The notes beneath the pieces are model-generated. The model searched no databases. It saw only the letters and a program-made list of their open reading frames with translations, and had not been told where the DNA came from. A program made the translations under genes and the position numbers. DNA of 64,000 bases, from positions 2,843,779 to 2,907,778 of the forward strand of contig NZ_AP014548.1 of assembly GCF_000831385.1 (NCBI RefSeq). Reading direction: 5' to 3'. This document shows positions 1 through 64,000 of the stretch, piece after piece. This DNA is from Nonlabens marinus S1-08 (GTDB lineage: Bacteria > Bacteroidota > Bacteroidia > Flavobacteriales > Flavobacteriaceae). The first letter of the stretch is position 1. Each line of letters starts with the position of its first letter.

Positions 1-58
1 TAATATTTTTTCCAGGCACACCTTTAGAGCCTCCTCTTGCTGGGATTACTATTAACAT
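1..58 (-). CDS. CMP-nonulosonate (sialic/legionaminic acid) cytidylyltransferase, N-terminus only
   Basis: Only the first 19 codons are in the window; the rest lies left of position 1. They read MLIVIPARGGSKGVPGKNI, the nucleotide-binding signature of the NeuA/LegF/PseF family that joins CMP to a nonulosonic acid. The ATG overlaps the TAA of the upstream gene by one base (TAATG), so the two are translationally coupled. This fragment, together with NeuB- and NeuC-type genes downstream, identifies the cluster as nonulosonic acid biosynthesis. The exact sugar cannot be told from 19 residues. Confidence 0.9.
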   Translation of the reverse strand, partial: MLIVIPARGGSKGVPGKNI

Positions 59-1101
59 TAGCTCAAATGTTTAACAAATTCCTTAGCCTGCTTATAATCT
101 GTCGGGCTACCAATATCAATCCAGTAACCAACTATGGGATTGTGGATCAGTTTTCCACCTTCGTTTACCAGTTTCTCCATTAAGTCTGTGATATCATAAA
201 ACTGGTTCTTTGGTATTTTTTGAATCAGTGATCGGTTCAATAGATATATTCCTGCATTGGAATGGTACACGTATGAAGGCTTTTCTTTGAAGTTGATAAC
301 TCGATTATCCTCGGTTTCAAATACGGCAAATGGCACATCAACTTTGTACTCAGTAGAAGCAACTGTCATATCTGCACCTGTTTTAATCAAGTCAAGATAC
401 ATATCCTCAAAATTTACGTTAGTAAACAGATCACTGTTCATTAAGATTACCTGTTCAGATTTAAATTCTTTTACCAGGGACAAAGCTCCAGCAGTACCTA
501 AAAATTCCTTTTCCCAGATATATTCAATGCTAATTCCTTTACTGCTACCATCTCCAAAATAATCTTCGATTTGCTCGCCCAAATATTTTACCGATATATA
601 TATTTTTTTTATTCCAAAAGCTATTAGTCGATCAATATTATACTCAATTATAGGTTTATCACCTAAAGGCAACATGGGCTTTGGAATAGAATCAGTTAAT
701 GGACTTAATCGTTTACCACGCCCCCCAGCCATAATCATACATTCCAATGGTAATTCGGATTTAGTTTTCTCCAAATCAATTATTCGAATCAATCTATTTT
801 TAGAATCTAGAATGGGGAGAATTTTAATGTCCTTCTTTCTATAAGATTTTAAATTTAAGAACTTCTTACTTTCTTGCTCAAATACAAAACCTTTAAAGCA
901 AACATCGCCTACATGCTTCTCTACATCTTTGTCTTGAGCTAATGATCGCCTTATGTCTCCATCAGTTAATGATCCAATAATGGAATTGTCATCATCTTGT
1001 ACGAATAATATAAGTCTGCTAACATCTTTAATAACGTTAAGTTTTCTTAGAGCATCCAATATTGTCTTATCCTTACTGATTAAGATATGATTCAAGTCCA
1101 T
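58..1101 (-). CDS. CBS-domain sugar-1-phosphate nucleotidyltransferase (PtmE/LegX-like)
   Basis: The first ~115 of 347 residues look like a CBS-type pair (segments around LILFVQDDD and IGSLTDGDIRR, then ILPILDSKNRLIRIIDL). From residue ~121 there is a nucleotidyltransferase domain with AGGRGKRLSPLTDSIPKPML (125 onward). This fusion matches Campylobacter PtmE, the glucosamine-1-phosphate guanylyltransferase that provides the GDP-linked precursor for legionaminic acid. A GDP-GlcN(Ac) role fits the LegB/LegC/LegG/LegI-like neighbours, but nucleotide preference cannot be read from sequence alone. The stop overlaps the CMP-sugar synthetase start by one base. It lies 2 bp after the deacetylase gene. 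Confidence 0.8.
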   Translation of the reverse strand: MDLNHILISKDKTILDALRKLNVIKDVSRLILFVQDDDNSIIGSLTDGDIRRSLAQDKDVEKHVGDVCFKGFVFEQESKKFLNLKSYRKKDIKILPILDSKNRLIRIIDLEKTKSELPLECMIMAGGRGKRLSPLTDSIPKPMLPLGDKPIIEYNIDRLIAFGIKKIYISVKYLGEQIEDYFGDGSSKGISIEYIWEKEFLGTAGALSLVKEFKSEQVILMNSDLFTNVNFEDMYLDLIKTGADMTVASTEYKVDVPFAVFETEDNRVINFKEKPSYVYHSNAGIYLLNRSLIQKIPKNQFYDITDLMEKLVNEGGKLIHNPIVGYWIDIGSPTDYKQAKEFVKHLS

Positions 1102-1103
1102 AC

Positions 1104-1775
1104 TTATTTATCTATATATTTTATTAATTGAAAGGCCTCGGCATACTCTACTCCAACACTAGCGCCTCGGAAAACTGCCAGAGCTTCTATATTTCTCAAC
1201 GATCTTGGAAATGGATGCTCTTCTAATTCTGACTCGTAAATCTTCATTATTTCTAGCTTTTGATCAAAATGTTTGGAAACATCCACAAAGAAATTGGGAA
1301 GGAACACTTTCTCGGGAAGGGCGGGTGCAAATTCCGTTTCAGAAATACATTCATATAACAGCACTTGTTTAATGAATGGATATCTAAATGATTTAGTACA
1401 AGCCATTACTGCATCAAAGGTGACCCGATGATCTGAATGTGCATCAGACCGATTGAGACAATATATCACCTCTGGTTTGACTTTATTAAAGATCTTAGAT
1501 ATTCTAGGAACCATATCCAAGATAGAGCTATACGATAACTGCATTGTATGATAATTTAGAAGAAAAGTCTCCTTAATACCTAGCGTCTTTTCCACTTTTC
1601 TTATTTCCTGCTGCCTTGAATCAACCCTTTGTTTGCTGAAGCCTTGTGCCTCAAAAATGTTTGTTGTTATTAACCAATAAACTTCATCACCGTTCGCTAT
1701 ATGCTTGAGTAAAGTTCCGCCAGCACCAAGAATTTCATCATCAGGATGTGCAGAGATAACTATTATTTTTTTCAT
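1104..1775 (-). CDS. PIG-L/LmbE-family deacetylase
   Basis: This 223-residue protein carries the LmbE zinc motif AHPDDE at residues 9-14 and a second histidine-rich motif NRSDAHSDHR in the middle. Family members are Zn-dependent N-deacetylases acting on GlcNAc-type sugars. It overlaps the formyltransferase gene by four bases (1772-1775), and the two probably work in sequence: removal of an N-acyl group, then N-formylation of the freed amine. The substrate is inferred to be a nucleotide sugar or the nonulosonic acid made by this cluster. No signal peptide is visible, so it should be cytoplasmic. Confidence 0.8.
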   Translation of the reverse strand: MKKIIVISAHPDDEILGAGGTLLKHIANGDEVYWLITTNIFEAQGFSKQRVDSRQQEIRKVEKTLGIKETFLLNYHTMQLSYSSILDMVPRISKIFNKVKPEVIYCLNRSDAHSDHRVTFDAVMACTKSFRYPFIKQVLLYECISETEFAPALPEKVFLPNFFVDVSKHFDQKLEIMKIYESELEEHPFPRSLRNIEALAVFRGASVGVEYAEAFQLIKYIDK

Positions 1776-2653
1776 AAATACTCATTTACAGAGGGAAGTG
1801 TCACAAATTCATGTTGCATCAACCGAATAGCACCGTCATAGGTTTTAACAAGCACTTCCCTCTGTTTTATTTCTAGGACTTTCCCTGGTTCTATATTATT
1901 TAAAGAATACTTTTCTTCCTTTACTTTCCAAATTTTAACTTCCTTACCATAATAATCAATATGGGCACCAATGTAAGGCTTAGTGAGCGCCCTTACTAAA
2001 TTATATATAGCTGTTGAGGTCATTCTAAAATCTATTTTGCCGTCTTTAATACCTCTCTTCCGCCATAAATTACCCAAAGTCAGATCTTGTTTTCTTCGTG
2101 AATAATTCCCTCCCTGTAACTTAGGAAGAAATGCTTCAATTTGAATAAGGGCATTTTCTTCTATTTTAGTATAGACCGTTGAAGCATCATCTTCATAAGT
2201 AATGCAAAACGGTTTTTGCGATAATATATCCCCATCATCCGCACCTTCTTCCATAAAGAAAAATGTAGTCGCGCTATTTTCTAGCCCAAGAACTAATGTC
2301 CAAATCAAAGGATGTCTTCCTCTATTGAAAGGCAAAGCTGTCGGGTGAAATCCAACTACACCTATTCTAGTCATAAAGAGAAGCTCTTGTTTAATTAAAC
2401 TGGACCATCCGAAGCAAAAAATAGCATCAGGATTTAAACTACGTATCCATTCGATGATATGTGGAGCATTAATATCCTTAACGTATTTCCAGGGTATTTT
2501 ATTTTTTTCAGAAATTAAAGATAAGTCTGCATGATCAGCATTAAAATTGGACTTTGATTTAGTTGCTACACCAACTATATGTGCATTTAAATCTATAATT
2601 TTTAATAAAGCTTTTTCAGAAAATGAAACGGATCCAATAAAAAATATCTTCAT
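1772..2653 (-). CDS. Sugar N-formyltransferase (formyl-THF-dependent family)
   Basis: The 293 residues show the formyltransferase fold signature around residues 97-145: GFHPTALPFNRGRHP followed by EEGADDGDIL. In typical members the catalytic triad is Asn-x-His plus Asp. Here His103 and Asp140 are present but the Asn position is Gly101, and an Asn lies at 110. The C-terminal part (~200 on) resembles the OB-like domain of methionyl-tRNA formyltransferases. Context, with a deacetylase overlapping by 4 bp and NeuC/NeuB genes upstream, indicates N-formylation of a sugar amine rather than initiator tRNA. Confidence 0.75.
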   Translation of the reverse strand: MKIFFIGSVSFSEKALLKIIDLNAHIVGVATKSKSNFNADHADLSLISEKNKIPWKYVKDINAPHIIEWIRSLNPDAIFCFGWSSLIKQELLFMTRIGVVGFHPTALPFNRGRHPLIWTLVLGLENSATTFFFMEEGADDGDILSQKPFCITYEDDASTVYTKIEENALIQIEAFLPKLQGGNYSRRKQDLTLGNLWRKRGIKDGKIDFRMTSTAIYNLVRALTKPYIGAHIDYYGKEVKIWKVKEEKYSLNNIEPGKVLEIKQREVLVKTYDGAIRLMQHEFVTLPSVNEYL

Positions 2654-2655
2654 AA

Positions 2656-3825
2656 CTAAATGGAATAATTTATATCGTAAAATTTCTTCTTCAGAATATC
2701 AGAATAATCAAAATCTTTTAATATTTTGACGATTTTCTCAGAAGCTCCCCCTTCTCCATAGGGGTTTTTAACATTCTTTAAGCTTTCTTGAAAATGCTTA
2801 GAAAATGCCAACTGGAGAGCCTGACTGATCGATTCTTCCGTGGGATCACAACTAATCACGCTATCCGCTTTTATTCTTCCTTTTTGTCGATCACCAATAT
2901 CTATCGTAGCAACTTTGAAGCTTGGTGCTTCGGCAAGACCACTCGAAGAATTACCCAATACCACATCCACGTATTTAAGAGCAGAGAGGTACCTCAATTG
3001 ACCTAATGATTTAAAAGCACAAGATGTTTTCGGATTTTTTGAAACATATTCGTCTATCAGTTGAATAATTATTCGACCATCCGTATCAGAATTAGGCTTA
3101 GTAAAAATAAAACTGGTGTCTTCTAAATTAGAAATTGAGTGTAATAACGCCTTAAATTGTTTTTTTGAAGTGTTTTTTTCCAAAGTCACAGGATGGAAAG
3201 TAATCAGGATATTTTTCTGATTTAATTTAAAATCTATTGATTTTTCAAACTGCCTCTTATCTAGAAGAGTTAATCTATGAATGTTATCTAAACCAGGTGA
3301 TCCAACATTGAAAACTCTAGATGGATTTTCCCCCATCTGTATAACTCTCTTGCGATAAACTTCAGTAGCTGTAAAATGTAGTTGAGACATTTTTGTGATG
3401 GAATGCCTTATTGGTTCATCAATCAGTCCTTGAGTGGCTTCACCTCCATGCAAATGAGCAACTGGTATTCTAGCGATCATTGCCGCAGCTACAGCAGAGA
3501 ATATTTCAAATCTATCTCCCAATACCAATATCACATCTGGAGCTAAATCCTGAAAAGCTTCAGAGAAGCTAATCTGTGCCAAGCCCATTGATTTTGAGAT
3601 TCCCACCTCGGAATCTGAAGATAGTAGCATTTCAATTTTTTTATCGATTTTAAAGCCTACCCCTTCTATTTCCTTATAGGTTGAACCAAATTCAGGAGAT
3701 AAATGCATTCCTGTTACGATCAACTGCAAATCAATATCTAAATCTTCTTGAAGAAATTTAATAAGCCAATACATGATTCCATATTCCGCTCTTGTTCCAG
3801 TTACTATGCAGATTTTTTTGTTCAT
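2656..3825 (-). CDS. neuC: UDP/GDP-N-acetylhexosamine 2-epimerase, hydrolysing (NeuC/LegG type)
   Basis: The 389-residue protein has the NeuC-type start CIVTGTRAEYGIMYWL, the central block LVLGDRFEIFSAVAAA followed by HLHGGEATQGLIDEPIRHS, and the C-terminal nucleotide-binding block GNSSSGLAEAP. These are diagnostic of hydrolysing 2-epimerases that release ManNAc (NeuC) or 2,4-diacetamido-mannose-type sugar (LegG) from the nucleotide. It lies 1 bp from the NeuB-type gene. With LegB- and LegC-like genes in the cluster, the LegG role on a 4-amino sugar is more likely than plain ManNAc production. Confidence 0.87.
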   Translation of the reverse strand: MNKKICIVTGTRAEYGIMYWLIKFLQEDLDIDLQLIVTGMHLSPEFGSTYKEIEGVGFKIDKKIEMLLSSDSEVGISKSMGLAQISFSEAFQDLAPDVILVLGDRFEIFSAVAAAMIARIPVAHLHGGEATQGLIDEPIRHSITKMSQLHFTATEVYRKRVIQMGENPSRVFNVGSPGLDNIHRLTLLDKRQFEKSIDFKLNQKNILITFHPVTLEKNTSKKQFKALLHSISNLEDTSFIFTKPNSDTDGRIIIQLIDEYVSKNPKTSCAFKSLGQLRYLSALKYVDVVLGNSSSGLAEAPSFKVATIDIGDRQKGRIKADSVISCDPTEESISQALQLAFSKHFQESLKNVKNPYGEGGASEKIVKILKDFDYSDILKKKFYDINYSI

Positions 3826-3826
3826 T

Positions 3827-4831
3827 CTAGATCGGATCGTCTTGTTTATAGTCTTTGCTTGCCTTAGTGCCTAAAACATCATACCAGGTCATAGGATCTA
3901 TTCCAGTTCCTGGACGTTTAACAGATAAATTAATTTCGCTGAAAGTCTCGCCTTTCTTAATATCGGTGGCTGCTACTATACTTTTACGTACTATGCTTTT
4001 ATTTTTGGATTCGGAAAGCGAAGGTTCTTTAATACCAGATCCTCCAATAGCCTTTTCAATATTCCTGATGGCATTTACCATACTTTTAAGCTCATTAGCT
4101 TCTAAGGACGCACTATGATCTGGTCCTGTCATATTTCTATCAATAGTGAAATGTTTTTCTATAATCGTCGCGCCTAAAGCTACCGCCGCTGTAGGAACTT
4201 CAATACCTAAGGTATGATCTGAATACCCGATTTCAACATCCAACTCGTTCTTTATGTGTAACATTGCTTTAAGGTTCACATCTTCCATGGGAGTTGGATA
4301 CTCTGTGTTACAATGAACAATTGAAATTTGACCTTTTTCCAACCCTGCTTTTTTTAATATGTTAAAAGCATTCCTAACCTCTTCCATACTCGCCATACCA
4401 GTAGACATGACTACATCACGACCAAAACTGGCGATTTTTTTTAAATAAGGTAAATTGGTGATTTCCCCTGAAGGTATTTTATAAAATTTAGGATTCAAGG
4501 TTTCCAAAAAATCAAGACTAGGGGTATCAAATCCTGTTGATAAAAACCCAATCCCACAAGAGTCACAGTAATCCTTAACTATGGTAAAATCATCAAATGA
4601 AAGTTCCAGTTTTTTGACCATCTCAAACTGAGATTCACCAATTCCTGTGCTTAACTCCTGATATTCGGCTTTTTTAGCGTTTTTAGTAATGTTCAACTCC
4701 GTTTTAAAAGTTTGAAATTTAACAAAATCCGCACCGGCCCCTGCTGCAATCTCAACCAGTTTTTTGGCATTTTCTAAGCTCCCATTATGGTTAACGCCTG
4801 CCTCGGCAATAATTATAGTTTTATGTTTCAT
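3827..4831 (-). CDS. neuB: N-acetylneuraminate/legionaminate synthase (NeuB/LegI type)
   Basis: The NeuB TIM-barrel domain starts with IIIAEAGVNHNGSLENAKKL and continues with GADFVKFQTFK; IGYSDHTLGIEVPTAAVALG and the metal-site region IIEKHFTID are intact. A C-terminal SAF (antifreeze-like) domain follows from about residue 275 (SIVAATDIKKGETF). The enzyme condenses phosphoenolpyruvate with a C6 sugar to form a nine-carbon nonulosonic acid. Length (334 aa) is slightly short of the usual ~345 but both domains are present. It is the committed step of the cluster. Confidence 0.9.
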   Translation of the reverse strand: MKHKTIIIAEAGVNHNGSLENAKKLVEIAAGAGADFVKFQTFKTELNITKNAKKAEYQELSTGIGESQFEMVKKLELSFDDFTIVKDYCDSCGIGFLSTGFDTPSLDFLETLNPKFYKIPSGEITNLPYLKKIASFGRDVVMSTGMASMEEVRNAFNILKKAGLEKGQISIVHCNTEYPTPMEDVNLKAMLHIKNELDVEIGYSDHTLGIEVPTAAVALGATIIEKHFTIDRNMTGPDHSASLEANELKSMVNAIRNIEKAIGGSGIKEPSLSESKNKSIVRKSIVAATDIKKGETFSEINLSVKRPGTGIDPMTWYDVLGTKASKDYKQDDPI

Positions 4832-4857
4832 TTTGAAAATTTTATTTCAAATTTTGT

Positions 4858-5502
4858 TTAGTTCCACTTTAAACGCTTAAGCACCTTAAGCTGCCTGGTA
4901 CTAGAACATATCATGTTGCTTCCAATATCTCTATTTATATAGGTCATAGCATCAATCAGTACGTCATTTCCAACCTTTATTCCCTGATAAATTATGGAAT
5001 TAGTACCTATGAGTGTTCTACCACCAATATGGGCATGACCGCTTATGCGTGCTCCCGGATTTATCATTACATGATCTTCCAGTATCGCATCATGGCCTAC
5101 GATGGTATCAAAATTTATAATGCAATGGTTTGCAACCTTTGCATTGACTGAAACTATAGCTCCAGCAGCTATGTAGTTTCCCAAACCCATTTTTACGGTA
5201 GGTGAAACCAATGCGACTGGGTGAATAATATTCACAGCCTTTAAACCTTCCCTTTGCATAGCTTCCACTATCTTCAATCGCAACGAATGATTGGTCAAAG
5301 AAATGATATATGAAACTTCTTTACCACTCACATACTCGCTTACCTCGCTATCCCTAATTGTATTCAGGCTGGCGTCAGCCTTTTCATTGTCACCTATCAC
5401 AAAAGTTACTGCACAATAGACGTCCATATAACCTAATTGTACAGCCTCATTAATTTCAAGAGCTGTACTGCTGCCACCTATGATGAGTAGTTCCTTATTC
5501 AT
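4858..5502 (-). CDS. Hexapeptide-repeat sugar O/N-acyltransferase (NeuD/PglD/LegH type)
   Basis: The 214 residues begin with a small Rossmann-like domain (LLIIGGSSTALEI) and continue with left-handed beta-helix hexapeptide repeats from ~105 to 195 (GNYIAAGAIVSVNAKV, GHDAILEDHVMINPGA, IGGRTLIGTNSII). This is the NeuD/PglD/PerB architecture. In legionaminic acid pathways the LegH member N-acylates the 4-amino group of the GDP-linked sugar. Here the adjacent ACP/ligase/reductase genes raise the possibility that the acyl donor is an acyl-ACP rather than acetyl-CoA. It sits 3 bp from the SDR gene. Confidence 0.8.
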   Translation of the reverse strand: MNKELLIIGGSSTALEINEAVQLGYMDVYCAVTFVIGDNEKADASLNTIRDSEVSEYVSGKEVSYIISLTNHSLRLKIVEAMQREGLKAVNIIHPVALVSPTVKMGLGNYIAAGAIVSVNAKVANHCIINFDTIVGHDAILEDHVMINPGARISGHAHIGGRTLIGTNSIIYQGIKVGNDVLIDAMTYINRDIGSNMICSSTRQLKVLKRLKWN

Positions 5503-5505
5503 TGT

Positions 5506-6234
5506 TTATATAGTTCCAGAATCTACATGAATATTTTGCCCGGTTACTGAAATTGCTTTATCGGAAAGAAGAAATTCAATCATAAGAGCCACACTTTGCA
5601 TGCTAGTAGGCACTTTGAGAGATGTCCTTTTGTAAATACGATCCTTTTGGCTAGTGTCCAAAGTGGCAGACATTGCTGTTTCCATAAATCCCGCTACCAA
5701 ACAATTGGAACGCACTCCACGCTCACCCCACTCTCGGGCTGTGTTTTTTGAAAAACCTTCCAGCGCTGCTTTTGATCCAGCATACATAGATAAACCTTTA
5801 TAACCAGTATGTGCACTAATAGACGATACATGAACTATACTTCCATGTACCCTATTAAAAATCATGTTGCGGATTGCATACTTTGTAATGTTAAAAGGTG
5901 TAAATACATTTACTTCATACATTTCTTTGACCCTATCCACATTAAGGTTGGTAATAATATCATCATAAGCCATAGCTGCATTATTTACAAAACCATGCAA
6001 TGGAGTTTTGTTGGGAACAAAGTCCTTAAATAAATCTTCGCGCACAGTAGCCGCACTGCCAAGATCAAGAGCCTTATGAAAAAGGCTTTTAGGGTATATC
6101 TCTAACAGTTGAGTAAGCTCTTTAGGCATACTCCGGCTTACAGCATATACATTGTAATTTGATTCCAATAACAGTTTTACAATCTCAAAGCCCAAGCCAC
6201 GAGAAGCCCCTGTCACCAATATATTCTTCCTCAT
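5506..6234 (-). CDS. Short-chain dehydrogenase/reductase (FabG-like)
   Basis: A 242-residue classical SDR: GASRGLG cofactor loop at 9-15, NNAA near 84-87, and the Ser-Tyr-Lys set with Y151-AGS-K155. Such enzymes reduce 3-oxoacyl thioesters or oxidise/reduce sugars. The start overlaps the end of the acyl-ligase gene by four bases, and an acyl carrier protein gene precedes that. A role as 3-oxoacyl-ACP reductase making a hydroxyacyl group for sugar N-acylation is therefore an attractive inference. The alternative is a PtmA-like oxidoreductase of the legionaminic acid pathway; sequence alone does not decide. Confidence 0.75.
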   Translation of the reverse strand: MRKNILVTGASRGLGFEIVKLLLESNYNVYAVSRSMPKELTQLLEIYPKSLFHKALDLGSAATVREDLFKDFVPNKTPLHGFVNNAAMAYDDIITNLNVDRVKEMYEVNVFTPFNITKYAIRNMIFNRVHGSIVHVSSISAHTGYKGLSMYAGSKAALEGFSKNTAREWGERGVRSNCLVAGFMETAMSATLDTSQKDRIYKRTSLKVPTSMQSVALMIEFLLSDKAISVTGQNIHVDSGTI

Positions 6235-7466
6235 CTTTTTAATTTTCCGGTTCTGGTAAGTTTCAACTTTTCCACTCTCTTCAAAATCCTTGGGATCTTA
6301 AAGTCCTGTAGTTGGGCAGCTAAATGTTTCTTAATATCGTTGGCTGTTATATCAACTCCATTTTGAGGAATATACTCGGCACAGAGTATCGAACCCAGTA
6401 CAGAATTTGGCTTACCGAAAACACGGCAGTCTATTATGCCATCTATCATCTGCATACTTTCTTCCACCTCATTGGGATTAACCTTATAACCACCGACATT
6501 AATTAGCTCGTTACCACGAGAAGCGATCTTAAACCGCAATGGGTCGCTAGATGTTATTTCCACTATATCATTCGTATGATACCATTCTCCATCCATTTTA
6601 AAATCTGAACTATCGCCTAAAAGGGTTTGGTGTACTAGTATCTCGTTGTCACGGATTACTACCTTACCAATTACCTCCTTCTTAATTTCAAATTCATCAT
6701 TTCGAGCAGTCAGTATAGCACCTGACTCAGTAGTTGCGTAAATATTGTTAAGTCGGGCTCTAGGAAAAAGAGCGCTAATTTTATCATGAAGATTTTTATC
6801 AGACCTCTCTCCACCAAAGGTGATTCGGTTTACGTTGCTAAAAGTTGCATCTGCCGGCATCAACATTCTAAAAAAGGTTGGAGTGGCGGAAAGGTGTGTA
6901 ATACCGGCACCTTCAATGTTATCGAAAATAGTAGCCCTTGATTTACCAAAGATATTTACCATAGGGTTAAGGTTATACAGGGCCTGAAAAAAAACCTGCA
7001 ATCCCGCCATGTGCGTTGGATTGTAAGCAAGAGCCCATATATTGTCACCATGGTCATTTGATCTTCTTACACCTCTTATAAAATTCCCAACAGTATGAGT
7101 TATTATTTTGGGATGTCCTGTTGTACCAGAGGTAAAAAGACTTAGACTCCCTTTATTTTTTTCTATGTTATTAAGCAATTCCTCTATGCTTCCAGCGTTT
7201 ATTTGAACAGGAATCCTTTCATTCATTAAATCGACAGATCCCAAAAGCTTTTCAATCTCAGACATTGAAAAATCAGGATCGAGTAAAATCAGTCGGTTTC
7301 CACTAGCTAACCCAATAAGTAAATTGGTGTAGAATTGGGGTAAAGATGTGTACTTAAGGTAGGGTGTAAAATATTTTGCAGAAGTTACTTCATTCAATAA
7401 TTGAGGGTAGGAGAACTCCAATCCTGCTTCCACATCTATTAAAAACATATTGTGAATTAAACTCAT
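6231..7466 (-). CDS. AMP-forming acyl-ACP/acyl-CoA ligase (ANL superfamily)
   Basis: The ANL motifs are present in order: LFTSGTTGHPKII (ATP-binding loop), YATTESGAI, WYHTNDIV, NVGGYKVNPNEVEE and the terminal TRTGKLKR containing the catalytic lysine. At 411 residues it is shorter than standard fatty-acid ligases (~500), mainly through a reduced N-terminal half. It would adenylate a short carboxylic acid and load it on a thiol carrier. The carrier is almost certainly the ACP encoded 2 bp upstream. The SDR downstream overlaps by 4 bp, so the three form one module inside the nonulosonic acid cluster. The acid is unknown. Confidence 0.82.
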   Translation of the reverse strand: MSLIHNMFLIDVEAGLEFSYPQLLNEVTSAKYFTPYLKYTSLPQFYTNLLIGLASGNRLILLDPDFSMSEIEKLLGSVDLMNERIPVQINAGSIEELLNNIEKNKGSLSLFTSGTTGHPKIITHTVGNFIRGVRRSNDHGDNIWALAYNPTHMAGLQVFFQALYNLNPMVNIFGKSRATIFDNIEGAGITHLSATPTFFRMLMPADATFSNVNRITFGGERSDKNLHDKISALFPRARLNNIYATTESGAILTARNDEFEIKKEVIGKVVIRDNEILVHQTLLGDSSDFKMDGEWYHTNDIVEITSSDPLRFKIASRGNELINVGGYKVNPNEVEESMQMIDGIIDCRVFGKPNSVLGSILCAEYIPQNGVDITANDIKKHLAAQLQDFKIPRILKRVEKLKLTRTGKLKR

Positions 7467-7468
7467 GC

Positions 7469-7693
7469 TTAAGAGTTTAGCTTTGCCTTAATTTCACCAA
7501 CCGTATTTACAATACCATCCTCAAAAATGTCAACTCCAAATTCTTCTTCTACATGAACGGTAAGTTCAGCAAGATTAAAGGAGTCGAATCCAATATCTTT
7601 CCGAAGGTCCATTTGATCATTAATAGTGGTTAGGTCTCCAAGCCCTGACCCTTCTCTTACAGTATTGAATATTGAAATTAATTTTTCTTCCAT
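7469..7693 (-). CDS. Stand-alone acyl carrier protein
   Basis: A 74-residue acidic protein with the phosphopantetheine attachment motif GFDSFNLAEL; Ser38 is the predicted prosthetic group site. It differs from housekeeping AcpP (usual motif GADSLD) and sits in a sugar cluster directly before an AMP-forming ligase, so it is a dedicated carrier. Inference: it holds the acyl group that ends up on the nonulosonic acid. It is separated by 57 bp from the aminotransferase gene. Confidence 0.85.
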   Translation of the reverse strand: MEEKLISIFNTVREGSGLGDLTTINDQMDLRKDIGFDSFNLAELTVHVEEEFGVDIFEDGIVNTVGEIKAKLNS

Positions 7694-7750
7694 CTCATTT
7701 TGATTATTAAGCCCCTTTGTTTTTAGGCTATAGCAATTAGTATTTTATTT

Positions 7751-8905
7751 TTATGCTTTGGCGGTGATAACACTACTAGGAATATTAACTATTCTATCCA
7801 CTAAAAAATTAGCATTCACCTGGTCGTCTTTAAAACAATCTATATACATCGGTAATTTATACATAAGTTGCCAGATTGGTCTAGTCATTACGTTGGCTGC
7901 ATTGGTTTCTTTTAAAAATGAATCTCTAGCATTTCTGTTTTCCAGTTCTACACACATTAACCAGTAATTAGCTTTCGTTTGCGACAGTTCTGTCCTCAAT
8001 TTAATATCTCCTTCTGTAAAAAACTCTTCATATTTTTTTGCAAGCTCTCTCTTTTTCATGAGAAACCAATTGAGATTTTCAAGTTGTGCACAAGCCAAAG
8101 CTGCATTTATATTAGGCATTCTAAAATTATATCCCAACTCATCGTGAATATATTCATAGGCGTGAGGTTGCTTTGCTGTTGTGGTTAAATATTTGGCCTT
8201 AATTCCTAAAGCAGTATTATTGGTAACAATAGCTCCTCCACCTCCACTGGTTACTATTTTGTTCCCGTTAAAAGAAAAGACACCTACAGCCCCAAAACCT
8301 CCTGTCGGTTGCCCGTTGTATTCACTACCTAAAGATTCTGCAGCGTCCTCTACTACGGGAATTTTCCAATTATCACATATTCCAATGATTTCTTCAATAC
8401 GGACTGGGAAACCAAAAGTATGCATAGGTAAACACGCACTTATACGATTGCCCGTCTTCTTATTGTAACATCCATCTTCGCGAAGATCCCCATATTCTTC
8501 TAGGAAACTTCTAACGGAATCGGGAGATAATCCCATTGTGTCTAGGTCAACATCAAGAAAAACCGGCTTGGCTCCATTATAAGCGATAGCATTGGCTGTA
8601 GCTACAAATGTGAGCGCCTGTGTTATAACTTCATCGCCACCTTTAACTCCGACTAGACGCAGGGCTACCTGAATTCCAGAAGTCCCATTAACTACCGCTA
8701 TCGCTTTTTTAGTATGGGTGATCGCTTGCATCATTTCTTCAAATCTATCCACATATGCACCTACTGAAGAAACAAACGTAGAGTCAATGGTGTCAAGAAC
8801 ATACTTCTTCTCATTTCCCACAAATCGAGGTTCGTGAAGTGGAATAAAATCGTGAGATTGGTACTGTTCTCTTATAAATGAAATTGTATTCTTTATTTCT
8901 GACAT
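7751..8905 (-). CDS. PLP-dependent nucleotide-sugar aminotransferase (DegT/DnrJ/EryC1; LegC-like)
   Basis: The 384-residue protein shows the DegT family layout: AVVNGTSGIQVALRLVGV, the DEVITQALTFVATANAI block, VEDAAESLGSEYNG, and the PLP lysine in GVFSFNGNKIVTSGGGG. It would transfer an amino group to the 4-keto sugar made by the dehydratase encoded directly upstream; stop and start overlap as TAATG at 8903-8907. This pair corresponds to LegB-LegC of legionaminic acid biosynthesis, which yields a 4-amino-4,6-dideoxy-GlcNAc nucleotide. The first 17 residues precede the region typical of the family, but the ATG fits the coupling. Confidence 0.87.
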   Translation of the reverse strand: MSEIKNTISFIREQYQSHDFIPLHEPRFVGNEKKYVLDTIDSTFVSSVGAYVDRFEEMMQAITHTKKAIAVVNGTSGIQVALRLVGVKGGDEVITQALTFVATANAIAYNGAKPVFLDVDLDTMGLSPDSVRSFLEEYGDLREDGCYNKKTGNRISACLPMHTFGFPVRIEEIIGICDNWKIPVVEDAAESLGSEYNGQPTGGFGAVGVFSFNGNKIVTSGGGGAIVTNNTALGIKAKYLTTTAKQPHAYEYIHDELGYNFRMPNINAALACAQLENLNWFLMKKRELAKKYEEFFTEGDIKLRTELSQTKANYWLMCVELENRNARDSFLKETNAANVMTRPIWQLMYKLPMYIDCFKDDQVNANFLVDRIVNIPSSVITAKA

Positions 8906-10092
8906 TACATTTTTGAATCTAAATATTTACCGGTCTCTTTATGACCAAAATCTGGAATCATTTTGTTAAACAAAACCAGAATTTCAGTTTTTGACCATAT
9001 TCCCGAACTAATTAATTCTGAGATAGATTTCTCAAATAAATGTAGTTTATCTTGTTCAATTTTTAGTTCATTCTTAATAACCCCTAGGTTATTAAAACTT
9101 TCCAGATCTAATTCCTCATTTGCAGTGAAAAACTCCTCAAAATCTTTTTCACCAGTAGTATCACTATTGGTAAATAGACAAGGCCATTTTTTTTCCTGAG
9201 GTAAGGTTTTCACTAATTCCCTGGCTTCATTTTCAGATTCGCAAAGAAAAGGTTGGTATCCCAATTGCTCTAAGTATTTTACAGCGATATCTGCAAAGGA
9301 TATCAAATGCAGACCCTCGCTTAATTTAGGAAAATAAATATCCCGGTTTTCACCAAAGATGCATGACAGCAAACAAAGTTCTCCGGATTCCTGCGGTGTA
9401 ACGAAATATCTCTTCACATCTTTAGGTGCTACTATAGGTTGTTTTTTTTGAATTCGTTCATTGAATCCATGCAATAACGAACCGTCCGAAAATGCCACAT
9501 TAGCAAAACGGGCTGTTGATATATTAATTTCCTTACTTCTTCGCATTAAAAACATTTCCATAATCCGCTTTGAGGCACCCATCATATTTACTGGATTTGC
9601 AGCTTTATCTGTGGAAACACAAAAATATTTTTTTACTCCACTATCTATGGATTGTTGAATTGTCTTGTCTGTGTTAAAGATATTTACGTTAATCATTCGC
9701 ATCAACGTATAAGGATCCTTTTCGCTGCGTACATGTTTCAAAGCAGAAAGGTTTAGAACATAATCATATTTTCCATCGGCTTTTATAAATGCATCATATT
9801 CTAGTGATCCAATATCTAAAGCGAAGGTTTTGAAATCCCCATCAATGTATCCGTGAGAACTTCTTACATCCCTAACTAATTCAACCATGTTGTTTTCACT
9901 AATGTCGACAACATGCAATTTATTTGGATTTCTTTTGAAAATCTCTTTAGTAACTGCCTGACCTATCGAACCAGCCCCTCCTAAAACTAAAAATGAAGAG
10001 GAATTTACTATAGAGCGAATCTTATTCTCGTGTTGGGAAATATCATCAGTCAATAATTCAGTATTCCTGCCAATTAAAGATAAAATGTTCAT
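8905..10092 (-). CDS. NDP-N-acetylglucosamine 4,6-dehydratase (LegB/PglF-like)
   Basis: A 395-residue extended SDR of the polysaccharide biosynthesis CapD/FlaA1 group. The NAD loop is VLGGAGSIGQAV, followed by VVDISENNMVEL. The active site reads STDKAANPVNMMGASKR, with Met in the place of the usual Tyr, as in PglF/WbpM-type dehydratases. The long C-terminal extension (after ~280) is additional to the catalytic core. It would make the 4-keto-6-deoxy HexNAc nucleotide used by the next gene's aminotransferase. It is the most upstream recognisable gene of the nonulosonic acid block; 61 bp separate it from fcl. Confidence 0.85.
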   Translation of the reverse strand: MNILSLIGRNTELLTDDISQHENKIRSIVNSSSFLVLGGAGSIGQAVTKEIFKRNPNKLHVVDISENNMVELVRDVRSSHGYIDGDFKTFALDIGSLEYDAFIKADGKYDYVLNLSALKHVRSEKDPYTLMRMINVNIFNTDKTIQQSIDSGVKKYFCVSTDKAANPVNMMGASKRIMEMFLMRRSKEINISTARFANVAFSDGSLLHGFNERIQKKQPIVAPKDVKRYFVTPQESGELCLLSCIFGENRDIYFPKLSEGLHLISFADIAVKYLEQLGYQPFLCESENEARELVKTLPQEKKWPCLFTNSDTTGEKDFEEFFTANEELDLESFNNLGVIKNELKIEQDKLHLFEKSISELISSGIWSKTEILVLFNKMIPDFGHKETGKYLDSKM

Positions 10093-10153
10093 TTGATATT
10101 AGTTTGGAAATATGTATTGATAAAGAGTATATTCATTATTAGCAACGTTCAAA

Positions 10154-11104
10154 TTAATATTTAACTTGCTTATAATCGTTTGTACTCTCTAAAAACCAAT
10201 GATAAGTTAATTTAATCCCTTCTTCAAGTTCTATTGAAGATTCCCAGCCAGCATTTTTCATCTTATCTATATTCATCAGTTTTCTCGGAGTGCCATCGGG
10301 TTTCGAAACGTCCCAAATTATATCGCCTTTATGACCAACAACTTTTTGTATCAACTCAGCGAGTTTTTTTATAGTCAGATCTTTTCCTGTTCCAATATTG
10401 TAAAGGTTTTCAGGCATCTTATTTTCCAAAGCAAATACAGCCGCATCAGCCATATCCTCAACATGTAAAAATTCCCGTAACGGTGTTCCACTCCCCCATA
10501 ATTCAACAGACTCATTATCATTTAGCTTTGCTTCATGAAATTTACGGATCATTGCTGGAAGCACATGCGAGGTCTTTAGATCAAAATTATCATGACTACC
10601 ATACAAATTAGTGGGCATCAAGCTGACAAAATCCTTTCCAAATTGTTTTCTTATGGCTTCACAAGCCTTCACCCCAGAGATTTTTGCTAAAGCATACCAC
10701 TCATTAGTTGGTTCTAGACTTCCCGTTAGCAAATACTCTTCCCTTAATGGTTGAGGTGCTAGTTTAGGATAAATACAAGAGCTTCCTAGAAAGATAAATT
10801 TTTTGACTTCAGCAATATGAGCAGTATCGATAAGATTATTCTGTATCTGCAAATTTTCCATTAAAAACTGATAAGGATATTCAGAGTTTGCCAATATTCC
10901 ACCCACTCTAGCTGCTGCATCAAAAACGACTTCTGGTTTTTCATTATTAAAAAAATCTTTAACCGCTTGCTGATTCTTGAGGTCTAACTCTGCACTGGTT
11001 CTACCTATCAAGTTGGTATAGCCTTTTGCTGTCAATGCTCTCCATATGGCAGAGCCCACCATGCCTCGATGACCGGCTACATATATTTTTGAATCTTTAT
11101 TCAT
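10154..11104 (-). CDS. fcl: GDP-L-fucose synthase
   Basis: The 316-residue protein starts KIYVAGHRGMVGSAIWRAL (NADP loop) and has the catalytic EWYALAKISG (Tyr-x-x-x-Lys) and the preceding FLGSSCIYPKLAPQP block typical of GDP-4-keto-6-deoxymannose 3,5-epimerase-reductase. It catalyses the last two chemical steps to GDP-L-fucose, using the product of the gmd gene encoded 85 bp upstream. The pairing fcl-gmd is standard in surface polysaccharide loci. Confidence 0.93.
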   Translation of the reverse strand: MNKDSKIYVAGHRGMVGSAIWRALTAKGYTNLIGRTSAELDLKNQQAVKDFFNNEKPEVVFDAAARVGGILANSEYPYQFLMENLQIQNNLIDTAHIAEVKKFIFLGSSCIYPKLAPQPLREEYLLTGSLEPTNEWYALAKISGVKACEAIRKQFGKDFVSLMPTNLYGSHDNFDLKTSHVLPAMIRKFHEAKLNDNESVELWGSGTPLREFLHVEDMADAAVFALENKMPENLYNIGTGKDLTIKKLAELIQKVVGHKGDIIWDVSKPDGTPRKLMNIDKMKNAGWESSIELEEGIKLTYHWFLESTNDYKQVKY

Positions 11105-11123
11105 TTACAAATGATTAAATTAA

Positions 11124-11190
11124 TTCCACTTTCGCAATTCGACTACGCTCAGCATAAACTTCTTCGTCGTTTCACTCCTTGAAAGCGAAC
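11124..11190. repeat. Interrupted copy of the dispersed palindrome
   Basis: Half arm CACTTTCGC (11128 area) and half arm GAAAGCGAAC (11181-11190) are separated by ~45 bp that include CGACTACGCTCAG. The right arm covers the gmd stop codon. Arms are imperfect. Confidence 0.45.
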
Positions 11191-12302
11191 TATTCGAAAT
11201 AATTGAGCGTATCATACCCACCATCCTTCAAGTATTGATCTTTTTGCATCAACTTAACGTCACTTTTCATCATATCTTTAACTAGATCTTGAAGGTCATA
11301 TTGACATTCCCATCCTAATTTAGTTTTTGCTTTTGTGGCATCTCCAATAAGAAGGTCTACCTCAGTAGGTCTAAAATATTTAGGGTCTACGGAAAGTACT
11401 TCTTTCCCTATTTCCAATTGGAACTGCGGGTGCGAACAGGATACTACAAAAGCCTTTTCTTCAACTCCTTCGCCTTTAAATTCCAGCATAATTCCTACCT
11501 CTTCAAACGCCATACGTACAAAATCCCTTACTGGAGTTGTTGTCCCAGTTGCAATAACCCAATCCTCAGCATCTTCTGTCTGAAGAATCATCCACATCAT
11601 TCTTACGTAATCTTTGGCATGTCCCCAATCACGCTTAGCATCAAGGTTTCCTAGATAAAATTTATCCTGAAGACCTAAAGCAATACGAGCAGCAGCCCTT
11701 GTAATTTTCCTGGTTACGAAAGTTTCCCCACGAATAGGCGATTCATGATTGAATAAGATTCCATTACATGCATATATTCCATAAGCTTCTCTGTAGTTTA
11801 CGGTAATCCAGTACGCGTACATTTTTGCTACAGCATAAGGAGACCTGGGGTAGAATGGAGTGGTTTCAGATTGAGGAACCTCTTGTACTTTCCCGTACAA
11901 CTCAGAAGTCGATGCTTGATAAATTCGGGTTTTCTTTTCAAGTCCTAACAGGCGAACGGCTTCCAGTATTCGTAGTGTCCCTAGTCCGTCTGCATTACCT
12001 GTATATTCTGGCATTTCAAAAGAAACCTGGACATGGCTCATTGCCGCCAGATTGTAAATCTCATCTGGCATAATTTCTTGGATCAAACGAGTAAGATTCG
12101 TACTGTCCGTCATATCCCCATAATGCAATATGAAACGTTGATTTTCAACATGTGGATCTTCATACAGATGATCAATGCGATCTGTATTTAAAAGCGACGA
12201 ACGCCTTTTAAGACCATGTACAGTGTACCCTTTCTTTAAAAGAAATTCACTCAAATACGCCCCATCTTGACCAGTTACTCCTGTAATTAACGCTACTTTC
12301 AT
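11190..12302 (-). CDS. gmd: GDP-mannose 4,6-dehydratase
   Basis: 370 residues beginning [19 protein letters not shown], with the [16 protein letters not shown] and [14 protein letters not shown] blocks that are near-invariant in Gmd. It converts GDP-D-mannose to the 4-keto-6-deoxy intermediate for GDP-fucose (next gene). The last codons and stop sit on half of an interrupted copy of the dispersed palindrome (11181-11190). GDP-mannose could be supplied by the ManC homologue at 58.2-59.3 kb. Confidence 0.95.
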
Positions 12303-12356
12303 TTTAAATTGTAAATATGATAGTGATTTATAATATTGATTTGTGAGCTAGGAAAG

Positions 12357-12701
12357 CTAACTCCTCTGATAATCGTCTTCTATTCGTACGATATCGTCTT
12401 CTCCAAAATAGGTACCATATTGTACCTCTATAAAAGTCAAAAGTTCACGTTCAGCATTTTCAACCCGATGCTTTACACCTTGAGGGATTTCTACCACTTC
12501 ACCAATTGAATAATCTTTAGTAGCATCATCTAGAGTGATTCTAGCCACTCCACAGACCACAGTCCAAACTTCCGATCGTTTATGATGGTATTGGTAAGAC
12601 AACCGCCCTCCTGGTTTCACCTCTATTCTTTTCACTTTGAAATTTTCTCCCTCGTCAAGTATGAAATACTGTCCCCAAGGTCTTTTGGATTCATCCATCA
12701 A
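12357..12701 (-). CDS. Cupin, mannose-6-phosphate isomerase type II-like
   Basis: A 114-residue single cupin domain: RPWGQYFILDEGENFKVKRI, then LSYQYHHKRSEVWTVVCGVA (metal-binding His cluster) and IPQGVKHRVEN. This equals the C-terminal isomerase domain found fused to guanylyltransferase in bifunctional ManC/AlgA, here as a separate protein. It may isomerise fructose-6-P to mannose-6-P for GDP-mannose and GDP-fucose. The start lies at the beginning of the gmd-fcl group, with 270 bp of noncoding sequence upstream. Confidence 0.8.
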   Translation of the reverse strand: MMDESKRPWGQYFILDEGENFKVKRIEVKPGGRLSYQYHHKRSEVWTVVCGVARITLDDATKDYSIGEVVEIPQGVKHRVENAERELLTFIEVQYGTYFGEDDIVRIEDDYQRS

Positions 12702-12971
12702 ATTCTATTTATGTAGAATGTATCTAATCCAATTATTAAAATAAGATTAAATGTATTAAAAATTGAAGGGCAAAGATAAAGCTTTGAATGAAAGAGGAGC
12801 TTTGAAATTAAAGCCAAATTATTTTCGTCATGCTCTTATATTAACAAATCTGTGAAATTCTTCGCATGAACTGATTTTGGCTAATAATTTCATTCTTTAA
12901 TTCAAATGAAGTTATCAAATTGACAAAGACTGATTTAAAACAAGTTGAAAAGTGAGTTATACTTGAAAGTG
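12702..12971. other. Intergenic stretch, 270 bp
   Basis: An A/T-rich gap between rfbC and the cupin gene. I see no convincing small ORF, hairpin terminator or copy of the GCTTTCGCGAAAGC palindrome. It probably holds the promoter for the cupin-gmd-fcl group on the minus strand, but I found no clear TAnnTTTG element. Confidence 0.4.
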
Positions 12972-13517
12972 TTACCCTAATAATGAAGCAAGCGGTTGCT
13001 GTTTTTGATCTTTAATAGATAATACCTGATGTTCTTCTCCAATCTTCCAGTCTATTCCTAAACAAGGATCATTATATGCTATTCCACAATCACTTTGTGG
13101 GTGATACACCTGATCACATTTATAAAAAAACAGAGCTGTTTTGGAAAGCACGGAATATCCATGTGCGAAACCTCGAGGTACGAAAAGCTGTTTTTTGTTG
13201 GAAGCTGAAAGCTCTATGGAGAAGTGCTTTCCATAGGTGGCGGAGTCCTTTCTTAAATCTACCGCTACATCCAGGACTTTCCCTTCCATCACTCGAACCA
13301 ACTTTGCTTGCGCATAAGGCTCTTTCTGGAAATGTAAACCACGGATGACCCCATAAGAAGAAAGGGCCTCATTATCCTGTACAAAGGAGATTTCTCTACC
13401 AATAGCCGTTTCAAATTTTTGTTTATTGAAACTTTCCATAAAATAACCACGTGAATCCTCATGAATTTGCGGTTCAATAATGAAACATCCTTTTAAATAG
13501 GTCTCAGTCACCTTCAT
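12972..13517 (-). CDS. rfbC: dTDP-4-dehydrorhamnose 3,5-epimerase
   Basis: 181 residues with the RmlC signatures [27 protein letters not shown] (catalytic His), [14 protein letters not shown] and [12 protein letters not shown]. It epimerises the 4-keto-6-deoxyglucose nucleotide. The ATG overlaps the stop of rfbA by four bases, so rfbB-rfbA-rfbC form one unit on the minus strand. No rfbD reductase follows within the window. Confidence 0.95.
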
Positions 13518-14374
13518 TTCAGCAGATCCTTGAGGTTGGTGCCGTAACCACTTTTTAAAAGCGGAGCAATTAATTCTTCAAATTCCTTTCGGGAGATAAA
13601 GCCCATCTCTAGGGCAGTAGCCTCGATAGAGCCTATTTTTAGACCTTGTCGCTGCTCGATGACCTCAACAAATTGAGAGGCTTGCATCAAGGAGTCAAAA
13701 GTCCCTGTATCCAGCCACGCTGTTCCCTTATCCATAATCTGAACCTGTAATTTTGCCTGTTTCAAATAAATTTTATTTACATCAGTAATTTCAAGTTCAC
13801 CACGTTTACTGGGTTTTAGATTCTTAGCAATTTCAACCACTGTGTTATCATAAAAATAAATACCAGGAATTGCAAAAGAAGATTTAGGCTTTTCAGGTTT
13901 TTCTTCAATGGATATTGCGGTGCCATTTACATCAAACTCTACCACACCGTAACGTTCGGGATCCTGGACGTGATAGGCAAACACGATTCCACCATCGGGA
14001 TCTGTGTTTTTCTGTAGTAATTCGGCCAGACCTGAACCGTAAAAAATATTATCTCCCAGAATTAGAGCTACTTTATCGTTACCAATAAACTTTTCTCCTA
14101 TAATAAATGCTTCTGCAAGACCGTTGGGGTCTTGCTGTTGAGTATATTCGAAAGTGCAGCCGTATTTTGTTCCGTCGCCTAGTAACTCTCGAAATAACAC
14201 CGCGTCTTTGGGAGTTGTAATTATTAGAAATTCCTGTACTCCAGCAGACATCAACGTGGATAGCGGATAATAAACCATGGGCTTATCATACACCGGCAAG
14301 AGTTGCTTGGAAACCACAGCAGTCAACGGATGCAACCTGGTTCCTGACCCACCTGCTAGTATGATACCTTTCAT
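13514..14374 (-). CDS. rfbA: Glucose-1-phosphate thymidylyltransferase
   Basis: 286 residues beginning [17 protein letters not shown], with [31 protein letters not shown] and [13 protein letters not shown], all standard for RmlA. It makes dTDP-glucose from glucose-1-phosphate and dTTP. It is preceded by a 74-bp gap that holds a copy of the dispersed palindrome (14394-14407). Confidence 0.96.
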
Positions 14375-14393
14375 AAAACTTGTGATTTGTTCC

Positions 14394-14407
14394 GCTTTCG
14401 CGAAAGC
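14394..14407. repeat. Dispersed palindrome, intergenic
   Basis: Exact core GCTTTCGCGAAAGC between rfbA and rfbB. Confidence 0.9.
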
Positions 14408-14448
14408 GAAAATACCAAAAGCATTTTACTCATTCAACATGCATGACG

Positions 14449-15462
14449 CTAACTTCCTAAATAGTCTCTATTATCCAAAAACCAATCTAGGGTCTTTTCT
14501 ATACCTTCTTCAAAATCGACGCTAGGTTTCCATCCTAGTTCTCGCTGAATTTTACTGGCATCAATGGCATATCTAAAATCGTGACCTGGACGATCATTTA
14601 CAAACTTTATTAATTTTCTGGATGTGCCAGAAGGCTTATGTGATTTTTTGTCCATCAAATCACAAAGTAGATGAATCAAATCTATATTCTTCCACTCGTT
14701 ATGGCCACCTATATTATAAGTTTCACCAACCCTGCCATTATGGAACGCGAGATCAATAGCCCGTGTGTGATCTGCAACGTATAGCCAGTCTCTAGTATAG
14801 TTTCCATCACCATAAACCGGAAGTGGTTTCCCTTCTAAAATATTCTTAATAAACAACGGAATCAATTTTTCTGGGAAATGGTACGGCCCGTAATTATTGG
14901 AACAATTGGAGATGATATATGGAATTTTATAGGTTTCTCCATAAGCTCTCACAAAATGATCACTGCTGGCCTTTGATGCACTATAAGGCGAATTAGGGTC
15001 GTAGCAAGTTTGCTCAGTAAACAATCCTCTTTCACCAAGACTGCCATAGACTTCATCAGTACTCACATGGTAAAATAAATGATCAGCACCAAGAGTCCAG
15101 TGTTTGCGGCAAACTTCTAATAATTCTACCGTTCCCATAACATTTGTTCTCACAAACTGCAAAGGATCAGCAATGGAGCGGTCTACATGCGATTCTGCAG
15201 CAAGGTGGATGATATGAGATATTGCATGCTTAGAAAACAGTTCTTCCAAAAGCTGAGAATCTGTAATATCTCCGTGAATGAATGTATAGTTTAGCTGTTG
15301 CTCGACATCACTCAGGTTTTCTAAATTGCCCGCATAAGTCAATGCATCTAGGTTGATGATCTTATAATCAGGGTACTTTTGAATAAATAAACGCACTACA
15401 TGACTTCCTATAAAGCCAGCACCGCCTGTAATTAGTACATGTTTGGTTATTTCTTGTTGCAT
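14449..15462 (-). CDS. rfbB: dTDP-glucose 4,6-dehydratase
   Basis: 337 residues: VLITGGAGFIGSHVVRLF NAD loop, HLAAESHVDRSI, YHVSTDEVYGSLGE and the catalytic YSASKASSDHFVRAY. It dehydrates dTDP-glucose to the 4-keto-6-deoxy form, upstream of RfbC. The promoter-side gap to ugd holds an interrupted version of the palindrome (15478-15536). Confidence 0.96.
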   Translation of the reverse strand: MQQEITKHVLITGGAGFIGSHVVRLFIQKYPDYKIINLDALTYAGNLENLSDVEQQLNYTFIHGDITDSQLLEELFSKHAISHIIHLAAESHVDRSIADPLQFVRTNVMGTVELLEVCRKHWTLGADHLFYHVSTDEVYGSLGERGLFTEQTCYDPNSPYSASKASSDHFVRAYGETYKIPYIISNCSNNYGPYHFPEKLIPLFIKNILEGKPLPVYGDGNYTRDWLYVADHTRAIDLAFHNGRVGETYNIGGHNEWKNIDLIHLLCDLMDKKSHKPSGTSRKLIKFVNDRPGHDFRYAIDASKIQRELGWKPSVDFEEGIEKTLDWFLDNRDYLGS

Positions 15463-15477
15463 TATCTATCTCAATAG

Positions 15478-15536
15478 TTCGCTTTCGTACCACAACAAGT
15501 GCGGCATTAACTTCTGTCCTGCGGACAGAAAGCGAA
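15478..15536. repeat. Interrupted copy of the dispersed palindrome with nested hairpin
   Basis: Left half TTCGCTTTCG (15478-15487) and right half GAAAGCGAA (15528-15536) flank a ~40-bp insert, which itself ends in the small hairpin TCTGTCC-TGC-GGACAGA sharing bases with the right half. Intergenic, between rfbB and ugd. Confidence 0.6.
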
Positions 15537-15537
15537 A

Positions 15538-16932
15538 TTATCCTTTACCTATAGCAAAGCCTGTGAATCCAATACCCTCAAGAGCTTGCATATCTAAAAT
15601 AGCACGACCATCAAAAATAAAGGCCGGTTTGAGCATGTCGATATAAACCTTTGACCAATCGATGGTTTTGAACTCATCCCATTCTGTCATTACAGCGACG
15701 GCATGAGCATCCTTAAATAAATCTTCATAATTCTTTGCAACTGTTACCAGGCTTCTGTTTCTTTCTTCACTTCTTGTGTTTAGATAGTCAAGGTCTGCAT
15801 AAACCTGCTCTTGGGTGACTTTGGGGTCATAAACTACTATCTCTGCCTGCTCACTCAATAAATAGTCTGCTACATAAATAGCGGCGGATTCTCGAGTATC
15901 ATTGGTATCTTTTTTAAAAGCCCAACCTAATAGAACTATTTTCTTACCATTGACGGTGTTATATAAGGTACTGATGATTTTTTGTGCGAATCGGCGTTTT
16001 TGATAATCATTCATCTTGATGACCTGATGCCAATAGTCTGCTACTTCATTCAATCCATAAGTCTGACACAAATAGACGAGATTAAGAATATCTTTTTGAA
16101 AACAAGAACCTCCAAAACCTACACTTGACTTTAGGAATTTAGGGCCTATTCTTGAATCCTGTCCTATAGCTCTAGCCACTTCATCCACATCTGCCTCGGT
16201 AGCCTCACATAGAGCGCTCAAACTATTGATACTAGATACCCGTTGTGCAAGGAATGCATTAGCCGTCAATTTAGAAAGCTCAGAAGACCAAACATTGGTC
16301 AATAAAATACGTTCTGTTGTGATCCAATTATTATAAACATCATGTAGCGCTTGTATGGCCTCTTCACCTTCTAGAGTCCGTTCACCACCTATTAAAACAC
16401 GGTCTGGTTGGAGCAGGTCTTGTATTGCAGTACCTTCTGCCAAGAACTCTGGATTAGATAGAACCTGAAATTTCACTCCATTACCACTGCTGGAAAGGAT
16501 AGACTTCAAGGCTTCGGCAGTTCTTACCGGTAAGGTAGATTTTTCTACTATGATTTTGTTTGAAGTTGCTACTCTTGCGATCTGTCTAGCACAAAGTTCT
16601 ATATACTTCAAGTCTGCCGCCATTCCTTTACCGATTCCATAAGTTTTGGTAGGCGTATTTACCGATATAAAAATCATATCTGCTTCCTGTATTGCCTGAT
16701 CGACATTGGTACTAAAAATCAGGTTGCGACCTCTAGCTTGAGCCACTATATCTGATAATCCAGGCTCGTATATAGGTAAGTTATCTAGATTTACATCATT
16801 CCAAGCGGCAATGCGTTGCTCGTTTAGATCAACCACGTGGACATCAATATCAGGACACTTTGCTGCGATTACAGCCATAGTAGGACCACCCACATAACCA
16901 GCACCAATACAGCATATATTTTTCACTTTCAT
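15538..16932 (-). CDS. ugd: UDP-glucose 6-dehydrogenase, animal/eukaryote-type
   Basis: 464 residues starting [20 protein letters not shown], followed by [13 protein letters not shown] and [11 protein letters not shown], with the active-site cysteine in [16 protein letters not shown]. The length and the N-terminal wording match the UGDH subgroup typical of animals and some bacteria better than the shorter KfiD/Ugd group. It oxidises UDP-glucose to UDP-glucuronate. One base separates it from the TviB-like gene upstream, so the two dehydrogenases are co-transcribed. Confidence 0.92.
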
Positions 16933-16933
16933 A

Positions 16934-18211
16934 TTATAGTCGTTTGTCAGCCTTATCTCCTAAAAATCCTTTTATATCGTAGACTATGGCTTTTAATTCT
17001 TTTAATTTGTTAAAATCTATATTTGAAAATTGTTTGTGTCCAACAGCTAGCACAATGGAAGAATATAAAGTCGTGGGCAATTGATTAACTATTGATATCC
17101 CATGAGTTTTGTAAACTTGTTGTTTATCTGCTAAAGGATCCCAGACATCTACCTTGATTCCATATTCCTTAAGGCTATGTATCAAGTCTAATACTTTGGA
17201 GTTTCGAACGTCCGGACAATTTTCTTTGAAAGTTACCCCTAATACTAGAGCTTTAGAATATTTTATTTCAATTCCCTTTTGAAGCATGAGTTTAACTACT
17301 TCTCCAGCGACATAATTCCCCATTCCATCATTTACACGTCTACCAGCGAGTATAATTTCAGGATGATAACCTACCTCCTGAGCTTTTTGAGCTAAGTAAT
17401 AAGGATCAACACCTATACAATGTCCACCTACTAATCCGGGAGTAAATGGTAAAAAATTCCATTTTGTTCCTGCAGCTTTCAACACTTCATGAGTATCGAT
17501 ATCCAGTAAATTGAAAATTTTAGCAAGTTCATTCACAAAGGCGATATTAATATCTCTTTGAGAATTCTCTATGACCTTAGCAGCTTCTGCCACCTTGATA
17601 GAAGGCGCCATATAGGTTCCGGCAGTAATGACTCTTTTATATAATTTATCTATTTCTACTGCACTTTCTTTAGTACTTCCAGAAGTTACTTTAAGTATTT
17701 TATCTATTGTATGTAATTTATCTCCAGGATTGATACGCTCAGGGGAATAACCTACGTAGAAATCCTTATTGCATTCCAGTCCACTGATGGCTTCTAGGAT
17801 AGGTATGCAAAACTCTTGAGTTGCACCCGGGTAGACTGTAGATTCATATACCACTATATTGGAAGAAGTGAGAAATCGAGCTACAGTTTCACTAGCTGAA
17901 CGTAAAGCCTCCATGTCTGGTGCATTTTTTTCATCTACCGGAGTAGGGACCGTTATTATATACGTGGTACAATCTGCAAGCAGATTTTCATCTGATGTAC
18001 AAAAAAGACCTAAACCAGAATTGGTTTCTTTTTTCAAAACGGCGCCTAGTTGCTCTTCCGATACTTCTAAGGTAGCGTCCTGACCTTGTTTCAATGCTGA
18101 AACACGAGAATCATCAATATCATAGCCTACTACATCATATTTGGTCGAAAATAACCGTGCTAATGGCAGCCCCACATATCCTAAGCCTATGATTCCTATC
18201 TTAATTTTCAT
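16934..18211 (-). CDS. UDP-N-acetyl-hexosamine 6-dehydrogenase (TviB/WbpO-like)
   Basis: The chosen ATG at 18211 gives 425 residues starting [20 protein letters not shown]. An in-frame upstream start (18271) would add 20 residues read through a copy of the dispersed palindrome and overlap the upstream gene, and is unlikely. The NAD loop, [22 protein letters not shown] and the catalytic [16 protein letters not shown] are intact. The family oxidises UDP-GlcNAc or UDP-GalNAc to uronic acids. The WbpP/TviC-like epimerase encoded upstream supports a GalNAcA/GlcNAcA product. Confidence 0.85.
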
Positions 18212-18228
18212 TTTTTGATAATGAGTTC

Positions 18229-18242
18229 GCTTTCGCGAAAGC
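18229..18242. repeat. Dispersed palindrome, intergenic
   Basis: Exact core with TTCGC...GCGAA flanks, in the gap before the TviB-like gene. Confidence 0.9.
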
Positions 18243-18249
18243 GAAATTA

Positions 18250-19248
18250 TCAAAGATTTTCCCAATACCATTGAATTGAACGATCCAATCCTTGTAAAAT
18301 GTCGAATTTAGGGTCATAATTAAGTAAAGATCGTGCTTTTTCTATCGAGGCTAGAGAGTGTGGAACGTCCCCAGCTCGTGCCTTGCGATGGAGGATAGGG
18401 ACATCTGCAATACGTGCATCCTTGACAATTAATCGAGTTTTAATTGCTTCTGCTAATTCTAAAATGGTTGTGCGCTGTCCAAAGGCAACATTATATACTT
18501 GATTTAAGGATTGGGGGTTTTTAGCTTCCATTGCGCGTATATTGGCTTGTACAACGTTATCAACAAAAGTAAAGTCCCTAGAATAGGTACCATCGCCATT
18601 AATATAAACAGGCTCAAGATTCATGAATGCTTTGACAAAAGCGGGAATTACCGCTGCATAAGCTCCACCAGGGTCCTGGTAAGGTCCGAAAACATTAAAA
18701 TAACGCAGTCCTATAGTATCAATACCATAAGTTTTGTGGAAAACATCAGCGTACAATTCATTGACGTATTTTGTAATAGCATAGGGTGATAATGGTTTAC
18801 CAATAACTGACTCCACTTTAGGCAAAGATGGTGAATCCCCATATGTAGAAGAGCTTGCTGCATATATAAATCGATCTACATCATTGTCGGCACAGGACTT
18901 CAACAAGTTTAAAAAACCAGAAACATTCACTTCATTTGTAGTTACGGGATCTGCTACGGATCTAGGCACGCTTCCCAAAGCCGCTTGATGAAAAACTATA
19001 TGTTGATCTGCTACTACTTCCTTACAACTATTTAAATCTCGAATATCAGCATTCACAAATTTAAAATTTGAAATCCCTCTCAATTCAGAAAGATTAGATT
19101 CAAAACCAGTAGCCAAATTGTCCATACCAAGTACTTGGTAACCTTGAAGACAAAGTGCTTTGCAAAGGTTGCTGCCTATAAAGCCAGCAGCGCCGGTAAC
19201 CAATACATTTTTCAAAAAAAGAGACTTTTGGGATTCAAGTGAAGACAT
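18250..19248 (-). CDS. UDP-N-acetylglucosamine(-uronate) 4-epimerase (TviC/WbpP-like)
   Basis: 332 residues with NVLVTGAAGFIGSNLCKAL, YAASSSTYGDSPSLPKVE, and catalytic SPYAITKYVNELYA. The wording around FGPYQDPGGAYAAVIPAF is characteristic of the WbpP/TviC group, which interconverts UDP-GlcNAc/GalNAc or their uronic acids. It is the promoter-proximal gene of the long minus-strand sugar region and is divergent from the OmpA-family gene. Confidence 0.85.
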   Translation of the reverse strand: MSSLESQKSLFLKNVLVTGAAGFIGSNLCKALCLQGYQVLGMDNLATGFESNLSELRGISNFKFVNADIRDLNSCKEVVADQHIVFHQAALGSVPRSVADPVTTNEVNVSGFLNLLKSCADNDVDRFIYAASSSTYGDSPSLPKVESVIGKPLSPYAITKYVNELYADVFHKTYGIDTIGLRYFNVFGPYQDPGGAYAAVIPAFVKAFMNLEPVYINGDGTYSRDFTFVDNVVQANIRAMEAKNPQSLNQVYNVAFGQRTTILELAEAIKTRLIVKDARIADVPILHRKARAGDVPHSLASIEKARSLLNYDPKFDILQGLDRSIQWYWENL

Positions 19249-19348
19249 TCAAGTTAAACGGTGGGTATTCCTTAAAAGTATCCCAATTAGACACTATTCT
19301 ACCCCTAAAAATTAGTTAAAGACTGAAATTAAAATTAAAAATACACAG

Positions 19349-19374
19349 TTGTAATGATAACAATTATATATTTG
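19349..19374 (+). promoter_or_regulatory. Candidate Bacteroidota-type promoter for the OmpA-family gene
   Basis: TATATTTG at 19367-19374 matches the TAnnTTTG -7 element exactly. A TTG at 19349-19351 could be the -33 element, though the 15-bp spacing is short compared with the usual 17-20. The element lies 27 bp before the ATG, a sensible leader length. Confidence 0.6.
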
Positions 19375-19400
19375 TCAACTGAAAGCAAAAAAACTTTACA

Positions 19401-20603
19401 ATGAAAAAAATACTTTTCTCAGTACTTTTATTAAGTGGTACAGCCTTAATGGCACAGGATACGATGATGGACGATGCTCCACGTGATCGTGAGACTATTC
19501 CTTATAACCAATGGTCTGTTGATCTTGGATTAGGTGTTCATAAACCAGTACGTCCAGTAGCTGAAGGTTACTTTACAAATACACCTTCCATAGGTCAGGC
19601 TGATCTTGGAGTTCGTTACATGATTAATGATAAATTTGGTTTAAATCTTGATCTTGGATACAATCGTTTTGAAGGGGATGATGAAAGTCTTCCTTTTAAA
19701 TCTCAAGCATACCGCGTTTCATTAGAAGGTGTTGTTAATGCAGGTACTTTTTTAGGTTTCAGAGAGTGGACTGATCGTTTTGGTTTATTGCTTCATGGTG
19801 GTGCCGGTGTCACTACTCTAAAATATCAAGAACCTCGTGATATAGAAGATGGAGATCAAATGTTGAATTTTACAGTAGGAGCGACTCCACAATTAAGAGT
19901 GTCAGATCGTGTAGCATTATTTGCTGACTTATCTATATTTGGTCACGTGAGACAAGATCGTTCTTTTGATGGTACACGTCCAACAGGAACTAGAGGTTTT
20001 AATGGATTTCTAGTGAACGCCTCCGTTGGTGCTTCTTTCTACCTAGGTGGAAATGACGTACATGCTGACTGGTACAATGGTAGCGTAGATTCAAAATTGA
20101 ACAAATTAGATGAAAGAGTTACAGCCTTAGAGGTTGATGGTACAGATGGAGATGATTATACACTTCCTGGATACCTTGACCAGAATACATTAGATAGCAG
20201 ATACGCCATGAAAGGTGAAGCTACTAATGGAGGCAATGGTATGGATGCTGATGCACTTATTAAGCAATTGATCAATGACGGATACGTAAACGTATATTTT
20301 GAGTTCAATAGTACTAAGCCAACTCAATATTCTTTATCTTCTATTAACTTCCTAGCTACTTACTTGAATGATAATCCAAGTGTAAATGCGAACCTTACAG
20401 GTTATGCTGATGAGTTAGGTACTCCTGAATACAACAAGGATCTTTCTGAGCGGAGAGCTAATATGGTTAAAGATATTTTAGTTGCTACTGGAATTGATGC
20501 TGGAAGATTGACTACTGAAGGTGCTGGTGAAGATGATTCTGTTAAAAAATCTAGTGAACCTGCAAGACAATTAGTAAGAAGAGTGAAGTTCACTGTGAAC
20601 TAA
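19401..20603 (+). CDS. OmpA-family outer membrane protein with N-terminal beta-barrel
   Basis: 400 residues. The first 18 form a signal peptide ending LMAQD. Residues ~30-225 are rich in alternating aromatic/hydrophobic strands (porin-like barrel). A short acidic linker (VDGTDGDDYTLPG) leads to a C-terminal OmpA domain from ~300 (VYFEFNSTKPTQYSLSSINF, then GYADELGTPEYNKDLSERRA). The second block is the peptidoglycan-binding loop, with Tyr where His is common (GHTD). It likely anchors the outer membrane to the cell wall. It is a single-gene transcript with a clear promoter and terminator. Confidence 0.9.
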   Translation: MKKILFSVLLLSGTALMAQDTMMDDAPRDRETIPYNQWSVDLGLGVHKPVRPVAEGYFTNTPSIGQADLGVRYMINDKFGLNLDLGYNRFEGDDESLPFKSQAYRVSLEGVVNAGTFLGFREWTDRFGLLLHGGAGVTTLKYQEPRDIEDGDQMLNFTVGATPQLRVSDRVALFADLSIFGHVRQDRSFDGTRPTGTRGFNGFLVNASVGASFYLGGNDVHADWYNGSVDSKLNKLDERVTALEVDGTDGDDYTLPGYLDQNTLDSRYAMKGEATNGGNGMDADALIKQLINDGYVNVYFEFNSTKPTQYSLSSINFLATYLNDNPSVNANLTGYADELGTPEYNKDLSERRANMVKDILVATGIDAGRLTTEGAGEDDSVKKSSEPARQLVRRVKFTVN

Positions 20604-20628
20604 TTCACTTTAAATAAAACTGAGAAAA

Positions 20629-20655
20629 GGGTTGCCAATTGGCAGCCCTTTTTTT
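20629..20655 (+). terminator. Rho-independent terminator of the OmpA-family gene
   Basis: A stem GGGTTGCCA / TGGCAGCCC (one G-U pair) with a 2-base loop is followed directly by seven T. It begins 26 bp after the stop codon. Confidence 0.88.
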
Positions 20656-21258
20656 ATGTCTGCGATTGAAAGAATTAATATGAGCTTTTAGAAAAAAATC
20701 TTAACAAAAAACACTTCCAAATCAATGACAATAACATATTGTTTCGTCATTTAGAGCTTAGCTGGATACTAATCCTTTTAGCCTTTTCTTCATATTCTTT
20801 CTCACTTACTCCATGCTTCTGTAAGCCCCATCAAAAGCAAGATTTAATCTTTTGCTTGACTCAATATCGTATGACTAGATGCAGTCTCTCTATCTAAAGT
20901 GTAGAGATTCCATTCCAATTCGTGAAGTTTAATTCAATGCCATCCTAGGCTTATAAAAACGAAATACGGTAACACATTAAAAGTTAGTAAAACTTCATGG
21001 TGTTTCACTAGATGGGTAGTCTATGAAGCAAAAGCGCAAATGAGACTAAATTGACTGGACTCGATTATAGATATCGTTCCTAGTCCTACTAGTAATGCGC
21101 CACACAGAAATCCTAAAGTGCTTTAGTCTATACGGGCTTTCTCGTTCTGATACAAAAGATGCTGAAACGAATTCAGCAAGACCGAATCTATCCTATGGGT
21201 TTGTGCATTTGAGTTTTGACGTAGGCAGTTTTTGTCCTTAGTGATCGAGGTACAATGC
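20656..21258. other. Noncoding gap of about 600 bp
   Basis: No ORF with coding character is visible on either strand, and no tRNA-like cloverleaf. It includes an imperfect inverted repeat (AATGAC...GTCATT, 20724-20751) and a TGCTGAA/TTCAGCA repeat (21160-21178) that recurs at 41296. The rest looks like unconstrained A/T-rich DNA, possibly a decayed gene. No GCTTTCGCGAAAGC palindrome is present. Confidence 0.4.
21160..21178. repeat. TGCTGAA-N5-TTCAGCA inverted repeat, copy 1
   Basis: A perfect 7-bp inverted repeat with a 5-base loop in the noncoding gap. A nearly identical unit occurs in the gap at 41296-41314. Confidence 0.6.
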
Positions 21259-23076
21259 CTAATTCTTGGATTCGATATATTCATCGACCAATCCCTCCAA
21301 CAAACTCAACGGTAAAGAACCATTGGTCAATACTACATCATGAAACACTCTTATATCAAATTTTTCACCCAATTCGGTTTTTGCTTTGTTGCGCAATTCT
21401 AGAATTTTATTCATCCCTATTTTATACGCAGTGGCTTGTGAAGGCATCACAATATGTCGTTCCACCATTTTAACCGCGTCGCTTTCTGCATTAGGAGTGT
21501 TTTCTGTGTAATACTTGATACCTTCTTCTCTTGTCCATTTTCTCGAATGAATTCCTGTATCTACCACAAGACGGCAGGCACGCCACAATTCCATTGCGAG
21601 CCTTCCAAAATCGCTATAAGGATCTTTGTAAAACCCAATTTCCTTAGGAATCAATTCAGAATACAAACCCCACCCCTCGACGTAAGCGGTGTGAAATAAA
21701 TGCTTACGGAATTCTGGCAAACTGTCCAACTCTTGAGCGATTGCTATTTGCATATGGTGTCCAGGAATCCCTTCATGATATGCTAGAGCATCCATTTGAT
21801 AGGTAGGCATCGCTTTCATATCATAAAGATTCGCATAATAAGTTCCTGGCCTACTGCCATCACTTGCAGGTTGTTGATAAAATGCTTTTCCAGCACTCGC
21901 CTCTCTGAAGGGCTCAACTGCTTTCACAACTATGTCGGCTTCTGGTAATGTGTTGAACAATTCGGGAAGCTTTGCCTTCATTGTTTGGATATGCGCTGTA
22001 GCTTCTTTTAAGTACTTAGCTTTTCCGGCTTCTGTATTCTCGTAGTAAAACTGATCATCGTCTCTCATGAACGCAAAGAAATCTTGAAGAGACCCTTCAA
22101 ATTTCACTTGTTTCATGATTCCCTTCATTTCCTCATGAATACGCGCCACTTCGCTAAGTCCAAATTCATGAATCGCATCAGCACTCAGGTCTGTTGTGGT
22201 TGTACGCTTTAAAGCATACTCATAGAATTCTTTACCTTTTGGAAATTTCCAAACCCCATCTTCTATCGTGGCTCTTTGTTGCTGATCTTCTAAGGCTAGA
22301 ATTAAATTCTCGTAGGCAGGTTTTACATGCTGCACAAGAGCCATTTTAGCCGACTTCATCAATTCAGCTTTTTTACTTTTACTCAATTTGATCTTTGCAA
22401 TTTTGTCTTCAAAATCAGCTAGCAGTGTGCTTTTTTGATTCGAATTTTCAAAGGGTTCGCCCATCAGTAAATTGCGAGAATCTTTCAATACCTTTTCGTA
22501 TACAAATCTTGGTAATAAAATACCATTGCTCTCCCTTAATTGCAAGCCTTCAACAAGGTCGCTAAAAAGAGGTTCTATCCCTTCTAATCTAGAGATATAA
22601 GCCTCTGCATCTTCTTCGTTATCAATAAGATGCATATTGATCAAAAAGGCTGGTACTTCTGCGTGCATCCCGTGCATTTGGTTAACGGGATAGGTATACA
22701 ATCGGTACTCATAATCTTCAATAGCCTGCTCCTGCAGATTCTTATACAGTTTATAGCTCAGCAAATCTTGCCCCTCTAACGCCGCCGACTTGATCGTATC
22801 TTTCAGGTACGCCAATCTAGATTCTGCCAGTTTTCTATCCTCTAACTCCCGCTCTGAGGATATATCCGTCCATTTTCCATAATCCGTTTTGATTCCCATA
22901 CTGGTTTGCATTTCGGGATCGCGGGATAAATCTTGCTGAAATTGAACTTCCAACCAATCATTGAATTGTTGGGCTATTTGTTGTTTTTCCGCTTTCGCGA
23001 AAGCGGAACTATCATTCTTCTCCTTGCAAGAACCTAGAATCATTAGCAGGCTGATAAATATTGTTTTTTTCATCAT
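21259..23076 (-). CDS. DUF885-family lipoprotein, putative metallopeptidase
   Basis: 605 residues. The N-terminus MMKKTIFISLLMILGSCKEK is a lipoprotein signal with lipobox LGSC, so it is anchored in the envelope. The hallmark DUF885 motif YHEGIPGHHMQIA lies near residue 435, and a second conserved block VEGWGLYSE follows. The HEGIPGHH motif resembles a zinc-peptidase site; the substrate is unknown. A copy of the dispersed palindrome encodes AFAKA just after the lipobox (22991-23004), in the flexible tether. It lies 5 bp after dsbD and is probably in one operon with tilS and dsbD. Confidence 0.85.
   Translation of the reverse strand: MMKKTIFISLLMILGSCKEKNDSSAFAKAEKQQIAQQFNDWLEVQFQQDLSRDPEMQTSMGIKTDYGKWTDISSERELEDRKLAESRLAYLKDTIKSAALEGQDLLSYKLYKNLQEQAIEDYEYRLYTYPVNQMHGMHAEVPAFLINMHLIDNEEDAEAYISRLEGIEPLFSDLVEGLQLRESNGILLPRFVYEKVLKDSRNLLMGEPFENSNQKSTLLADFEDKIAKIKLSKSKKAELMKSAKMALVQHVKPAYENLILALEDQQQRATIEDGVWKFPKGKEFYEYALKRTTTTDLSADAIHEFGLSEVARIHEEMKGIMKQVKFEGSLQDFFAFMRDDDQFYYENTEAGKAKYLKEATAHIQTMKAKLPELFNTLPEADIVVKAVEPFREASAGKAFYQQPASDGSRPGTYYANLYDMKAMPTYQMDALAYHEGIPGHHMQIAIAQELDSLPEFRKHLFHTAYVEGWGLYSELIPKEIGFYKDPYSDFGRLAMELWRACRLVVDTGIHSRKWTREEGIKYYTENTPNAESDAVKMVERHIVMPSQATAYKIGMNKILELRNKAKTELGEKFDIRVFHDVVLTNGSLPLSLLEGLVDEYIESKN
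22991..23004. repeat. Dispersed palindrome inside the DUF885 gene
   Basis: Exact core; encodes AFAKA in the post-lipobox tether. Confidence 0.9.
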
Positions 23077-23081
23077 AGCAA

Positions 23082-25124
23082 TTAGTTGTTAAGTGCTGAT
23101 TTGAGCCAATTGGCATATTCTGAAACATCGGGTGTGTAACCTATAGGCGCTACCAAATCATTCCCATCTGCATCGACCAAGGCATAAAAAGGTTGGGCAT
23201 TCACCTGATATTTTTCAATCTGGAGATCGCTCCATTTATTACCTATAGTTCTTATCTTTTTTCCAGTCACATTAGATATATACTGCTCTCCAGTAGGTAA
23301 ATCTTCGCGTTCATCAACATATAAAGAGATGAGCACTATTTCGTTTTTCAAAAGATCCAAAACTTCTGGCTCTCCCCAAACGCGTTCTTCCATTTTACGA
23401 CAATTGACACATGCCCAGCCTGTAAAGTCGATTAAGGCTGGCTTCCCTACCTCCTGAGCATATTCTAATCCTGCTTCATAATTATCAAAAGCAACAATAT
23501 CATGAACGGCGAGATGCGCTCCTTCAGGTAAATCAATAGTGTCTGCACTAGCGGTACCCGCAAATCCATTAGGAGACTCACTGTACGTCATGGGTGGTGG
23601 GAAACCGCTAATCAATTTTAAAGGTGCGCCCCACAATCCTGGAATCAAATAAAGGGTAAAGCAGAAGGTCAAAATAGCGAGCAGCAATCGTCCCACTGAA
23701 ATCGATTGATCTTTATCATCGTGAGGCAGTCGCAGTTTACCAAATAAGTAGATCGTCATGGCACCAAAAATGGCAATCCAAATTGCAATGAACAACTCCC
23801 GCTGTATCCAACCGGCTTGCCATACAAGGTCTGCATTAGATAAAAACTTAAAGGCAAATGCCAATTCCAAGAATCCTAGAAAGACCTTTACTGTATTTAA
23901 CCATCCACCAGATTTAGGTAAATTGTTCATCCAGCTAGGGAAAATAGCAAATAAGGCAAATGGTATTCCCAATCCAAAACCGAAACCAGCCAGTCCAACA
24001 CTCAAAGCGGTAGCACCACCATCAGATGAAAGTACGCTTCCTAAAACACCGCCTATTACAGGACCCGTACAGGAAAAAGAGACCAAAACTAAGGTGAGCG
24101 CCATAAAAAAAACGCCTACTACCCCACCAACCGTAGAGGCTTTATCTACTTTGTTAATCAAAGAATTGGGCATAGTTATTTCAAATGCTCCAAAGAAGCT
24201 AATCGCAAAAACTACAAATATCACAAAGAAGAAAATATTCAAATACGGGTTGGTACTGAATTCATTGAATATATCTGGGGATACTGATTGAAATAAGTGA
24301 AAAGGCAAACTACACAATACGTAGATGAGCAAGATGAAGAACCCGTAAAGCAAACCTTGAAATTTTCCTTTGGTTTTATTCTCACTTTGCTTGGTAAAGA
24401 ATGATACTGTCATTGGGATCATGGGATACACGCAAGGAGTGAGTAATGCACTGAACCCTGCTAGCAAACACAAAATAAAAATGGTGCTTAAATCGTTCGA
24501 ATCTTCCTCAGTAAAGCCTGTTGTTTCAACATCTATTGATTTGTTACTAGTTGGGGTAGAGCTAGACAGATTAGATAAATCCGGAGCGGTTGCCGTTAAA
24601 GGTTCTTGATCATTCTCATAGTAGGTATCGATAATCGTGGTGACCTCATCGCCTATAACAGCGTCAGGGTTTAATTTATAGATCAAAACCTCTGGAGTAC
24701 CCTGAATACAGCGCTCATCGTCACAAACCATAAAAACGGCCTCAGCGATGATGTAGCTCAGGTCTCTATTTTGAACCTTTATTTTTTGCTTAAATACAGC
24801 CTGATTTTTAAACTGCAACACATCTGCTCCCCATACTTCTGTATATTCTGCATAGGTTCCAATTTCTTCATTTGAGCCTAGAAGTTGGAAATTTCCATCG
24901 CTTTCATAGAATCTCAATTGGGTAGGTGTAGGACCTATTTCTGCATCGATGGCGACCTGAGAGTATATATGCCAGCCAGGCTCTAGAATTGCTGTAGTCA
25001 CCAACTCATATTGATCGTCTCCCAGATCTTGTACAGCTGTTTCCCAAGAAGTTGGATCAAACACTTGTGCCTGAATCGTTATACCAGCAAATAGGATGGT
25101 AAAAGCTATAAGTAGCTTTCTCAT
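23082..25124 (-). CDS. dsbD: Thiol:disulfide interchange protein DsbD-like
   Basis: I chose the ATG at 25124, which overlaps the tilS stop as ATGA and gives the signal sequence MRKLLIAFTILFAGITIQAQ; longer in-frame starts would overlap tilS further. After an N-terminal periplasmic DsbD domain (cysteines in CDDERC) come about eight membrane segments with the redox cysteines in TPCVYPMIP and SFSCTGPVIGG. The C-terminal thioredoxin domain carries CVNC. The protein moves electrons from cytoplasm to periplasm. Confidence 0.9.
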   Translation of the reverse strand: MRKLLIAFTILFAGITIQAQVFDPTSWETAVQDLGDDQYELVTTAILEPGWHIYSQVAIDAEIGPTPTQLRFYESDGNFQLLGSNEEIGTYAEYTEVWGADVLQFKNQAVFKQKIKVQNRDLSYIIAEAVFMVCDDERCIQGTPEVLIYKLNPDAVIGDEVTTIIDTYYENDQEPLTATAPDLSNLSSSTPTSNKSIDVETTGFTEEDSNDLSTIFILCLLAGFSALLTPCVYPMIPMTVSFFTKQSENKTKGKFQGLLYGFFILLIYVLCSLPFHLFQSVSPDIFNEFSTNPYLNIFFFVIFVVFAISFFGAFEITMPNSLINKVDKASTVGGVVGVFFMALTLVLVSFSCTGPVIGGVLGSVLSSDGGATALSVGLAGFGFGLGIPFALFAIFPSWMNNLPKSGGWLNTVKVFLGFLELAFAFKFLSNADLVWQAGWIQRELFIAIWIAIFGAMTIYLFGKLRLPHDDKDQSISVGRLLLAILTFCFTLYLIPGLWGAPLKLISGFPPPMTYSESPNGFAGTASADTIDLPEGAHLAVHDIVAFDNYEAGLEYAQEVGKPALIDFTGWACVNCRKMEERVWGEPEVLDLLKNEIVLISLYVDEREDLPTGEQYISNVTGKKIRTIGNKWSDLQIEKYQVNAQPFYALVDADGNDLVAPIGYTPDVSEYANWLKSALNN

Positions 25125-26452
25125 TTTTTCCATGTAATTTTCAATATTTCGTTTGTTTTGTCGCTTACTGTAGCGTGCCTGCTCGATCGAACGCCTACCA
25201 CCCAAAGCACATCTTGTGGTGTGCATAACATCAAGACTCTTTTTTTCTCAGTTCTAGACAGTTTTTTGTTCGTTAGAATATCACTTACGAGTTGGGAACC
25301 CTTCATGCCAAATGGTTCTAAACGGTCACCTTTATGCCAGGCTCGTAAAGTTAACGGATAATGCAATCGTTCCTTATCCAACCACAGCACATTTTTAGCC
25401 GATTGAGTTTTTATAAAGCCAACAGGATCATCCATTCTGATGGTTTCTAAAGTCAAGCTAGAATTCTGTAGGTCTATGGATGTAGTTTCTGGTAACAAAT
25501 ACCATTTTTTGGTAAGCGGTTCTGTTATTTTTTCTAAGCGCAATAAGTCCCTGTCTTTAAGCAAAATAAAAGTAGCGTTAGACAAATATTTCCCAGTTTC
25601 CGCACCCATAAGTGCCACTACTTCGTCTGTTTGATTAAACCCGTATTCTTCTAGAAGATAGAATAGATATGCCTTGAAATTAGGATACTTCCTAACCTCA
25701 TCCAGATGTAAATCAATTCCCGTGGTGCTGATGGTAGTTACGCTTTCGCGAAAGCGGGCTACCGCATCTTTCAAGATCAAATCTATGTCTTGTAAATAGT
25801 TTAACGTCTGTGAAAAATGTCCTCTCAATTGAGGTAAGGCGTCATGCAAGACGGGCAATGCTTGGTTTCGCAGTTTATTTCTTTGATAATCGTTTCTTTG
25901 ATTGCTGGAATCTTCCCTCCATGTGATCTGATTTTGCTGGGCAAATTCGAGAATGTCATTTCTTGAAAATTTTAAAAGCGGTCTGAGTAATCCAGGACTT
26001 TGCTCTGGTATTCCTGTCAAACCGGCGAGTCCAGTCCCACGGTTTAAATTGATCAAAAAAGTCTCTAATTGATCATCCAGGTGGTGCGCTGTCAACACTG
26101 CAGCTAAATCGTTTGCTTTTAGTAATTGGTCAAACCACTCATAGCGCAATTTCCTAGCCGCCATTTGGGTAGAGATGCCCAACTTCTCCACCACTTTCTT
26201 TGTCTTAAAATGCTGCACATGAAGATCTACCGATAATTGTTGCGCCAGATTCCTTACAAAAAGTTCATCGGCATCACTTTCTTCCCCTCGTAAATGAAAA
26301 TTGACATGAGCCATTTGAAAGCTGATCTCGCTGGACTTAAGTAGATGAGCCAATACCACACTGTCCAGTCCACCGCTGATCGCTAGCAAAACATCCTGCT
26401 TCAAAAGTTGAGGAAATTGATCCTGTAGGTGTAGTTGAAAGGCTTGTTGCAT
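25121..26452 (-). CDS. tilS: tRNA(Ile)-lysidine synthase
   Basis: 443 residues with the PP-loop motif LLAISGGLDSVVLAHLL (SGGLDS at 26-31), AHHLDDQLETFLINL and a C-terminal TilS domain (RAWHKGDRLEPFGMKGSQLVSD). It modifies the CAU anticodon of tRNA-Ile2 to lysidine. The gene contains a palindrome copy at 25742-25755 encoding RFRES in the linker after the catalytic domain. Only 10 bp separate it from pabB upstream, so they share a transcript. Confidence 0.95.
   Translation of the reverse strand: MQQAFQLHLQDQFPQLLKQDVLLAISGGLDSVVLAHLLKSSEISFQMAHVNFHLRGEESDADELFVRNLAQQLSVDLHVQHFKTKKVVEKLGISTQMAARKLRYEWFDQLLKANDLAAVLTAHHLDDQLETFLINLNRGTGLAGLTGIPEQSPGLLRPLLKFSRNDILEFAQQNQITWREDSSNQRNDYQRNKLRNQALPVLHDALPQLRGHFSQTLNYLQDIDLILKDAVARFRESVTTISTTGIDLHLDEVRKYPNFKAYLFYLLEEYGFNQTDEVVALMGAETGKYLSNATFILLKDRDLLRLEKITEPLTKKWYLLPETTSIDLQNSSLTLETIRMDDPVGFIKTQSAKNVLWLDKERLHYPLTLRAWHKGDRLEPFGMKGSQLVSDILTNKKLSRTEKKRVLMLCTPQDVLWVVGVRSSRHATVSDKTNEILKITWKK
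25742..25755. repeat. Dispersed palindrome inside tilS
   Basis: Exact core; encodes RFRES. Confidence 0.9.
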
Positions 26453-26462
26453 GCCCCCAAAT

Positions 26463-27776
26463 TTAAGAAAAGTGAATCCCTTGAAGCTCTAGAACCTTCA
26501 TTAATGCAGCCGCTTTGACGAAACATTCTTGATACTCTGCTTCTGGAATAGCAGCTGCTGTAATGGCACTACCTACACTCAAGGAAACGACCTTTCTAGT
26601 GTCATTGTATAAAATGGTGCGAATGACCACGTTGAAGTCAAAATCTCCTGATGGAGTGAAATATCCTACAGCACCGCTGTAGACACCACGTTTAAAAGAT
26701 TCTGTTTGTTCAATGATTTTCATGGCACTGATCTTAGGTGCGCCTGTCATGCTGCCCATAGGAAAGGTGGCTTTGACCGCGTCAATGCCTTTATTCTTCT
26801 GATCTAAAGTTGCCGTAATACTACTGATCATGTGATGTACCTGTGGGAACGTGTACAGCCCAAAAAGTTCTGAAACTTTGACACTCCCTTTTTGGGCTAC
26901 TTTGGACAAATCATTGCGAACAAGATCCACGATCATGACATTTTCTGATCGCTCTTTTTGGTTGGCTAGCAATTCTTGTTTAGCCTCTTCATCCTTTAAG
27001 CTATCTTCAGCACGCGGTGCTGTTCCCTTGATAGGTTGTGAAAGCAATTGTTTACCCATTTTCTTCAGGTAACGCTCAGGACTCGCACTGATGATGTGAC
27101 ACTCCGCAAATCTGGCATATGCAGCAAAAGGCGGTGCGCTGCTTTTGTTCAAATGTGCAAACGCTTTAACAGAGTCTAACTCGACTTCTAAGGCGTGAAA
27201 CTCAGTGCACAAATTTGCTTCATAGATATCTCCTCTATGAATGTGGTTCAAAAACTTCTGTGCTTTTTCTAGATACGCTTCTTTAGAGTCTATGGCTTCT
27301 AAATGACCATTTTTTGCTACCTCTTCTTCCTTGGATAGCATTTGATTGTTTATTTCTTCTAGTACTGATTTTAGTGCAGATCTTTCTTCTTCGTAACTAT
27401 GAATGGTGATTGATTTTTCATTTATTTCCATCACTATTTCTGGAACAAAAAATTGCAGATCGGGAAAACACAGTATATCTCTATTGTGGCTAGACAAAGG
27501 CTCCAATTCATTTTTTAGATCGTAACCCAAATAACCAAACATCCAATCCTGATGCTCGTATTGAAATCGTTCCAGTTGATGAAATGCATTTCCCGCGACA
27601 CATGTCAACACATCGATCGCTCCTACCCCACACAAGCAGGTGTATTCAGACTGATCAAAATCATTACTATCTAGAAAAACAAAGTAGGTTTCCTGCTCGT
27701 AAAACGATATTAATTTTTTCTTGAACTCATTAGAATTCAAGAGGCTAAAACTGTGGGTGTAGCGTTGCTGATTCAC
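26463..27776 (-). CDS. pabB: Aminodeoxychorismate synthase component I
   Basis: 437 residues with the chorismate-binding core: GDIYEANLCTEF, SASPERYLK, QPIKGTAPR, DLVRNDLSKVA, and GSMTGAPKISAM. It makes 4-amino-4-deoxychorismate for folate; anthranilate synthase (TrpE) is the other option, but solitary position without trp genes favours PabB. The best start is GTG at 27776; no in-frame ATG precedes the first conserved residues. A strong promoter ends only five bases upstream, so the mRNA may be nearly leaderless. Confidence 0.88.
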   Translation of the reverse strand: MNQQRYTHSFSLLNSNEFKKKLISFYEQETYFVFLDSNDFDQSEYTCLCGVGAIDVLTCVAGNAFHQLERFQYEHQDWMFGYLGYDLKNELEPLSSHNRDILCFPDLQFFVPEIVMEINEKSITIHSYEEERSALKSVLEEINNQMLSKEEEVAKNGHLEAIDSKEAYLEKAQKFLNHIHRGDIYEANLCTEFHALEVELDSVKAFAHLNKSSAPPFAAYARFAECHIISASPERYLKKMGKQLLSQPIKGTAPRAEDSLKDEEAKQELLANQKERSENVMIVDLVRNDLSKVAQKGSVKVSELFGLYTFPQVHHMISSITATLDQKNKGIDAVKATFPMGSMTGAPKISAMKIIEQTESFKRGVYSGAVGYFTPSGDFDFNVVIRTILYNDTRKVVSLSVGSAITAAAIPEAEYQECFVKAAALMKVLELQGIHFS

Positions 27777-27780
27777 GGTA

Positions 27781-27809
27781 CAAAGGTACTAGGGATTAAT
27801 ACAACCCAA
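27781..27809 (-). promoter_or_regulatory. Bacteroidota-type promoter for pabB-tilS-dsbD
   Basis: On the minus strand, TTG (27809-27807), 18 bp, then TACCTTTG (27788-27781), an exact TAnnTTTG element with ideal spacing. Its end lies 4 bp from the pabB GTG, so the transcript should begin at or next to the start codon. Confidence 0.7.
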
Positions 27810-27822
27810 CTTAAAAGTGCAT

Positions 27823-27862
27823 AAAAAACCTGATGACAAATTAATTTGCATCAGGCTTTTTT
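27823..27862 (-). terminator. Terminator of the TonB receptor gene (bidirectional shape)
   Basis: Arms CCTGATG (27829-27835) and CATCAGG (27849-27855) with inner CAAAT/ATTTG pairing; read on the minus strand it ends in six T. The other strand also has a T run. It begins 16 bp after the receptor stop codon. Confidence 0.85.
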
Positions 27863-27877
27863 GAAGGCTACTTCAAA

Positions 27878-30127
27878 TTAAAATCTATACTGCAGGATTC
27901 CTCTAATAAAAAAAGGAGTTCCTGGAGTGAAATGAATTTCTTCTACTGACGCTGTTTCATTTTGCAATCTAGATTCAGTGGCAAACTGGGTTTCATTCCA
28001 TTCTACATCAAATAGGTTTTGAACAGCAAATCCTGCTCGCAAATGATCTGTGACATCATAATTGACATTGAGGTCTGAAACAAAATATCCTTCTGCAACA
28101 ATGCTGTTGTCTTCATTTGCTGGGCGGTCTCCAATGTATCGGTATCTGATTCCTGCATTGAAACGGTTCCAGTCTTTCAAGCTCAAACCTCCTGTAGATG
28201 TAAACTTAGGTGCTAATGGTATTAAGTCTTGGCCATCGGGCTCGTTAATTGCTCTAGCGTGTGCGTAGTTTACATCTGTATCTAAAAACAAGTGTTTGGA
28301 AAGCTGGTAGCGTAAGCTCACATCAAATCCAAAACGCTCTGTTTCACCGCTAGGTTCTACAATTCCAGCATCTCCAACATACACAAATTCTTGCTCCAGA
28401 AATAAGTACCAAAGTGCTGTGTTTACAATCATGCGGTTGGTAGGCTTCCATACAAAACCTAAATCTGAGCCATATGATTTGGGTAAGATATCGTCTGCTG
28501 TTTGCTGTAAGACCACCCGAGTGTCATTACTGTGAAAGCCCACTCCATTTTTGAAATACAACTGGAAGTTTTCTGAGACTCTGTAATTAAAATTCAACTT
28601 AGGTAACAGTGCCGTTTCTGATTGAGCTTGCGTGTCGTACAAGGTACTAAGGGCGTCCTTATAGGTAAACTTGAAGTGCTCTAACCTCAATCCTGCATCA
28701 ATCAAGAAGTCGTTTACATACCAGGTGGCTCCTACAAACCCAGACGTATTCGTTTCATTAATATCCCCTAGCTGAATGTTTTCAAGTGTGGTTCTCCTGT
28801 TCAAAGTTCTGGATAGCTCACTGCCCTCAGTACGATCATTACGCAATCTGAGTCCAGCAGTCAGGTCGAGCTTGTAATCTGACAAGCTAGTCCTATACGT
28901 GTACGCCGCGTCAAAACCAGCTAAATCACGAGATTCTTGTTGCTTGATTTGATCGCCATTTACCGGATCTTCGAGGAAAAAGGTAAAGTTAGAGAATAGC
29001 AGGAAATCATACTTAGAATAATACAAATGTGTACTGAACTGCTCGTTATCGCTCAAAGCCATATCGTAATTGATGTTCACGCTGGTTCTTGAGGTCTCGC
29101 CACCTTCCGTATCATCAATTGCTCCAAATCTCCCGATCAAGCCTCTATCCACGGCACGCTGCGGGATTTGGCCGCTAGCATCCCACTCACTATCAAAATG
29201 AGAAATACTCACACCCAATTCATTCCCAGCATCTGATATATAATTCAGCTTCCCGAATAAGTTTACCCTATCAAAATTTTGCGGACTGTCAAACGGACCA
29301 TCAAATGTCAAGTACTCTGTTGCTATGTAAGCGCTGGTGTTTGCGTTGTCCAGTACTTGCACTAGCCCTACATATCGCTGGTAATTAAAGTCCCCAATTT
29401 CAGCATTTATGACATTTTCACGAATAACATCTCTTGTGCGAAAATCTACATGACCTGCAGTGGCAAAATTACCAATGGATTTATCATAGCTTCCTTTCCC
29501 ATAAGAGATATTCTCAATAGTTTCTGGAATGACAAAATGTAGATCTGCATATCCTTGACCATGCGCATGCGATACCATATTGACAGGCATTCCATCCACA
29601 CTTATCGCCACATCAGTCCCGTGATCGATGTCAAAACCTCTTAAAAATAATTGTTCGGCTTTACCGCCACCCGCATGTTGACCTATAAATAGTCCAGGCA
29701 CTGTGCGCAGCACTTCTTGAGTAGAGGTTACTGGGTTCACTTCCAGATCGGCTTGAGTGATGGTATTGAGGACGTCTAACTCGTTAGTGATGGTAACAGC
29801 TTGCAAGTCAATGGATGCTTCCAATAATACAATTTGAAGCACTTCAGACTCTTCTGTTATCGCTTTCGCGAAAGCGGCATAACCCAACTTTGAGAACCTC
29901 AATTCATCACCTTCCTCTACCTGATCAATGGTAAAAAAGCCTTTACTATTCGTATGGGTGTGGGTTCCTGATTTCAGGTGCATCACATAAACATCCTTTA
30001 ATGGCTTGTTATTTTCATCCACCACATAACCGGTAATGGTATGGGCAAATAAAACCTGAGTACTTAAAATGAATAGCGAGAAGAATAAAAGCTGCGAACA
30101 AGCTTTTTTATAAAAGAGAATTGTCAT
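27878..30127 (-). CDS. TonB-dependent outer membrane receptor
   Basis: 749 residues. A signal peptide (ending VLFAH) is followed by a carboxypeptidase-regulatory-like beta domain (ITGYVVDENNKPLKDVYVMH, ~30-110), a plug domain (TSTQEVLRTVPGLFIGQH and IDHGTDVAISVDGMPVNM), and a long beta-barrel ending RGILQYRF with terminal Phe. It is a solitary receptor without a SusD partner, so import of a siderophore, metal or vitamin complex is likelier than a polysaccharide, but the ligand cannot be read. A palindrome copy (29862-29875) encodes AFAKA in the N-terminal beta domain. Confidence 0.9.
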   Translation of the reverse strand: MTILFYKKACSQLLFFSLFILSTQVLFAHTITGYVVDENNKPLKDVYVMHLKSGTHTHTNSKGFFTIDQVEEGDELRFSKLGYAAFAKAITEESEVLQIVLLEASIDLQAVTITNELDVLNTITQADLEVNPVTSTQEVLRTVPGLFIGQHAGGGKAEQLFLRGFDIDHGTDVAISVDGMPVNMVSHAHGQGYADLHFVIPETIENISYGKGSYDKSIGNFATAGHVDFRTRDVIRENVINAEIGDFNYQRYVGLVQVLDNANTSAYIATEYLTFDGPFDSPQNFDRVNLFGKLNYISDAGNELGVSISHFDSEWDASGQIPQRAVDRGLIGRFGAIDDTEGGETSRTSVNINYDMALSDNEQFSTHLYYSKYDFLLFSNFTFFLEDPVNGDQIKQQESRDLAGFDAAYTYRTSLSDYKLDLTAGLRLRNDRTEGSELSRTLNRRTTLENIQLGDINETNTSGFVGATWYVNDFLIDAGLRLEHFKFTYKDALSTLYDTQAQSETALLPKLNFNYRVSENFQLYFKNGVGFHSNDTRVVLQQTADDILPKSYGSDLGFVWKPTNRMIVNTALWYLFLEQEFVYVGDAGIVEPSGETERFGFDVSLRYQLSKHLFLDTDVNYAHARAINEPDGQDLIPLAPKFTSTGGLSLKDWNRFNAGIRYRYIGDRPANEDNSIVAEGYFVSDLNVNYDVTDHLRAGFAVQNLFDVEWNETQFATESRLQNETASVEEIHFTPGTPFFIRGILQYRF
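29862..29875. repeat. Dispersed palindrome inside the TonB receptor gene
   Basis: Exact core; encodes AFAKA. Confidence 0.9.
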
Positions 30128-30234
30128 GAATATTTGATTGATGGACTGATCTAATTACGATAGAAAAACCCATTACAGTTTGCTATTGTAGGTTAAGAAA
30201 ATATTAAATGAACTACTGGCCTGGTCTTAAAAAC

Positions 30235-30262
30235 AAAAAAGCCGACTTTTCAGTCGGCTTTT
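30235..30262 (-). terminator. Terminator of the dihydrolipoamide dehydrogenase gene
   Basis: A perfect stem GCCGACT / AGTCGGC (30241-30258) with loop TTTC; on the minus strand it is followed by six T. It lies 20 bp after the stop codon. Confidence 0.9.
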
Positions 30263-30281
30263 CTTAATTCTATGCTGCGCG

Positions 30282-31682
30282 TTAGATGTGAATTGCGCGA
30301 TCACCAGTTGCTGCTAGGGCTGCTTCTTTAACCGCCTCTGCATAAGTTGGGTGTGCGTGGGACATTCTTGCGATATCTTCAGAGCTTGCTCTAAATTCCA
30401 TGGCAGTAACTGCTTCAGCAATCAAGTCTGCTACTCGTGCTCCTACCATGTGAACTCCTAGGACTTCGTCCGTTTCCTTATCGGCAAGAATTTTGATCAA
30501 TCCGTCTGTATCTCCTGAAGCTCTAGATCGACCTAGCGCTCTCATAGGGAATTGTCCTGATTTGTACTCCACACCAGCTTCTTTCAATTCTTCCTCAGTT
30601 TTACCAACACTGGCCACCTCTGGCCAAGTGTATATCACATTAGGAATGAGGTTATAGTTTACGTGAGGCTTTTGACCAGCAATAGTTTCTGCTACAAAAA
30701 CACCTTCTTCCTCAGCTTTGTGAGCTAGCATAATGCCACGAACCACATCACCTATAGCGTAAATGTTGTCAACGTTAGTTCTCATGTGCTCATCCACTTC
30801 CACTTGACCACGCTCGTTGATCTTGATTCCAGCAGCGGTAGCATTTAACTTATCTGTATAAGGACGACGACCTACAGAAACAAGTACGTAATCTCCTTTA
30901 AATTCAACTTCTTCACCCTTTTTATTCTTAGCTGTTACAGTAACCTCATCACCGTTGCGCTCTACCTTATTCACCGCATGAGAAAGCTGGAATTTCACAC
31001 CTTGCTTTTTCATGACTTTCATCAATTCCTTAGAAAGTGAGCTGTCCATAGCTGGCGCAATGCGGTCTAGGTATTCAATTACAGTAACCTCAGCACCTAG
31101 ACGGCGGTACACTTGACCTAGTTCTAGACCTATTACTCCACCACCTATCACGATCATGTGCTTAGGTATTTCCTTAAGTTTCAAGGCTTCGGTAGATGTG
31201 ATAACACGTTCTTTGTCTAATGTTATGAAGGGTAGGCTTGCAGGCTTTGAACCGGTGGCTACTATGATGTTTTTAGCTTCTATGGTTTGTTCCTTCTCTC
31301 CATCGATCTTGATATGAGTGGCATCTACAAAAGACCCCATCCCTGTGAACACATCGATCTCATTTTTCTTCATCAAATAAGCCACCCCATCGCAAGTTTG
31401 TGAAACCACACTTGCTTTGCGAGCAATCATTTTTTCAAAATTGATTTTGATATCTCCAGGGATTTCAATACCGTGTCCTTCAAAATGTTTCGTCGCATCT
31501 TCATAGTGATGAGAAGAATCCAACAATGCTTTGGAAGGAATGCAACCTACATTAAGACAAGTTCCCCCTAGGGTATCGTATTTCTCTATAATGGCGGTTT
31601 TCATGCCTAATTGTGCACAGCGTATTGCGGCTACATAGCCACCAGGTCCTGAACCAATTACTGCAACATCGTATGTACTCAT
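30282..31682 (-). CDS. lpdA: Dihydrolipoyl dehydrogenase (E3)
   Basis: 466 residues with FAD loop VAVIGSGPGGYVAAIRC, the redox disulfide in GGTCLNVGCIPSKALL, an NAD loop VIGGGVIGLELGQVYRRLG, and the C-terminal interface active site HAHPTYAEAVKEA. It reoxidises the lipoyl groups of 2-oxoacid dehydrogenase complexes and/or the glycine cleavage system. It is a single gene with its own -7 element and terminator. Confidence 0.96.
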   Translation of the reverse strand: MSTYDVAVIGSGPGGYVAAIRCAQLGMKTAIIEKYDTLGGTCLNVGCIPSKALLDSSHHYEDATKHFEGHGIEIPGDIKINFEKMIARKASVVSQTCDGVAYLMKKNEIDVFTGMGSFVDATHIKIDGEKEQTIEAKNIIVATGSKPASLPFITLDKERVITSTEALKLKEIPKHMIVIGGGVIGLELGQVYRRLGAEVTVIEYLDRIAPAMDSSLSKELMKVMKKQGVKFQLSHAVNKVERNGDEVTVTAKNKKGEEVEFKGDYVLVSVGRRPYTDKLNATAAGIKINERGQVEVDEHMRTNVDNIYAIGDVVRGIMLAHKAEEEGVFVAETIAGQKPHVNYNLIPNVIYTWPEVASVGKTEEELKEAGVEYKSGQFPMRALGRSRASGDTDGLIKILADKETDEVLGVHMVGARVADLIAEAVTAMEFRASSEDIARMSHAHPTYAEAVKEAALAATGDRAIHI

Positions 31683-31713
31683 AAATCTATTTTCTATGTG
31701 TTAAAAAGGATTG

Positions 31714-31721
31714 CAAAGATA
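31714..31721 (-). promoter_or_regulatory. -7 element for lpdA
   Basis: TATCTTTG on the minus strand matches TAnnTTTG, 31 bp before the ATG. No convincing TTG -33 element is seen. Confidence 0.5.
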
Positions 31722-31743
31722 GCAAAGGAGAGCTAGATGACCT

Positions 31744-33057
31744 CTATGAATCGGCAATTTCGCTTACCGGTTTAGGCTCTTGATTGCTCTTTTTATAGGG
31801 TCTAATGATCAAACGTGCTGCTCTATCAAAATTGAAATAGTTATAAGTCCAATTCAAGAACACCACAATCCGGTTGCGAACTCCTACCAGAAAGTACAAA
31901 TGCACTCCCAACCAAGCGAACCAAGCCATGAATCCTCCCAAAGTGAACTTACCTATATCTGCTACCGCTCGATTACGACCCACGGTAGCCATCGATCCTT
32001 TGTCAAAATAAGAGAACGGCTTCATTTCTTTGCCCTCAGACATCCTTATGAGATTCTTTGCTAGGTTTTTCCCTTGCTGTATGGCAGGTTGTGCTACTTG
32101 AGGATGCCCGTGAGGGAAATCATCTGTCTTCATTTGAGCAATATCACCTACAGCATACACATTATCAGTGCCTTTCACTTTATTGAAACGATCCACTATC
32201 AGACGATTGCCCTTTTCTGATATTGCGGTTTCTGAAAACCCCTTTGGGTGAGCACCTGTAACGCCAGCACTCCATATAAAGGTGGCGGTTTCCAACTCCA
32301 TCCCGCTTTTAGTGCTCACAATGTCATCGTTATAATCCGTCACTAATTCATTCAAATGGATTTGTACTCCCAATTCTTTCAGGTATTTTTCCGCTTTCGC
32401 GGAAGCTTTTTTACTGAAAGCAGACAACACTCGATCTTCACCATCCAACAGATGGATTTCCATGAAATCTGGATTAAGATCTGGGTAATCATTTTCAAGA
32501 ACTCCATTTTTGAACTCGGCAAAAGCTCCAGATAATTCTACGCCTGTAGGGCCAGCACCAGACATAATGATGCGCATGAGCTTTTGCTGCTCCTTAGGGT
32601 CATCTGTAATGGTGGCTTTTTCTAGGTTTTGAAGCATCAAGCTACGTATGTCCAGTGATTCTGGAACAGACTTCATGGACAGGGCATTTTTTTCAATCTG
32701 ATCATTCCCGAAGAAATTCGTTTTAGTCCCGGTAGCAATAATCAAATGATCGTAAGAGATATCGCCGATGCTGGTGGTTACATAATTTTCTTTTATGTTC
32801 ACCTGCTCCACTTCCGTCAAGCGGAATAAATAATCCTGATTTTCATCTACAATACTTCGCAAAGGAAACGCGATAGAGTCAGGTTCTAAGCCGCTGGTGG
32901 CCACTTGATACAATAGTGGTTGAAAGGTGTGGTAGTTGTGCCGATCTAGTAATACTACTTGAAATTTGTGTTCTGTAAGCTTTCGCGAAAGCGTAACACC
33001 GCCAAAACCTCCTCCTACTATGACGATACGAGGGTGTGGACTGGTGGGAATTTGCAT
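31744..33057 (-). CDS. ndh: Type II NADH:quinone oxidoreductase (NDH-2)
   Basis: 437 residues: FAD loop RIVIVGGGFGGVTLSRKL, the quinone/NAD segment MSGAGPTGVELSGAFAEF, and VYAVGDIAQM. The C-terminal ~60 residues include a hydrophobic stretch (MAWFAWLGVHLYFLVG) for membrane attachment. It passes electrons from NADH to quinone without pumping protons. Unusually the gene contains two palindrome copies: one at 32979-32992 encoding LSRKL directly after the FAD-binding GGGFGG, and a one-mismatch copy at 32393-32406 encoding SAKAE. Confidence 0.92.
   Translation of the reverse strand: MQIPTSPHPRIVIVGGGFGGVTLSRKLTEHKFQVVLLDRHNYHTFQPLLYQVATSGLEPDSIAFPLRSIVDENQDYLFRLTEVEQVNIKENYVTTSIGDISYDHLIIATGTKTNFFGNDQIEKNALSMKSVPESLDIRSLMLQNLEKATITDDPKEQQKLMRIIMSGAGPTGVELSGAFAEFKNGVLENDYPDLNPDFMEIHLLDGEDRVLSAFSKKASAKAEKYLKELGVQIHLNELVTDYNDDIVSTKSGMELETATFIWSAGVTGAHPKGFSETAISEKGNRLIVDRFNKVKGTDNVYAVGDIAQMKTDDFPHGHPQVAQPAIQQGKNLAKNLIRMSEGKEMKPFSYFDKGSMATVGRNRAVADIGKFTLGGFMAWFAWLGVHLYFLVGVRNRIVVFLNWTYNYFNFDRAARLIIRPYKKSNQEPKPVSEIADS
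32393..32406. repeat. Dispersed palindrome (one mismatch) inside ndh
   Basis: GCTTTCGCGGAAGC; encodes SAKA. Confidence 0.75.
32979..32992. repeat. Dispersed palindrome inside ndh, second copy
   Basis: Exact core; encodes LSRK beside the FAD loop. Confidence 0.9.
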
Positions 33058-33177
33058 GTTGGTTTTTGCATAAAATTAAAGCATGAACACCAATAAGCAC
33101 TGCCGCTTAACAATCTTTTCATAACCTTGTAACAGATCGCTAGATCCAGATACTAATCTTTTAACCAAACCAAACTA

Positions 33178-33672
33178 GTGAGTACTGATCAAGAAAAAGA
33201 ATTTGTTGAACAGTTAGAAGCAAATCAAAACATTGTCCATAAAATTTGTAGACTCTACACGGATAATCAAGATGCGCATAACGATCTGTTTCAAGAAGTG
33301 ACGATCCAGCTATGGAAGGCTTACCCAAAATTTAGGGGTGATTCAAAGTTTTCTACATGGATGTATCGTGTTGCTTTAAATACAGCGATCACTTTGTATC
33401 GTAAGTCTAAACGCAGGGTGCAGACTCAACGCTACGAGACTGTTGAATTTAAAATTGAAGACACGACAGAAGATGATGAAACTATGGAGCAATTGACGCT
33501 TCTCTATGGGGCAGTCAAGCAATTGAATGATATTGAAAAGGCGCTTGTTTTTCTCTATCTAGAGGATAAAAATTACAGAGAAATAGCAGAAACGCTGGGG
33601 ATCAGCGAGGTGAATGCACGAGTAAAGATGAACAGGATCAAGACGAAGTTAACGAACATTATAAATCCATAA
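33178..33672 (+). CDS. ECF-type RNA polymerase sigma factor
   Basis: 164 residues with sigma region 2 (DLFQEVTIQLWKAYPKF, then FSTWMYRVALNTAITLYRK) and region 4 helix-turn-helix (KNYREIAETLGISEVNARVK). The start is GTG at 33178, the first possible codon after an in-frame stop; no ATG lies before region 2. The neighbouring membrane protein, 2 bp downstream, is its likely regulatory partner, as in other flavobacterial sigma/membrane-protein pairs. The regulon is unknown. Confidence 0.88.
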   Translation: MSTDQEKEFVEQLEANQNIVHKICRLYTDNQDAHNDLFQEVTIQLWKAYPKFRGDSKFSTWMYRVALNTAITLYRKSKRRVQTQRYETVEFKIEDTTEDDETMEQLTLLYGAVKQLNDIEKALVFLYLEDKNYREIAETLGISEVNARVKMNRIKTKLTNIINP

Positions 33673-33674
33673 AC

Positions 33675-34316
33675 ATGGATCAATTAGATATTTTAAAAGC
33701 AAAATGGCAGTCGCAAAAAAGCGATTTCCCGCAGTATTCCAAAGATCAGCTCACAGGCTTGATCGCTAAGAAATCCAGCAGCATTGTTAAGTGGATTTTT
33801 TATATAGGTATTGCGGAGTTTGTTCTCTTGACCCTGGTCAACATACTGATGATGGATAGCGATCAACACGATAAATACATTCAGATTTTAGGTGGTAACT
33901 TGTACATAGGCTCGTATTTATTGAGCTATGTGGTCATCTTGTTCTTTATCTACAAGTTCTGGATGAATTACAAGAACATTTCTGCAGACCAGCCGGCCCG
34001 AATGTTGATGAAAAATATTCTCAAGACCAGGCGTACCATGAGGTATTATATATGGTTCAACCTAATATATGTAATGGTTTTTGGAACTCTAGCGGCTATT
34101 CTTGTGCTATTCAACGATCCGTCTATGACGCCTATGTTAGAGTCGGTAGAATTTCAAGAGCATAAGGTGAGTTTTATGGCTAAATACATCACGATTATGG
34201 TTCTTTTCTTTGCGGTCTTCTGCGGATTGCTTTACGGTGTGTATAGCTTGATTTACGGGATACTTTTAAGAAAGCTGAAAAGGAATTATCAGGAATTGAA
34301 GAAGATGGAAGTTTGA
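33675..34316 (+). CDS. Membrane protein paired with the ECF sigma factor
   Basis: 213 residues with about four hydrophobic segments (near 40-60, 80-98, 120-142 and 165-190) and a charged cytoplasmic N-terminus (MDQLDILKAKWQSQKSDFP). No enzymatic motif. The N-terminal D-x-L-K-x-x-W pattern recurs in flavobacterial proteins encoded after ECF sigma factors. Position, two bases after the sigma gene, suggests an anti-sigma or sensor role; this is inferred from context only. Confidence 0.6.
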   Translation: MDQLDILKAKWQSQKSDFPQYSKDQLTGLIAKKSSSIVKWIFYIGIAEFVLLTLVNILMMDSDQHDKYIQILGGNLYIGSYLLSYVVILFFIYKFWMNYKNISADQPARMLMKNILKTRRTMRYYIWFNLIYVMVFGTLAAILVLFNDPSMTPMLESVEFQEHKVSFMAKYITIMVLFFAVFCGLLYGVYSLIYGILLRKLKRNYQELKKMEV

Positions 34317-34418
34317 TCTCATGATCAAACGTCATCCATTTCATTCCTAAACGATGGTATCAATAAGCAATTGAAAAAACCTATTGATTTAAAATCACAG
34401 TTCAAAATTCTCATACTG

Positions 34419-35138
34419 CTATGGATTTGTAGACCACAAGGCAGCGCTCTTCATCATGGCACGGCGTGGCAACTTTAATCCAGCAACTATAAGTTGTGCA
34501 AAATCCTCTGGTTGTAGAACACTATCCTCTGAGTCTTTGTCGGCTATTCCTAATTCTACCGTCATGTCTGTAACAATAGTACTGGGAGTAAGCGTGCATA
34601 CACGAATGTTGTCTTTACGCACTTCTTTCATCAGGGATTCTGACATTCCAATAACCGCAAATTTTGACGCGGAGTAAGCTGATGTATTGGCATTACCAGA
34701 CAGTCCTGCGGTGGAACTAACATTGATGATATCGCCTTCGTTTTTTTTAATAAGATGAGGCAGCACCTCTTTTGTCATGTAATATATCCCCATAACGTTC
34801 GTCTGTATGATTTGCGACCACTGGGCTACTTCCATATCTTGAAAGGAACCAAATGCTGCGATTCCTGCATTGTTGACTAAAATATCTACTGACCCAAGCT
34901 TACTGATAATATCACTTACACTGCTTTGCACCTCTTCATAATTACTCAAATCAAATGCTGCATAGTAGGCTTTAACACCTAGCTGCTCCAGTTGCTTGAC
35001 AGTTTCTTGTAGTGCAGCTTCATCTCTTCCTGTTACGGCTACATCGATCCCTTCTTTCGCGAAAGCGATAGCCGTTGCTTTACCTAATCCTCTACTACCA
35101 CCTGTAATGATGGCTTTTTTATTTTTAAGATGACTCAT
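34419..35138 (-). CDS. Short-chain dehydrogenase/reductase
   Basis: 239-residue classical SDR: GGSRGLG cofactor loop, NNAGIAAFG, catalytic Ser (VSSTAGLSG) and YSASKFA. Resembles 3-oxoacyl-ACP reductase-like or sorbitol/sepiapterin-type enzymes of unknown substrate. A one-mismatch palindrome (35053-35066) encodes AFAKEG in the helix after the cofactor loop. It is convergent with the sigma factor pair; 44 bp separate it from the lipoprotein gene upstream, so they may be co-transcribed. Confidence 0.85.
   Translation of the reverse strand: MSHLKNKKAIITGGSRGLGKATAIAFAKEGIDVAVTGRDEAALQETVKQLEQLGVKAYYAAFDLSNYEEVQSSVSDIISKLGSVDILVNNAGIAAFGSFQDMEVAQWSQIIQTNVMGIYYMTKEVLPHLIKKNEGDIINVSSTAGLSGNANTSAYSASKFAVIGMSESLMKEVRKDNIRVCTLTPSTIVTDMTVELGIADKDSEDSVLQPEDFAQLIVAGLKLPRRAMMKSAALWSTNP
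35053..35066. repeat. Dispersed palindrome (one mismatch) inside the SDR gene
   Basis: TCTTTCGCGAAAGC; encodes AFAKE. Confidence 0.75.
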
Positions 35139-35182
35139 ATCTGATTTTGACTTTTATATAAATAAATGATTTAATCAAGCTT

Positions 35183-36280
35183 CTAATTACCTGGCAATGG
35201 GGTTTTATTGAGGGTAAAGGTCATATCTGAAATATCGCCAGTGGCCTCATTGATCCTTGAGTTGGTGTAGTATAATTCATTGTTGTAGATACTGAATGTA
35301 TCTGCCCAGCTTACCTGATCGCCTTCTACTAATGTATGGATGGTGCCGTCTGGTTTTCTATATTGAATTTTATTGTTCTCTAAATCTGCAAAATATAGAT
35401 TTCCATTACTGTCCAAAATCATTCCATCTGGCGCTGCAGTTTTACCTTCATAAACCACACTTTGCTCGATAGCCTTTTCACTTTTAGTCAGCAAATCATC
35501 TGTTGATATAGAATAAAGACTGTAAGCTGTGAGTGCATGATAATACAAACGATTATTGATTGCATCCAGTGCAATACCGTCTGAATGAATAGTGCCTTTC
35601 CATTTTTGATTATCAAAGGTGAGATAAGACTGCTCTGCCTTGGTGGATTGATGCTCGTTTAAAATTCTTCTAGAAGCTCCGGTCTCACGATCTAAAACGA
35701 TCAATCCTGCGTGGCCAGAATCCGTAAGGTAAATCAGGTTCTTAATGGGATCCACCCGTAAATCGTTGATGTATGAATCTGGAAAATAACTGGAAGTACC
35801 TAAGGTGTAGGTTTTCTTCAAGTTGTCTGTCTCAAGATCAAAAACATAGATACGAGGTGCATCCAGAACTTCTTGAAAAAGGACGCTTCTAGTATCGATA
35901 ATGTATAATTCATTCTCAAAAGCTATCACAGATTGTACCCCTACAAATTGATCTTGTTGTGTAGGTTGTCCTATTTCCCAAGCATTCCATGAATCATTAG
36001 GATAACTTTTCAAGGACTGATCTGCCTTAATTTCAATTACAGAGTTTTCCACACCCTTACGCCATCTAGGAAAATTGACAAATATGCGGCCGTCATCACT
36101 CACTGTAACTCCCGTGACTTGTTGTCCTGTGAAGCTCGCTACTTGAGTAACCGGTTGTGAAAGTGAATCTGCTGGTTGAGAATTTTCTAGTGGTATTGTG
36201 GCAGACGTGTTTTCCTTACAGGAATTCAGAAAGGTCACCAATAATAGCGATACAAAGATATTTTTAATAAATGTGGTCAT
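35183..36280 (-). CDS. Major royal jelly/yellow-family lipoprotein (beta-propeller)
   Basis: 365 residues. The signal ends in lipobox LNSC. The body has MRJP/yellow-family wording: VTGVTVSDDGRIFVNFPRW, YPNDSWNAWE, VGVQSVIAFENELYIIDTR and YINDLRVD, consistent with a six-bladed propeller. Bacterial members are annotated as gluconolactonase- or dopachrome-tautomerase-related, but function is not established. It is an envelope-anchored protein transcribed with the SDR gene. Confidence 0.78.
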   Translation of the reverse strand: MTTFIKNIFVSLLLVTFLNSCKENTSATIPLENSQPADSLSQPVTQVASFTGQQVTGVTVSDDGRIFVNFPRWRKGVENSVIEIKADQSLKSYPNDSWNAWEIGQPTQQDQFVGVQSVIAFENELYIIDTRSVLFQEVLDAPRIYVFDLETDNLKKTYTLGTSSYFPDSYINDLRVDPIKNLIYLTDSGHAGLIVLDRETGASRRILNEHQSTKAEQSYLTFDNQKWKGTIHSDGIALDAINNRLYYHALTAYSLYSISTDDLLTKSEKAIEQSVVYEGKTAAPDGMILDSNGNLYFADLENNKIQYRKPDGTIHTLVEGDQVSWADTFSIYNNELYYTNSRINEATGDISDMTFTLNKTPLPGN

Positions 36281-36438
36281 AGGTTGAATTCTAAAAGGCC
36301 TTTGCTCTATATACCAATAGCGCTATACGCTTGCTGATCAAAGAGAAACCAAAGTTAAAAGGTGATGGAGCTATGAGCTCCTAAAGCCTTCATAAATCTG
36401 AAGATGACTGTAGTTGGGAAACTAGATATTTGACCAGC

Positions 36439-36516
36439 CTAAGGAATTACTAAAAATTCTTGTAATCGCTTTCGCGAAAGCCAACTCCATCGTAATTTTC
36501 TGAAAATTTTAATCAT
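36439..36516 (-). pseudogene. Broken 5' end of a seventh DUF6090-like paralogue
   Basis: Reading the minus strand from ATG at 36516 gives 25 codons, MIKIFRKLRWSWLSRKRLQE and then FLVIP and a stop. The first ~17 codons match the paralogue at 39532-40287 (MIKFFRKLRWSSLSRKRIPK), including the embedded palindrome and its flank at nucleotide level, with few differences over ~47 bp. After the palindrome the similarity ends: no YAIGEI membrane segment follows. It is the downstream end of the paralogue array, so a deletion or a partial duplication is likely. Confidence 0.7.
36468..36481. repeat. Dispersed palindrome in the DUF6090-like remnant
   Basis: Exact core; encodes LSRK in the broken copy. 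Confidence 0.9.
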
Positions 36517-36551
36517 CGATAATTAGTTGGTTATGATTTTATACGATTGAT

Positions 36552-37310
36552 TTATTCCTTTAATTCTTCATCAATTTTCTGAATGATGCTTGTTGCCTTT
36601 TGTTTCATTTTCTGAAAATCTTCTTTTAATCTCATTTTGCGATAGATATTCATCTTAATAGAATTTCTTATAGCAGGTTGCTTTAATTGCTCTAAAAAGG
36701 CAATCTTACGATCCTCTTCTGACTGTTCCATTTTGATCTCGTTTTCAGTATAAAACGTGTCCTGATAAACATCAACTTCATAATTCATATCAAGCCAGCG
36801 TACGCCATCCTTAGAGGTGTCCTCATCGTCCCACTTGATCACTTGATTATACCGATTTGAATCAGTTGTATAGTAAGTATTGATATCATCAAAAAGCGAA
36901 TTGAATTCAAAGAAGTCTGTGATACCGGCATTAATGACCTTTTCATAGCTTTGATTTTTAACCACATGTGCAAAAGAATAATAAGGTAGTTTTTCGAATA
37001 AGGCATTTGCACTTATCGTATCCTGGAAGGTGCCATTCAATAATTCTCTAGAAGGATCCATAGCTATAGGAATTTGTTTAAGCATTCCCGCGTAAGCAAC
37101 CGTGTCTGCCACCAGATCGTAACGTATATTTTTCAATACATCTTGTACAATCGCTTTATCCTTTCTATCCTCATTCCAATTATTAATCTGCAACGCAATT
37201 AATATTCCTATGACTACAAGGACGATCTCGCCAACCGCATATTTGAAATATTTGGTTGTTTCACCATCGTTGAGAAGGTTTTTGCGGATGTTTCTAAAGA
37301 GTTTGATCAT
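36552..37310 (-). CDS. DUF6090-like single-pass membrane protein, paralogue 6
   Basis: 252 residues. The shared N-terminus MIKLFRNIRKNLLNDGETTK runs into a membrane segment YAVGEIVLVVIGILIALQIN (about 24-43) and NNWNEDRKDK. The remaining ~200 residues are mostly helical and predicted outside the membrane, without a known motif. It is the last intact member of the array, 11 bp after paralogue 5. Function unknown. Confidence 0.8.
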   Translation of the reverse strand: MIKLFRNIRKNLLNDGETTKYFKYAVGEIVLVVIGILIALQINNWNEDRKDKAIVQDVLKNIRYDLVADTVAYAGMLKQIPIAMDPSRELLNGTFQDTISANALFEKLPYYSFAHVVKNQSYEKVINAGITDFFEFNSLFDDINTYYTTDSNRYNQVIKWDDEDTSKDGVRWLDMNYEVDVYQDTFYTENEIKMEQSEEDRKIAFLEQLKQPAIRNSIKMNIYRKMRLKEDFQKMKQKATSIIQKIDEELKE

Positions 37311-37321
37311 TGATAATAATT

Positions 37322-38107
37322 TTATTCAATTTCATTTTCAATTAATTCTAAAATGGTAATGATATTTTTTCTGTACCCTTCAGAATCCCAATTAAGACTA
37401 ATATTGAGCCCTACCGCATTAGCCAAAATTCCCTTTAGCTTTTTATCAGCCAATATCTCCTCCACCGCGGGTAAGTTTTTAGAACCTGTCATTTGAATAT
37501 CTTCTATTAAAGTCTTATCAACTACGTAAGAAAGATTCTCAGGTCTTAAGAAAAAACTGACGTTTATATTCCGGGTAATTCCTAAATCAATAAAATGCTC
37601 TATGATGATGTTTCGGTATATATCCACCCATTCTGATTCTTGATCTTTAAAATCAACAATACCCGATGAAAATGTGGTGAGATAATACCGTAACGAATCG
37701 TTTTGAATCAATTGTAGGTTTTCTGCAGTCATTATTTCGTTATCGACGGGATCAAAAGTAGGGCAGAGTATAAGTGGGCTTAAAATTGTCGTGAGCGTAT
37801 CCATAGCTACTATCGTTTTATTATCCATCAATTCAAGCGCTCTGTTTGAATTTTTAATAATGATTTTGCGTTGGTATATCTTATTTTCTAATTGAACAAG
37901 ATTATCCTTAAACTGGATTTGAAGCTCCACTAATATTTTTTGCTCTATAGCACGTGCTTTACGTTCCTCATTCCAATTATTAATGCTCAATGCAATCAAT
38001 ATCCCAATAACCACAAGCACAATCTCACCAATGGCATATTTGAAATACCTAGTGGTTTTACCTTCCTTAAGAAGGTTTTTACGGATGTTGCGGAAGAATT
38101 TTATCAT
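37322..38107 (-). CDS. DUF6090-like single-pass membrane protein, paralogue 5
   Basis: 261 residues with the common start MIKFFRNIRKNLLKEGKTTR, membrane segment YAIGEIVLVVIGILIALSIN and NNWNEERK. The C-terminal part differs from its neighbours (segments such as LLILCPTFDPVDNEIM are unique to it). Its ATG overlaps the stop of paralogue 4 by four bases (ATGA), so it is translationally coupled. Function unknown. Confidence 0.8.
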   Translation of the reverse strand: MIKFFRNIRKNLLKEGKTTRYFKYAIGEIVLVVIGILIALSINNWNEERKARAIEQKILVELQIQFKDNLVQLENKIYQRKIIIKNSNRALELMDNKTIVAMDTLTTILSPLILCPTFDPVDNEIMTAENLQLIQNDSLRYYLTTFSSGIVDFKDQESEWVDIYRNIIIEHFIDLGITRNINVSFFLRPENLSYVVDKTLIEDIQMTGSKNLPAVEEILADKKLKGILANAVGLNISLNWDSEGYRKNIITILELIENEIE

Positions 38108-38829
38108 TCAATTTGATTTTGATAGGTCACTACATCGTCAATAAGAAATTTAACTGTTTCCAGGACTCGCTGAATTTCGCTTAAAGCAAATTCTTTAATT
38201 GCGCTCATGTAACTGATCGCATTGAAATACTGCTGGTTATTTAATAAACGCTCATAATCGTTAGGCGTCATCATGGCATTATCACCGTATGAAAAGTTTT
38301 GAACATTAAGCGGCATAAGCGAAGTTATTACAACTGACTCCATATTATTGCTCAGTTTGTGGCCTATAGAGGGTAGCTGTGCCTCATAAAATTGGATGAT
38401 AGCCGTTTTGAGACGATCATTTTTAATGAGTTGTAGTGAGTTAATTTTGAAATTATCATAAACCCCTATCTCAAACAAAGGTTCAGGATAAGATTCTATG
38501 TGATGAAAACTCATTTTAAGTTCATCATCCAGTGGGCGCCTAGAGTTTAGCTGATCTACCACATAGTTCATCCTTTCAAGATTACTTTTATAAATTAAGA
38601 TTAAATCTCCCAGTTGGCTTTCTGTATTAATGAGACTAGCTTTTAAGTCTGCTATAACCTTTTTTTCTGCATTTCTCTCTTGGTATTCCTGGTTCCAGTT
38701 GTTGATTTGAAGGGCTATAAGAATACCTATAACTACTAACACAATCTCACCAATAGCATATTTAAAATACTTGGTAGTCTTCCCTTCATTCAAAAGGTTT
38801 TTACGGATTTTTCTAAAGAATTTAATCAT
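38104..38829 (-). CDS. DUF6090-like single-pass membrane protein, paralogue 4
   Basis: 241 residues: MIKFFRKIRKNLLNEGKTTK, membrane segment YAIGEIVLVVIGILIALQIN, NNWNQEYQER, then a helical C-terminal region. The start overlaps paralogue 3 by eight bases (38822-38829) and the end overlaps paralogue 5 by four. The N-terminal ~45 residues are far more conserved between members than the rest. Function unknown. Confidence 0.8.
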   Translation of the reverse strand: MIKFFRKIRKNLLNEGKTTKYFKYAIGEIVLVVIGILIALQINNWNQEYQERNAEKKVIADLKASLINTESQLGDLILIYKSNLERMNYVVDQLNSRRPLDDELKMSFHHIESYPEPLFEIGVYDNFKINSLQLIKNDRLKTAIIQFYEAQLPSIGHKLSNNMESVVITSLMPLNVQNFSYGDNAMMTPNDYERLLNNQQYFNAISYMSAIKEFALSEIQRVLETVKFLIDDVVTYQNQIE

Positions 38830-39535
38830 TAGCCAGATCTATTTGTGATTTTATGATTGCAATCTTGTCCAGTGCCAGAACCATTTTATCTATTGATCCT
38901 TCGCGGTTATCCTGATAAAGTTTAAACTGCATCAGGTGAGTTTGGTTATTAAAAAACAATTTATAATCTCTTGGTTCTGCATATTCCATCCAGCGGAAAT
39001 CTGAAAACTCAGATTTTAAAATCGGAATCCAGTCTGTATTAAAAGCGCCCAATACATCATTAAGACCTTGAGACATATTAAACAGGTCAGAATCGTAATA
39101 CGAAATGAGATCTGTTTGAAGATTTTTGTTCTTTATAACATCAAAACCCTTTGATTTTAGAACTTCGTAGCCACTTGACTGGGACTGAAACCGTTCGAAG
39201 GTTATTATCTTCCCGAGCCAGAATGGAATACTATCACTATAGGTTTTTTCTTTTGCCGCTTTTAAGACCCGGTCGGTAAGTGCCGTGGCAGTTAGAGCCT
39301 TTTTCAGTTCAATGCTTATCATTACCGAATCCCTTTCAAGATTCTGACTGATCAACTTTAAAATTTCACTTTCAAACTTTGAACTCTTTTTTTCTTCATT
39401 CCAGTTGTTGATTTGCAGCGCAATTAAAATACCTATAACCACCAGAAAGATTTCGCCGATGGCATAAAAAAAGTAGTTGCGAACTTTGGATTGCTCTATG
39501 AGGTTTTTACGGATGGTGCGGAAGAATTTTATCAT
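38822..39535 (-). CDS. DUF6090-like single-pass membrane protein, paralogue 3
   Basis: 237 residues, start MIKFFRTIRKNLIEQSKVRN, membrane segment YAIGEIFLVVIGILIALQIN, NNWNEEKKSS. The linker before the membrane segment differs (QSKVRNYFF in place of EGKTTKYFK). C-terminal domain helical with FNTDWIPILKSEFSDF. ATGA overlap with paralogue 2 at 39532-39535. Function unknown. Confidence 0.8.
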   Translation of the reverse strand: MIKFFRTIRKNLIEQSKVRNYFFYAIGEIFLVVIGILIALQINNWNEEKKSSKFESEILKLISQNLERDSVMISIELKKALTATALTDRVLKAAKEKTYSDSIPFWLGKIITFERFQSQSSGYEVLKSKGFDVIKNKNLQTDLISYYDSDLFNMSQGLNDVLGAFNTDWIPILKSEFSDFRWMEYAEPRDYKLFFNNQTHLMQFKLYQDNREGSIDKMVLALDKIAIIKSQIDLAND

Positions 39536-40287
39536 TTTTGAGTCGGAGTTTCTGTATTGGTAAACCTGACAATATCGTTAATGATTATTTCCAGACGTTT
39601 CAGTTTCAATAGGTAATTGGTAACTCCCCAGACCTGGTTATCCATATGGTTTTCAAATTCTCTTTCCTTAAAAAGTTTATAATTGACAGCTTCGAATTTT
39701 GAGTGCCCAATTTTTACAATCCCAAACTGGTCAATATCTTTCATAGATCCATTTTTAGTAATATAAGGAAGGGTTAGGGTTTGACTCATTTCGTCCATGG
39801 TTTCATAACCCTCTGTTTTTTCTTCCACGGCACTCACCCATTCAAAAATCAGCAAGCGTAAGTTGTCTGAGGTTATTAAGTTTAGTTTTCCCGATGAAAT
39901 CAACTCCGATATTGCCGATTCATTTGGGCTGAAATCATAGTGATCTATGGTAATATATAGCAAGCTATCAATGTTATGCTGTAAAATAGCAGCTTCAGGC
40001 TGACCAACCAGATTTAAAACCTGAGTGGTGGCATCAACAATTTCCTGATGATGCTGTATAACAGATTGTAGTTTTTCTTTATTTTTTTGAAACTCCAGAT
40101 GAAGGTCTTTGAGTATGAGCTGCTCTTTGTTATCGTTTTTCAGGTTTTCATTCCAGTCATTCACCTGAAGAGCAATAAGAATTCCTATCACAACCAGCAG
40201 GATTTCTCCCGTAGCATAGAGTAAGTATTTGGGTATTCGCTTTCGCGAAAGCGAACTCCATCGTAATTTTCTAAAGAATTTTATCAT
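39532..40287 (-). CDS. DUF6090-like single-pass membrane protein, paralogue 2 (with embedded palindrome)
   Basis: 251 residues. The N-terminus MIKFFRKLRWSSLSRKRIPK has the same length as in the paralogues, but residues 10-17 are supplied by a copy of the dispersed palindrome (40239-40252, encoding LSRK) instead of the usual KNLLNEGKTT. Membrane segment YATGEILLVVIGILIALQVN follows. The C-terminal half is recognisably closer to paralogue 1 (NIDSLL, SSGKLNLI and FENHMDN blocks). Function unknown. Confidence 0.8.
   Translation of the reverse strand: MIKFFRKLRWSSLSRKRIPKYLLYATGEILLVVIGILIALQVNDWNENLKNDNKEQLILKDLHLEFQKNKEKLQSVIQHHQEIVDATTQVLNLVGQPEAAILQHNIDSLLYITIDHYDFSPNESAISELISSGKLNLITSDNLRLLIFEWVSAVEEKTEGYETMDEMSQTLTLPYITKNGSMKDIDQFGIVKIGHSKFEAVNYKLFKEREFENHMDNQVWGVTNYLLKLKRLEIIINDIVRFTNTETPTQK
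40239..40252. repeat. Dispersed palindrome inside DUF6090-like paralogue 2
   Basis: Exact core with TTCGC...GCGAA flanks; encodes LSRK. Confidence 0.9.
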
Positions 40288-40312
40288 TGGTTTTATTGTA
40301 AAAAAAATCTGT

Positions 40313-41071
40313 TTACTGATCGGCTGGAGAATCTTCTTTTGTCAATATTAAAATCTGGTCAATGATGTTATCGAGGTTTTGATATTCACTAATAAGTAAA
40401 CCATTATGGTACAGGTGATTATCCATAATATTTTCAAACTCCCGATCTTTTAGAATGACGTTGTAATCACTTTCAAATTCAGAAATTTCTTTCCACTGAA
40501 GTTGACCAAAACGGCCCACATTTTTCGATGCAATATTTTTAGTTAAATAGGGTAAAATCCCGTCTTCCACCCATTTTTCGAATACCCTAAAAGTTCCTTG
40601 GTGGTGGTTGTATTGAATGCTCCATTGACCTAGGAGATCCTTTAGTTTTTGGTTAGAAATAAGGTCTAATTTTCCCGTCTGTGTAACCTCTGTCAATGTG
40701 GTACTTAACGGATTATAAGCAGAATATTCAATCGTGTGAAACAAAAGACTATCAATTGTATTTGTTTCAACTTGAGAGATGTCCTTATTCATTAAGTTCA
40801 TGATTCTTAAGGACGCATCCTCGCTTTGAATAAGCACGATTACTCTTTTTGTCAACAAGTCTTTATTCTCTTGATACTCTTTATGTAGTCTGGTGATGAG
40901 TTGTTGTTCTAGCTTTTGCTCTTTGCGAGTTTCACTGGCATTATTTATCGCCAAAGCAATCAAAATCCCAATAACCACGAGAATGATTTCACCTATGGCA
41001 TAGGTCAAATACTTGGTTGTTCTACCAGTTGTAAGAAAGCCTTTACGGATTTTTTTTAAGAAGTTTATCAT
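40313..41071 (-). CDS. DUF6090-like single-pass membrane protein, paralogue 1 (promoter-proximal)
   Basis: 252 residues: MINFLKKIRKGFLTTGRTTK, membrane segment YAIGEIILVVIGILIALAIN, then NNASETRKEQ, lacking the Trp of the usual NNWNE. The C-terminal domain shares TIDSLL, TGKLDLI, LTKNIASKN and FENIMDN blocks with paralogue 2, so these two are sister copies. It is first in transcription order, 25 bp before paralogue 2. No clear -7 element was found upstream. Function unknown. Confidence 0.8.
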   Translation of the reverse strand: MINFLKKIRKGFLTTGRTTKYLTYAIGEIILVVIGILIALAINNASETRKEQKLEQQLITRLHKEYQENKDLLTKRVIVLIQSEDASLRIMNLMNKDISQVETNTIDSLLFHTIEYSAYNPLSTTLTEVTQTGKLDLISNQKLKDLLGQWSIQYNHHQGTFRVFEKWVEDGILPYLTKNIASKNVGRFGQLQWKEISEFESDYNVILKDREFENIMDNHLYHNGLLISEYQNLDNIIDQILILTKEDSPADQ

Positions 41072-41498
41072 TGGTTAAAAAAACGTTAATAAGCTTATAA
41101 CTTAAAGTATTTCAGTAGTTTAAACTACAACCAATTTTAATATAATTGATCTCTGGCGAACATTAAAATCGGGTTTCCCCTATAAACCTGCATTCATTTC
41201 AGGATCTTACCGACTCTGTCAGTATAATAATATAGCCTACCAGTATTATTACATTTTCAATGGTATGCTCAAAAGCTGACAATCATGACGATAGATGCTG
41301 AAATGAATCCAGCATGACAGTAGTTTGAGGTTTTTGAAGCGGCTGGGTTTGTTTGAGATTGAAATGGCAACCCTGGATTCGAGTGCCTCAGCCCTCAAAT
41401 TGTACAAGAAAACGAGCATTGAGGCTCTCGAAATGTGGCTCTACTTGAATTCGCAATCGGCAATAATATTTACGAAAGCAAATCGAGAATTGACGATG
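41072..41498. other. Noncoding gap of about 430 bp
   Basis: Between the first DUF6090-like gene and the recG stop. It carries a TGCTGAA-type inverted repeat (41296-41314). A plus-strand reading frame from 41325 crosses into recG but has no homology or coding character. No palindrome copy, terminator or RNA gene is evident. Confidence 0.4.
41296..41314. repeat. TGCTGAA-type inverted repeat, copy 2
   Basis: TGCTGAAATGAATCCAGCA, 17 of 19 bases identical to the unit at 21160-21178, in another noncoding gap. Confidence 0.6.
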
Positions 41499-43646
41499 TC
41501 AACTGATGTATTTCCACAAGCCTTTCCTGCTTTGCAAGTGTGCCATGACTCGGCGCACGTTGATGTTCTTTTCCATTCCTATAGCTGGATCTTCCTGCAA
41601 GAAGTTGATGGCGGCGTTTCTGGCAACTGCGAGTAACTCATTGTCCTTTACAATGTCTGCAATGCGCAATTCCATAACACCGCTTTGTCGGGTTCCCATG
41701 ATGTCGCCTGGACCGCGCAGTTTGAGGTCTACCTCAGCGATTTTGAATCCGTCTGTGGTTTCTACCATGGTTTCTAGTCTCGTCTTGGCTTCTGCACTTA
41801 ATTTGTGACCGGTCATTAAAATGCAAAAACTTTGATCTGCGCCACGACCTACCCTACCTCGCAGCTGGTGGAGTTGTGACAAGCCAAAACGCTCTGCACT
41901 CTCAATAATCATCACACTAGCATTAGGAACATTCACGCCTACCTCAATTACGGTAGTCGCTACCATAATTTGCGTCTTTCCTTCTACAAAGCGTTGCATC
42001 TCATAATCCTTGTCTTCTGACTTCATCTGGCCGTGAACAATGCTGACTTGATATTGAGGCATTGGAAATTCACGAACGATGCTTTCATAACCGTCCATTA
42101 AATCTTTGTAGTCCAGCGTTTCCGATTCCTGGATCAACGGATACACAATATAAATCTGCCGGCCTTTTTGAATTTCTTCTTTGATGAAGGAGAAAACCCC
42201 CAGCCTATTCTTGTCATAGCGATGCACGGTCTTGATCTCTTTGCGACCAGGCGGTAATTCATCAATCACAGAGATATCCAAATCTCCGTACAAACTCATC
42301 GCTAAGGTCCGTGGGATGGGCGTTGCAGTCATGACCAACACATGTGGTGGTAGTTTGTTTTTCTTCCAAAGCTTGGCACGTTGTGCAACGCCAAAACGGT
42401 GTTGCTCGTCTACAATCGCTACTCCAAGATTCAAAAACTTCACCTTGTCTTCAATCAACGCATGCGTTCCTATCAAGATATCCAGACTTCCATCTTCCAG
42501 TGCCTCGTGAATGATTCGGCGTGCTTTTGTTTTTACTGATCCTGTTAATAGTGCCACCCTTAAACCCGTAGGCGCCAGTAATTCTGAAACGCCAGCCATG
42601 TGTTGTTGTGCAAGGATCTCGGTTGGCGCCATGATGCAGGCTTGAAAACCATTATCAATAGCTAGTAAACAAGTCAATACAGCAACGATAGTTTTTCCTG
42701 AACCTACATCGCCTTGCAATAACCGGTTCATATGGGCACCGTTAGCCATGTCTGCCCTAATTTCCTTGACTACTCGTTTTTGAGCGCCAGTCAATTCAAA
42801 CGGCAAATTAAAATTGTAGAAATTATTAAAATGATCGCCCACAATTTCAAAAGCAAAACTTTTGATCTGAGTTTTCCTGATTCGGTTTTGTAATAATAAT
42901 TCGAGCTGTATGAAAAACAATTCTTCAAACTTCAATCGCTTTAAGGCAGCTTGCAACCCATTAGTGCTGGACGGGAAATGAATTTCCTGCATCGCCGCAT
43001 TTTTGGTAATCAATTGCTGATCGCGCATCACATCGTCAGGAAGCGTTTCTACAAATGCGGCTTTGATTTCAGAGAACAGTTGCCGCATCAATCGGACAAA
43101 ATATTTGTTAGTTAAATGTCGCTTTGTCAGCATTTCCGTGGACGGATAAATGGGCGTCATGGAGTTTTGCTGGCGACCTCGATATTCTTTTAACAGCTCT
43201 ACATCAGGATGGGCAATGCTGTACATGGCTCCATAGCGCGAGACTTTCCCATACACTACATAGACCTCATTCACTTTTAGACTTTCCTTGAAATACTTTT
43301 GCCCTTTGAACCAGACCAGTTCCATCCTACCTGTATCGTCGGCCAGAGTGGCTACTAATCGGGTGGCCTTTCCTGCTCCTGCCGTAGAAATGCTCATTAA
43401 TTTTCCTACAATCTGTACTTGTGCGGTTTCGGGAACGAGCTGATTGATTTTGTGAAATTGCGTGCGGTCGACGTATCGATTTGGGAAAAAATTTGCCAAA
43501 TCACCGTACGTCATAATACCCAATTCCTTTCGCAACAATTCCGCACGAGAAGGCCCAACTCCTGAAAGGTAGTCTATAGGTGTAGTTAAAAAGTTTACCG
43601 GCACATGTGAGCAGTTAGTGCTCAAAGGTAGCATTGCCGCAGCCAA
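41499..43646 (-). CDS. recG: ATP-dependent DNA helicase RecG
   Basis: 715 residues. The N-terminal wedge domain begins with TPIDYLSGVGPSRAELLRK. Helicase motifs follow: RLLQGDVGSGKTIVAVL (Walker A), IVDEQHRFGVAQRA (motif II, DEQH), VMTATPIPRTLAMSLYGD, and TTVIEVGVNVPNA with QLRGRVGRG. It remodels stalled replication forks and branched DNA. The annotated ATG at 43646 adds ~20 residues before the conserved part; ATG 43634 or GTG 43601 are possible alternatives. Confidence 0.95.
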   Translation of the reverse strand: MAAAMLPLSTNCSHVPVNFLTTPIDYLSGVGPSRAELLRKELGIMTYGDLANFFPNRYVDRTQFHKINQLVPETAQVQIVGKLMSISTAGAGKATRLVATLADDTGRMELVWFKGQKYFKESLKVNEVYVVYGKVSRYGAMYSIAHPDVELLKEYRGRQQNSMTPIYPSTEMLTKRHLTNKYFVRLMRQLFSEIKAAFVETLPDDVMRDQQLITKNAAMQEIHFPSSTNGLQAALKRLKFEELFFIQLELLLQNRIRKTQIKSFAFEIVGDHFNNFYNFNLPFELTGAQKRVVKEIRADMANGAHMNRLLQGDVGSGKTIVAVLTCLLAIDNGFQACIMAPTEILAQQHMAGVSELLAPTGLRVALLTGSVKTKARRIIHEALEDGSLDILIGTHALIEDKVKFLNLGVAIVDEQHRFGVAQRAKLWKKNKLPPHVLVMTATPIPRTLAMSLYGDLDISVIDELPPGRKEIKTVHRYDKNRLGVFSFIKEEIQKGRQIYIVYPLIQESETLDYKDLMDGYESIVREFPMPQYQVSIVHGQMKSEDKDYEMQRFVEGKTQIMVATTVIEVGVNVPNASVMIIESAERFGLSQLHQLRGRVGRGADQSFCILMTGHKLSAEAKTRLETMVETTDGFKIAEVDLKLRGPGDIMGTRQSGVMELRIADIVKDNELLAVARNAAINFLQEDPAIGMEKNINVRRVMAHLQSRKGLWKYIS

Positions 43647-43718
43647 TTGTCAAGGACTAAACTTTATGGCACGATCCTAGTCACAGATTGCATACTGATT
43701 TTGTATTTTGGCAGGCCT

Positions 43719-45815
43719 ATGACTCGACTCTTTTTTATCTATCTTACTTTTTTATCCGCACTCATTTCCAGTGCTCAAGGAATCGATCAACCCAGCGTTG
43801 ATTTTAAGCGAGCTGCGGTGGACGTGAGTTTTGACCCTTCCAGTGAACTAGTTGTGGGGAGCATTAGTTTTGAGATTGACATTTTAAAAGCTACAGATCA
43901 AGTTCATATCGATGCTAATAATCTGTTGGAATATTCCGTAAGCTCCACAAGTCACCCTGATATTAAGGGTACAACTGATGATGCAGGGTTGTTGTTGAGA
44001 GCTCGCTTTCGCGAAAGCGAAAAAGCCACCGTTACCATTACATTCAAAAGTCAACCGAACAAGGCTCTTTATTTTATAGATACAGATGCGGATAAGCGAT
44101 GGGATCAAGCCTGGACGCAAGGTCAAGGGAAATATACCAGCAACTGGCTGCCCAGTATTGACGATATGAATGAAAAGATGGAATGGGATATCAGTATTAC
44201 TGCTCCTGCCGAATTTACTGTGATATCAAATGGAAAATTAATATCAAAATCAACGGAAAGCAGTGGAATCCAATGGAATTTTGACATGTCCCAGCCTATG
44301 TCCAGCTATTTAGTGGCAGTTGTGGTAGGCGATTATCAGGTTTCTAGCCAAGTTTCTAGTACAGGAATTCCACTAGATTTTTATTACTACCCGCAAGACA
44401 GTTCTAAGGTAGCGAGCACATACCAGCATTCTCGACAGATTTTTGATTTTTTGGAGAAGGAAATCGGCATCGGGTATCCATGGGAGGTTTATAAGCAGAT
44501 TCCGGTGAAAGACTTTTTGTATGCTGGAATGGAAAATACGAGCGCAACGATATTTAGTGATCAGTTTGTACAGGACGAGATAGGTGCTTTGGATCGCAGC
44601 TATGTGAACGTGAATGCGCATGAACTGGCACACCAATGGTTTGGCGATCTAGTGACTGAGGAGTCTGGAACACACCACTGGCTGCAGGAAGGTTTTGCGA
44701 CCTATTATGCGCTTCTAGCCGAACGCGCACTTTATGGCGATGTGCATTATTATGTGAACCTCTATGAACAAGCGGAATTGCTGAATGATCAAAATCAGTC
44801 GGGAAACACCACTGCCCTGATGGATCCTAATGCTAGCTCGCTGACTTTCTACCAGCATGGCGCTTGGGCTATTCATGCCTTGAGAGATTTAGTAGGTGAT
44901 GTCGTATTTAAAAATAGCATTAAAGTCTTTTTAAAAAAGTATGCCTTTGAAAATGCAACAACAGATGATTTACTAAAAATAGTTGCTGATCAATCTGGAA
45001 AAGACCTGACCGATTATAAAGCCTTATGGCTTACCAACAAACAATTCCCTAGTGAAGAAGCATTGAGGTTGTTGCGCAAGGATTTGTTTATGGAGGCGTA
45101 TCTGCAGTTATTAGCAAGACGCATCTCAACATTTGATGAAGCTTACAACAGCTATAAAGAAACCTTGAAACAACCGGTACAAAAAGAAGCAGTTCTAGAA
45201 ATGGTAGGGCAATTGAGCCTTCACGATGACGCAAGAAAATATAAGCTTTTAGAACAAGCCGCTGCCTTGAATAATCTTGAAATACGCCAGTTGATTGCTT
45301 TGACCACTACCGAGGTAAATGACAATAACAAATCCATGATCAGTAGCTTTTTGACTGACAATTCCTATGTCACCAGAGAGCAAAGCTTGGTTTTACTATG
45401 GAATGCTGCGGGAGATAAAAAGCGATTGTTAGAAACGGCAAAAAAGGCTTGGAAACAAACTAACGAGAGCTTCGATCTCGCATGGCTCGCATTAGCCATC
45501 AACACAGAAGGTTACACTAAAACAGAGCGCAAGAAGTTTCTACAAGAACTTCAAGAATATACTAGACCATCGTTCTCAACAGAGACCAGGCAAGTGGCTT
45601 TTGATTATTTGGTCGCTTTAGATTATCTGGACGATCAAAACTATCTGGATTTATATCAAGCTGCACTGCATCATAATTATAGGTTTTATGAGTATGCCCG
45701 TAAATTAGTCAATGAGCAGTATGCTCAAGAAAAGCGCAGAGCGCTTATGGATGAAGTGGTTGAATTACTCACTCCTGCGGAGCAGGAGAAATTGAAGTTG
45801 GTGACAGATTTGTAG
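43719..45815 (+). CDS. M1-family (gluzincin) aminopeptidase, exported
   Basis: I start at ATG 43719, which gives a signal peptide (MTRLFFIYLTFLSALISSAQ); a frame-open ATG at 43647 would put 24 residues in front and spoil it. The protein (698 aa) has the substrate motif YAGMENTSA and the zinc site HELAHQWFGDL with the third ligand Glu in WLQEGFATYY. It trims N-terminal residues from peptides in the periplasm or outside. A palindrome copy at 44005-44018 encodes RFRES in the N-terminal beta domain. Divergent from recG. Confidence 0.9.
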   Translation: MTRLFFIYLTFLSALISSAQGIDQPSVDFKRAAVDVSFDPSSELVVGSISFEIDILKATDQVHIDANNLLEYSVSSTSHPDIKGTTDDAGLLLRARFRESEKATVTITFKSQPNKALYFIDTDADKRWDQAWTQGQGKYTSNWLPSIDDMNEKMEWDISITAPAEFTVISNGKLISKSTESSGIQWNFDMSQPMSSYLVAVVVGDYQVSSQVSSTGIPLDFYYYPQDSSKVASTYQHSRQIFDFLEKEIGIGYPWEVYKQIPVKDFLYAGMENTSATIFSDQFVQDEIGALDRSYVNVNAHELAHQWFGDLVTEESGTHHWLQEGFATYYALLAERALYGDVHYYVNLYEQAELLNDQNQSGNTTALMDPNASSLTFYQHGAWAIHALRDLVGDVVFKNSIKVFLKKYAFENATTDDLLKIVADQSGKDLTDYKALWLTNKQFPSEEALRLLRKDLFMEAYLQLLARRISTFDEAYNSYKETLKQPVQKEAVLEMVGQLSLHDDARKYKLLEQAAALNNLEIRQLIALTTTEVNDNNKSMISSFLTDNSYVTREQSLVLLWNAAGDKKRLLETAKKAWKQTNESFDLAWLALAINTEGYTKTERKKFLQELQEYTRPSFSTETRQVAFDYLVALDYLDDQNYLDLYQAALHHNYRFYEYARKLVNEQYAQEKRRALMDEVVELLTPAEQEKLKLVTDL
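44005..44018. repeat. Dispersed palindrome inside the M1 peptidase gene
   Basis: Exact core; encodes RFRES. Confidence 0.9.
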
Positions 45816-45863
45816 AGGTTGAACTTGAATACAATTTTGTGTTCAGAAATTATAATTTAAGTA

Positions 45864-46343
45864 ATGTTACCTAAGATAGGTTCTAAAATTAAAGAGCTGA
45901 TATCCAAATTTTATTGGGTACTGATAATTCCGTTCTTTATTTGGGGACTTTTTTTTCATCTTAAAGAAGAGCAAGACTTTGATTACAATCAAGCTTATGC
46001 TTACGGAGTGGTTACTCGTTTCAACTCTATACATAAGCAACATAGCAAAAGAAATTATCATTATTATTTCCAAATCAATGGGAATAACTATACAGGAACT
46101 AGTGTAGGTTACCATTCACAGAACATTGAAATTGGAAACTGGTATAAGATTAAATATTCAGCCATAGACCCAGAAAATAGCCGAATGATTTTTGATCAGA
46201 GATATTACCCTAAGTATGAAAAAGATAGTTTAGGAAAAGTGGTTGACACCACTTTTTCAATTGAAGAGTCCTTAAACAAAGACAGTTTGGATCTTCGAAT
46301 TAAAAGAATAAAATCGGTTATCGATGGTGGTTTAAAAGGATGA
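45864..46343 (+). CDS. Hypothetical protein with one membrane segment
   Basis: 159 residues. One hydrophobic segment near 17-34 (FYWVLIIPFFIWGLFF) and a soluble, Tyr-rich C-terminal part resembling small DUF3592-like beta domains (YYFQINGNNYTGTSVGYHS, then WYKIKYSAIDPENSRM). I do not recognise a family with confidence. It lies 48 bp after the aminopeptidase, but no link is obvious. The start ATG is the first in the frame. Confidence 0.65.
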   Translation: MLPKIGSKIKELISKFYWVLIIPFFIWGLFFHLKEEQDFDYNQAYAYGVVTRFNSIHKQHSKRNYHYYFQINGNNYTGTSVGYHSQNIEIGNWYKIKYSAIDPENSRMIFDQRYYPKYEKDSLGKVVDTTFSIEESLNKDSLDLRIKRIKSVIDGGLKG

Positions 46344-46500
46344 GAGATAGCAATAAAATTGAGTATAGGCACAGCTCTTAACTAGAAGTCAAAACTTATT
46401 TAGAGAGATTCATTGTTGGGTTTTAATATGAGATAACTCACGACTTCGCTTGAGCAAGCGCCTCCCAAATATCCTAGTCCTCATGCCTCATGCCTAAAAC

Positions 46501-47019
46501 CTAAAACAACTCCCTAACTTCTTTGCGCACATAACTCAAGGCCGTCTCACTAGGCGCCAGGCTTTCCATAAACTCATTGATAATTTGAGCCCGCAGTTCT
46601 TCAGCAGTTGTTGATTTGTTGCTCATTCCTACCTGACGTATTTTTTGAATGGTCGTGTTTTTTGCAGCCCGTATGACATTCCAGCATTCTTCTGTGAAGT
46701 AAATCTGTTGGGCTACATTATGCTCAAACTCCTGCTCGATCGTGGCGACCAGCATAGATTCATATGCTGATTTACTTAAACTACCCGTATTTGTTCTTAC
46801 TAATAGACTATTAGGTTTCATGCGCTCTAGAAATAAGGTCAACCGCTCGTAGGCTGCCATGCGCATGGGTAAAGTTTTGGGCTTCAACGATTTTGAAGCA
46901 AGAAAGATGCGGCGTTTTTCCTCATTGTCTAAAAAGGCCTTAATCAGCAGGTAAGCTATTAATCCAACAATGAGAGCCGGTAGGAATGCGATGAGAATTT
47001 GGGTTGTAGACTGATTCAT
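46501..47019 (-). CDS. Conserved hypothetical protein, N-terminal membrane anchor
   Basis: 172 residues: a membrane segment at about 8-30 (ILIAFLPALIVGLIAYLLIK) and a cytoplasmic helical domain (LPMRMAAYERLTLFLERM, then LVATIEQEFEHNVAQQIYF). I recognise this as a protein common in Flavobacteriaceae with no assigned function. It is a single gene, divergent from the helicase gene; the spacer holds a full 20-bp palindrome. Confidence 0.7.
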   Translation of the reverse strand: MNQSTTQILIAFLPALIVGLIAYLLIKAFLDNEEKRRIFLASKSLKPKTLPMRMAAYERLTLFLERMKPNSLLVRTNTGSLSKSAYESMLVATIEQEFEHNVAQQIYFTEECWNVIRAAKNTTIQKIRQVGMSNKSTTAEELRAQIINEFMESLAPSETALSYVRKEVRELF

Positions 47020-47130
47020 TCGTTCTGTAAAAAATTCAATGTGTTGCTAAAATACGTTATGACACTCAAGTGCGCCTCAAAATTTCAATCCTATTTTGAA
47101 TCTCAATGTTGAAAAAATGCTGGTATTTAG

Positions 47131-47150
47131 TTCGCTTTCGCGAAAGCGAA
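47131..47150. repeat. Dispersed palindrome, full 20-bp intergenic copy
   Basis: TTCGCTTTCGCGAAAGCGAA, perfectly self-complementary, in the divergent spacer before the UvrD-type gene. Confidence 0.92.
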
Positions 47151-47195
47151 CAACCCTCAAACCGTATCTTTAAAGACTAGAAAATGAAGTAGATT

Positions 47196-49520
47196 TTGGA
47201 AGATTATTTATCCCAATTAAATGAAGCGCAGCGCCTTCCCGTGCTGCAAAAAGAAGGCCCAATGATCGTTATCGCAGGCGCTGGTTCAGGTAAAACCAGA
47301 GTACTAACCTTGCGCATTGCCTATCTCATGCAACAAGGCGTCGATCCATTCAATATACTATCGCTGACCTTTACTAATAAGGCGGCGCGGGAGATGAAAA
47401 AACGTATTGCAGATATTGTAGGGGTAAGCGAATCCAAGAACTTGTGGATGGGAACTTTCCACTCCGTTTTTGCTCGTTTGCTGCGCATGGAAGCTGATAA
47501 ATTAGGCTACCCTTCTAACTTTACGATTTACGATTCTCAAGATTCTCAACGATTGACGAGTGCGATCATCAAGGAAATGGGACTGGATAAGGATGTTTAT
47601 AAGTACAAACAGATTTTCTCTAGGATCTCGTCTCTCAAAAACAGCTTGATTACAGTACGTGCTTATTTTGCTGATGCAGATCTCCAGGAAGCAGATGCGA
47701 TGGCGCGTAGGCCACGGTTTGGTGATATTTATAAAGAGTATGTAGAGCGCTGTTTTAAAGCTGGCGCGATGGATTTTGATGATCTATTATTGAAAACCAA
47801 TGAATTGCTAAATCGATTCCCAGACGTTCTTGCAAAATACCAGAACCGTTTTCAATACATTCTGGTAGATGAGTATCAGGATACGAATCATTCCCAATAT
47901 TTGATCGTAAAGGCGCTATCAGATAAATTTCAGAATATATGTGTAGTTGGCGATGATGCCCAATCTATTTATGCCTTTAGAGGAGCTAATATCAATAACA
48001 TCTTAAACTTCCAGCGGGATTATGATGATGTAAAGGCCTACCGACTGGAACAAAATTACCGCTCTACCAAGAATATTGTAGAGGCGGCCAATTCTATTAT
48101 TGAGCACAATAAAACCAAGTTGGATAAAGTGGTTTGGACCGCTAACAATGATGGCCCCAAAATCATTGTACATAGATTAATGAGCGATGCCGAAGAAGGT
48201 CGTTATGTAGCGAGTAGTATTTGGGAAAATAAAATGAATCACCAGCTGGGCAATGATCAGTTTGCTATACTTTATAGAACTAACGCGCAATCCAGAGCCA
48301 TGGAAGACGCGCTTAGAAAGCGTGATATTCCCTACCGTATTTATGGCGGCCTCAGTTTCTACCAGCGTAAAGAGGTAAAAGACGTACTCTCCTATTTGCG
48401 ATTAGTAGTCAACCCGAAAGATGAGGAAGCGCTCAAAAGGGTGATCAACTATCCAGCACGTGGTATAGGTCAAACGACCATGGACAAACTCATTGTAGGA
48501 GCCAAACAATACGACCGCAGCATTTTTGAAGTTATTGAGAATATCGATCGTGTAGACATCAACATCAATGGCGCTACAAAAACAAAATTGCGCAATTTCG
48601 TAACGATGATTAAGAGCTTCCAAGCGCTGGAAGAAACTCAAAACGTATTTGAGTTAACGGAATATGTTATCAAAAAAAGTGCCTTATTAACGGAATTAAA
48701 AAAGGACGGAACCCAAGAAGGAATTTCAAGAATTGAAAACATTGAAGAGTTACTCAATGGTATGCGTGACTTTGTCGAAGGGCAAAAAGAAGTGGCAGAT
48801 GCTAGGGGATCGCTTTCTGAATTTTTAGAAGATGTAGCGCTTGCAACAGATTTAGACAATGACACAGGTGATACAGATCGCGTTTCATTAATGACTATTC
48901 ACCTTTCTAAAGGTTTGGAGTTTCCATACCTATATATCGTTGGAATGGAAGAAGACTTATTCCCTAGTGGGATGAGCATGAATACTAGAGAGGAGTTGGA
49001 AGAAGAGCGTCGACTGTTTTATGTGGCACTTACTAGAGCAGAACATCAGGCTTACCTAACCTATACCTTAAGTCGATACCGCTGGGGAAAATTAGTAGAT
49101 GCAGAACCTAGTCGCTTTATCAATGAAATTGATGATCAGTATGTAGAGTATACCACTCCCATGGATGATTACAAATACAAGCCACTGCTCGATGCAGACT
49201 TGTGGGACGAACCCGATAAATCCAAACTACGCCAGTCTAAGCCTAGAAATGGGACTCCCCCTAGCGTGAATAAACCCAGCGAAGAACAAATCAGGAAGCT
49301 GAGGAAAATGAGACCAGTGAGCACCGCGACAAATTCCACACCAGCTGGATTTGAAGGTGACCTTCAACCAGGAATGATGGTGGAACATGCCAGATTTGGA
49401 CGTGGAGAGGTAGTAAATATTGAAGGTGTAGGCGGTGAGAAAAAAGCGGAGATACGATTTCAAGTAGGTGGATTGAAGAAGCTTCTCTTGAGGTTTGCGA
49501 AATTGGAATTGGTAGAATAA
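47196..49520 (+). CDS. UvrD/PcrA-type superfamily I DNA helicase
   Basis: 774 residues with all SF1A motifs: VIAGAGSGKTRVLTLR (Walker A), LTFTNKAAREMKKR, YILVDEYQDTNHSQY, VVGDDAQSIYAFRGA, LEQNYRST, SLMTIHLSKGLEFP and VALTRAEHQAYLTY. A short C-terminal Tudor-like region (MMVEHARFGRGEVVNIEGV) is typical of PcrA. The start is TTG at 47196: the frame fits the family start (NYLSQLNEAQR-like) and a nearby ATG is followed by an immediate stop. It acts in repair and replication restart. Confidence 0.93.
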   Translation: MEDYLSQLNEAQRLPVLQKEGPMIVIAGAGSGKTRVLTLRIAYLMQQGVDPFNILSLTFTNKAAREMKKRIADIVGVSESKNLWMGTFHSVFARLLRMEADKLGYPSNFTIYDSQDSQRLTSAIIKEMGLDKDVYKYKQIFSRISSLKNSLITVRAYFADADLQEADAMARRPRFGDIYKEYVERCFKAGAMDFDDLLLKTNELLNRFPDVLAKYQNRFQYILVDEYQDTNHSQYLIVKALSDKFQNICVVGDDAQSIYAFRGANINNILNFQRDYDDVKAYRLEQNYRSTKNIVEAANSIIEHNKTKLDKVVWTANNDGPKIIVHRLMSDAEEGRYVASSIWENKMNHQLGNDQFAILYRTNAQSRAMEDALRKRDIPYRIYGGLSFYQRKEVKDVLSYLRLVVNPKDEEALKRVINYPARGIGQTTMDKLIVGAKQYDRSIFEVIENIDRVDININGATKTKLRNFVTMIKSFQALEETQNVFELTEYVIKKSALLTELKKDGTQEGISRIENIEELLNGMRDFVEGQKEVADARGSLSEFLEDVALATDLDNDTGDTDRVSLMTIHLSKGLEFPYLYIVGMEEDLFPSGMSMNTREELEEERRLFYVALTRAEHQAYLTYTLSRYRWGKLVDAEPSRFINEIDDQYVEYTTPMDDYKYKPLLDADLWDEPDKSKLRQSKPRNGTPPSVNKPSEEQIRKLRKMRPVSTATNSTPAGFEGDLQPGMMVEHARFGRGEVVNIEGVGGEKKAEIRFQVGGLKKLLLRFAKLELVE

Positions 49521-49633
49521 GACATAAAACCCATTTTAAATTTCAAATCACAGGATAAGAAAATGTCTAACGGATTATAGATATTAAATCTTAGCCTACG
49601 GTGCTAGATTGTAACTTCTTTAAGCTGCATTTC

Positions 49634-49661
49634 TTGAAAGAGAAATTATCCCATACATTTA
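49634..49661 (+). promoter_or_regulatory. Candidate promoter for the LOR-family gene
   Basis: TTG (49634-49636), 17 bp, TACATTTA (49654-49661): one mismatch to TAnnTTTG with good spacing, 21 bp before the ATG. Confidence 0.5.
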
Positions 49662-49682
49662 CAATAACCATCATACCTAGGA

Positions 49683-50279
49683 ATGCAAAATATTCAGTAT
49701 CCCGTACGTTTCTCCTTTAGAATAACAACTTTAAGCAACGATTTTACGGCCAAGGATGCCACCGGTCAAACCATTGCCTATGTTAGGCAAAAAATGTTCA
49801 AGCTTAAGGAGGCGATCACTGTTTACAATAATACCAGTAAATCTGAGGTTCTGTTTACTATTAAAGCAGACCGATGGCTAGACTGGAGTGCCGCTTACAG
49901 CATATACGACGCTCAAGGAAAAGTGTTAGGTAAGATTGCTCGAAAAGGATGGAAATCCATGTGGAAAGCAGAGTATAACATTATAGATCAAAACGACAAG
50001 CAACAATATAAAGTTCAAGAAGCCAGCGCGATGACGCGTCTTGCAGACTCACTAGTTGGCGAAATCCCTGTAGTCGGTTTTTTTACAGGTTACCTATTTA
50101 ACCCCACCTATAATGTCACAGATAGAAACGGTGACATTGTTGTCAAATTAAAGAAAAAAGGATCCTTCTTTGGGAAAGAGTTTGAGCTCAACAAAATCGT
50201 AGATATTGAAGAAGATGATAAAGAAAGAGTGATGCTAGGTTTGATGATGATGATACTCTTAGAGCGCCGTCGCGGATAG
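49683..50279 (+). CDS. LURP-one-related (LOR/tubby-like) family protein
   Basis: 198 residues with the LOR pattern of repeated short beta strands: FSFRITTLSNDFTAKDATGQ, VRQKMFKLKEAITVY, AAYSIYDAQGKVLGKI and PTYNVTDRNGDIVVKL. The fold resembles tubby/phospholipid scramblases. The bacterial role is unknown; lipid binding at the membrane face is only an inference. The amino acid permease gene begins 57 bp downstream on the same strand, so they may share a transcript. Confidence 0.72.
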   Translation: MQNIQYPVRFSFRITTLSNDFTAKDATGQTIAYVRQKMFKLKEAITVYNNTSKSEVLFTIKADRWLDWSAAYSIYDAQGKVLGKIARKGWKSMWKAEYNIIDQNDKQQYKVQEASAMTRLADSLVGEIPVVGFFTGYLFNPTYNVTDRNGDIVVKLKKKGSFFGKEFELNKIVDIEEDDKERVMLGLMMMILLERRRG

Positions 50280-50336
50280 GCCAGACGACAAAAGCTGAGA
50301 CCATACAGTGACAATAGACGTTTTCCATACAAATTC

Positions 50337-51581
50337 ATGGCTGACAAGAAACTAAAAAGAGATTTAGGTTTTTGGGACGTCCTACTATTTGGTGTAGGCA
50401 ATATTGTTGGTGCTGGAATTTATGCCATTATAGGACAGGCCGCAGGCTTAAGCGGCAATATGTTATGGCTTAGTTTTGCTGTCGCTGCAATAGTTGCTTT
50501 GCTGACTGGATTATCATATGCAGAGTTTGTTAGCCGATTCCCTGATGCCGGAGGTAGTTTTGAATATTTAAAGCAAGGCCTAGGAGAAAAGACAGCCATT
50601 GCCATGTCTGTTTTCATAACTCTTACTGGAATAGTTGCTGCAGCCGCCATTTCTATAAGCTTTGCAGATTATGTGAGTCGACTTTTCGATATTCCCAACA
50701 CCCTAAGTGTCGTTAGTATCATTGTGTTGATGGCCTTTTTCAATATCATAGGTTCCAAATATAGCTCCTACTACAATGGCCTTGCGACTATAATAACCCT
50801 AGCAGGTTTGATACTTGTGATTGCAGTTTGTATCCCAGATTTAGGTAATACCTCATTATTTGAAATGAATGAAATGGGATGGACAGGGATACTTGCTGGA
50901 TCTGCCTTGATTTTTTTTAGTTATGTAGGATTTGAAGACCTCGTCAAAATGGCTGAGGAAACAAAGCAGCCGCGCAAGAACATGCCAAAAGCCATATTAT
51001 TAAGTGGTCTGATTGTTTTGGTCGTCTATGTGCTAATCGCTATGGTAAGCGTGAGTGTCATGGATATAGATCAGTTAAGCAGTAGCAATGGGCCGCTAGC
51101 AGCGGTGATAGAATCAAAGCTAGGGGCTATAGGCTCTATCATACTAGTGGTAGTTGCGCTATTTGCCACGAGTAAGACCATTTTAAGTAATATTCTAGGC
51201 ACCTCTCGTCTATTATTTGACGTGGCCAGAGACAGTGAAATTTCATGGCTCAAAAAGTTTACCACAATTAGCGGAATTGGCAATACGCCAAACTACGCCA
51301 TCATAGCTATATCCATAATTACATTGTGTTTTGGCCTAATTGGCAATTTGAAAATGGTCGCCTCCATCAGCAACGTATTTGTATTTATAGTCTTTGTGAT
51401 GGTCAATATCGCCTTGATCTCTTACCGAGTCAAGATCAGAAAGGAAAAAGATACGGATGAGGATCTTTTTAGGATACCGCTTAACGTCAACAACATTCCA
51501 TTGCCTACCTTGCTTGCTATAGTCACTTTAGTTTTACTTTTAGCCTTTAATATTTACAATATCATAGAGGGTAAAGCCTGA
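50337..51581 (+). CDS. APC-superfamily amino acid permease
   Basis: 414 residues with about 12 membrane segments. The first carries the APC substrate/Na-site wording FGVGNIVGAGIYAIIGQAAG; the second is followed by YAEFVSRFPDAGGSFEYLK, and segment six contains SYVGFEDLVKMAEETKQPRK. These are hallmarks of amino-acid/polyamine/organocation transporters. The substrate is not readable. Confidence 0.9.
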   Translation: MADKKLKRDLGFWDVLLFGVGNIVGAGIYAIIGQAAGLSGNMLWLSFAVAAIVALLTGLSYAEFVSRFPDAGGSFEYLKQGLGEKTAIAMSVFITLTGIVAAAAISISFADYVSRLFDIPNTLSVVSIIVLMAFFNIIGSKYSSYYNGLATIITLAGLILVIAVCIPDLGNTSLFEMNEMGWTGILAGSALIFFSYVGFEDLVKMAEETKQPRKNMPKAILLSGLIVLVVYVLIAMVSVSVMDIDQLSSSNGPLAAVIESKLGAIGSIILVVVALFATSKTILSNILGTSRLLFDVARDSEISWLKKFTTISGIGNTPNYAIIAISIITLCFGLIGNLKMVASISNVFVFIVFVMVNIALISYRVKIRKEKDTDEDLFRIPLNVNNIPLPTLLAIVTLVLLLAFNIYNIIEGKA

Positions 51582-51601
51582 TATAAATAGAAACAAATAC
51601 C

Positions 51602-52129
51602 TTGTACGAGAACAGCTTTCCTACCAAACGATTTAAAAACACTTTTGAATTTCTTCAATTGCATGTTGAGCCTTCAGAGAAGATTCTGGATCTAGGTGTA
51701 GAGAATCCATTCTCTGTGATCCTGAAGGAAAATGGTTTTCAAGTTGAGAATACCGGTGGTGAAGATTTAGACGACAATTTAAGTACCATTCAATCTTTCA
51801 CGGGTAGTGTGATTACCGCCTTTGAGATTTTTGAACATTTAGTGAATCCTTATGGTGTTTTGAAGGCCATACCTTGCGATAAATTACTGGTAAGCGTACC
51901 CTTGAAGCTTTGGTTTGCGAGCGCTTATCGTAATCCTAATGACCTTAGAGACCAACATTATCATGAGTTTGAAGATTGGCAATTGGATTATGTCTTAAAC
52001 AAAGCGGGTTGGGAGATCAAAGATTCCATCAAGTTTACAAACCCTACTTCTAAACTAGGTCTAAGACCGCTCTTGCGTCACTTTACAGACCGCTACTATC
52101 TTGTATATTGCGAGCGCACTAAAAACTAG
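51602..52129 (+). CDS. Class I SAM-dependent methyltransferase-like protein
   Basis: 175 residues. KILDLGVENPFSVILKENG resembles a degenerate SAM loop, followed by an acidic strand (TGGEDLDD) and VITAFEIFEHLVNPYGVL, a typical motif-II region. The protein is short for the class. The start is TTG at 51602; no in-frame ATG exists before the SAM loop. Three bases separate it from the GT2 gene, so they work together, perhaps in glycan or lipid modification. Confidence 0.68.
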   Translation: MYENSFPTKRFKNTFEFLQLHVEPSEKILDLGVENPFSVILKENGFQVENTGGEDLDDNLSTIQSFTGSVITAFEIFEHLVNPYGVLKAIPCDKLLVSVPLKLWFASAYRNPNDLRDQHYHEFEDWQLDYVLNKAGWEIKDSIKFTNPTSKLGLRPLLRHFTDRYYLVYCERTKN

Positions 52130-52132
52130 AAA

Positions 52133-52984
52133 TTGCACATCGCTATCGTCATACCAGCTTTTAATGAAGAAGCACTGATCGCCCAGACGCTAGAAAGCCT
52201 CTGCGATCAAACTCATCCCGCTGCTCAAATAGTAGTCGTAGACGATAATTCTACAGACCATACCTACGACATTGCTGCATCATTTATCACTCGATTACCG
52301 CTACAAGTCATTCGTAATTCTTCAAGCGCAGAAAATATTCCAGGCGCCAAGGTGATTCAAGCTTTTAAAAAAGGCCTCTCCTTGTTGGATCTTTCTAAAT
52401 ATGATGTGATCTGTAAGTTTGATGCTGATCTCATTTTTCCAACTGATTATCTGGAGCAAATTGTAGTTCGCTTTCGCGAAAGCGATACCATCGGCATGGT
52501 GGCAGGTCATTGTACTATTGAGAAAAACGGGAGTTGGGTACTAGAAAACCAAAATAACCCAGATCACATAAGAGGTGCTTTAAAAGCTTATCGCATCAAT
52601 TGCTTTGATGCAATTGGAGGTCTAAAAACCAGCATAGGATGGGACACTATGGATGAAATGCTGGCGCGGTACAACGGTTGGAAGGTGGTAACTATAGAGG
52701 GTTTGCATGTCAAGCATCTCAAACCTACTGGTGTTTCTTACAAACCGAAATCCCTGCGATTACAAGGGGAAGCATTTTATAAAATGCGATACGGATTACC
52801 GCTAACCATGATCACCGCAATTAAGATGGCGTTTAAAAACAATAATTGGAGATTGATTGGTGACTACTTACAGGGATATTTCAACGCACAAAAAAGCGAC
52901 CTTGATCCTTTAATGACTAAGGATCAAGGCCGCTTTTTGAGATCTTACCGCTGGAAAGGTATTAAATCTAAAATAGGTTTCTAG
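52133..52984 (+). CDS. Family 2 glycosyltransferase
   Basis: 283 residues: IAIVIPAFNEEALIAQTLES, VVVDDNSTDHTYDIA and KFDADLIFP (DxD-like) are the GT-A donor-binding motifs; GWDTMDEMLARYNGWK and the C-terminal YRWKGIKSK follow. The start is TTG at 52133. A palindrome copy at 52470-52483 encodes RFRES. The last ~30 codons overlap a large hairpin (52891-52938) that serves as terminator for the convergent gene. Sugar specificity unknown. Confidence 0.88.
   Translation: MHIAIVIPAFNEEALIAQTLESLCDQTHPAAQIVVVDDNSTDHTYDIAASFITRLPLQVIRNSSSAENIPGAKVIQAFKKGLSLLDLSKYDVICKFDADLIFPTDYLEQIVVRFRESDTIGMVAGHCTIEKNGSWVLENQNNPDHIRGALKAYRINCFDAIGGLKTSIGWDTMDEMLARYNGWKVVTIEGLHVKHLKPTGVSYKPKSLRLQGEAFYKMRYGLPLTMITAIKMAFKNNNWRLIGDYLQGYFNAQKSDLDPLMTKDQGRFLRSYRWKGIKSKIGF
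52470..52483. repeat. Dispersed palindrome inside the GT2 gene
   Basis: Exact core; encodes RFRES. Confidence 0.9.
52891..52938 (-). terminator. Terminator of the barrel-protein gene, inside the GT2 coding sequence
   Basis: Two 20-base arms (52891-52910 and 52919-52938) pair with a single mismatch around an 8-base loop. On the minus strand the stem is followed by a run of six T, 43 bp beyond the stop codon of the 52981-53472 gene. On the plus strand it ends in five T but lies 46 bp before the GT2 stop. Confidence 0.8.
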
Positions 52985-53472
52985 AAATTAAAGGACATGC
53001 CAAAATTAAAATTGAATTGGTTGTTCAGTTCCTCTTCAGGAGTCAACTCATCAGAATCATACTTTGCAAAAGGCACTTGAGCTTCTGTATACAACCCGAA
53101 GCCGTCAGAGAAAAAATAACGTGCTCCTAAATGACCACCAAAGTTTTTTGTTCCAAAACTCAGACCTGGATAAAAGTCAAACATTTCATCAACGTTTAAG
53201 ACACTTCCTATGTTTGCGTTGAAACGCAAGCGCAAGTCTGCTCGTTGACCAAAATCGGCATCCAAAGCATCATCTATAGCCATTGCATAAACAGTAGCCA
53301 CACCAAACGAGATGTTCTCGCCTACCCCATAATCGTAGGTAGCCTGTATTCCAGTGGCGTTGTCCTGCAAGTTCAATCCTACTTGAAATTTTTGATCACC
53401 CTTACCTGTAAAGGCTTGCCCCATCGATAAAGATGTAATTAAAAATGCTGTTGCAAATAATAGCTTTTTCAT
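52981..53472 (-). CDS. Outer membrane beta-barrel protein
   Basis: I start at ATG 53472, giving MKKLLFATAFLITSLSMGQA as signal peptide (163 aa); the longer frame would begin with a TTG lying within the -7 promoter element. The mature part alternates polar and aromatic residues (FQVGLNLQDNATGIQATYDY, and FGTKNFGGHLGARYFFSD) and ends FNFNFGMSFNF with a C-terminal Phe, typical of an eight-stranded barrel. Function unknown. It ends 3 bp before the convergent GT2 stop. Confidence 0.82.
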   Translation of the reverse strand: MKKLLFATAFLITSLSMGQAFTGKGDQKFQVGLNLQDNATGIQATYDYGVGENISFGVATVYAMAIDDALDADFGQRADLRLRFNANIGSVLNVDEMFDFYPGLSFGTKNFGGHLGARYFFSDGFGLYTEAQVPFAKYDSDELTPEEELNNQFNFNFGMSFNF

Positions 53473-53490
53473 AATAGCTGTTTTAAGAGT

Positions 53491-53498
53491 CAAATATA
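53491..53498 (-). promoter_or_regulatory. -7 element for the barrel-protein gene
   Basis: TATATTTG on the minus strand matches TAnnTTTG exactly, 18 bp before the ATG at 53472 and 17 bp downstream of the pafA stop. No TTG -33 element at good spacing. Confidence 0.55.
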
Positions 53499-53515
53499 CT
53501 AGTAATACATTCGAA

Positions 53516-55207
53516 TTATTTTAAAACTTTGGTAATAGGGTTCCCAGTAGCACTATTGGGAAAACTGATTTTTAGTAAAGTAGAGATGGTTGGTGCAATA
53601 TCTGTTATAGAGGTACGCTCTGCCGATTCTCCCTTTTTAATCCCATTCCCGTAGAAAAGTAAGGGTACATGTGTATCGTAGCTTTGAGCGCTGCCGTGGG
53701 TTGAACCTGTTCTAGAATAAACGATCACACCTGGATCTAAAATGAAAATCACATCACCGCTGCGCTGGTGGTGAAAACCATTTTGAATCATAGCAGCCAT
53801 TCCAGTAGTGAATGATCCTGATACCATAGCATCTCTAGTAAATGCTTTATCAACCCCAGGATAGTTGCGCATCTCTGCCGCTAAAAAATCTTGAAGTTCA
53901 CCAGAATTTAATTTATTAGAGCGAATCAACTCTTGATCAAAGAAGACCTGGTCGTTGCTCACATTTTTGATAAGACCATTGATCTCAAATTGCGAGACCA
54001 ATAAACTATCCATCTTTTTTACAAAATTGCGCTCATCAAAATAACCAGCACTAAATTTTTGCTCTTGCAAATATGCAGGAACATTAACGGCTCCATGATC
54101 TGCTGTTAGAAATACCGTATAATTTCCCTCTCCTACTTTATCATCCAGCGCCTTTAAAACTCGAGCTATATCTTGATCTAATCTCAAATAGGTATCCTCA
54201 ATCTCTACAGAATTGACGCCATACTGATGGCCTACATAATCGGTACTTGAAAAGCTAATGGCAAGAAAGTCTGGAATTGAATCCGTACCCATGTTTTCTT
54301 TGTCTATTGCTTCAATAGCAAAATCAGCTACTATAGAATTACCGTAAGGCGTCGCTTTAATGAGGTTATAACCTCCATTTTTAGAAGCTAATGACTTTAA
54401 ATCGTATGGAAAGGTTGCAGTTTCTTTTCCCCTAGGACTTCCTTCATACGGATTCAAATCTGGCCCGCTTGCGGTATACGACTCTAATGGATATAAGGTC
54501 TGCCATGTGGTTAAGTATTTCTCTGCTGGTTGAGATGCATTAAATGATGCTACCCAATCTGGCAATTGATTCCTGTAAAAAGAACTGGTGATAAAAGTTC
54601 CTTCGTCGCCTCCTCTAAACCAGTAAGCCGCATCTGCTGCGTGTCCCGCCGGTAAAATAGCCCCACGGTCTTTTATGGAAATCCCTATGACTTTAGAGCG
54701 ACCTTGTGTAAAGAGCTTGAGTTCATCAGTGACCGTTGAACTCAACATGCGTGAGGGCGACATCTTTCCCTCATCGCTAGTAGTGCCTACAGGACTGGCC
54801 GATTCATCATCTGCATTGTAAATTGTACGATCAATAAACTTGTCGTACCAATTATTGCCTATGATACCATGATCAGCAGGAACGGTCCCTGTATAAATAG
54901 AGGCATGACCAGGAGCTGTATAGGTAGGAACATAATTATAATGATTGTTAGTGACGTTAAAGCCTTCATTCATTAATCGTTTAAATCCACCGTTACCATA
55001 CCTACTGTAGAAGCGTGTCAAGTAATCATACCTCATTTGATCTACTACGATACCAACTACTAATCTCGGCCCTTCTGGTGGGGTCTCTATAGCTTTGTAA
55101 TTAGTGCTTTCCAGTTCCGTTGGTTCTTGGTCAGTTAGCTTTCGCGAAAGCGAACAAGAAGTCAACATTAATGCACAGATTGCAACGAGGTAATAAGAAA
55201 TTTTCAT
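53516..55207 (-). CDS. pafA: PafA-type alkaline phosphatase, lipoprotein
   Basis: 563 residues. Lipobox LTSC in the signal peptide. The body has the alkaline phosphatase superfamily layout: VGIVVDQMRYDYL (first metal Asp), YTAPGHASIYTG (Thr nucleophile), GIIGNNWYD (Asn), SIKDRGAILPAGHAAD (the Lys and Arg that define PafA), and LTADHGAVNVP. It hydrolyses phosphomonoesters outside the cell membrane. A palindrome copy (55138-55151) encodes SLSRKLTD immediately after the lipidated Cys, in the tether. Divergent from the MlaE-like gene. Confidence 0.92.
   Translation of the reverse strand: MKISYYLVAICALMLTSCSLSRKLTDQEPTELESTNYKAIETPPEGPRLVVGIVVDQMRYDYLTRFYSRYGNGGFKRLMNEGFNVTNNHYNYVPTYTAPGHASIYTGTVPADHGIIGNNWYDKFIDRTIYNADDESASPVGTTSDEGKMSPSRMLSSTVTDELKLFTQGRSKVIGISIKDRGAILPAGHAADAAYWFRGGDEGTFITSSFYRNQLPDWVASFNASQPAEKYLTTWQTLYPLESYTASGPDLNPYEGSPRGKETATFPYDLKSLASKNGGYNLIKATPYGNSIVADFAIEAIDKENMGTDSIPDFLAISFSSTDYVGHQYGVNSVEIEDTYLRLDQDIARVLKALDDKVGEGNYTVFLTADHGAVNVPAYLQEQKFSAGYFDERNFVKKMDSLLVSQFEINGLIKNVSNDQVFFDQELIRSNKLNSGELQDFLAAEMRNYPGVDKAFTRDAMVSGSFTTGMAAMIQNGFHHQRSGDVIFILDPGVIVYSRTGSTHGSAQSYDTHVPLLFYGNGIKKGESAERTSITDIAPTISTLLKISFPNSATGNPITKVLK
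55138..55151. repeat. Dispersed palindrome inside pafA
   Basis: Exact core; encodes LSRK next to the lipobox. Confidence 0.9.
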
Positions 55208-55221
55208 CCTTTTGTTTTGTG

Positions 55222-55229
55222 CAAAAATA
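55222..55229 (-). promoter_or_regulatory. -7 element for pafA
   Basis: TATTTTTG on the minus strand fits TAnnTTTG, 14 bp upstream of the ATG. Leader would be very short; no convincing -33 element. Confidence 0.4.
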
Positions 55230-55302
55230 CGGTATGCAAATCCTCAGAAGTTTAAGAAAGGATTAAATCCCACCTTGCATTTTATATATATATTTACCGT
55301 CA

Positions 55303-56037
55303 ATGAAGATTTTTACTCATTTAGGAAAATACATGATCATGCTTTTTGAGGTCTTCCGTAGACCTACAAAAGCAATAGTTCTCAAGGAGCTAATCTTGAA
55401 AGAAATTGATGATCTAATCATCGGCTCAATAGGCATCACTGCTTTTATTGCATTTTTTATGGGTGCCGTTGTCGCGCTGCAAACATCCTTGAACCTTGCC
55501 AATCCATTGATCCCAAAATCATTAATTGGTTTTGCTGTACGTCAATCTATTATTCTAGAATTTGCTCCTACGGTAATTTCTATCATTATGGCTGGTAAAG
55601 TGGGGTCCTATATTACATCCAGTATTGGAACCATGAATGTGACTGAGCAAATTGATGCATTGAAGGTAATGGGAATCAATCCTTTAAATTATCTAGTGTT
55701 TCCTAAAGTGATTGCTATGCTTTTTTACCCACTACTGATTGCGATAATTATGTTTGTGGGAATTCTAGGTGGTTTCATAGCGGCTGTATTTGGTGATTTA
55801 GTTAGTGCTCAAGATTTTATAATCGGTTTGCAGGATACATTCGTTCCCTATCAGGTACTGTATGCTTTCATAAAAACTATGGTATTTGGTATAATACTGG
55901 CTACCATCCCTAGTTATCATGGGTACTATATGAAAGGCGGTGCGCTCGAGGTTGGTGAAGCCTCTACAACATCTTTTGTTTGGACTTGTGTTGCCATCAT
56001 TGTTGCTAACTACTTATTGACTTTACTTCTTCTCTGA
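55303..56037 (+). CDS. mlaE: MlaE-family ABC transporter permease
   Basis: 244 residues with about five membrane segments and the MlaE/YrbE signature around FGAPVVALQ-like FFMGAVVALQTSLNLANP and APTVISIIMAGKVGSYITSS. It is the permease of a phospholipid-trafficking ABC system that keeps outer-membrane lipid asymmetry. The stop TGA and the next ATG overlap by one base (TGATG). No MlaD-type substrate-binding gene follows in this window; the next gene after the ATPase is on the other strand. Confidence 0.9.
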   Translation: MKIFTHLGKYMIMLFEVFRRPTKAIVLKELILKEIDDLIIGSIGITAFIAFFMGAVVALQTSLNLANPLIPKSLIGFAVRQSIILEFAPTVISIIMAGKVGSYITSSIGTMNVTEQIDALKVMGINPLNYLVFPKVIAMLFYPLLIAIIMFVGILGGFIAAVFGDLVSAQDFIIGLQDTFVPYQVLYAFIKTMVFGIILATIPSYHGYYMKGGALEVGEASTTSFVWTCVAIIVANYLLTLLLL

Positions 56038-56801
56038 TGATCGAAATAAAAGATTTACATAAAAGCTTTAATGAAGAAATCATCCTTAACGGCATAGATG
56101 CAGAATTTATCGCTGGAAAAACTAATATGATCATTGGATCCAGTGGATCTGGAAAATCTGTTTTTCTAAAGAACATGCTGGGCCTTTTTAAACCAGATGC
56201 AGGAGAAATCATTTATGACGGTGAGCGATTAAATGAAATGGATGAAGACCGTCAGAAAGAATTGCGTGAGCAAATGGGGATGTTATTTCAGCACAGTGCT
56301 CTTTTTGATTCCATGACGGTTGAAGAAAACGTCATGTTCCCGTTACGCATGTTTACTAAAATGCGTCGCAAAGAACGTCAAGAAAGAGCAAACGACATTT
56401 TAGAGCGCGTAAACCTAATCAACCTTAATAAGAAAAAGCCAAGTGAGATTTCCGGTGGACAGCAAAAAAGGGTCGCTCTAGCAAGAGCTGTGGTAAATCG
56501 TCCTAAATTCCTGTTTTGTGATGAGCCAAATTCTGGACTAGACCCTAAAACTGCAACAATTATCGATAATTTGATTCAGGAGTTAACTCATGAATCAAAT
56601 ATGACTACCGTTATTATTTCTCATGATATGAATTCTGTACTTGAAATAGGAGAAACCATTATCTTTTTGAAAGACGGTAAAATTGCTTGGAAAGGAAATA
56701 ATAAGCAGATCTTTAAAACAGATAATGAGTCTGTAACTGATTTCGTTTACAGCTCAGAACTATTCCGTAAAGTGCGGATTGCTCAAAATAAGGGGCTCTA
56801 G
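56037..56801 (+). CDS. mlaF: MlaF-family ABC transporter ATPase
   Basis: 254 residues: Walker A IIGSSGSGKSVFLKNML, Q-loop LFQHSALFDSMTVEENV, signature SGGQQKRVALARAV, Walker B FLFCDEPNSGLDP and the His switch IISHDMNS. The wording matches MlaF/YrbF partners of MlaE. Translationally coupled to the permease. Convergent with the DUF389 gene, 17 bp apart; no terminator hairpin seen between them. Confidence 0.92.
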   Translation: MIEIKDLHKSFNEEIILNGIDAEFIAGKTNMIIGSSGSGKSVFLKNMLGLFKPDAGEIIYDGERLNEMDEDRQKELREQMGMLFQHSALFDSMTVEENVMFPLRMFTKMRRKERQERANDILERVNLINLNKKKPSEISGGQQKRVALARAVVNRPKFLFCDEPNSGLDPKTATIIDNLIQELTHESNMTTVIISHDMNSVLEIGETIIFLKDGKIAWKGNNKQIFKTDNESVTDFVYSSELFRKVRIAQNKGL

Positions 56802-56818
56802 ATTCAAGACGCAGTAGC

Positions 56819-58228
56819 TTAAGACGCTTTTACAACCACACTATCTGACTGAATGCGGTAGCGTAACCATTTACCCAATCTTTTATTAATACTCAACCTA
56901 TCCTTAGGTCCAAGAGTTGCATCCTTAAAAGAAGTAGTAAATACGTCCACGGTATCTATTTTTTGAGAATCAAATTTTTTTGTAACGTTAGGTGCGTAAG
57001 ATATGGACTTCAACTCTGGATATAGCAAGTAAGCCTCTTCACTGATGCCTTGAAAATTTTGATTTGCTGATTTTAAACTCAATAATTCTGTTTCCAAAGT
57101 GGATATTTTCAGACTTTGGTCTTGGAGTAACTTGATGTCGTTGATTCGGTCATTTTGAATGGCAGTTATATCTCCAAAATTACCATCCACTGTTGGCGAT
57201 GATCCTTGATAAAATCTAGCGGTAACATTTTCTAATTCTGGAATGGAATTAAATTTAGCTTTCCACTGGTTTATTATGGCTTCAGGCACGGTGGCCCCAA
57301 AAAGTACAATATCAACCTGGTTGTCTACCTGATTGTACTCCTTAGTTGCTCTAGTCCCATCATATTGTATATATTCTTTCATGTAACTATCTATGGCGCT
57401 CTTTTTAACCTCGTTTTGATACAATTGAACAAATAGATAGACAGAAGGAGCCAACACAAGAAGCCCAACCACAGTTGCAATCCGCGAAACTTTTCTACGT
57501 TGTTTTTGATTGGCATATTTTACCATCGGGAACTTCAGCATCTTGCACACTACATAAGTGGACAAGCCTATAAACACCGTATTGATGGAAAACAGATACA
57601 TGGCCCCACCAAAGTATTGTAGATTTCCTTCCGCTATTCCATATCCTGCCGTACATAGTGGCGGCATTAAAGCAGTAGCGATTGCTACACCCGCAATAGC
57701 ATTAGAAATAGTGCCCTTTTTAGCTTTAGCTACAATCAACGCTAAACCTCCAAAAATGGCAACCAGCACATCCAAAATAGTAGGATAAGTACGTGCTTCT
57801 AACTCTGGGGTGAATAAAGATATCGGAGTTAAGGCAAAATAAAAGGTAGCGGTAAGTAGTGACAGGGCTACCATCACACCTAAATTAATTAATGATCTGC
57901 GCAGCATCCTGTCATCGTTGATTGCCACACCTAACCCCATACCAACTATGGGTCCCATAAGTGGCGAGATTAACATCGCACCTATGACCACAGCCGTTGA
58001 ACTCACGTTAAGTCCTATAGATGCGACAAATATGGAGAATACCAGAATCCAGGCGTTATGTCCTTGAAATGAAATATCCTTCCTGACCGATTCTATAGTT
58101 TCATTACGGTCTGAATCCTCACGTATATCTAATAAACCATGAAGAAAGGATTTGGTATTATCCCAAATTCCTAAAATTGATTTTTTATTATCCTCGAGTT
58201 GATTCTCTTCTTTAGATGCTTGTTCCAT
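56819..58228 (-). CDS. DUF389-family membrane protein
   Basis: 469 residues. Six to seven membrane segments between ~55 and 260 with the DUF389 wording SSTAVVIGAMLISPLMGPIVGMGLGV and GVAIATALMPPLCTAGYG. The C-terminal ~200 residues are soluble and contain a coiled-coil-prone region (LLQDQSLKISTLETELLSL). The family function is unknown. The start overlaps the ManC stop by one base. Confidence 0.85.
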   Translation of the reverse strand: MEQASKEENQLEDNKKSILGIWDNTKSFLHGLLDIREDSDRNETIESVRKDISFQGHNAWILVFSIFVASIGLNVSSTAVVIGAMLISPLMGPIVGMGLGVAINDDRMLRRSLINLGVMVALSLLTATFYFALTPISLFTPELEARTYPTILDVLVAIFGGLALIVAKAKKGTISNAIAGVAIATALMPPLCTAGYGIAEGNLQYFGGAMYLFSINTVFIGLSTYVVCKMLKFPMVKYANQKQRRKVSRIATVVGLLVLAPSVYLFVQLYQNEVKKSAIDSYMKEYIQYDGTRATKEYNQVDNQVDIVLFGATVPEAIINQWKAKFNSIPELENVTARFYQGSSPTVDGNFGDITAIQNDRINDIKLLQDQSLKISTLETELLSLKSANQNFQGISEEAYLLYPELKSISYAPNVTKKFDSQKIDTVDVFTTSFKDATLGPKDRLSINKRLGKWLRYRIQSDSVVVKAS

Positions 58229-59304
58229 TAACCAATTGCGTCGCCATACGTATCCATAGCGTCTTTTCTTATTTCTTTAATTTCTTGATCTGCCTCGATG
58301 GGTATAATCATCAAAACGTCCTCTTCGTCTACAATAATATAATCCTTGAGACCTTGAACAATCACTTTTTTACCTTTAGCGGTACGGATCATGTTTCTAC
58401 TTGCATCCCTTGAGGTCACTTGGGCATTTACAATGGCATTTTGATCTTTAGTTTTATCCAACCTTGAGTACAAACTCCCCCAAGTTCCTACATCGTTCCA
58501 GCCAAAGTCTACCGGCAACACATACACGTCTGGACTGCGTTCCATAACAGCGTAATCGATGGATATGTCTTTGGCTTTGGCATAATTCTCTTCTAAAAAT
58601 TGTTGTTCTCCAGCTTCATTATAAAACTGCATTCCATTTTGAAAGAGTTGGTATAATTCTGTTTCCGCTTTCGCGAAAGCGGAAATTACCGCGTCTACAG
58701 ACCATATAAAAGTACCAGAATTCCATAGAAAATTACCTTCTGCAACATATTTCTTAGCAGTAGCTAAATCTGGTTTCTCCCTAAACTGTTTCACTTTTTT
58801 CACGGAACCCTCTGACTCCTGAAATTCGATATAACCAAATCCCGTGTTAGGAGAGTCTGGCTCTACCCCCATCGTCATAAGTGCTTCTGGATGATCCTCG
58901 CAAAATTGAAAGGCCGTGGTCAAGTCTTTTTGGAATTGATTGTCGTTTTCAATAAAACTATCGCTGGGAGCTACTATCATCCTAGCTTCCGGATTTTTCT
59001 TTTGAACTTTCAGGGCTGCAAGTAAAATACAAGGGGCTGTGTTGCGCATAGCTGGTTCTGCTACAATATTCTCAGCGAGAATTTCTGGTAGTTGCTGTTG
59101 AACCAAATCAATGTAATCTGTGTTAGTTAAAATCAAGATATTTTCAGTGGGCACCTGTTTCTTCAATCGGTCAAATGTGGTTTGGAGCAAGGATTGGCCT
59201 ACTCCCAGCATATCATGAAATTGTTTAGGAAAAGATTGACGGCTCACTGGCCAAAATCTTGATCCCACACCACCAGCCATAATTACTGCATACTTATCAC
59301 TCAT
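58228..59304 (-). CDS. manC: Mannose-1-phosphate guanylyltransferase
   Basis: The ATG at 59304 overlaps the SprT-like stop as ATGA and is chosen; ATG 59316 would add four residues. Motifs: YAVIMAGGVGSRFWPVSR, FPKQFHDMLG, VAPSDSFIEN, FGYIEF and WNSGTFIWSVDAV. About 358 residues, without the C-terminal isomerase domain of long ManC proteins; the separate cupin at 12357-12701 could supply that activity. It makes GDP-mannose for the gmd/fcl pathway. A palindrome copy (58667-58680) encodes SAFAKAE right after the catalytic WNSGTF block. Confidence 0.92.
   Translation of the reverse strand: MSDKYAVIMAGGVGSRFWPVSRQSFPKQFHDMLGVGQSLLQTTFDRLKKQVPTENILILTNTDYIDLVQQQLPEILAENIVAEPAMRNTAPCILLAALKVQKKNPEARMIVAPSDSFIENDNQFQKDLTTAFQFCEDHPEALMTMGVEPDSPNTGFGYIEFQESEGSVKKVKQFREKPDLATAKKYVAEGNFLWNSGTFIWSVDAVISAFAKAETELYQLFQNGMQFYNEAGEQQFLEENYAKAKDISIDYAVMERSPDVYVLPVDFGWNDVGTWGSLYSRLDKTKDQNAIVNAQVTSRDASRNMIRTAKGKKVIVQGLKDYIIVDEEDVLMIIPIEADQEIKEIRKDAMDTYGDAIG
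58667..58680. repeat. Dispersed palindrome inside manC
   Basis: Exact core with TTTCC...GGAAA flanks; encodes AFAKA. Confidence 0.9.
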
Positions 59305-59900
59305 AGACTTTTCCATAATTGAACGTGCACATTAGGCTGAAAAACATACATCCTCCCTGTATCAACCTCCATACATTCATACCGTTTACGTAATTTTTTT
59401 CCTCTTTGAAACCTTCGCCCATCTTTGGTCAAGAAGTAGTCCCCAGTATTCATCTCAAATATATAGATTTTATCTGTTGGGGGGTCATAGGATTTTAACG
59501 CAACACTCATAGCTGCGTCTGTATCACTACTAGCGTAAGGATTTCTGAAATGTCTGGCCAATACTGGCAGTAAATCCATAGGAAACACTTCCGGTCGCAA
59601 AAAAGGCAACATTAGTTTTTGAAAGGTTTGCTTCCATTCTATCCCGTGCGGCTTGATACGATACCCGTATTTTTTGAATGCGACCAAATGGGCAATCTCA
59701 TGCACAAGGGTAATCAAAAACCGATAAGGGTTGAGATTAGAATTGATCGTGATCTTATGAGAGCCATCTGGTAGTGGACGGTAATCCCCATGCCTAGTTC
59801 TGCGCTCGTTGACAATTTTCAAATGCACATGATGTTCCTCCAACAGTGCAGTCAGTGGACTGACAGCAACAACTGGAAGATACTTTTCTAGAACATTCAT
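59301..59900 (-). CDS. SprT-like zinc metalloprotease-domain protein
   Basis: 199 residues with the zinc motif LVHEIAHLVAFKKYG and a third ligand region KPHGIEWKQTF, plus a C-terminal zinc-ribbon-less tail (FQRGKKLRKRYECMEVD). SprT-like proteins are often annotated as putative DNA-repair or transcription-associated peptidases; no evidence for either here. Overlaps manC by four bases, 44 bp after yidC. Confidence 0.85.
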   Translation of the reverse strand: MNVLEKYLPVVAVSPLTALLEEHHVHLKIVNERRTRHGDYRPLPDGSHKITINSNLNPYRFLITLVHEIAHLVAFKKYGYRIKPHGIEWKQTFQKLMLPFLRPEVFPMDLLPVLARHFRNPYASSDTDAAMSVALKSYDPPTDKIYIFEMNTGDYFLTKDGRRFQRGKKLRKRYECMEVDTGRMYVFQPNVHVQLWKSL

Positions 59901-59944
59901 AGTTTTTACTGTAAATAAGCGTCAACTGAAAAGCTGATTCTAGC

Positions 59945-61759
59945 CTATTTCCCTTTCTTCTGAGCTTCTTGCTGTGCTTGAGCTTGCTCCATGATCTTTT
60001 GCATCTTAGTAGCAAAGCCACCTTTTTTCTTAGGCTTAGCTTTCGCCTTTTCAATTTTAGCTAACACGCGATCCTTGTCGATAATAAAGTTTTTGATTAC
60101 TAACATGATACCAATCGTAATCAAGTTAGACACAAAGTAATACAATGACAATCCACTCGCATAGTTATTAAAGAAAACTAGCATGAATAATGGTGATAAA
60201 TACATGATAAACTTCATGTTAGGCATACCAGGTTGTGGCGTCTGCATGCTTTGACCTGTAGTCATTTGCATATAAAAGAATATAGATATAGAAGCCAGAA
60301 TCGGGAATAAACTTACGTGATCACCGTAAAATGGTATATCAAAACCTTCTGGAAACTTGTATATCGTGTCATAACTGGATAAGTCATTTGCCCATAAGAA
60401 ACTCTTCTGCCTCAAATCAAATGCGGTAGGGAAAAACTTAAACAGCGCAAAGAACACAGGCATTTGAAGCAATGCTGGCAAGCAACCCGACAAAGGACTC
60501 GCGCCCGCCTCGCTCTGCACCTTCATAGTTTCCTGCTGCTTTTTCATCGCATTGTCCTTGTACTTCTCCGCAATGCGGTTGATTTCTGGACGTAGGATTT
60601 TCATTTTTGCCTGGGTCAAATAACTCTTGTACAGGACGGGAGATAGCACTAACCGCACACATATAGTCAACAGAATGATCGCAATACCAAAAGCAATACC
60701 TAGATCAACCGTCAAGAATGAAAACAACGGGCGAATGGCATATTGATTGATCCAACCAAAAATTCCCCAACCTAAATCAACTACTTCATCTAAATTGCGT
60801 TCATACCCATTTAAAATATCAAAGTCAGTCGGACCGAAGTACCAATTCATATTGTAAGCTAACTCACCACCGCTGTATTCCATTTGAAGTTCTGACTCAA
60901 ATTCTTTTGTAAATGTGTCTTGCTCTTCATTTATTTCCTCAATATTCTTTGATTTCAATACACCACTAGCAAACGGTGTATCTGTCAATAATATAGAGGA
61001 GAAGAAGTGCTGCTTGTAAGCTACATAAGTAATGTTCTCTTCTTCCTCTTCTGCACTCTCTCCTTGACCGGTATAATCGTCGCTACCGCCATCGTATTCG
61101 AATTTAATCTCCGTATAACGATTCTCGTTAGTCATGCTCTTTGACCTGCGGTAGGCTTTCATTTGCCAATCGAGAACAGCATTTTCTGAGGAATTTACAA
61201 CGCTTGAAACCCCTTGAGTTCGAATAGTGAAATCCAGCATATAATCACCTGGTTCCATCTCATATCTATACTCAATAGAACCGGATCCTACAGGTGCTTT
61301 CATTGAAAGTACCTTATTAGCACCGTTAGTAGATTGAGTAGGTGTAAAAACTAGATCCTTGGTATGAATTTTACGACCGTCCTTAGCTGTTAAGATCAGA
61401 TCAAAGGAATGATCATTTTCCTTAGCTAGATATACTGGTAAGGAGTCATATGTGTGAAATTTCTTAAGTAATGCCTCAGTAACATAAGCTCCTTTAGTAT
61501 TAAATTTCAAATCCAACAAATCATTGGAGAGTTGCACTTCTTGACCCGCAGCAGGTTGTGGTATAAACGTAGAATCTGAAACTTGAGTCACTGAATCAAT
61601 AGCTGCAGTCTTCACCGGCTCTTCTTCAACCTGCGCTACTTCTGCTTCCTGATCTACAGGCTGCTCTGGCTCATTATTGTAAACAAAAGTGTACATGAGA
61701 ATGGCAAAAATTAATGTCATTCCTAGTATGGTCTTCCAGTCTGTTTTCTTCTCTTCCAT
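59945..61759 (-). CDS. yidC: Membrane protein insertase YidC
   Basis: 604 residues: N-terminal membrane anchor (WKTILGMTLIFAILMYTFVY), a large periplasmic P1 domain (~60-335), and the C-terminal 60-kDa inner-membrane domain with five segments (IRPLFSFLTVDLGIAFGIAI onward, then GCLPALLQMPVFFALFKFFP). The tail is Lys-rich, as in flavobacterial YidC that binds ribosomes. It inserts proteins into the inner membrane. The promoter-side gap to pyrG contains a palindrome copy. Confidence 0.95.
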   Translation of the reverse strand: MEEKKTDWKTILGMTLIFAILMYTFVYNNEPEQPVDQEAEVAQVEEEPVKTAAIDSVTQVSDSTFIPQPAAGQEVQLSNDLLDLKFNTKGAYVTEALLKKFHTYDSLPVYLAKENDHSFDLILTAKDGRKIHTKDLVFTPTQSTNGANKVLSMKAPVGSGSIEYRYEMEPGDYMLDFTIRTQGVSSVVNSSENAVLDWQMKAYRRSKSMTNENRYTEIKFEYDGGSDDYTGQGESAEEEEENITYVAYKQHFFSSILLTDTPFASGVLKSKNIEEINEEQDTFTKEFESELQMEYSGGELAYNMNWYFGPTDFDILNGYERNLDEVVDLGWGIFGWINQYAIRPLFSFLTVDLGIAFGIAIILLTICVRLVLSPVLYKSYLTQAKMKILRPEINRIAEKYKDNAMKKQQETMKVQSEAGASPLSGCLPALLQMPVFFALFKFFPTAFDLRQKSFLWANDLSSYDTIYKFPEGFDIPFYGDHVSLFPILASISIFFYMQMTTGQSMQTPQPGMPNMKFIMYLSPLFMLVFFNNYASGLSLYYFVSNLITIGIMLVIKNFIIDKDRVLAKIEKAKAKPKKKGGFATKMQKIMEQAQAQQEAQKKGK

Positions 61760-61831
61760 AAAAATCCCCAGAATCGGGTGAATTTGCTCGTTAAAGCTTT
61801 TACTTGTATGCGATATGATTGTTAGCAGCTC

Positions 61832-61845
61832 GCTTTCGCGAAAGC
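61832..61845. repeat. Dispersed palindrome, intergenic
   Basis: Exact core between yidC and pyrG. Confidence 0.9.
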
Positions 61846-61855
61846 GAACTTCTTT

Positions 61856-63514
<1,659 letters not shown>

Positions 63515-63641
63515 TTATTTTACGAGGAAATTAAGAATCTAAACGCAGGGAAAAATCGCCCCATTTCGTAATCAAGATAATCCGATATGAGCTTAAGAAC
63601 TTTTTTGATTGATACTGAACATAATCGTCAAATCGTAACCT

Positions 63642-64000
63642 CTAAGACCAGCTGAACTCAATATTCTTTTCAATATCTGGATGAAGGCTATTCATCACTG
63701 GACAAGTTTGAGCTACGCGCTCTAGAATCAATTGAGCCCTTTTGTCACAATTTCCTTTCATGGATAGCTGCACCTCAATTTTAGAAATTCGTCGTGGTTC
63801 TGCAGCCATGATTTTAGTCACTTGTGCGGTGCTTCCTGCCAAGTCAACTTTTAAATCTGCCGCTTTGATTCCCATAACGGTCATCATACAACTTGCAAGA
63901 CCTGCTGCTACAGTATCAGTTGGGGAAAAAGCTTCGCCTTTACCATTATTATCTATTGGAGCATCAGTTGGATATTCACTACCGCTTTTCAAATGCTTTG
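63642..64000 (-). CDS. OsmC/Ohr-family protein, 5' end cut by the window
   Basis: The visible part (~119 codons) reads HLKSGSEYPTDAPIDNNGKG, then FSPTDTVAAGLASCMMTVMG with the redox Cys, and near the end RVAQTCPVMNSLHPDI with the second Cys. These define OsmC-family peroxiredoxin-like proteins that reduce organic peroxides. The frame stays open to position 64000, so the start is outside. Not obviously in one operon with pyrG (about 170 bp gap). Confidence 0.88.
   Translation of the reverse strand, partial: KHLKSGSEYPTDAPIDNNGKGEAFSPTDTVAAGLASCMMTVMGIKAADLKVDLAGSTAQVTKIMAAEPRRISKIEVQLSMKGNCDKRAQLILERVAQTCPVMNSLHPDIEKNIEFSWS

What the first reader, a model, noticed from the sequence alone, without database searches (positions are those of the whole stretch)
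14394..61845. Highly iterated palindrome GCTTTCGCGAAAGC, about 16 copies in 48 kb
Sixteen copies (14 exact at the 14-bp core, two with one mismatch) are scattered on average every ~3 kb, four between genes, eleven inside coding regions and one in a gene remnant; many extend to the 20-bp TTCGCTTTCGCGAAAGCGAA. In A/T-rich DNA a 14-mer of this composition should practically never occur by chance. There is no flanking duplication, transposase or array. It behaves like the cyanobacterial HIP1 or a DNA-uptake/nucleoid-protein/segregation site rather than a mobile element, or a small non-autonomous repeat that spread. The protein recognising it is unknown to me.
Basis: partly seen in the sequence, partly recalled or inferred. 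Interest (0 to 1): 0.78.

Follow-up and report, generated by a model that had tools for sequence, protein, structure and literature searches.

The report
Evenly spaced, selected genome-wide DNA palindrome
A marine bacterium and its close relatives carry hundreds of copies of one DNA palindrome, spread evenly along the chromosome and well preserved between species, and some of their viruses carry it too, so it is probably a signal that a still unknown cell machine reads.

Summary
The window has 14 exact and 2 one-mismatch copies; the 2.92-Mb genome has 728 exact copies, about 0.005 expected. All 23 genomes of the genus (Nonlabens, named from neighbours) have 288-857; of 299 family genomes only two outside the genus are rich, the others have 0-19.

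New facts. Copies are over-evenly spaced. They keep their places between species about 72% identical: 59 of 80 aligned motif windows intact, against 3.8% of all 14-base windows. They arise by substitution, not insertion. The site is about 66 bp: on each strand the roughly 26 bases running into the core avoid C. Phages, some temperate, carry the element with these arms; one Nonlabens phage with its own recombination genes has none in 30 kb.

No methyltransferase of three families is shared, and no extra ParB. I favour a two-way, Chi-like recombination and self-marking site (about 0.33). A chromosome-organising site and a DNA-uptake site remain open. The reading protein was not found.

The parts
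14368..14433 (.). site 1: core 14394-14407, between ORFs, with both 26-nt arms
18203..18268 (.). site 2: core 18229-18242, inside ORF 16934-18271
22965..23030 (.). site 3: core 22991-23004, inside ORF 21259-23076 (DUF885)
25716..25781 (.). site 4: core 25742-25755, inside ORF 25121-26452
29836..29901 (.). site 5: core 29862-29875, inside TonB-receptor ORF 27878-30127; arms hold 8 C, not clearly C-poor
32393..32406 (.). one-mismatch copy (GCTTTCGCGGAAGC), 586 bp from the next copy, arms hold 9 C: possibly not active
32953..33018 (.). site 6: core 32979-32992, inside ORF 31744-33057
35053..35066 (.). one-mismatch copy (TCTTTCGCGAAAGC), arms hold 10 C: possibly not active
36442..36507 (.). site 7: core 36468-36481, between ORFs
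40213..40278 (.). site 8: core 40239-40252, near the 5' end of ORF 39532-40287 (minus strand)
43979..44044 (.). site 9: core 44005-44018, inside peptidase M1-type ORF 43647-45815
47108..47173 (.). site 10: core 47134-47147, between ORFs, upstream of a UvrD-type helicase
52444..52509 (.). site 11: core 52470-52483, inside ORF 52133-52984; arms hold 10 C; intact in 6 of 11 aligned loci
55112..55177 (.). site 12: core 55138-55151, near the 5' end of ORF 53516-55207; arms hold 8 C; intact in 8 of 19 as aligned, 4 more gap-shifted, the other 7 with 1-2 mismatches
58641..58706 (.). site 13: core 58667-58680, inside ORF 58228-59316; intact in 10 of 11 aligned loci
61806..61871 (.). site 14: core 61832-61845, between yidC (59945-61759) and the next gene (61856-63508, called pyrG here by recognition, not by a domain search); intact in 14 of 14 aligned loci, and a copy lies in the same gap in genome G206 of another genus

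Best explanation
It is a chromosome-wide DNA site, kept by selection, made of a 14-bp palindromic core (usually CGCTTTCGCGAAAGCG, with genus-specific bases beyond) and two arms of about 26 nt in which the strand running 5' to 3' into the core avoids C and is rich in T and G. Shown: about one copy per 4 kb, over-even spacing, conserved positions, origin by point substitution, elements with the same arms in phages. Inferred mechanism: a Chi-like site readable from both sides. A helicase-nuclease such as AddAB, entering at a DNA break from either direction, reads the core on the strand that becomes the 3' tail, stops degrading, and leaves a tail ending in the core with a T/G-rich, C-poor stretch upstream suited to RecA loading. 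DNA bearing a site every few kb is thereby marked as self and repaired; DNA without it is degraded. The palindrome would make each copy work in both directions. The reading protein and the activity are not shown.
For: Copy number and spacing. Arms: C/G ratio 0.11-0.65 from 4 to 26 nt out, 0.91-1.05 from 27 nt on (161 own and G206 sites), in coding and intergenic copies alike; the biased strand is the one left as a 3' tail after a break processed towards the core (geometry; RecA's taste for GT-rich DNA is recalled). No site-specific arm-to-arm pairing (29 of 40 flank swaps fold at least as well), so a single-strand composition effect fits better than an extended cruciform. 25 non-redundant phage-contig copies show the same arms; a phage with ERF- and YqaJ-type recombination genes has 0 copies in 30 kb, the split that Bobay 2013 reports for Chi in lambdoid phages (abstract). 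AddB-type nuclease in 18 of 18 genomes.
Against: Known Chi sites are 5-8 nt and not palindromic (recalled); 14 bp is long. AddB-type genes occur equally in the motif-poor genera tested, so they do not explain why the motif is abundant in 3 genera only. Position conservation and a 114:7 exact to one-mismatch ratio are stronger than I would expect for Chi. Avoidance of near neighbours is not predicted if recognition is probabilistic. In motif-rich G190 the arms are weak, and 15 of 114 own copies hold 8 or more C in the arms. The core hairpin is in the predicted fold of 63 of 114 copies with their own flanks against 36 of 114 with random genomic flanks, which leaves a hairpin role possible. The phage contrast rests on one phage without copies; the phages with copies were seen in part, and their recombination genes could not be fully surveyed (40 ORFs scanned).
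Confidence: 0.33

Rival explanations
1. Chromosome-organising site: a dedicated dimeric DNA-binding protein binds each palindrome and bridges or anchors the chromosome about every 4 kb, as was suggested for HIP1.
For: Palindrome, even spacing with few gaps under 1.5 kb (5 against 32.7 expected), presence in all 20 stretches sampled along the contig (3-9 copies each), strong position conservation, copies in temperate phages that live in the chromosome. A chromosome-structure role was suggested for HIP1 from its distribution (passage of PMC6604393).
Against: Does not predict a strand-specific lack of C over 26 nt each side. No extra ParB/Noc-like paralogue shared by motif-rich genomes. No candidate protein found.
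Confidence: 0.27
2. DNA-uptake sequence: a competence receptor prefers DNA with the motif, and recombination of such DNA spreads and maintains it.
For: Intergenic enrichment (36 of 113 copies in about 7.5% of the DNA by mechanical ORF calling), few one-mismatch copies (an unexpectedly low share is also reported for uptake sequences, passages of PMC1939737), genus-specific base at position -2 (T in own, A in G206), conserved positions.
Against: Known uptake sequences are not palindromic (recalled). Phage contigs with several copies 4-5 kb apart gain nothing obvious from it. Competence genes were not examined.
Confidence: 0.2
3. HIP-like by-product of a DNA methyltransferase and mismatch repair (Elhai's model for HIP1).
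For: Palindrome, substitution origin, HIP1 precedent.
Against: Motif-rich G307 has no hit to PF00145, PF01555 or PF02086, and none of the three is present in all 9 motif-rich genomes tested. A 14-bp core with 26-nt arms exceeds a methylase site. CGCG outside the motif is not enriched (484 against 475 in one simulated sequence).
Confidence: 0.06
4. Small non-autonomous mobile repeat (MITE/REP-like) that spread by insertion.
For: High copy number; in phages and in a metal-efflux island.
Against: No gap within the motif against motif-free relatives (8 of 8 alignments); 77 of 113 copies in ORFs; few decayed copies; over-even spacing. Length differences at the site occur in 3 of 69 comparisons within the genus, but two of them are longer, not shorter, in the locus without the motif.
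Confidence: 0.02

Closest known systems
HIP1 (GCGATCGC) of cyanobacteria
   Same: Palindromic, genome-wide, reported as maintained by selection, function unsettled (PMC4390886 abstract, part of section 3.4 and passages; [quoted passage not shown]
   Different: 14-bp core rather than 8; 26-nt C-poor arms; Bacteroidota; 1 per 4 kb rather than 1 per 1131 bp as in Synechocystis 6803; no shared methyltransferase of three families; carried by phages (HIP1 in cyanophages not checked).
Chi sites (RecBCD/AddAB recombination hotspots)
   Same: Genome-wide, about one per 4-5 kb as in E. coli (E. coli figure recalled), absent from one phage that has its own recombinases and present in other phages (pattern of PMC3784561, abstract).
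   Different: Long and palindromic, strongly position-conserved, activity not tested.
DNA-uptake sequences of Pasteurellaceae and Neisseriaceae
   Same: Many near-perfect copies, few singly mismatched ones (passages of PMC1939737), dialects between genera (recalled for Neisseriaceae).
   Different: Palindromic; found in phages; competence not examined.
Noc and ParB binding sites, matS
   Same: Palindromes for chromosome-organising proteins (recalled).
   Different: Those have tens of copies or fewer, regionally placed (recalled); no extra ParB_N gene shared here.

Membership tests
HIP1-type highly iterated palindrome | palindrome far above chance genome-wide | tested here: met
   728 copies against 0.005 expected
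HIP1-type highly iterated palindrome | sequence GCGATCGC in a cyanobacterium | tested here: not met
   core GCTTTCGCGAAAGC; Nonlabens neighbours
HIP1-type highly iterated palindrome | cognate DNA methyltransferase in the genomes that have it | tested here: not met
   PF00145 in 5, PF01555 in 6, PF02086 in 2 of the 9 motif-rich genomes tested; G307 has none of them. Type I and other methylase families not tested; Elhai also lists some HIP1 genomes without one enzyme
HIP1-type highly iterated palindrome | gained by substitution, not insertion | tested here: met
   8 of 8 alignments over 6 genes without a gap in the motif; hisB-like example
Chi site | stimulates recombination through RecBCD/AddAB | not testable with these tools
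   needs biochemistry; AddB-type gene present in 18 of 18 genomes
Chi site | short non-palindromic oriented octamer or shorter (recalled) | tested here: not met
   14-bp perfect palindrome
Chi site | phages without own recombinases carry it, phages with them lack it | tested here: inconclusive
   P12024L (ERF, YqaJ as annotated) 0 in 30 kb; contigs with copies are partial, no recombinase of that kind among 40 ORFs scanned, many of them structural
DNA-uptake sequence | enhances DNA uptake in a competent strain | not testable with these tools
   no uptake data
DNA-uptake sequence | non-palindromic (recalled) | tested here: not met
REP / MITE | extragenic, inserted element | tested here: not met
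   77 of 113 copies in ORFs; no insertion at 6 genes
ParB/Noc site | additional ParB-type reader in motif-rich genomes | tested here: not met
   one ParB_N hit per genome in 17 genomes, motif-rich and motif-poor alike, two in own

The most novel reading that the evidence does not exclude
A new class of genome self-marking element in Bacteroidota: a palindromic, two-way Chi-like site of about 66 bp with C-poor arms, kept every 3-5 kb in the chromosome and adopted by temperate phages, read by a helicase-nuclease or by an unknown protein that decides which DNA is repaired and which is destroyed.
Probability: 0.3. Interest if true: 0.88.

Novelty: new variant of a known kind. Interest (0 to 1): 0.72.

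Why it matters
The function of HIP1 is still reported as unsettled in the papers seen here. An independent and longer case, in a family with motif-rich and motif-poor genera, and in phages, makes the question testable: genomes, phages and proteins with and without it can be compared. If Chi-like, it would be a bidirectional Chi; if a nucleoid site, a regular chromosome anchor; if an uptake sequence, a palindromic one. No paper with the 14-mer or describing it was found (full-text searches; result listings only were seen; open-licence papers only).

Tried and rejected
Extended cruciform: arms do not pair specifically. Variant palindromes in other genera: none (8-, 10- or 12-mers with at least 4 copies and over 25 times expectation) among 77 Flavobacteria loci of other genera, apart from an 8-mer in one Gillisia locus (L067). 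Noc/ParB, C5, N6/N4 and D12 methylases: no gene shared by all motif-rich genomes that tracks the motif. Plasmid and phage record searches with a doubled motif gave only weak hits (best E 0.2 in phages; 0.04 in plasmids). Papers: the RepRanger paper, passages only, does not mention Nonlabens; passages of PMC7811141 on Haemophilus uptake did not bear on spacing statistics; Xu et al. 2018 on HIP1 is not held and is known to me only through a citing passage.
Full report
OBSERVATION. The pattern GCTTTCGCGAAAGC with up to two mismatches has 16 matches in the window, all within the stated coordinates, 14 exact and 2 with one mismatch; 100 dinucleotide shuffles gave 0.17 on average. The window is bases 2,843,779-2,907,778 of a 2,915,920-bp single contig with 728 exact copies and none of the reversed control; independence at the window's composition predicts 0.005. 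The first 14.4 kb, with no copy, has lower GC and holds sugar-nucleotide and polysaccharide genes (9 ORFs scanned), as expected of a region gained from elsewhere. A 10-kb gap between copies elsewhere in the genome contains what I read from its ORFs as a polysaccharide-use locus (not domain-scanned).

WHO HAS IT. In 299 genomes of the family, 238 have no copy, 56 have 1-19, and five have more than 400: three of the window's genus, G206 (857) and G190 (408). In the genus, 23 of 23 genomes have 288-857 (the lowest is a genome 78% complete). In 148 genomes of the order, sampled partly from the same family, none but the own has more than 4. YidC neighbours name the genus as Nonlabens; the three Nonlabens-like loci among its 80 have 3, 5 and 6 copies, the other 77 none exact. 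In a PyrG tree G206 and G190 group with a Leeuwenhoekiella that lacks the motif in its 21.9-kb locus; this is one gene with a quick method, so their relation to Nonlabens is uncertain. Small clusters occur in some motif-poor genomes; the one I looked at (L013) lies in what I read as a heavy-metal efflux island, and a pair 933 bp apart recurs in five genomes, which looks like DNA moved from motif-rich donors.

SPACING. The first 100 own copies have a gap CV of 0.62 against 0.99 for random placement (0 of 10,000 as low) and 5 gaps under 1.5 kb against 32.7 expected. In the window CV is 0.21 (0 of 10,000); G206 0.73 (114 of 10,000) and G190 0.76 (536 of 10,000) are weaker. Twenty 20-kb stretches across the own chromosome have 3-9 copies, mean 5.0, variance 2.0, with no obvious trend.

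ANATOMY. In 464 kb of own DNA there are 114 exact, 7 one-mismatch and 3 two-mismatch copies; two Markov sequences gave 0, 0 and 0-1. G206 (50, 16, 14) and G190 (36, 5, 13) are looser. The next base outward is C in 91% of own arms; position -2 is mostly T in own and A in G206, a dialect. From 4 to 26 nt outward, the strand running into the core is depleted of C; T and G are raised; from 27 nt on it is near background (161 own and G206 sites). Intergenic and coding copies both show it, so it is not a codon effect. The two flanks of a site do not pair with each other better than swapped flanks; yet real flanks let the core hairpin form in 63 of 114 predicted folds against 36 of 114 with random genomic flanks, perhaps because the palindrome extends by a few bases. 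In G190 the arms are much weaker. In the own sample the 46 arm positions hold a median of 4 C; 88 of 114 copies have at most 6 and 15 have 8 or more. In the window the two mismatched copies and the exact copies 29862, 52470 and 55138 lack clear C-poor arms; 52470 and 55138 are also the less conserved of the four sites checked across the genus, a small, after-the-fact agreement.

CONSERVATION AND ORIGIN. In pairwise alignments of own DNA with other Nonlabens loci (72.3% identity) 59 of 80 motif windows are intact against 9,205 of 242,144 (3.8%) of all 14-column windows; some loci overlap or come from the same genome, so the 80 are not independent. An earlier count without the four loci added later, keeping sites at least 40 bases inside an alignment, gave 49 intact, 4 gap-shifted, 12 with 1-2 mismatches, 1 with 8 mismatches and 3 with length differences, of 69 comparisons at 15 own sites. 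By site in the window: 61832 14 of 14, 58667 10 of 11, 55138 8 of 19 (4 more gap-shifted, 7 with 1-2 mismatches), 52470 6 of 11. In what I read as the his operon: 989 6 of 6 including G206; 3496 5 of 7; 3766 2 of 7 (one of them G190); 6099 2 of 4; 6754 1 of 3; 9058 4 of 5. The yidC-pyrG gap also holds a copy in G206, not in G190. Between G206 and G190, 2 of 5 aligned G190 copies are intact in G206, and 2 of 2 the other way; own stretches aligned with them by chance covered no copy. Against motif-free relatives, 6 of 74 coding-site proteins had a relative in hand; none of 8 alignments, some of them at only 40% identity, has a gap within the motif, one has a gap just beside it. At site 3766 most relatives encode the same AFAKA peptide with different codons, so a copy can be made by synonymous substitutions.

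PHAGES. A scan with C-poor flanks gave 22 stretches. These include a phage group with an HK97-type capsid (PF05065), integrase and a SieB-like gene whose copies, some with one mismatch, lie 4.3-5.1 kb apart at recurring positions; other gaps on phage contigs run from 0.8 to 6.6 kb. A Mu-like phage with transposase, MuB-like protein and repressor was found by the bare 14-mer. Twenty-five non-redundant copies from contigs that I chose have C frequencies of 0.06, 0.12, 0.08 and 0.17 in the bins 4-9, 10-14, 15-20 and 21-26, background 0.196 (the first bin is biased by the search pattern). Phage P12024L of Nonlabens has none in 30 kb, where the host density would give about 7.5.

CANDIDATE READERS. 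C5 methylases occur in 5 of 9 motif-rich genomes tested (absent in G304, G307, G312, G190); N6/N4 methylases in 6 of 9, one of them a fragmentary hit in a frame with a stop; D12 methylases in 2 of 9. ParB_N is single in all 17 others and double in own. AddB-type nuclease is in all 18. None tracks the motif.

READING. That this is a selected DNA-level site is, in my judgement, about 0.9 likely. The mechanism is open. I commit to the two-way Chi-like reading because of the readings considered it best accounts for the strand-specific arms and matches the phage contrast, but its probability is only about a third; chromosome organisation and uptake follow. It works like HIP1 but fails two of HIP1's defining features, so I do not file it as HIP1; and it fails the short, non-palindromic form of Chi, so I call it Chi-like, not Chi.

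Noticed in passing
L013 (G078) and G087, G101, G160, G215: What reads as a heavy-metal efflux island carries all 4 motif copies of genome G078; a pair exactly 933 bp apart recurs in five motif-poor genomes, a tag of transfer from motif-rich donors.
   Followed up: partly
L111:4476, 5396 and 6327: A second repeat, GAAGCCGTCCTGCGACGGCTTGAC, lies three times between what look like his genes and nowhere else in the own sample; short matches to nearby query positions recur across Nonlabens genomes.
   Followed up: partly
window 36468 and 40239: Two copies share their right-hand flank and lie at a run of six ORFs of similar length (36552-41071), perhaps a local duplication; the one ORF scanned had no Pfam hit at 1e-10.
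   Followed up: no
window 1-14393: Low-GC polysaccharide cluster (NeuB, UDP-GlcNAc 2-epimerase, aminotransferase, GDP-mannose dehydratase) without any copy.
   Followed up: partly
G000:C1:1269093-1269371: The own genome has a second ParB_N match (616-codon frame); the other 17 genomes tested have one each.
   Followed up: no
L341:7410-8936: A phage contig with motif copies encodes a DNA methyltransferase-like protein.
   Followed up: no
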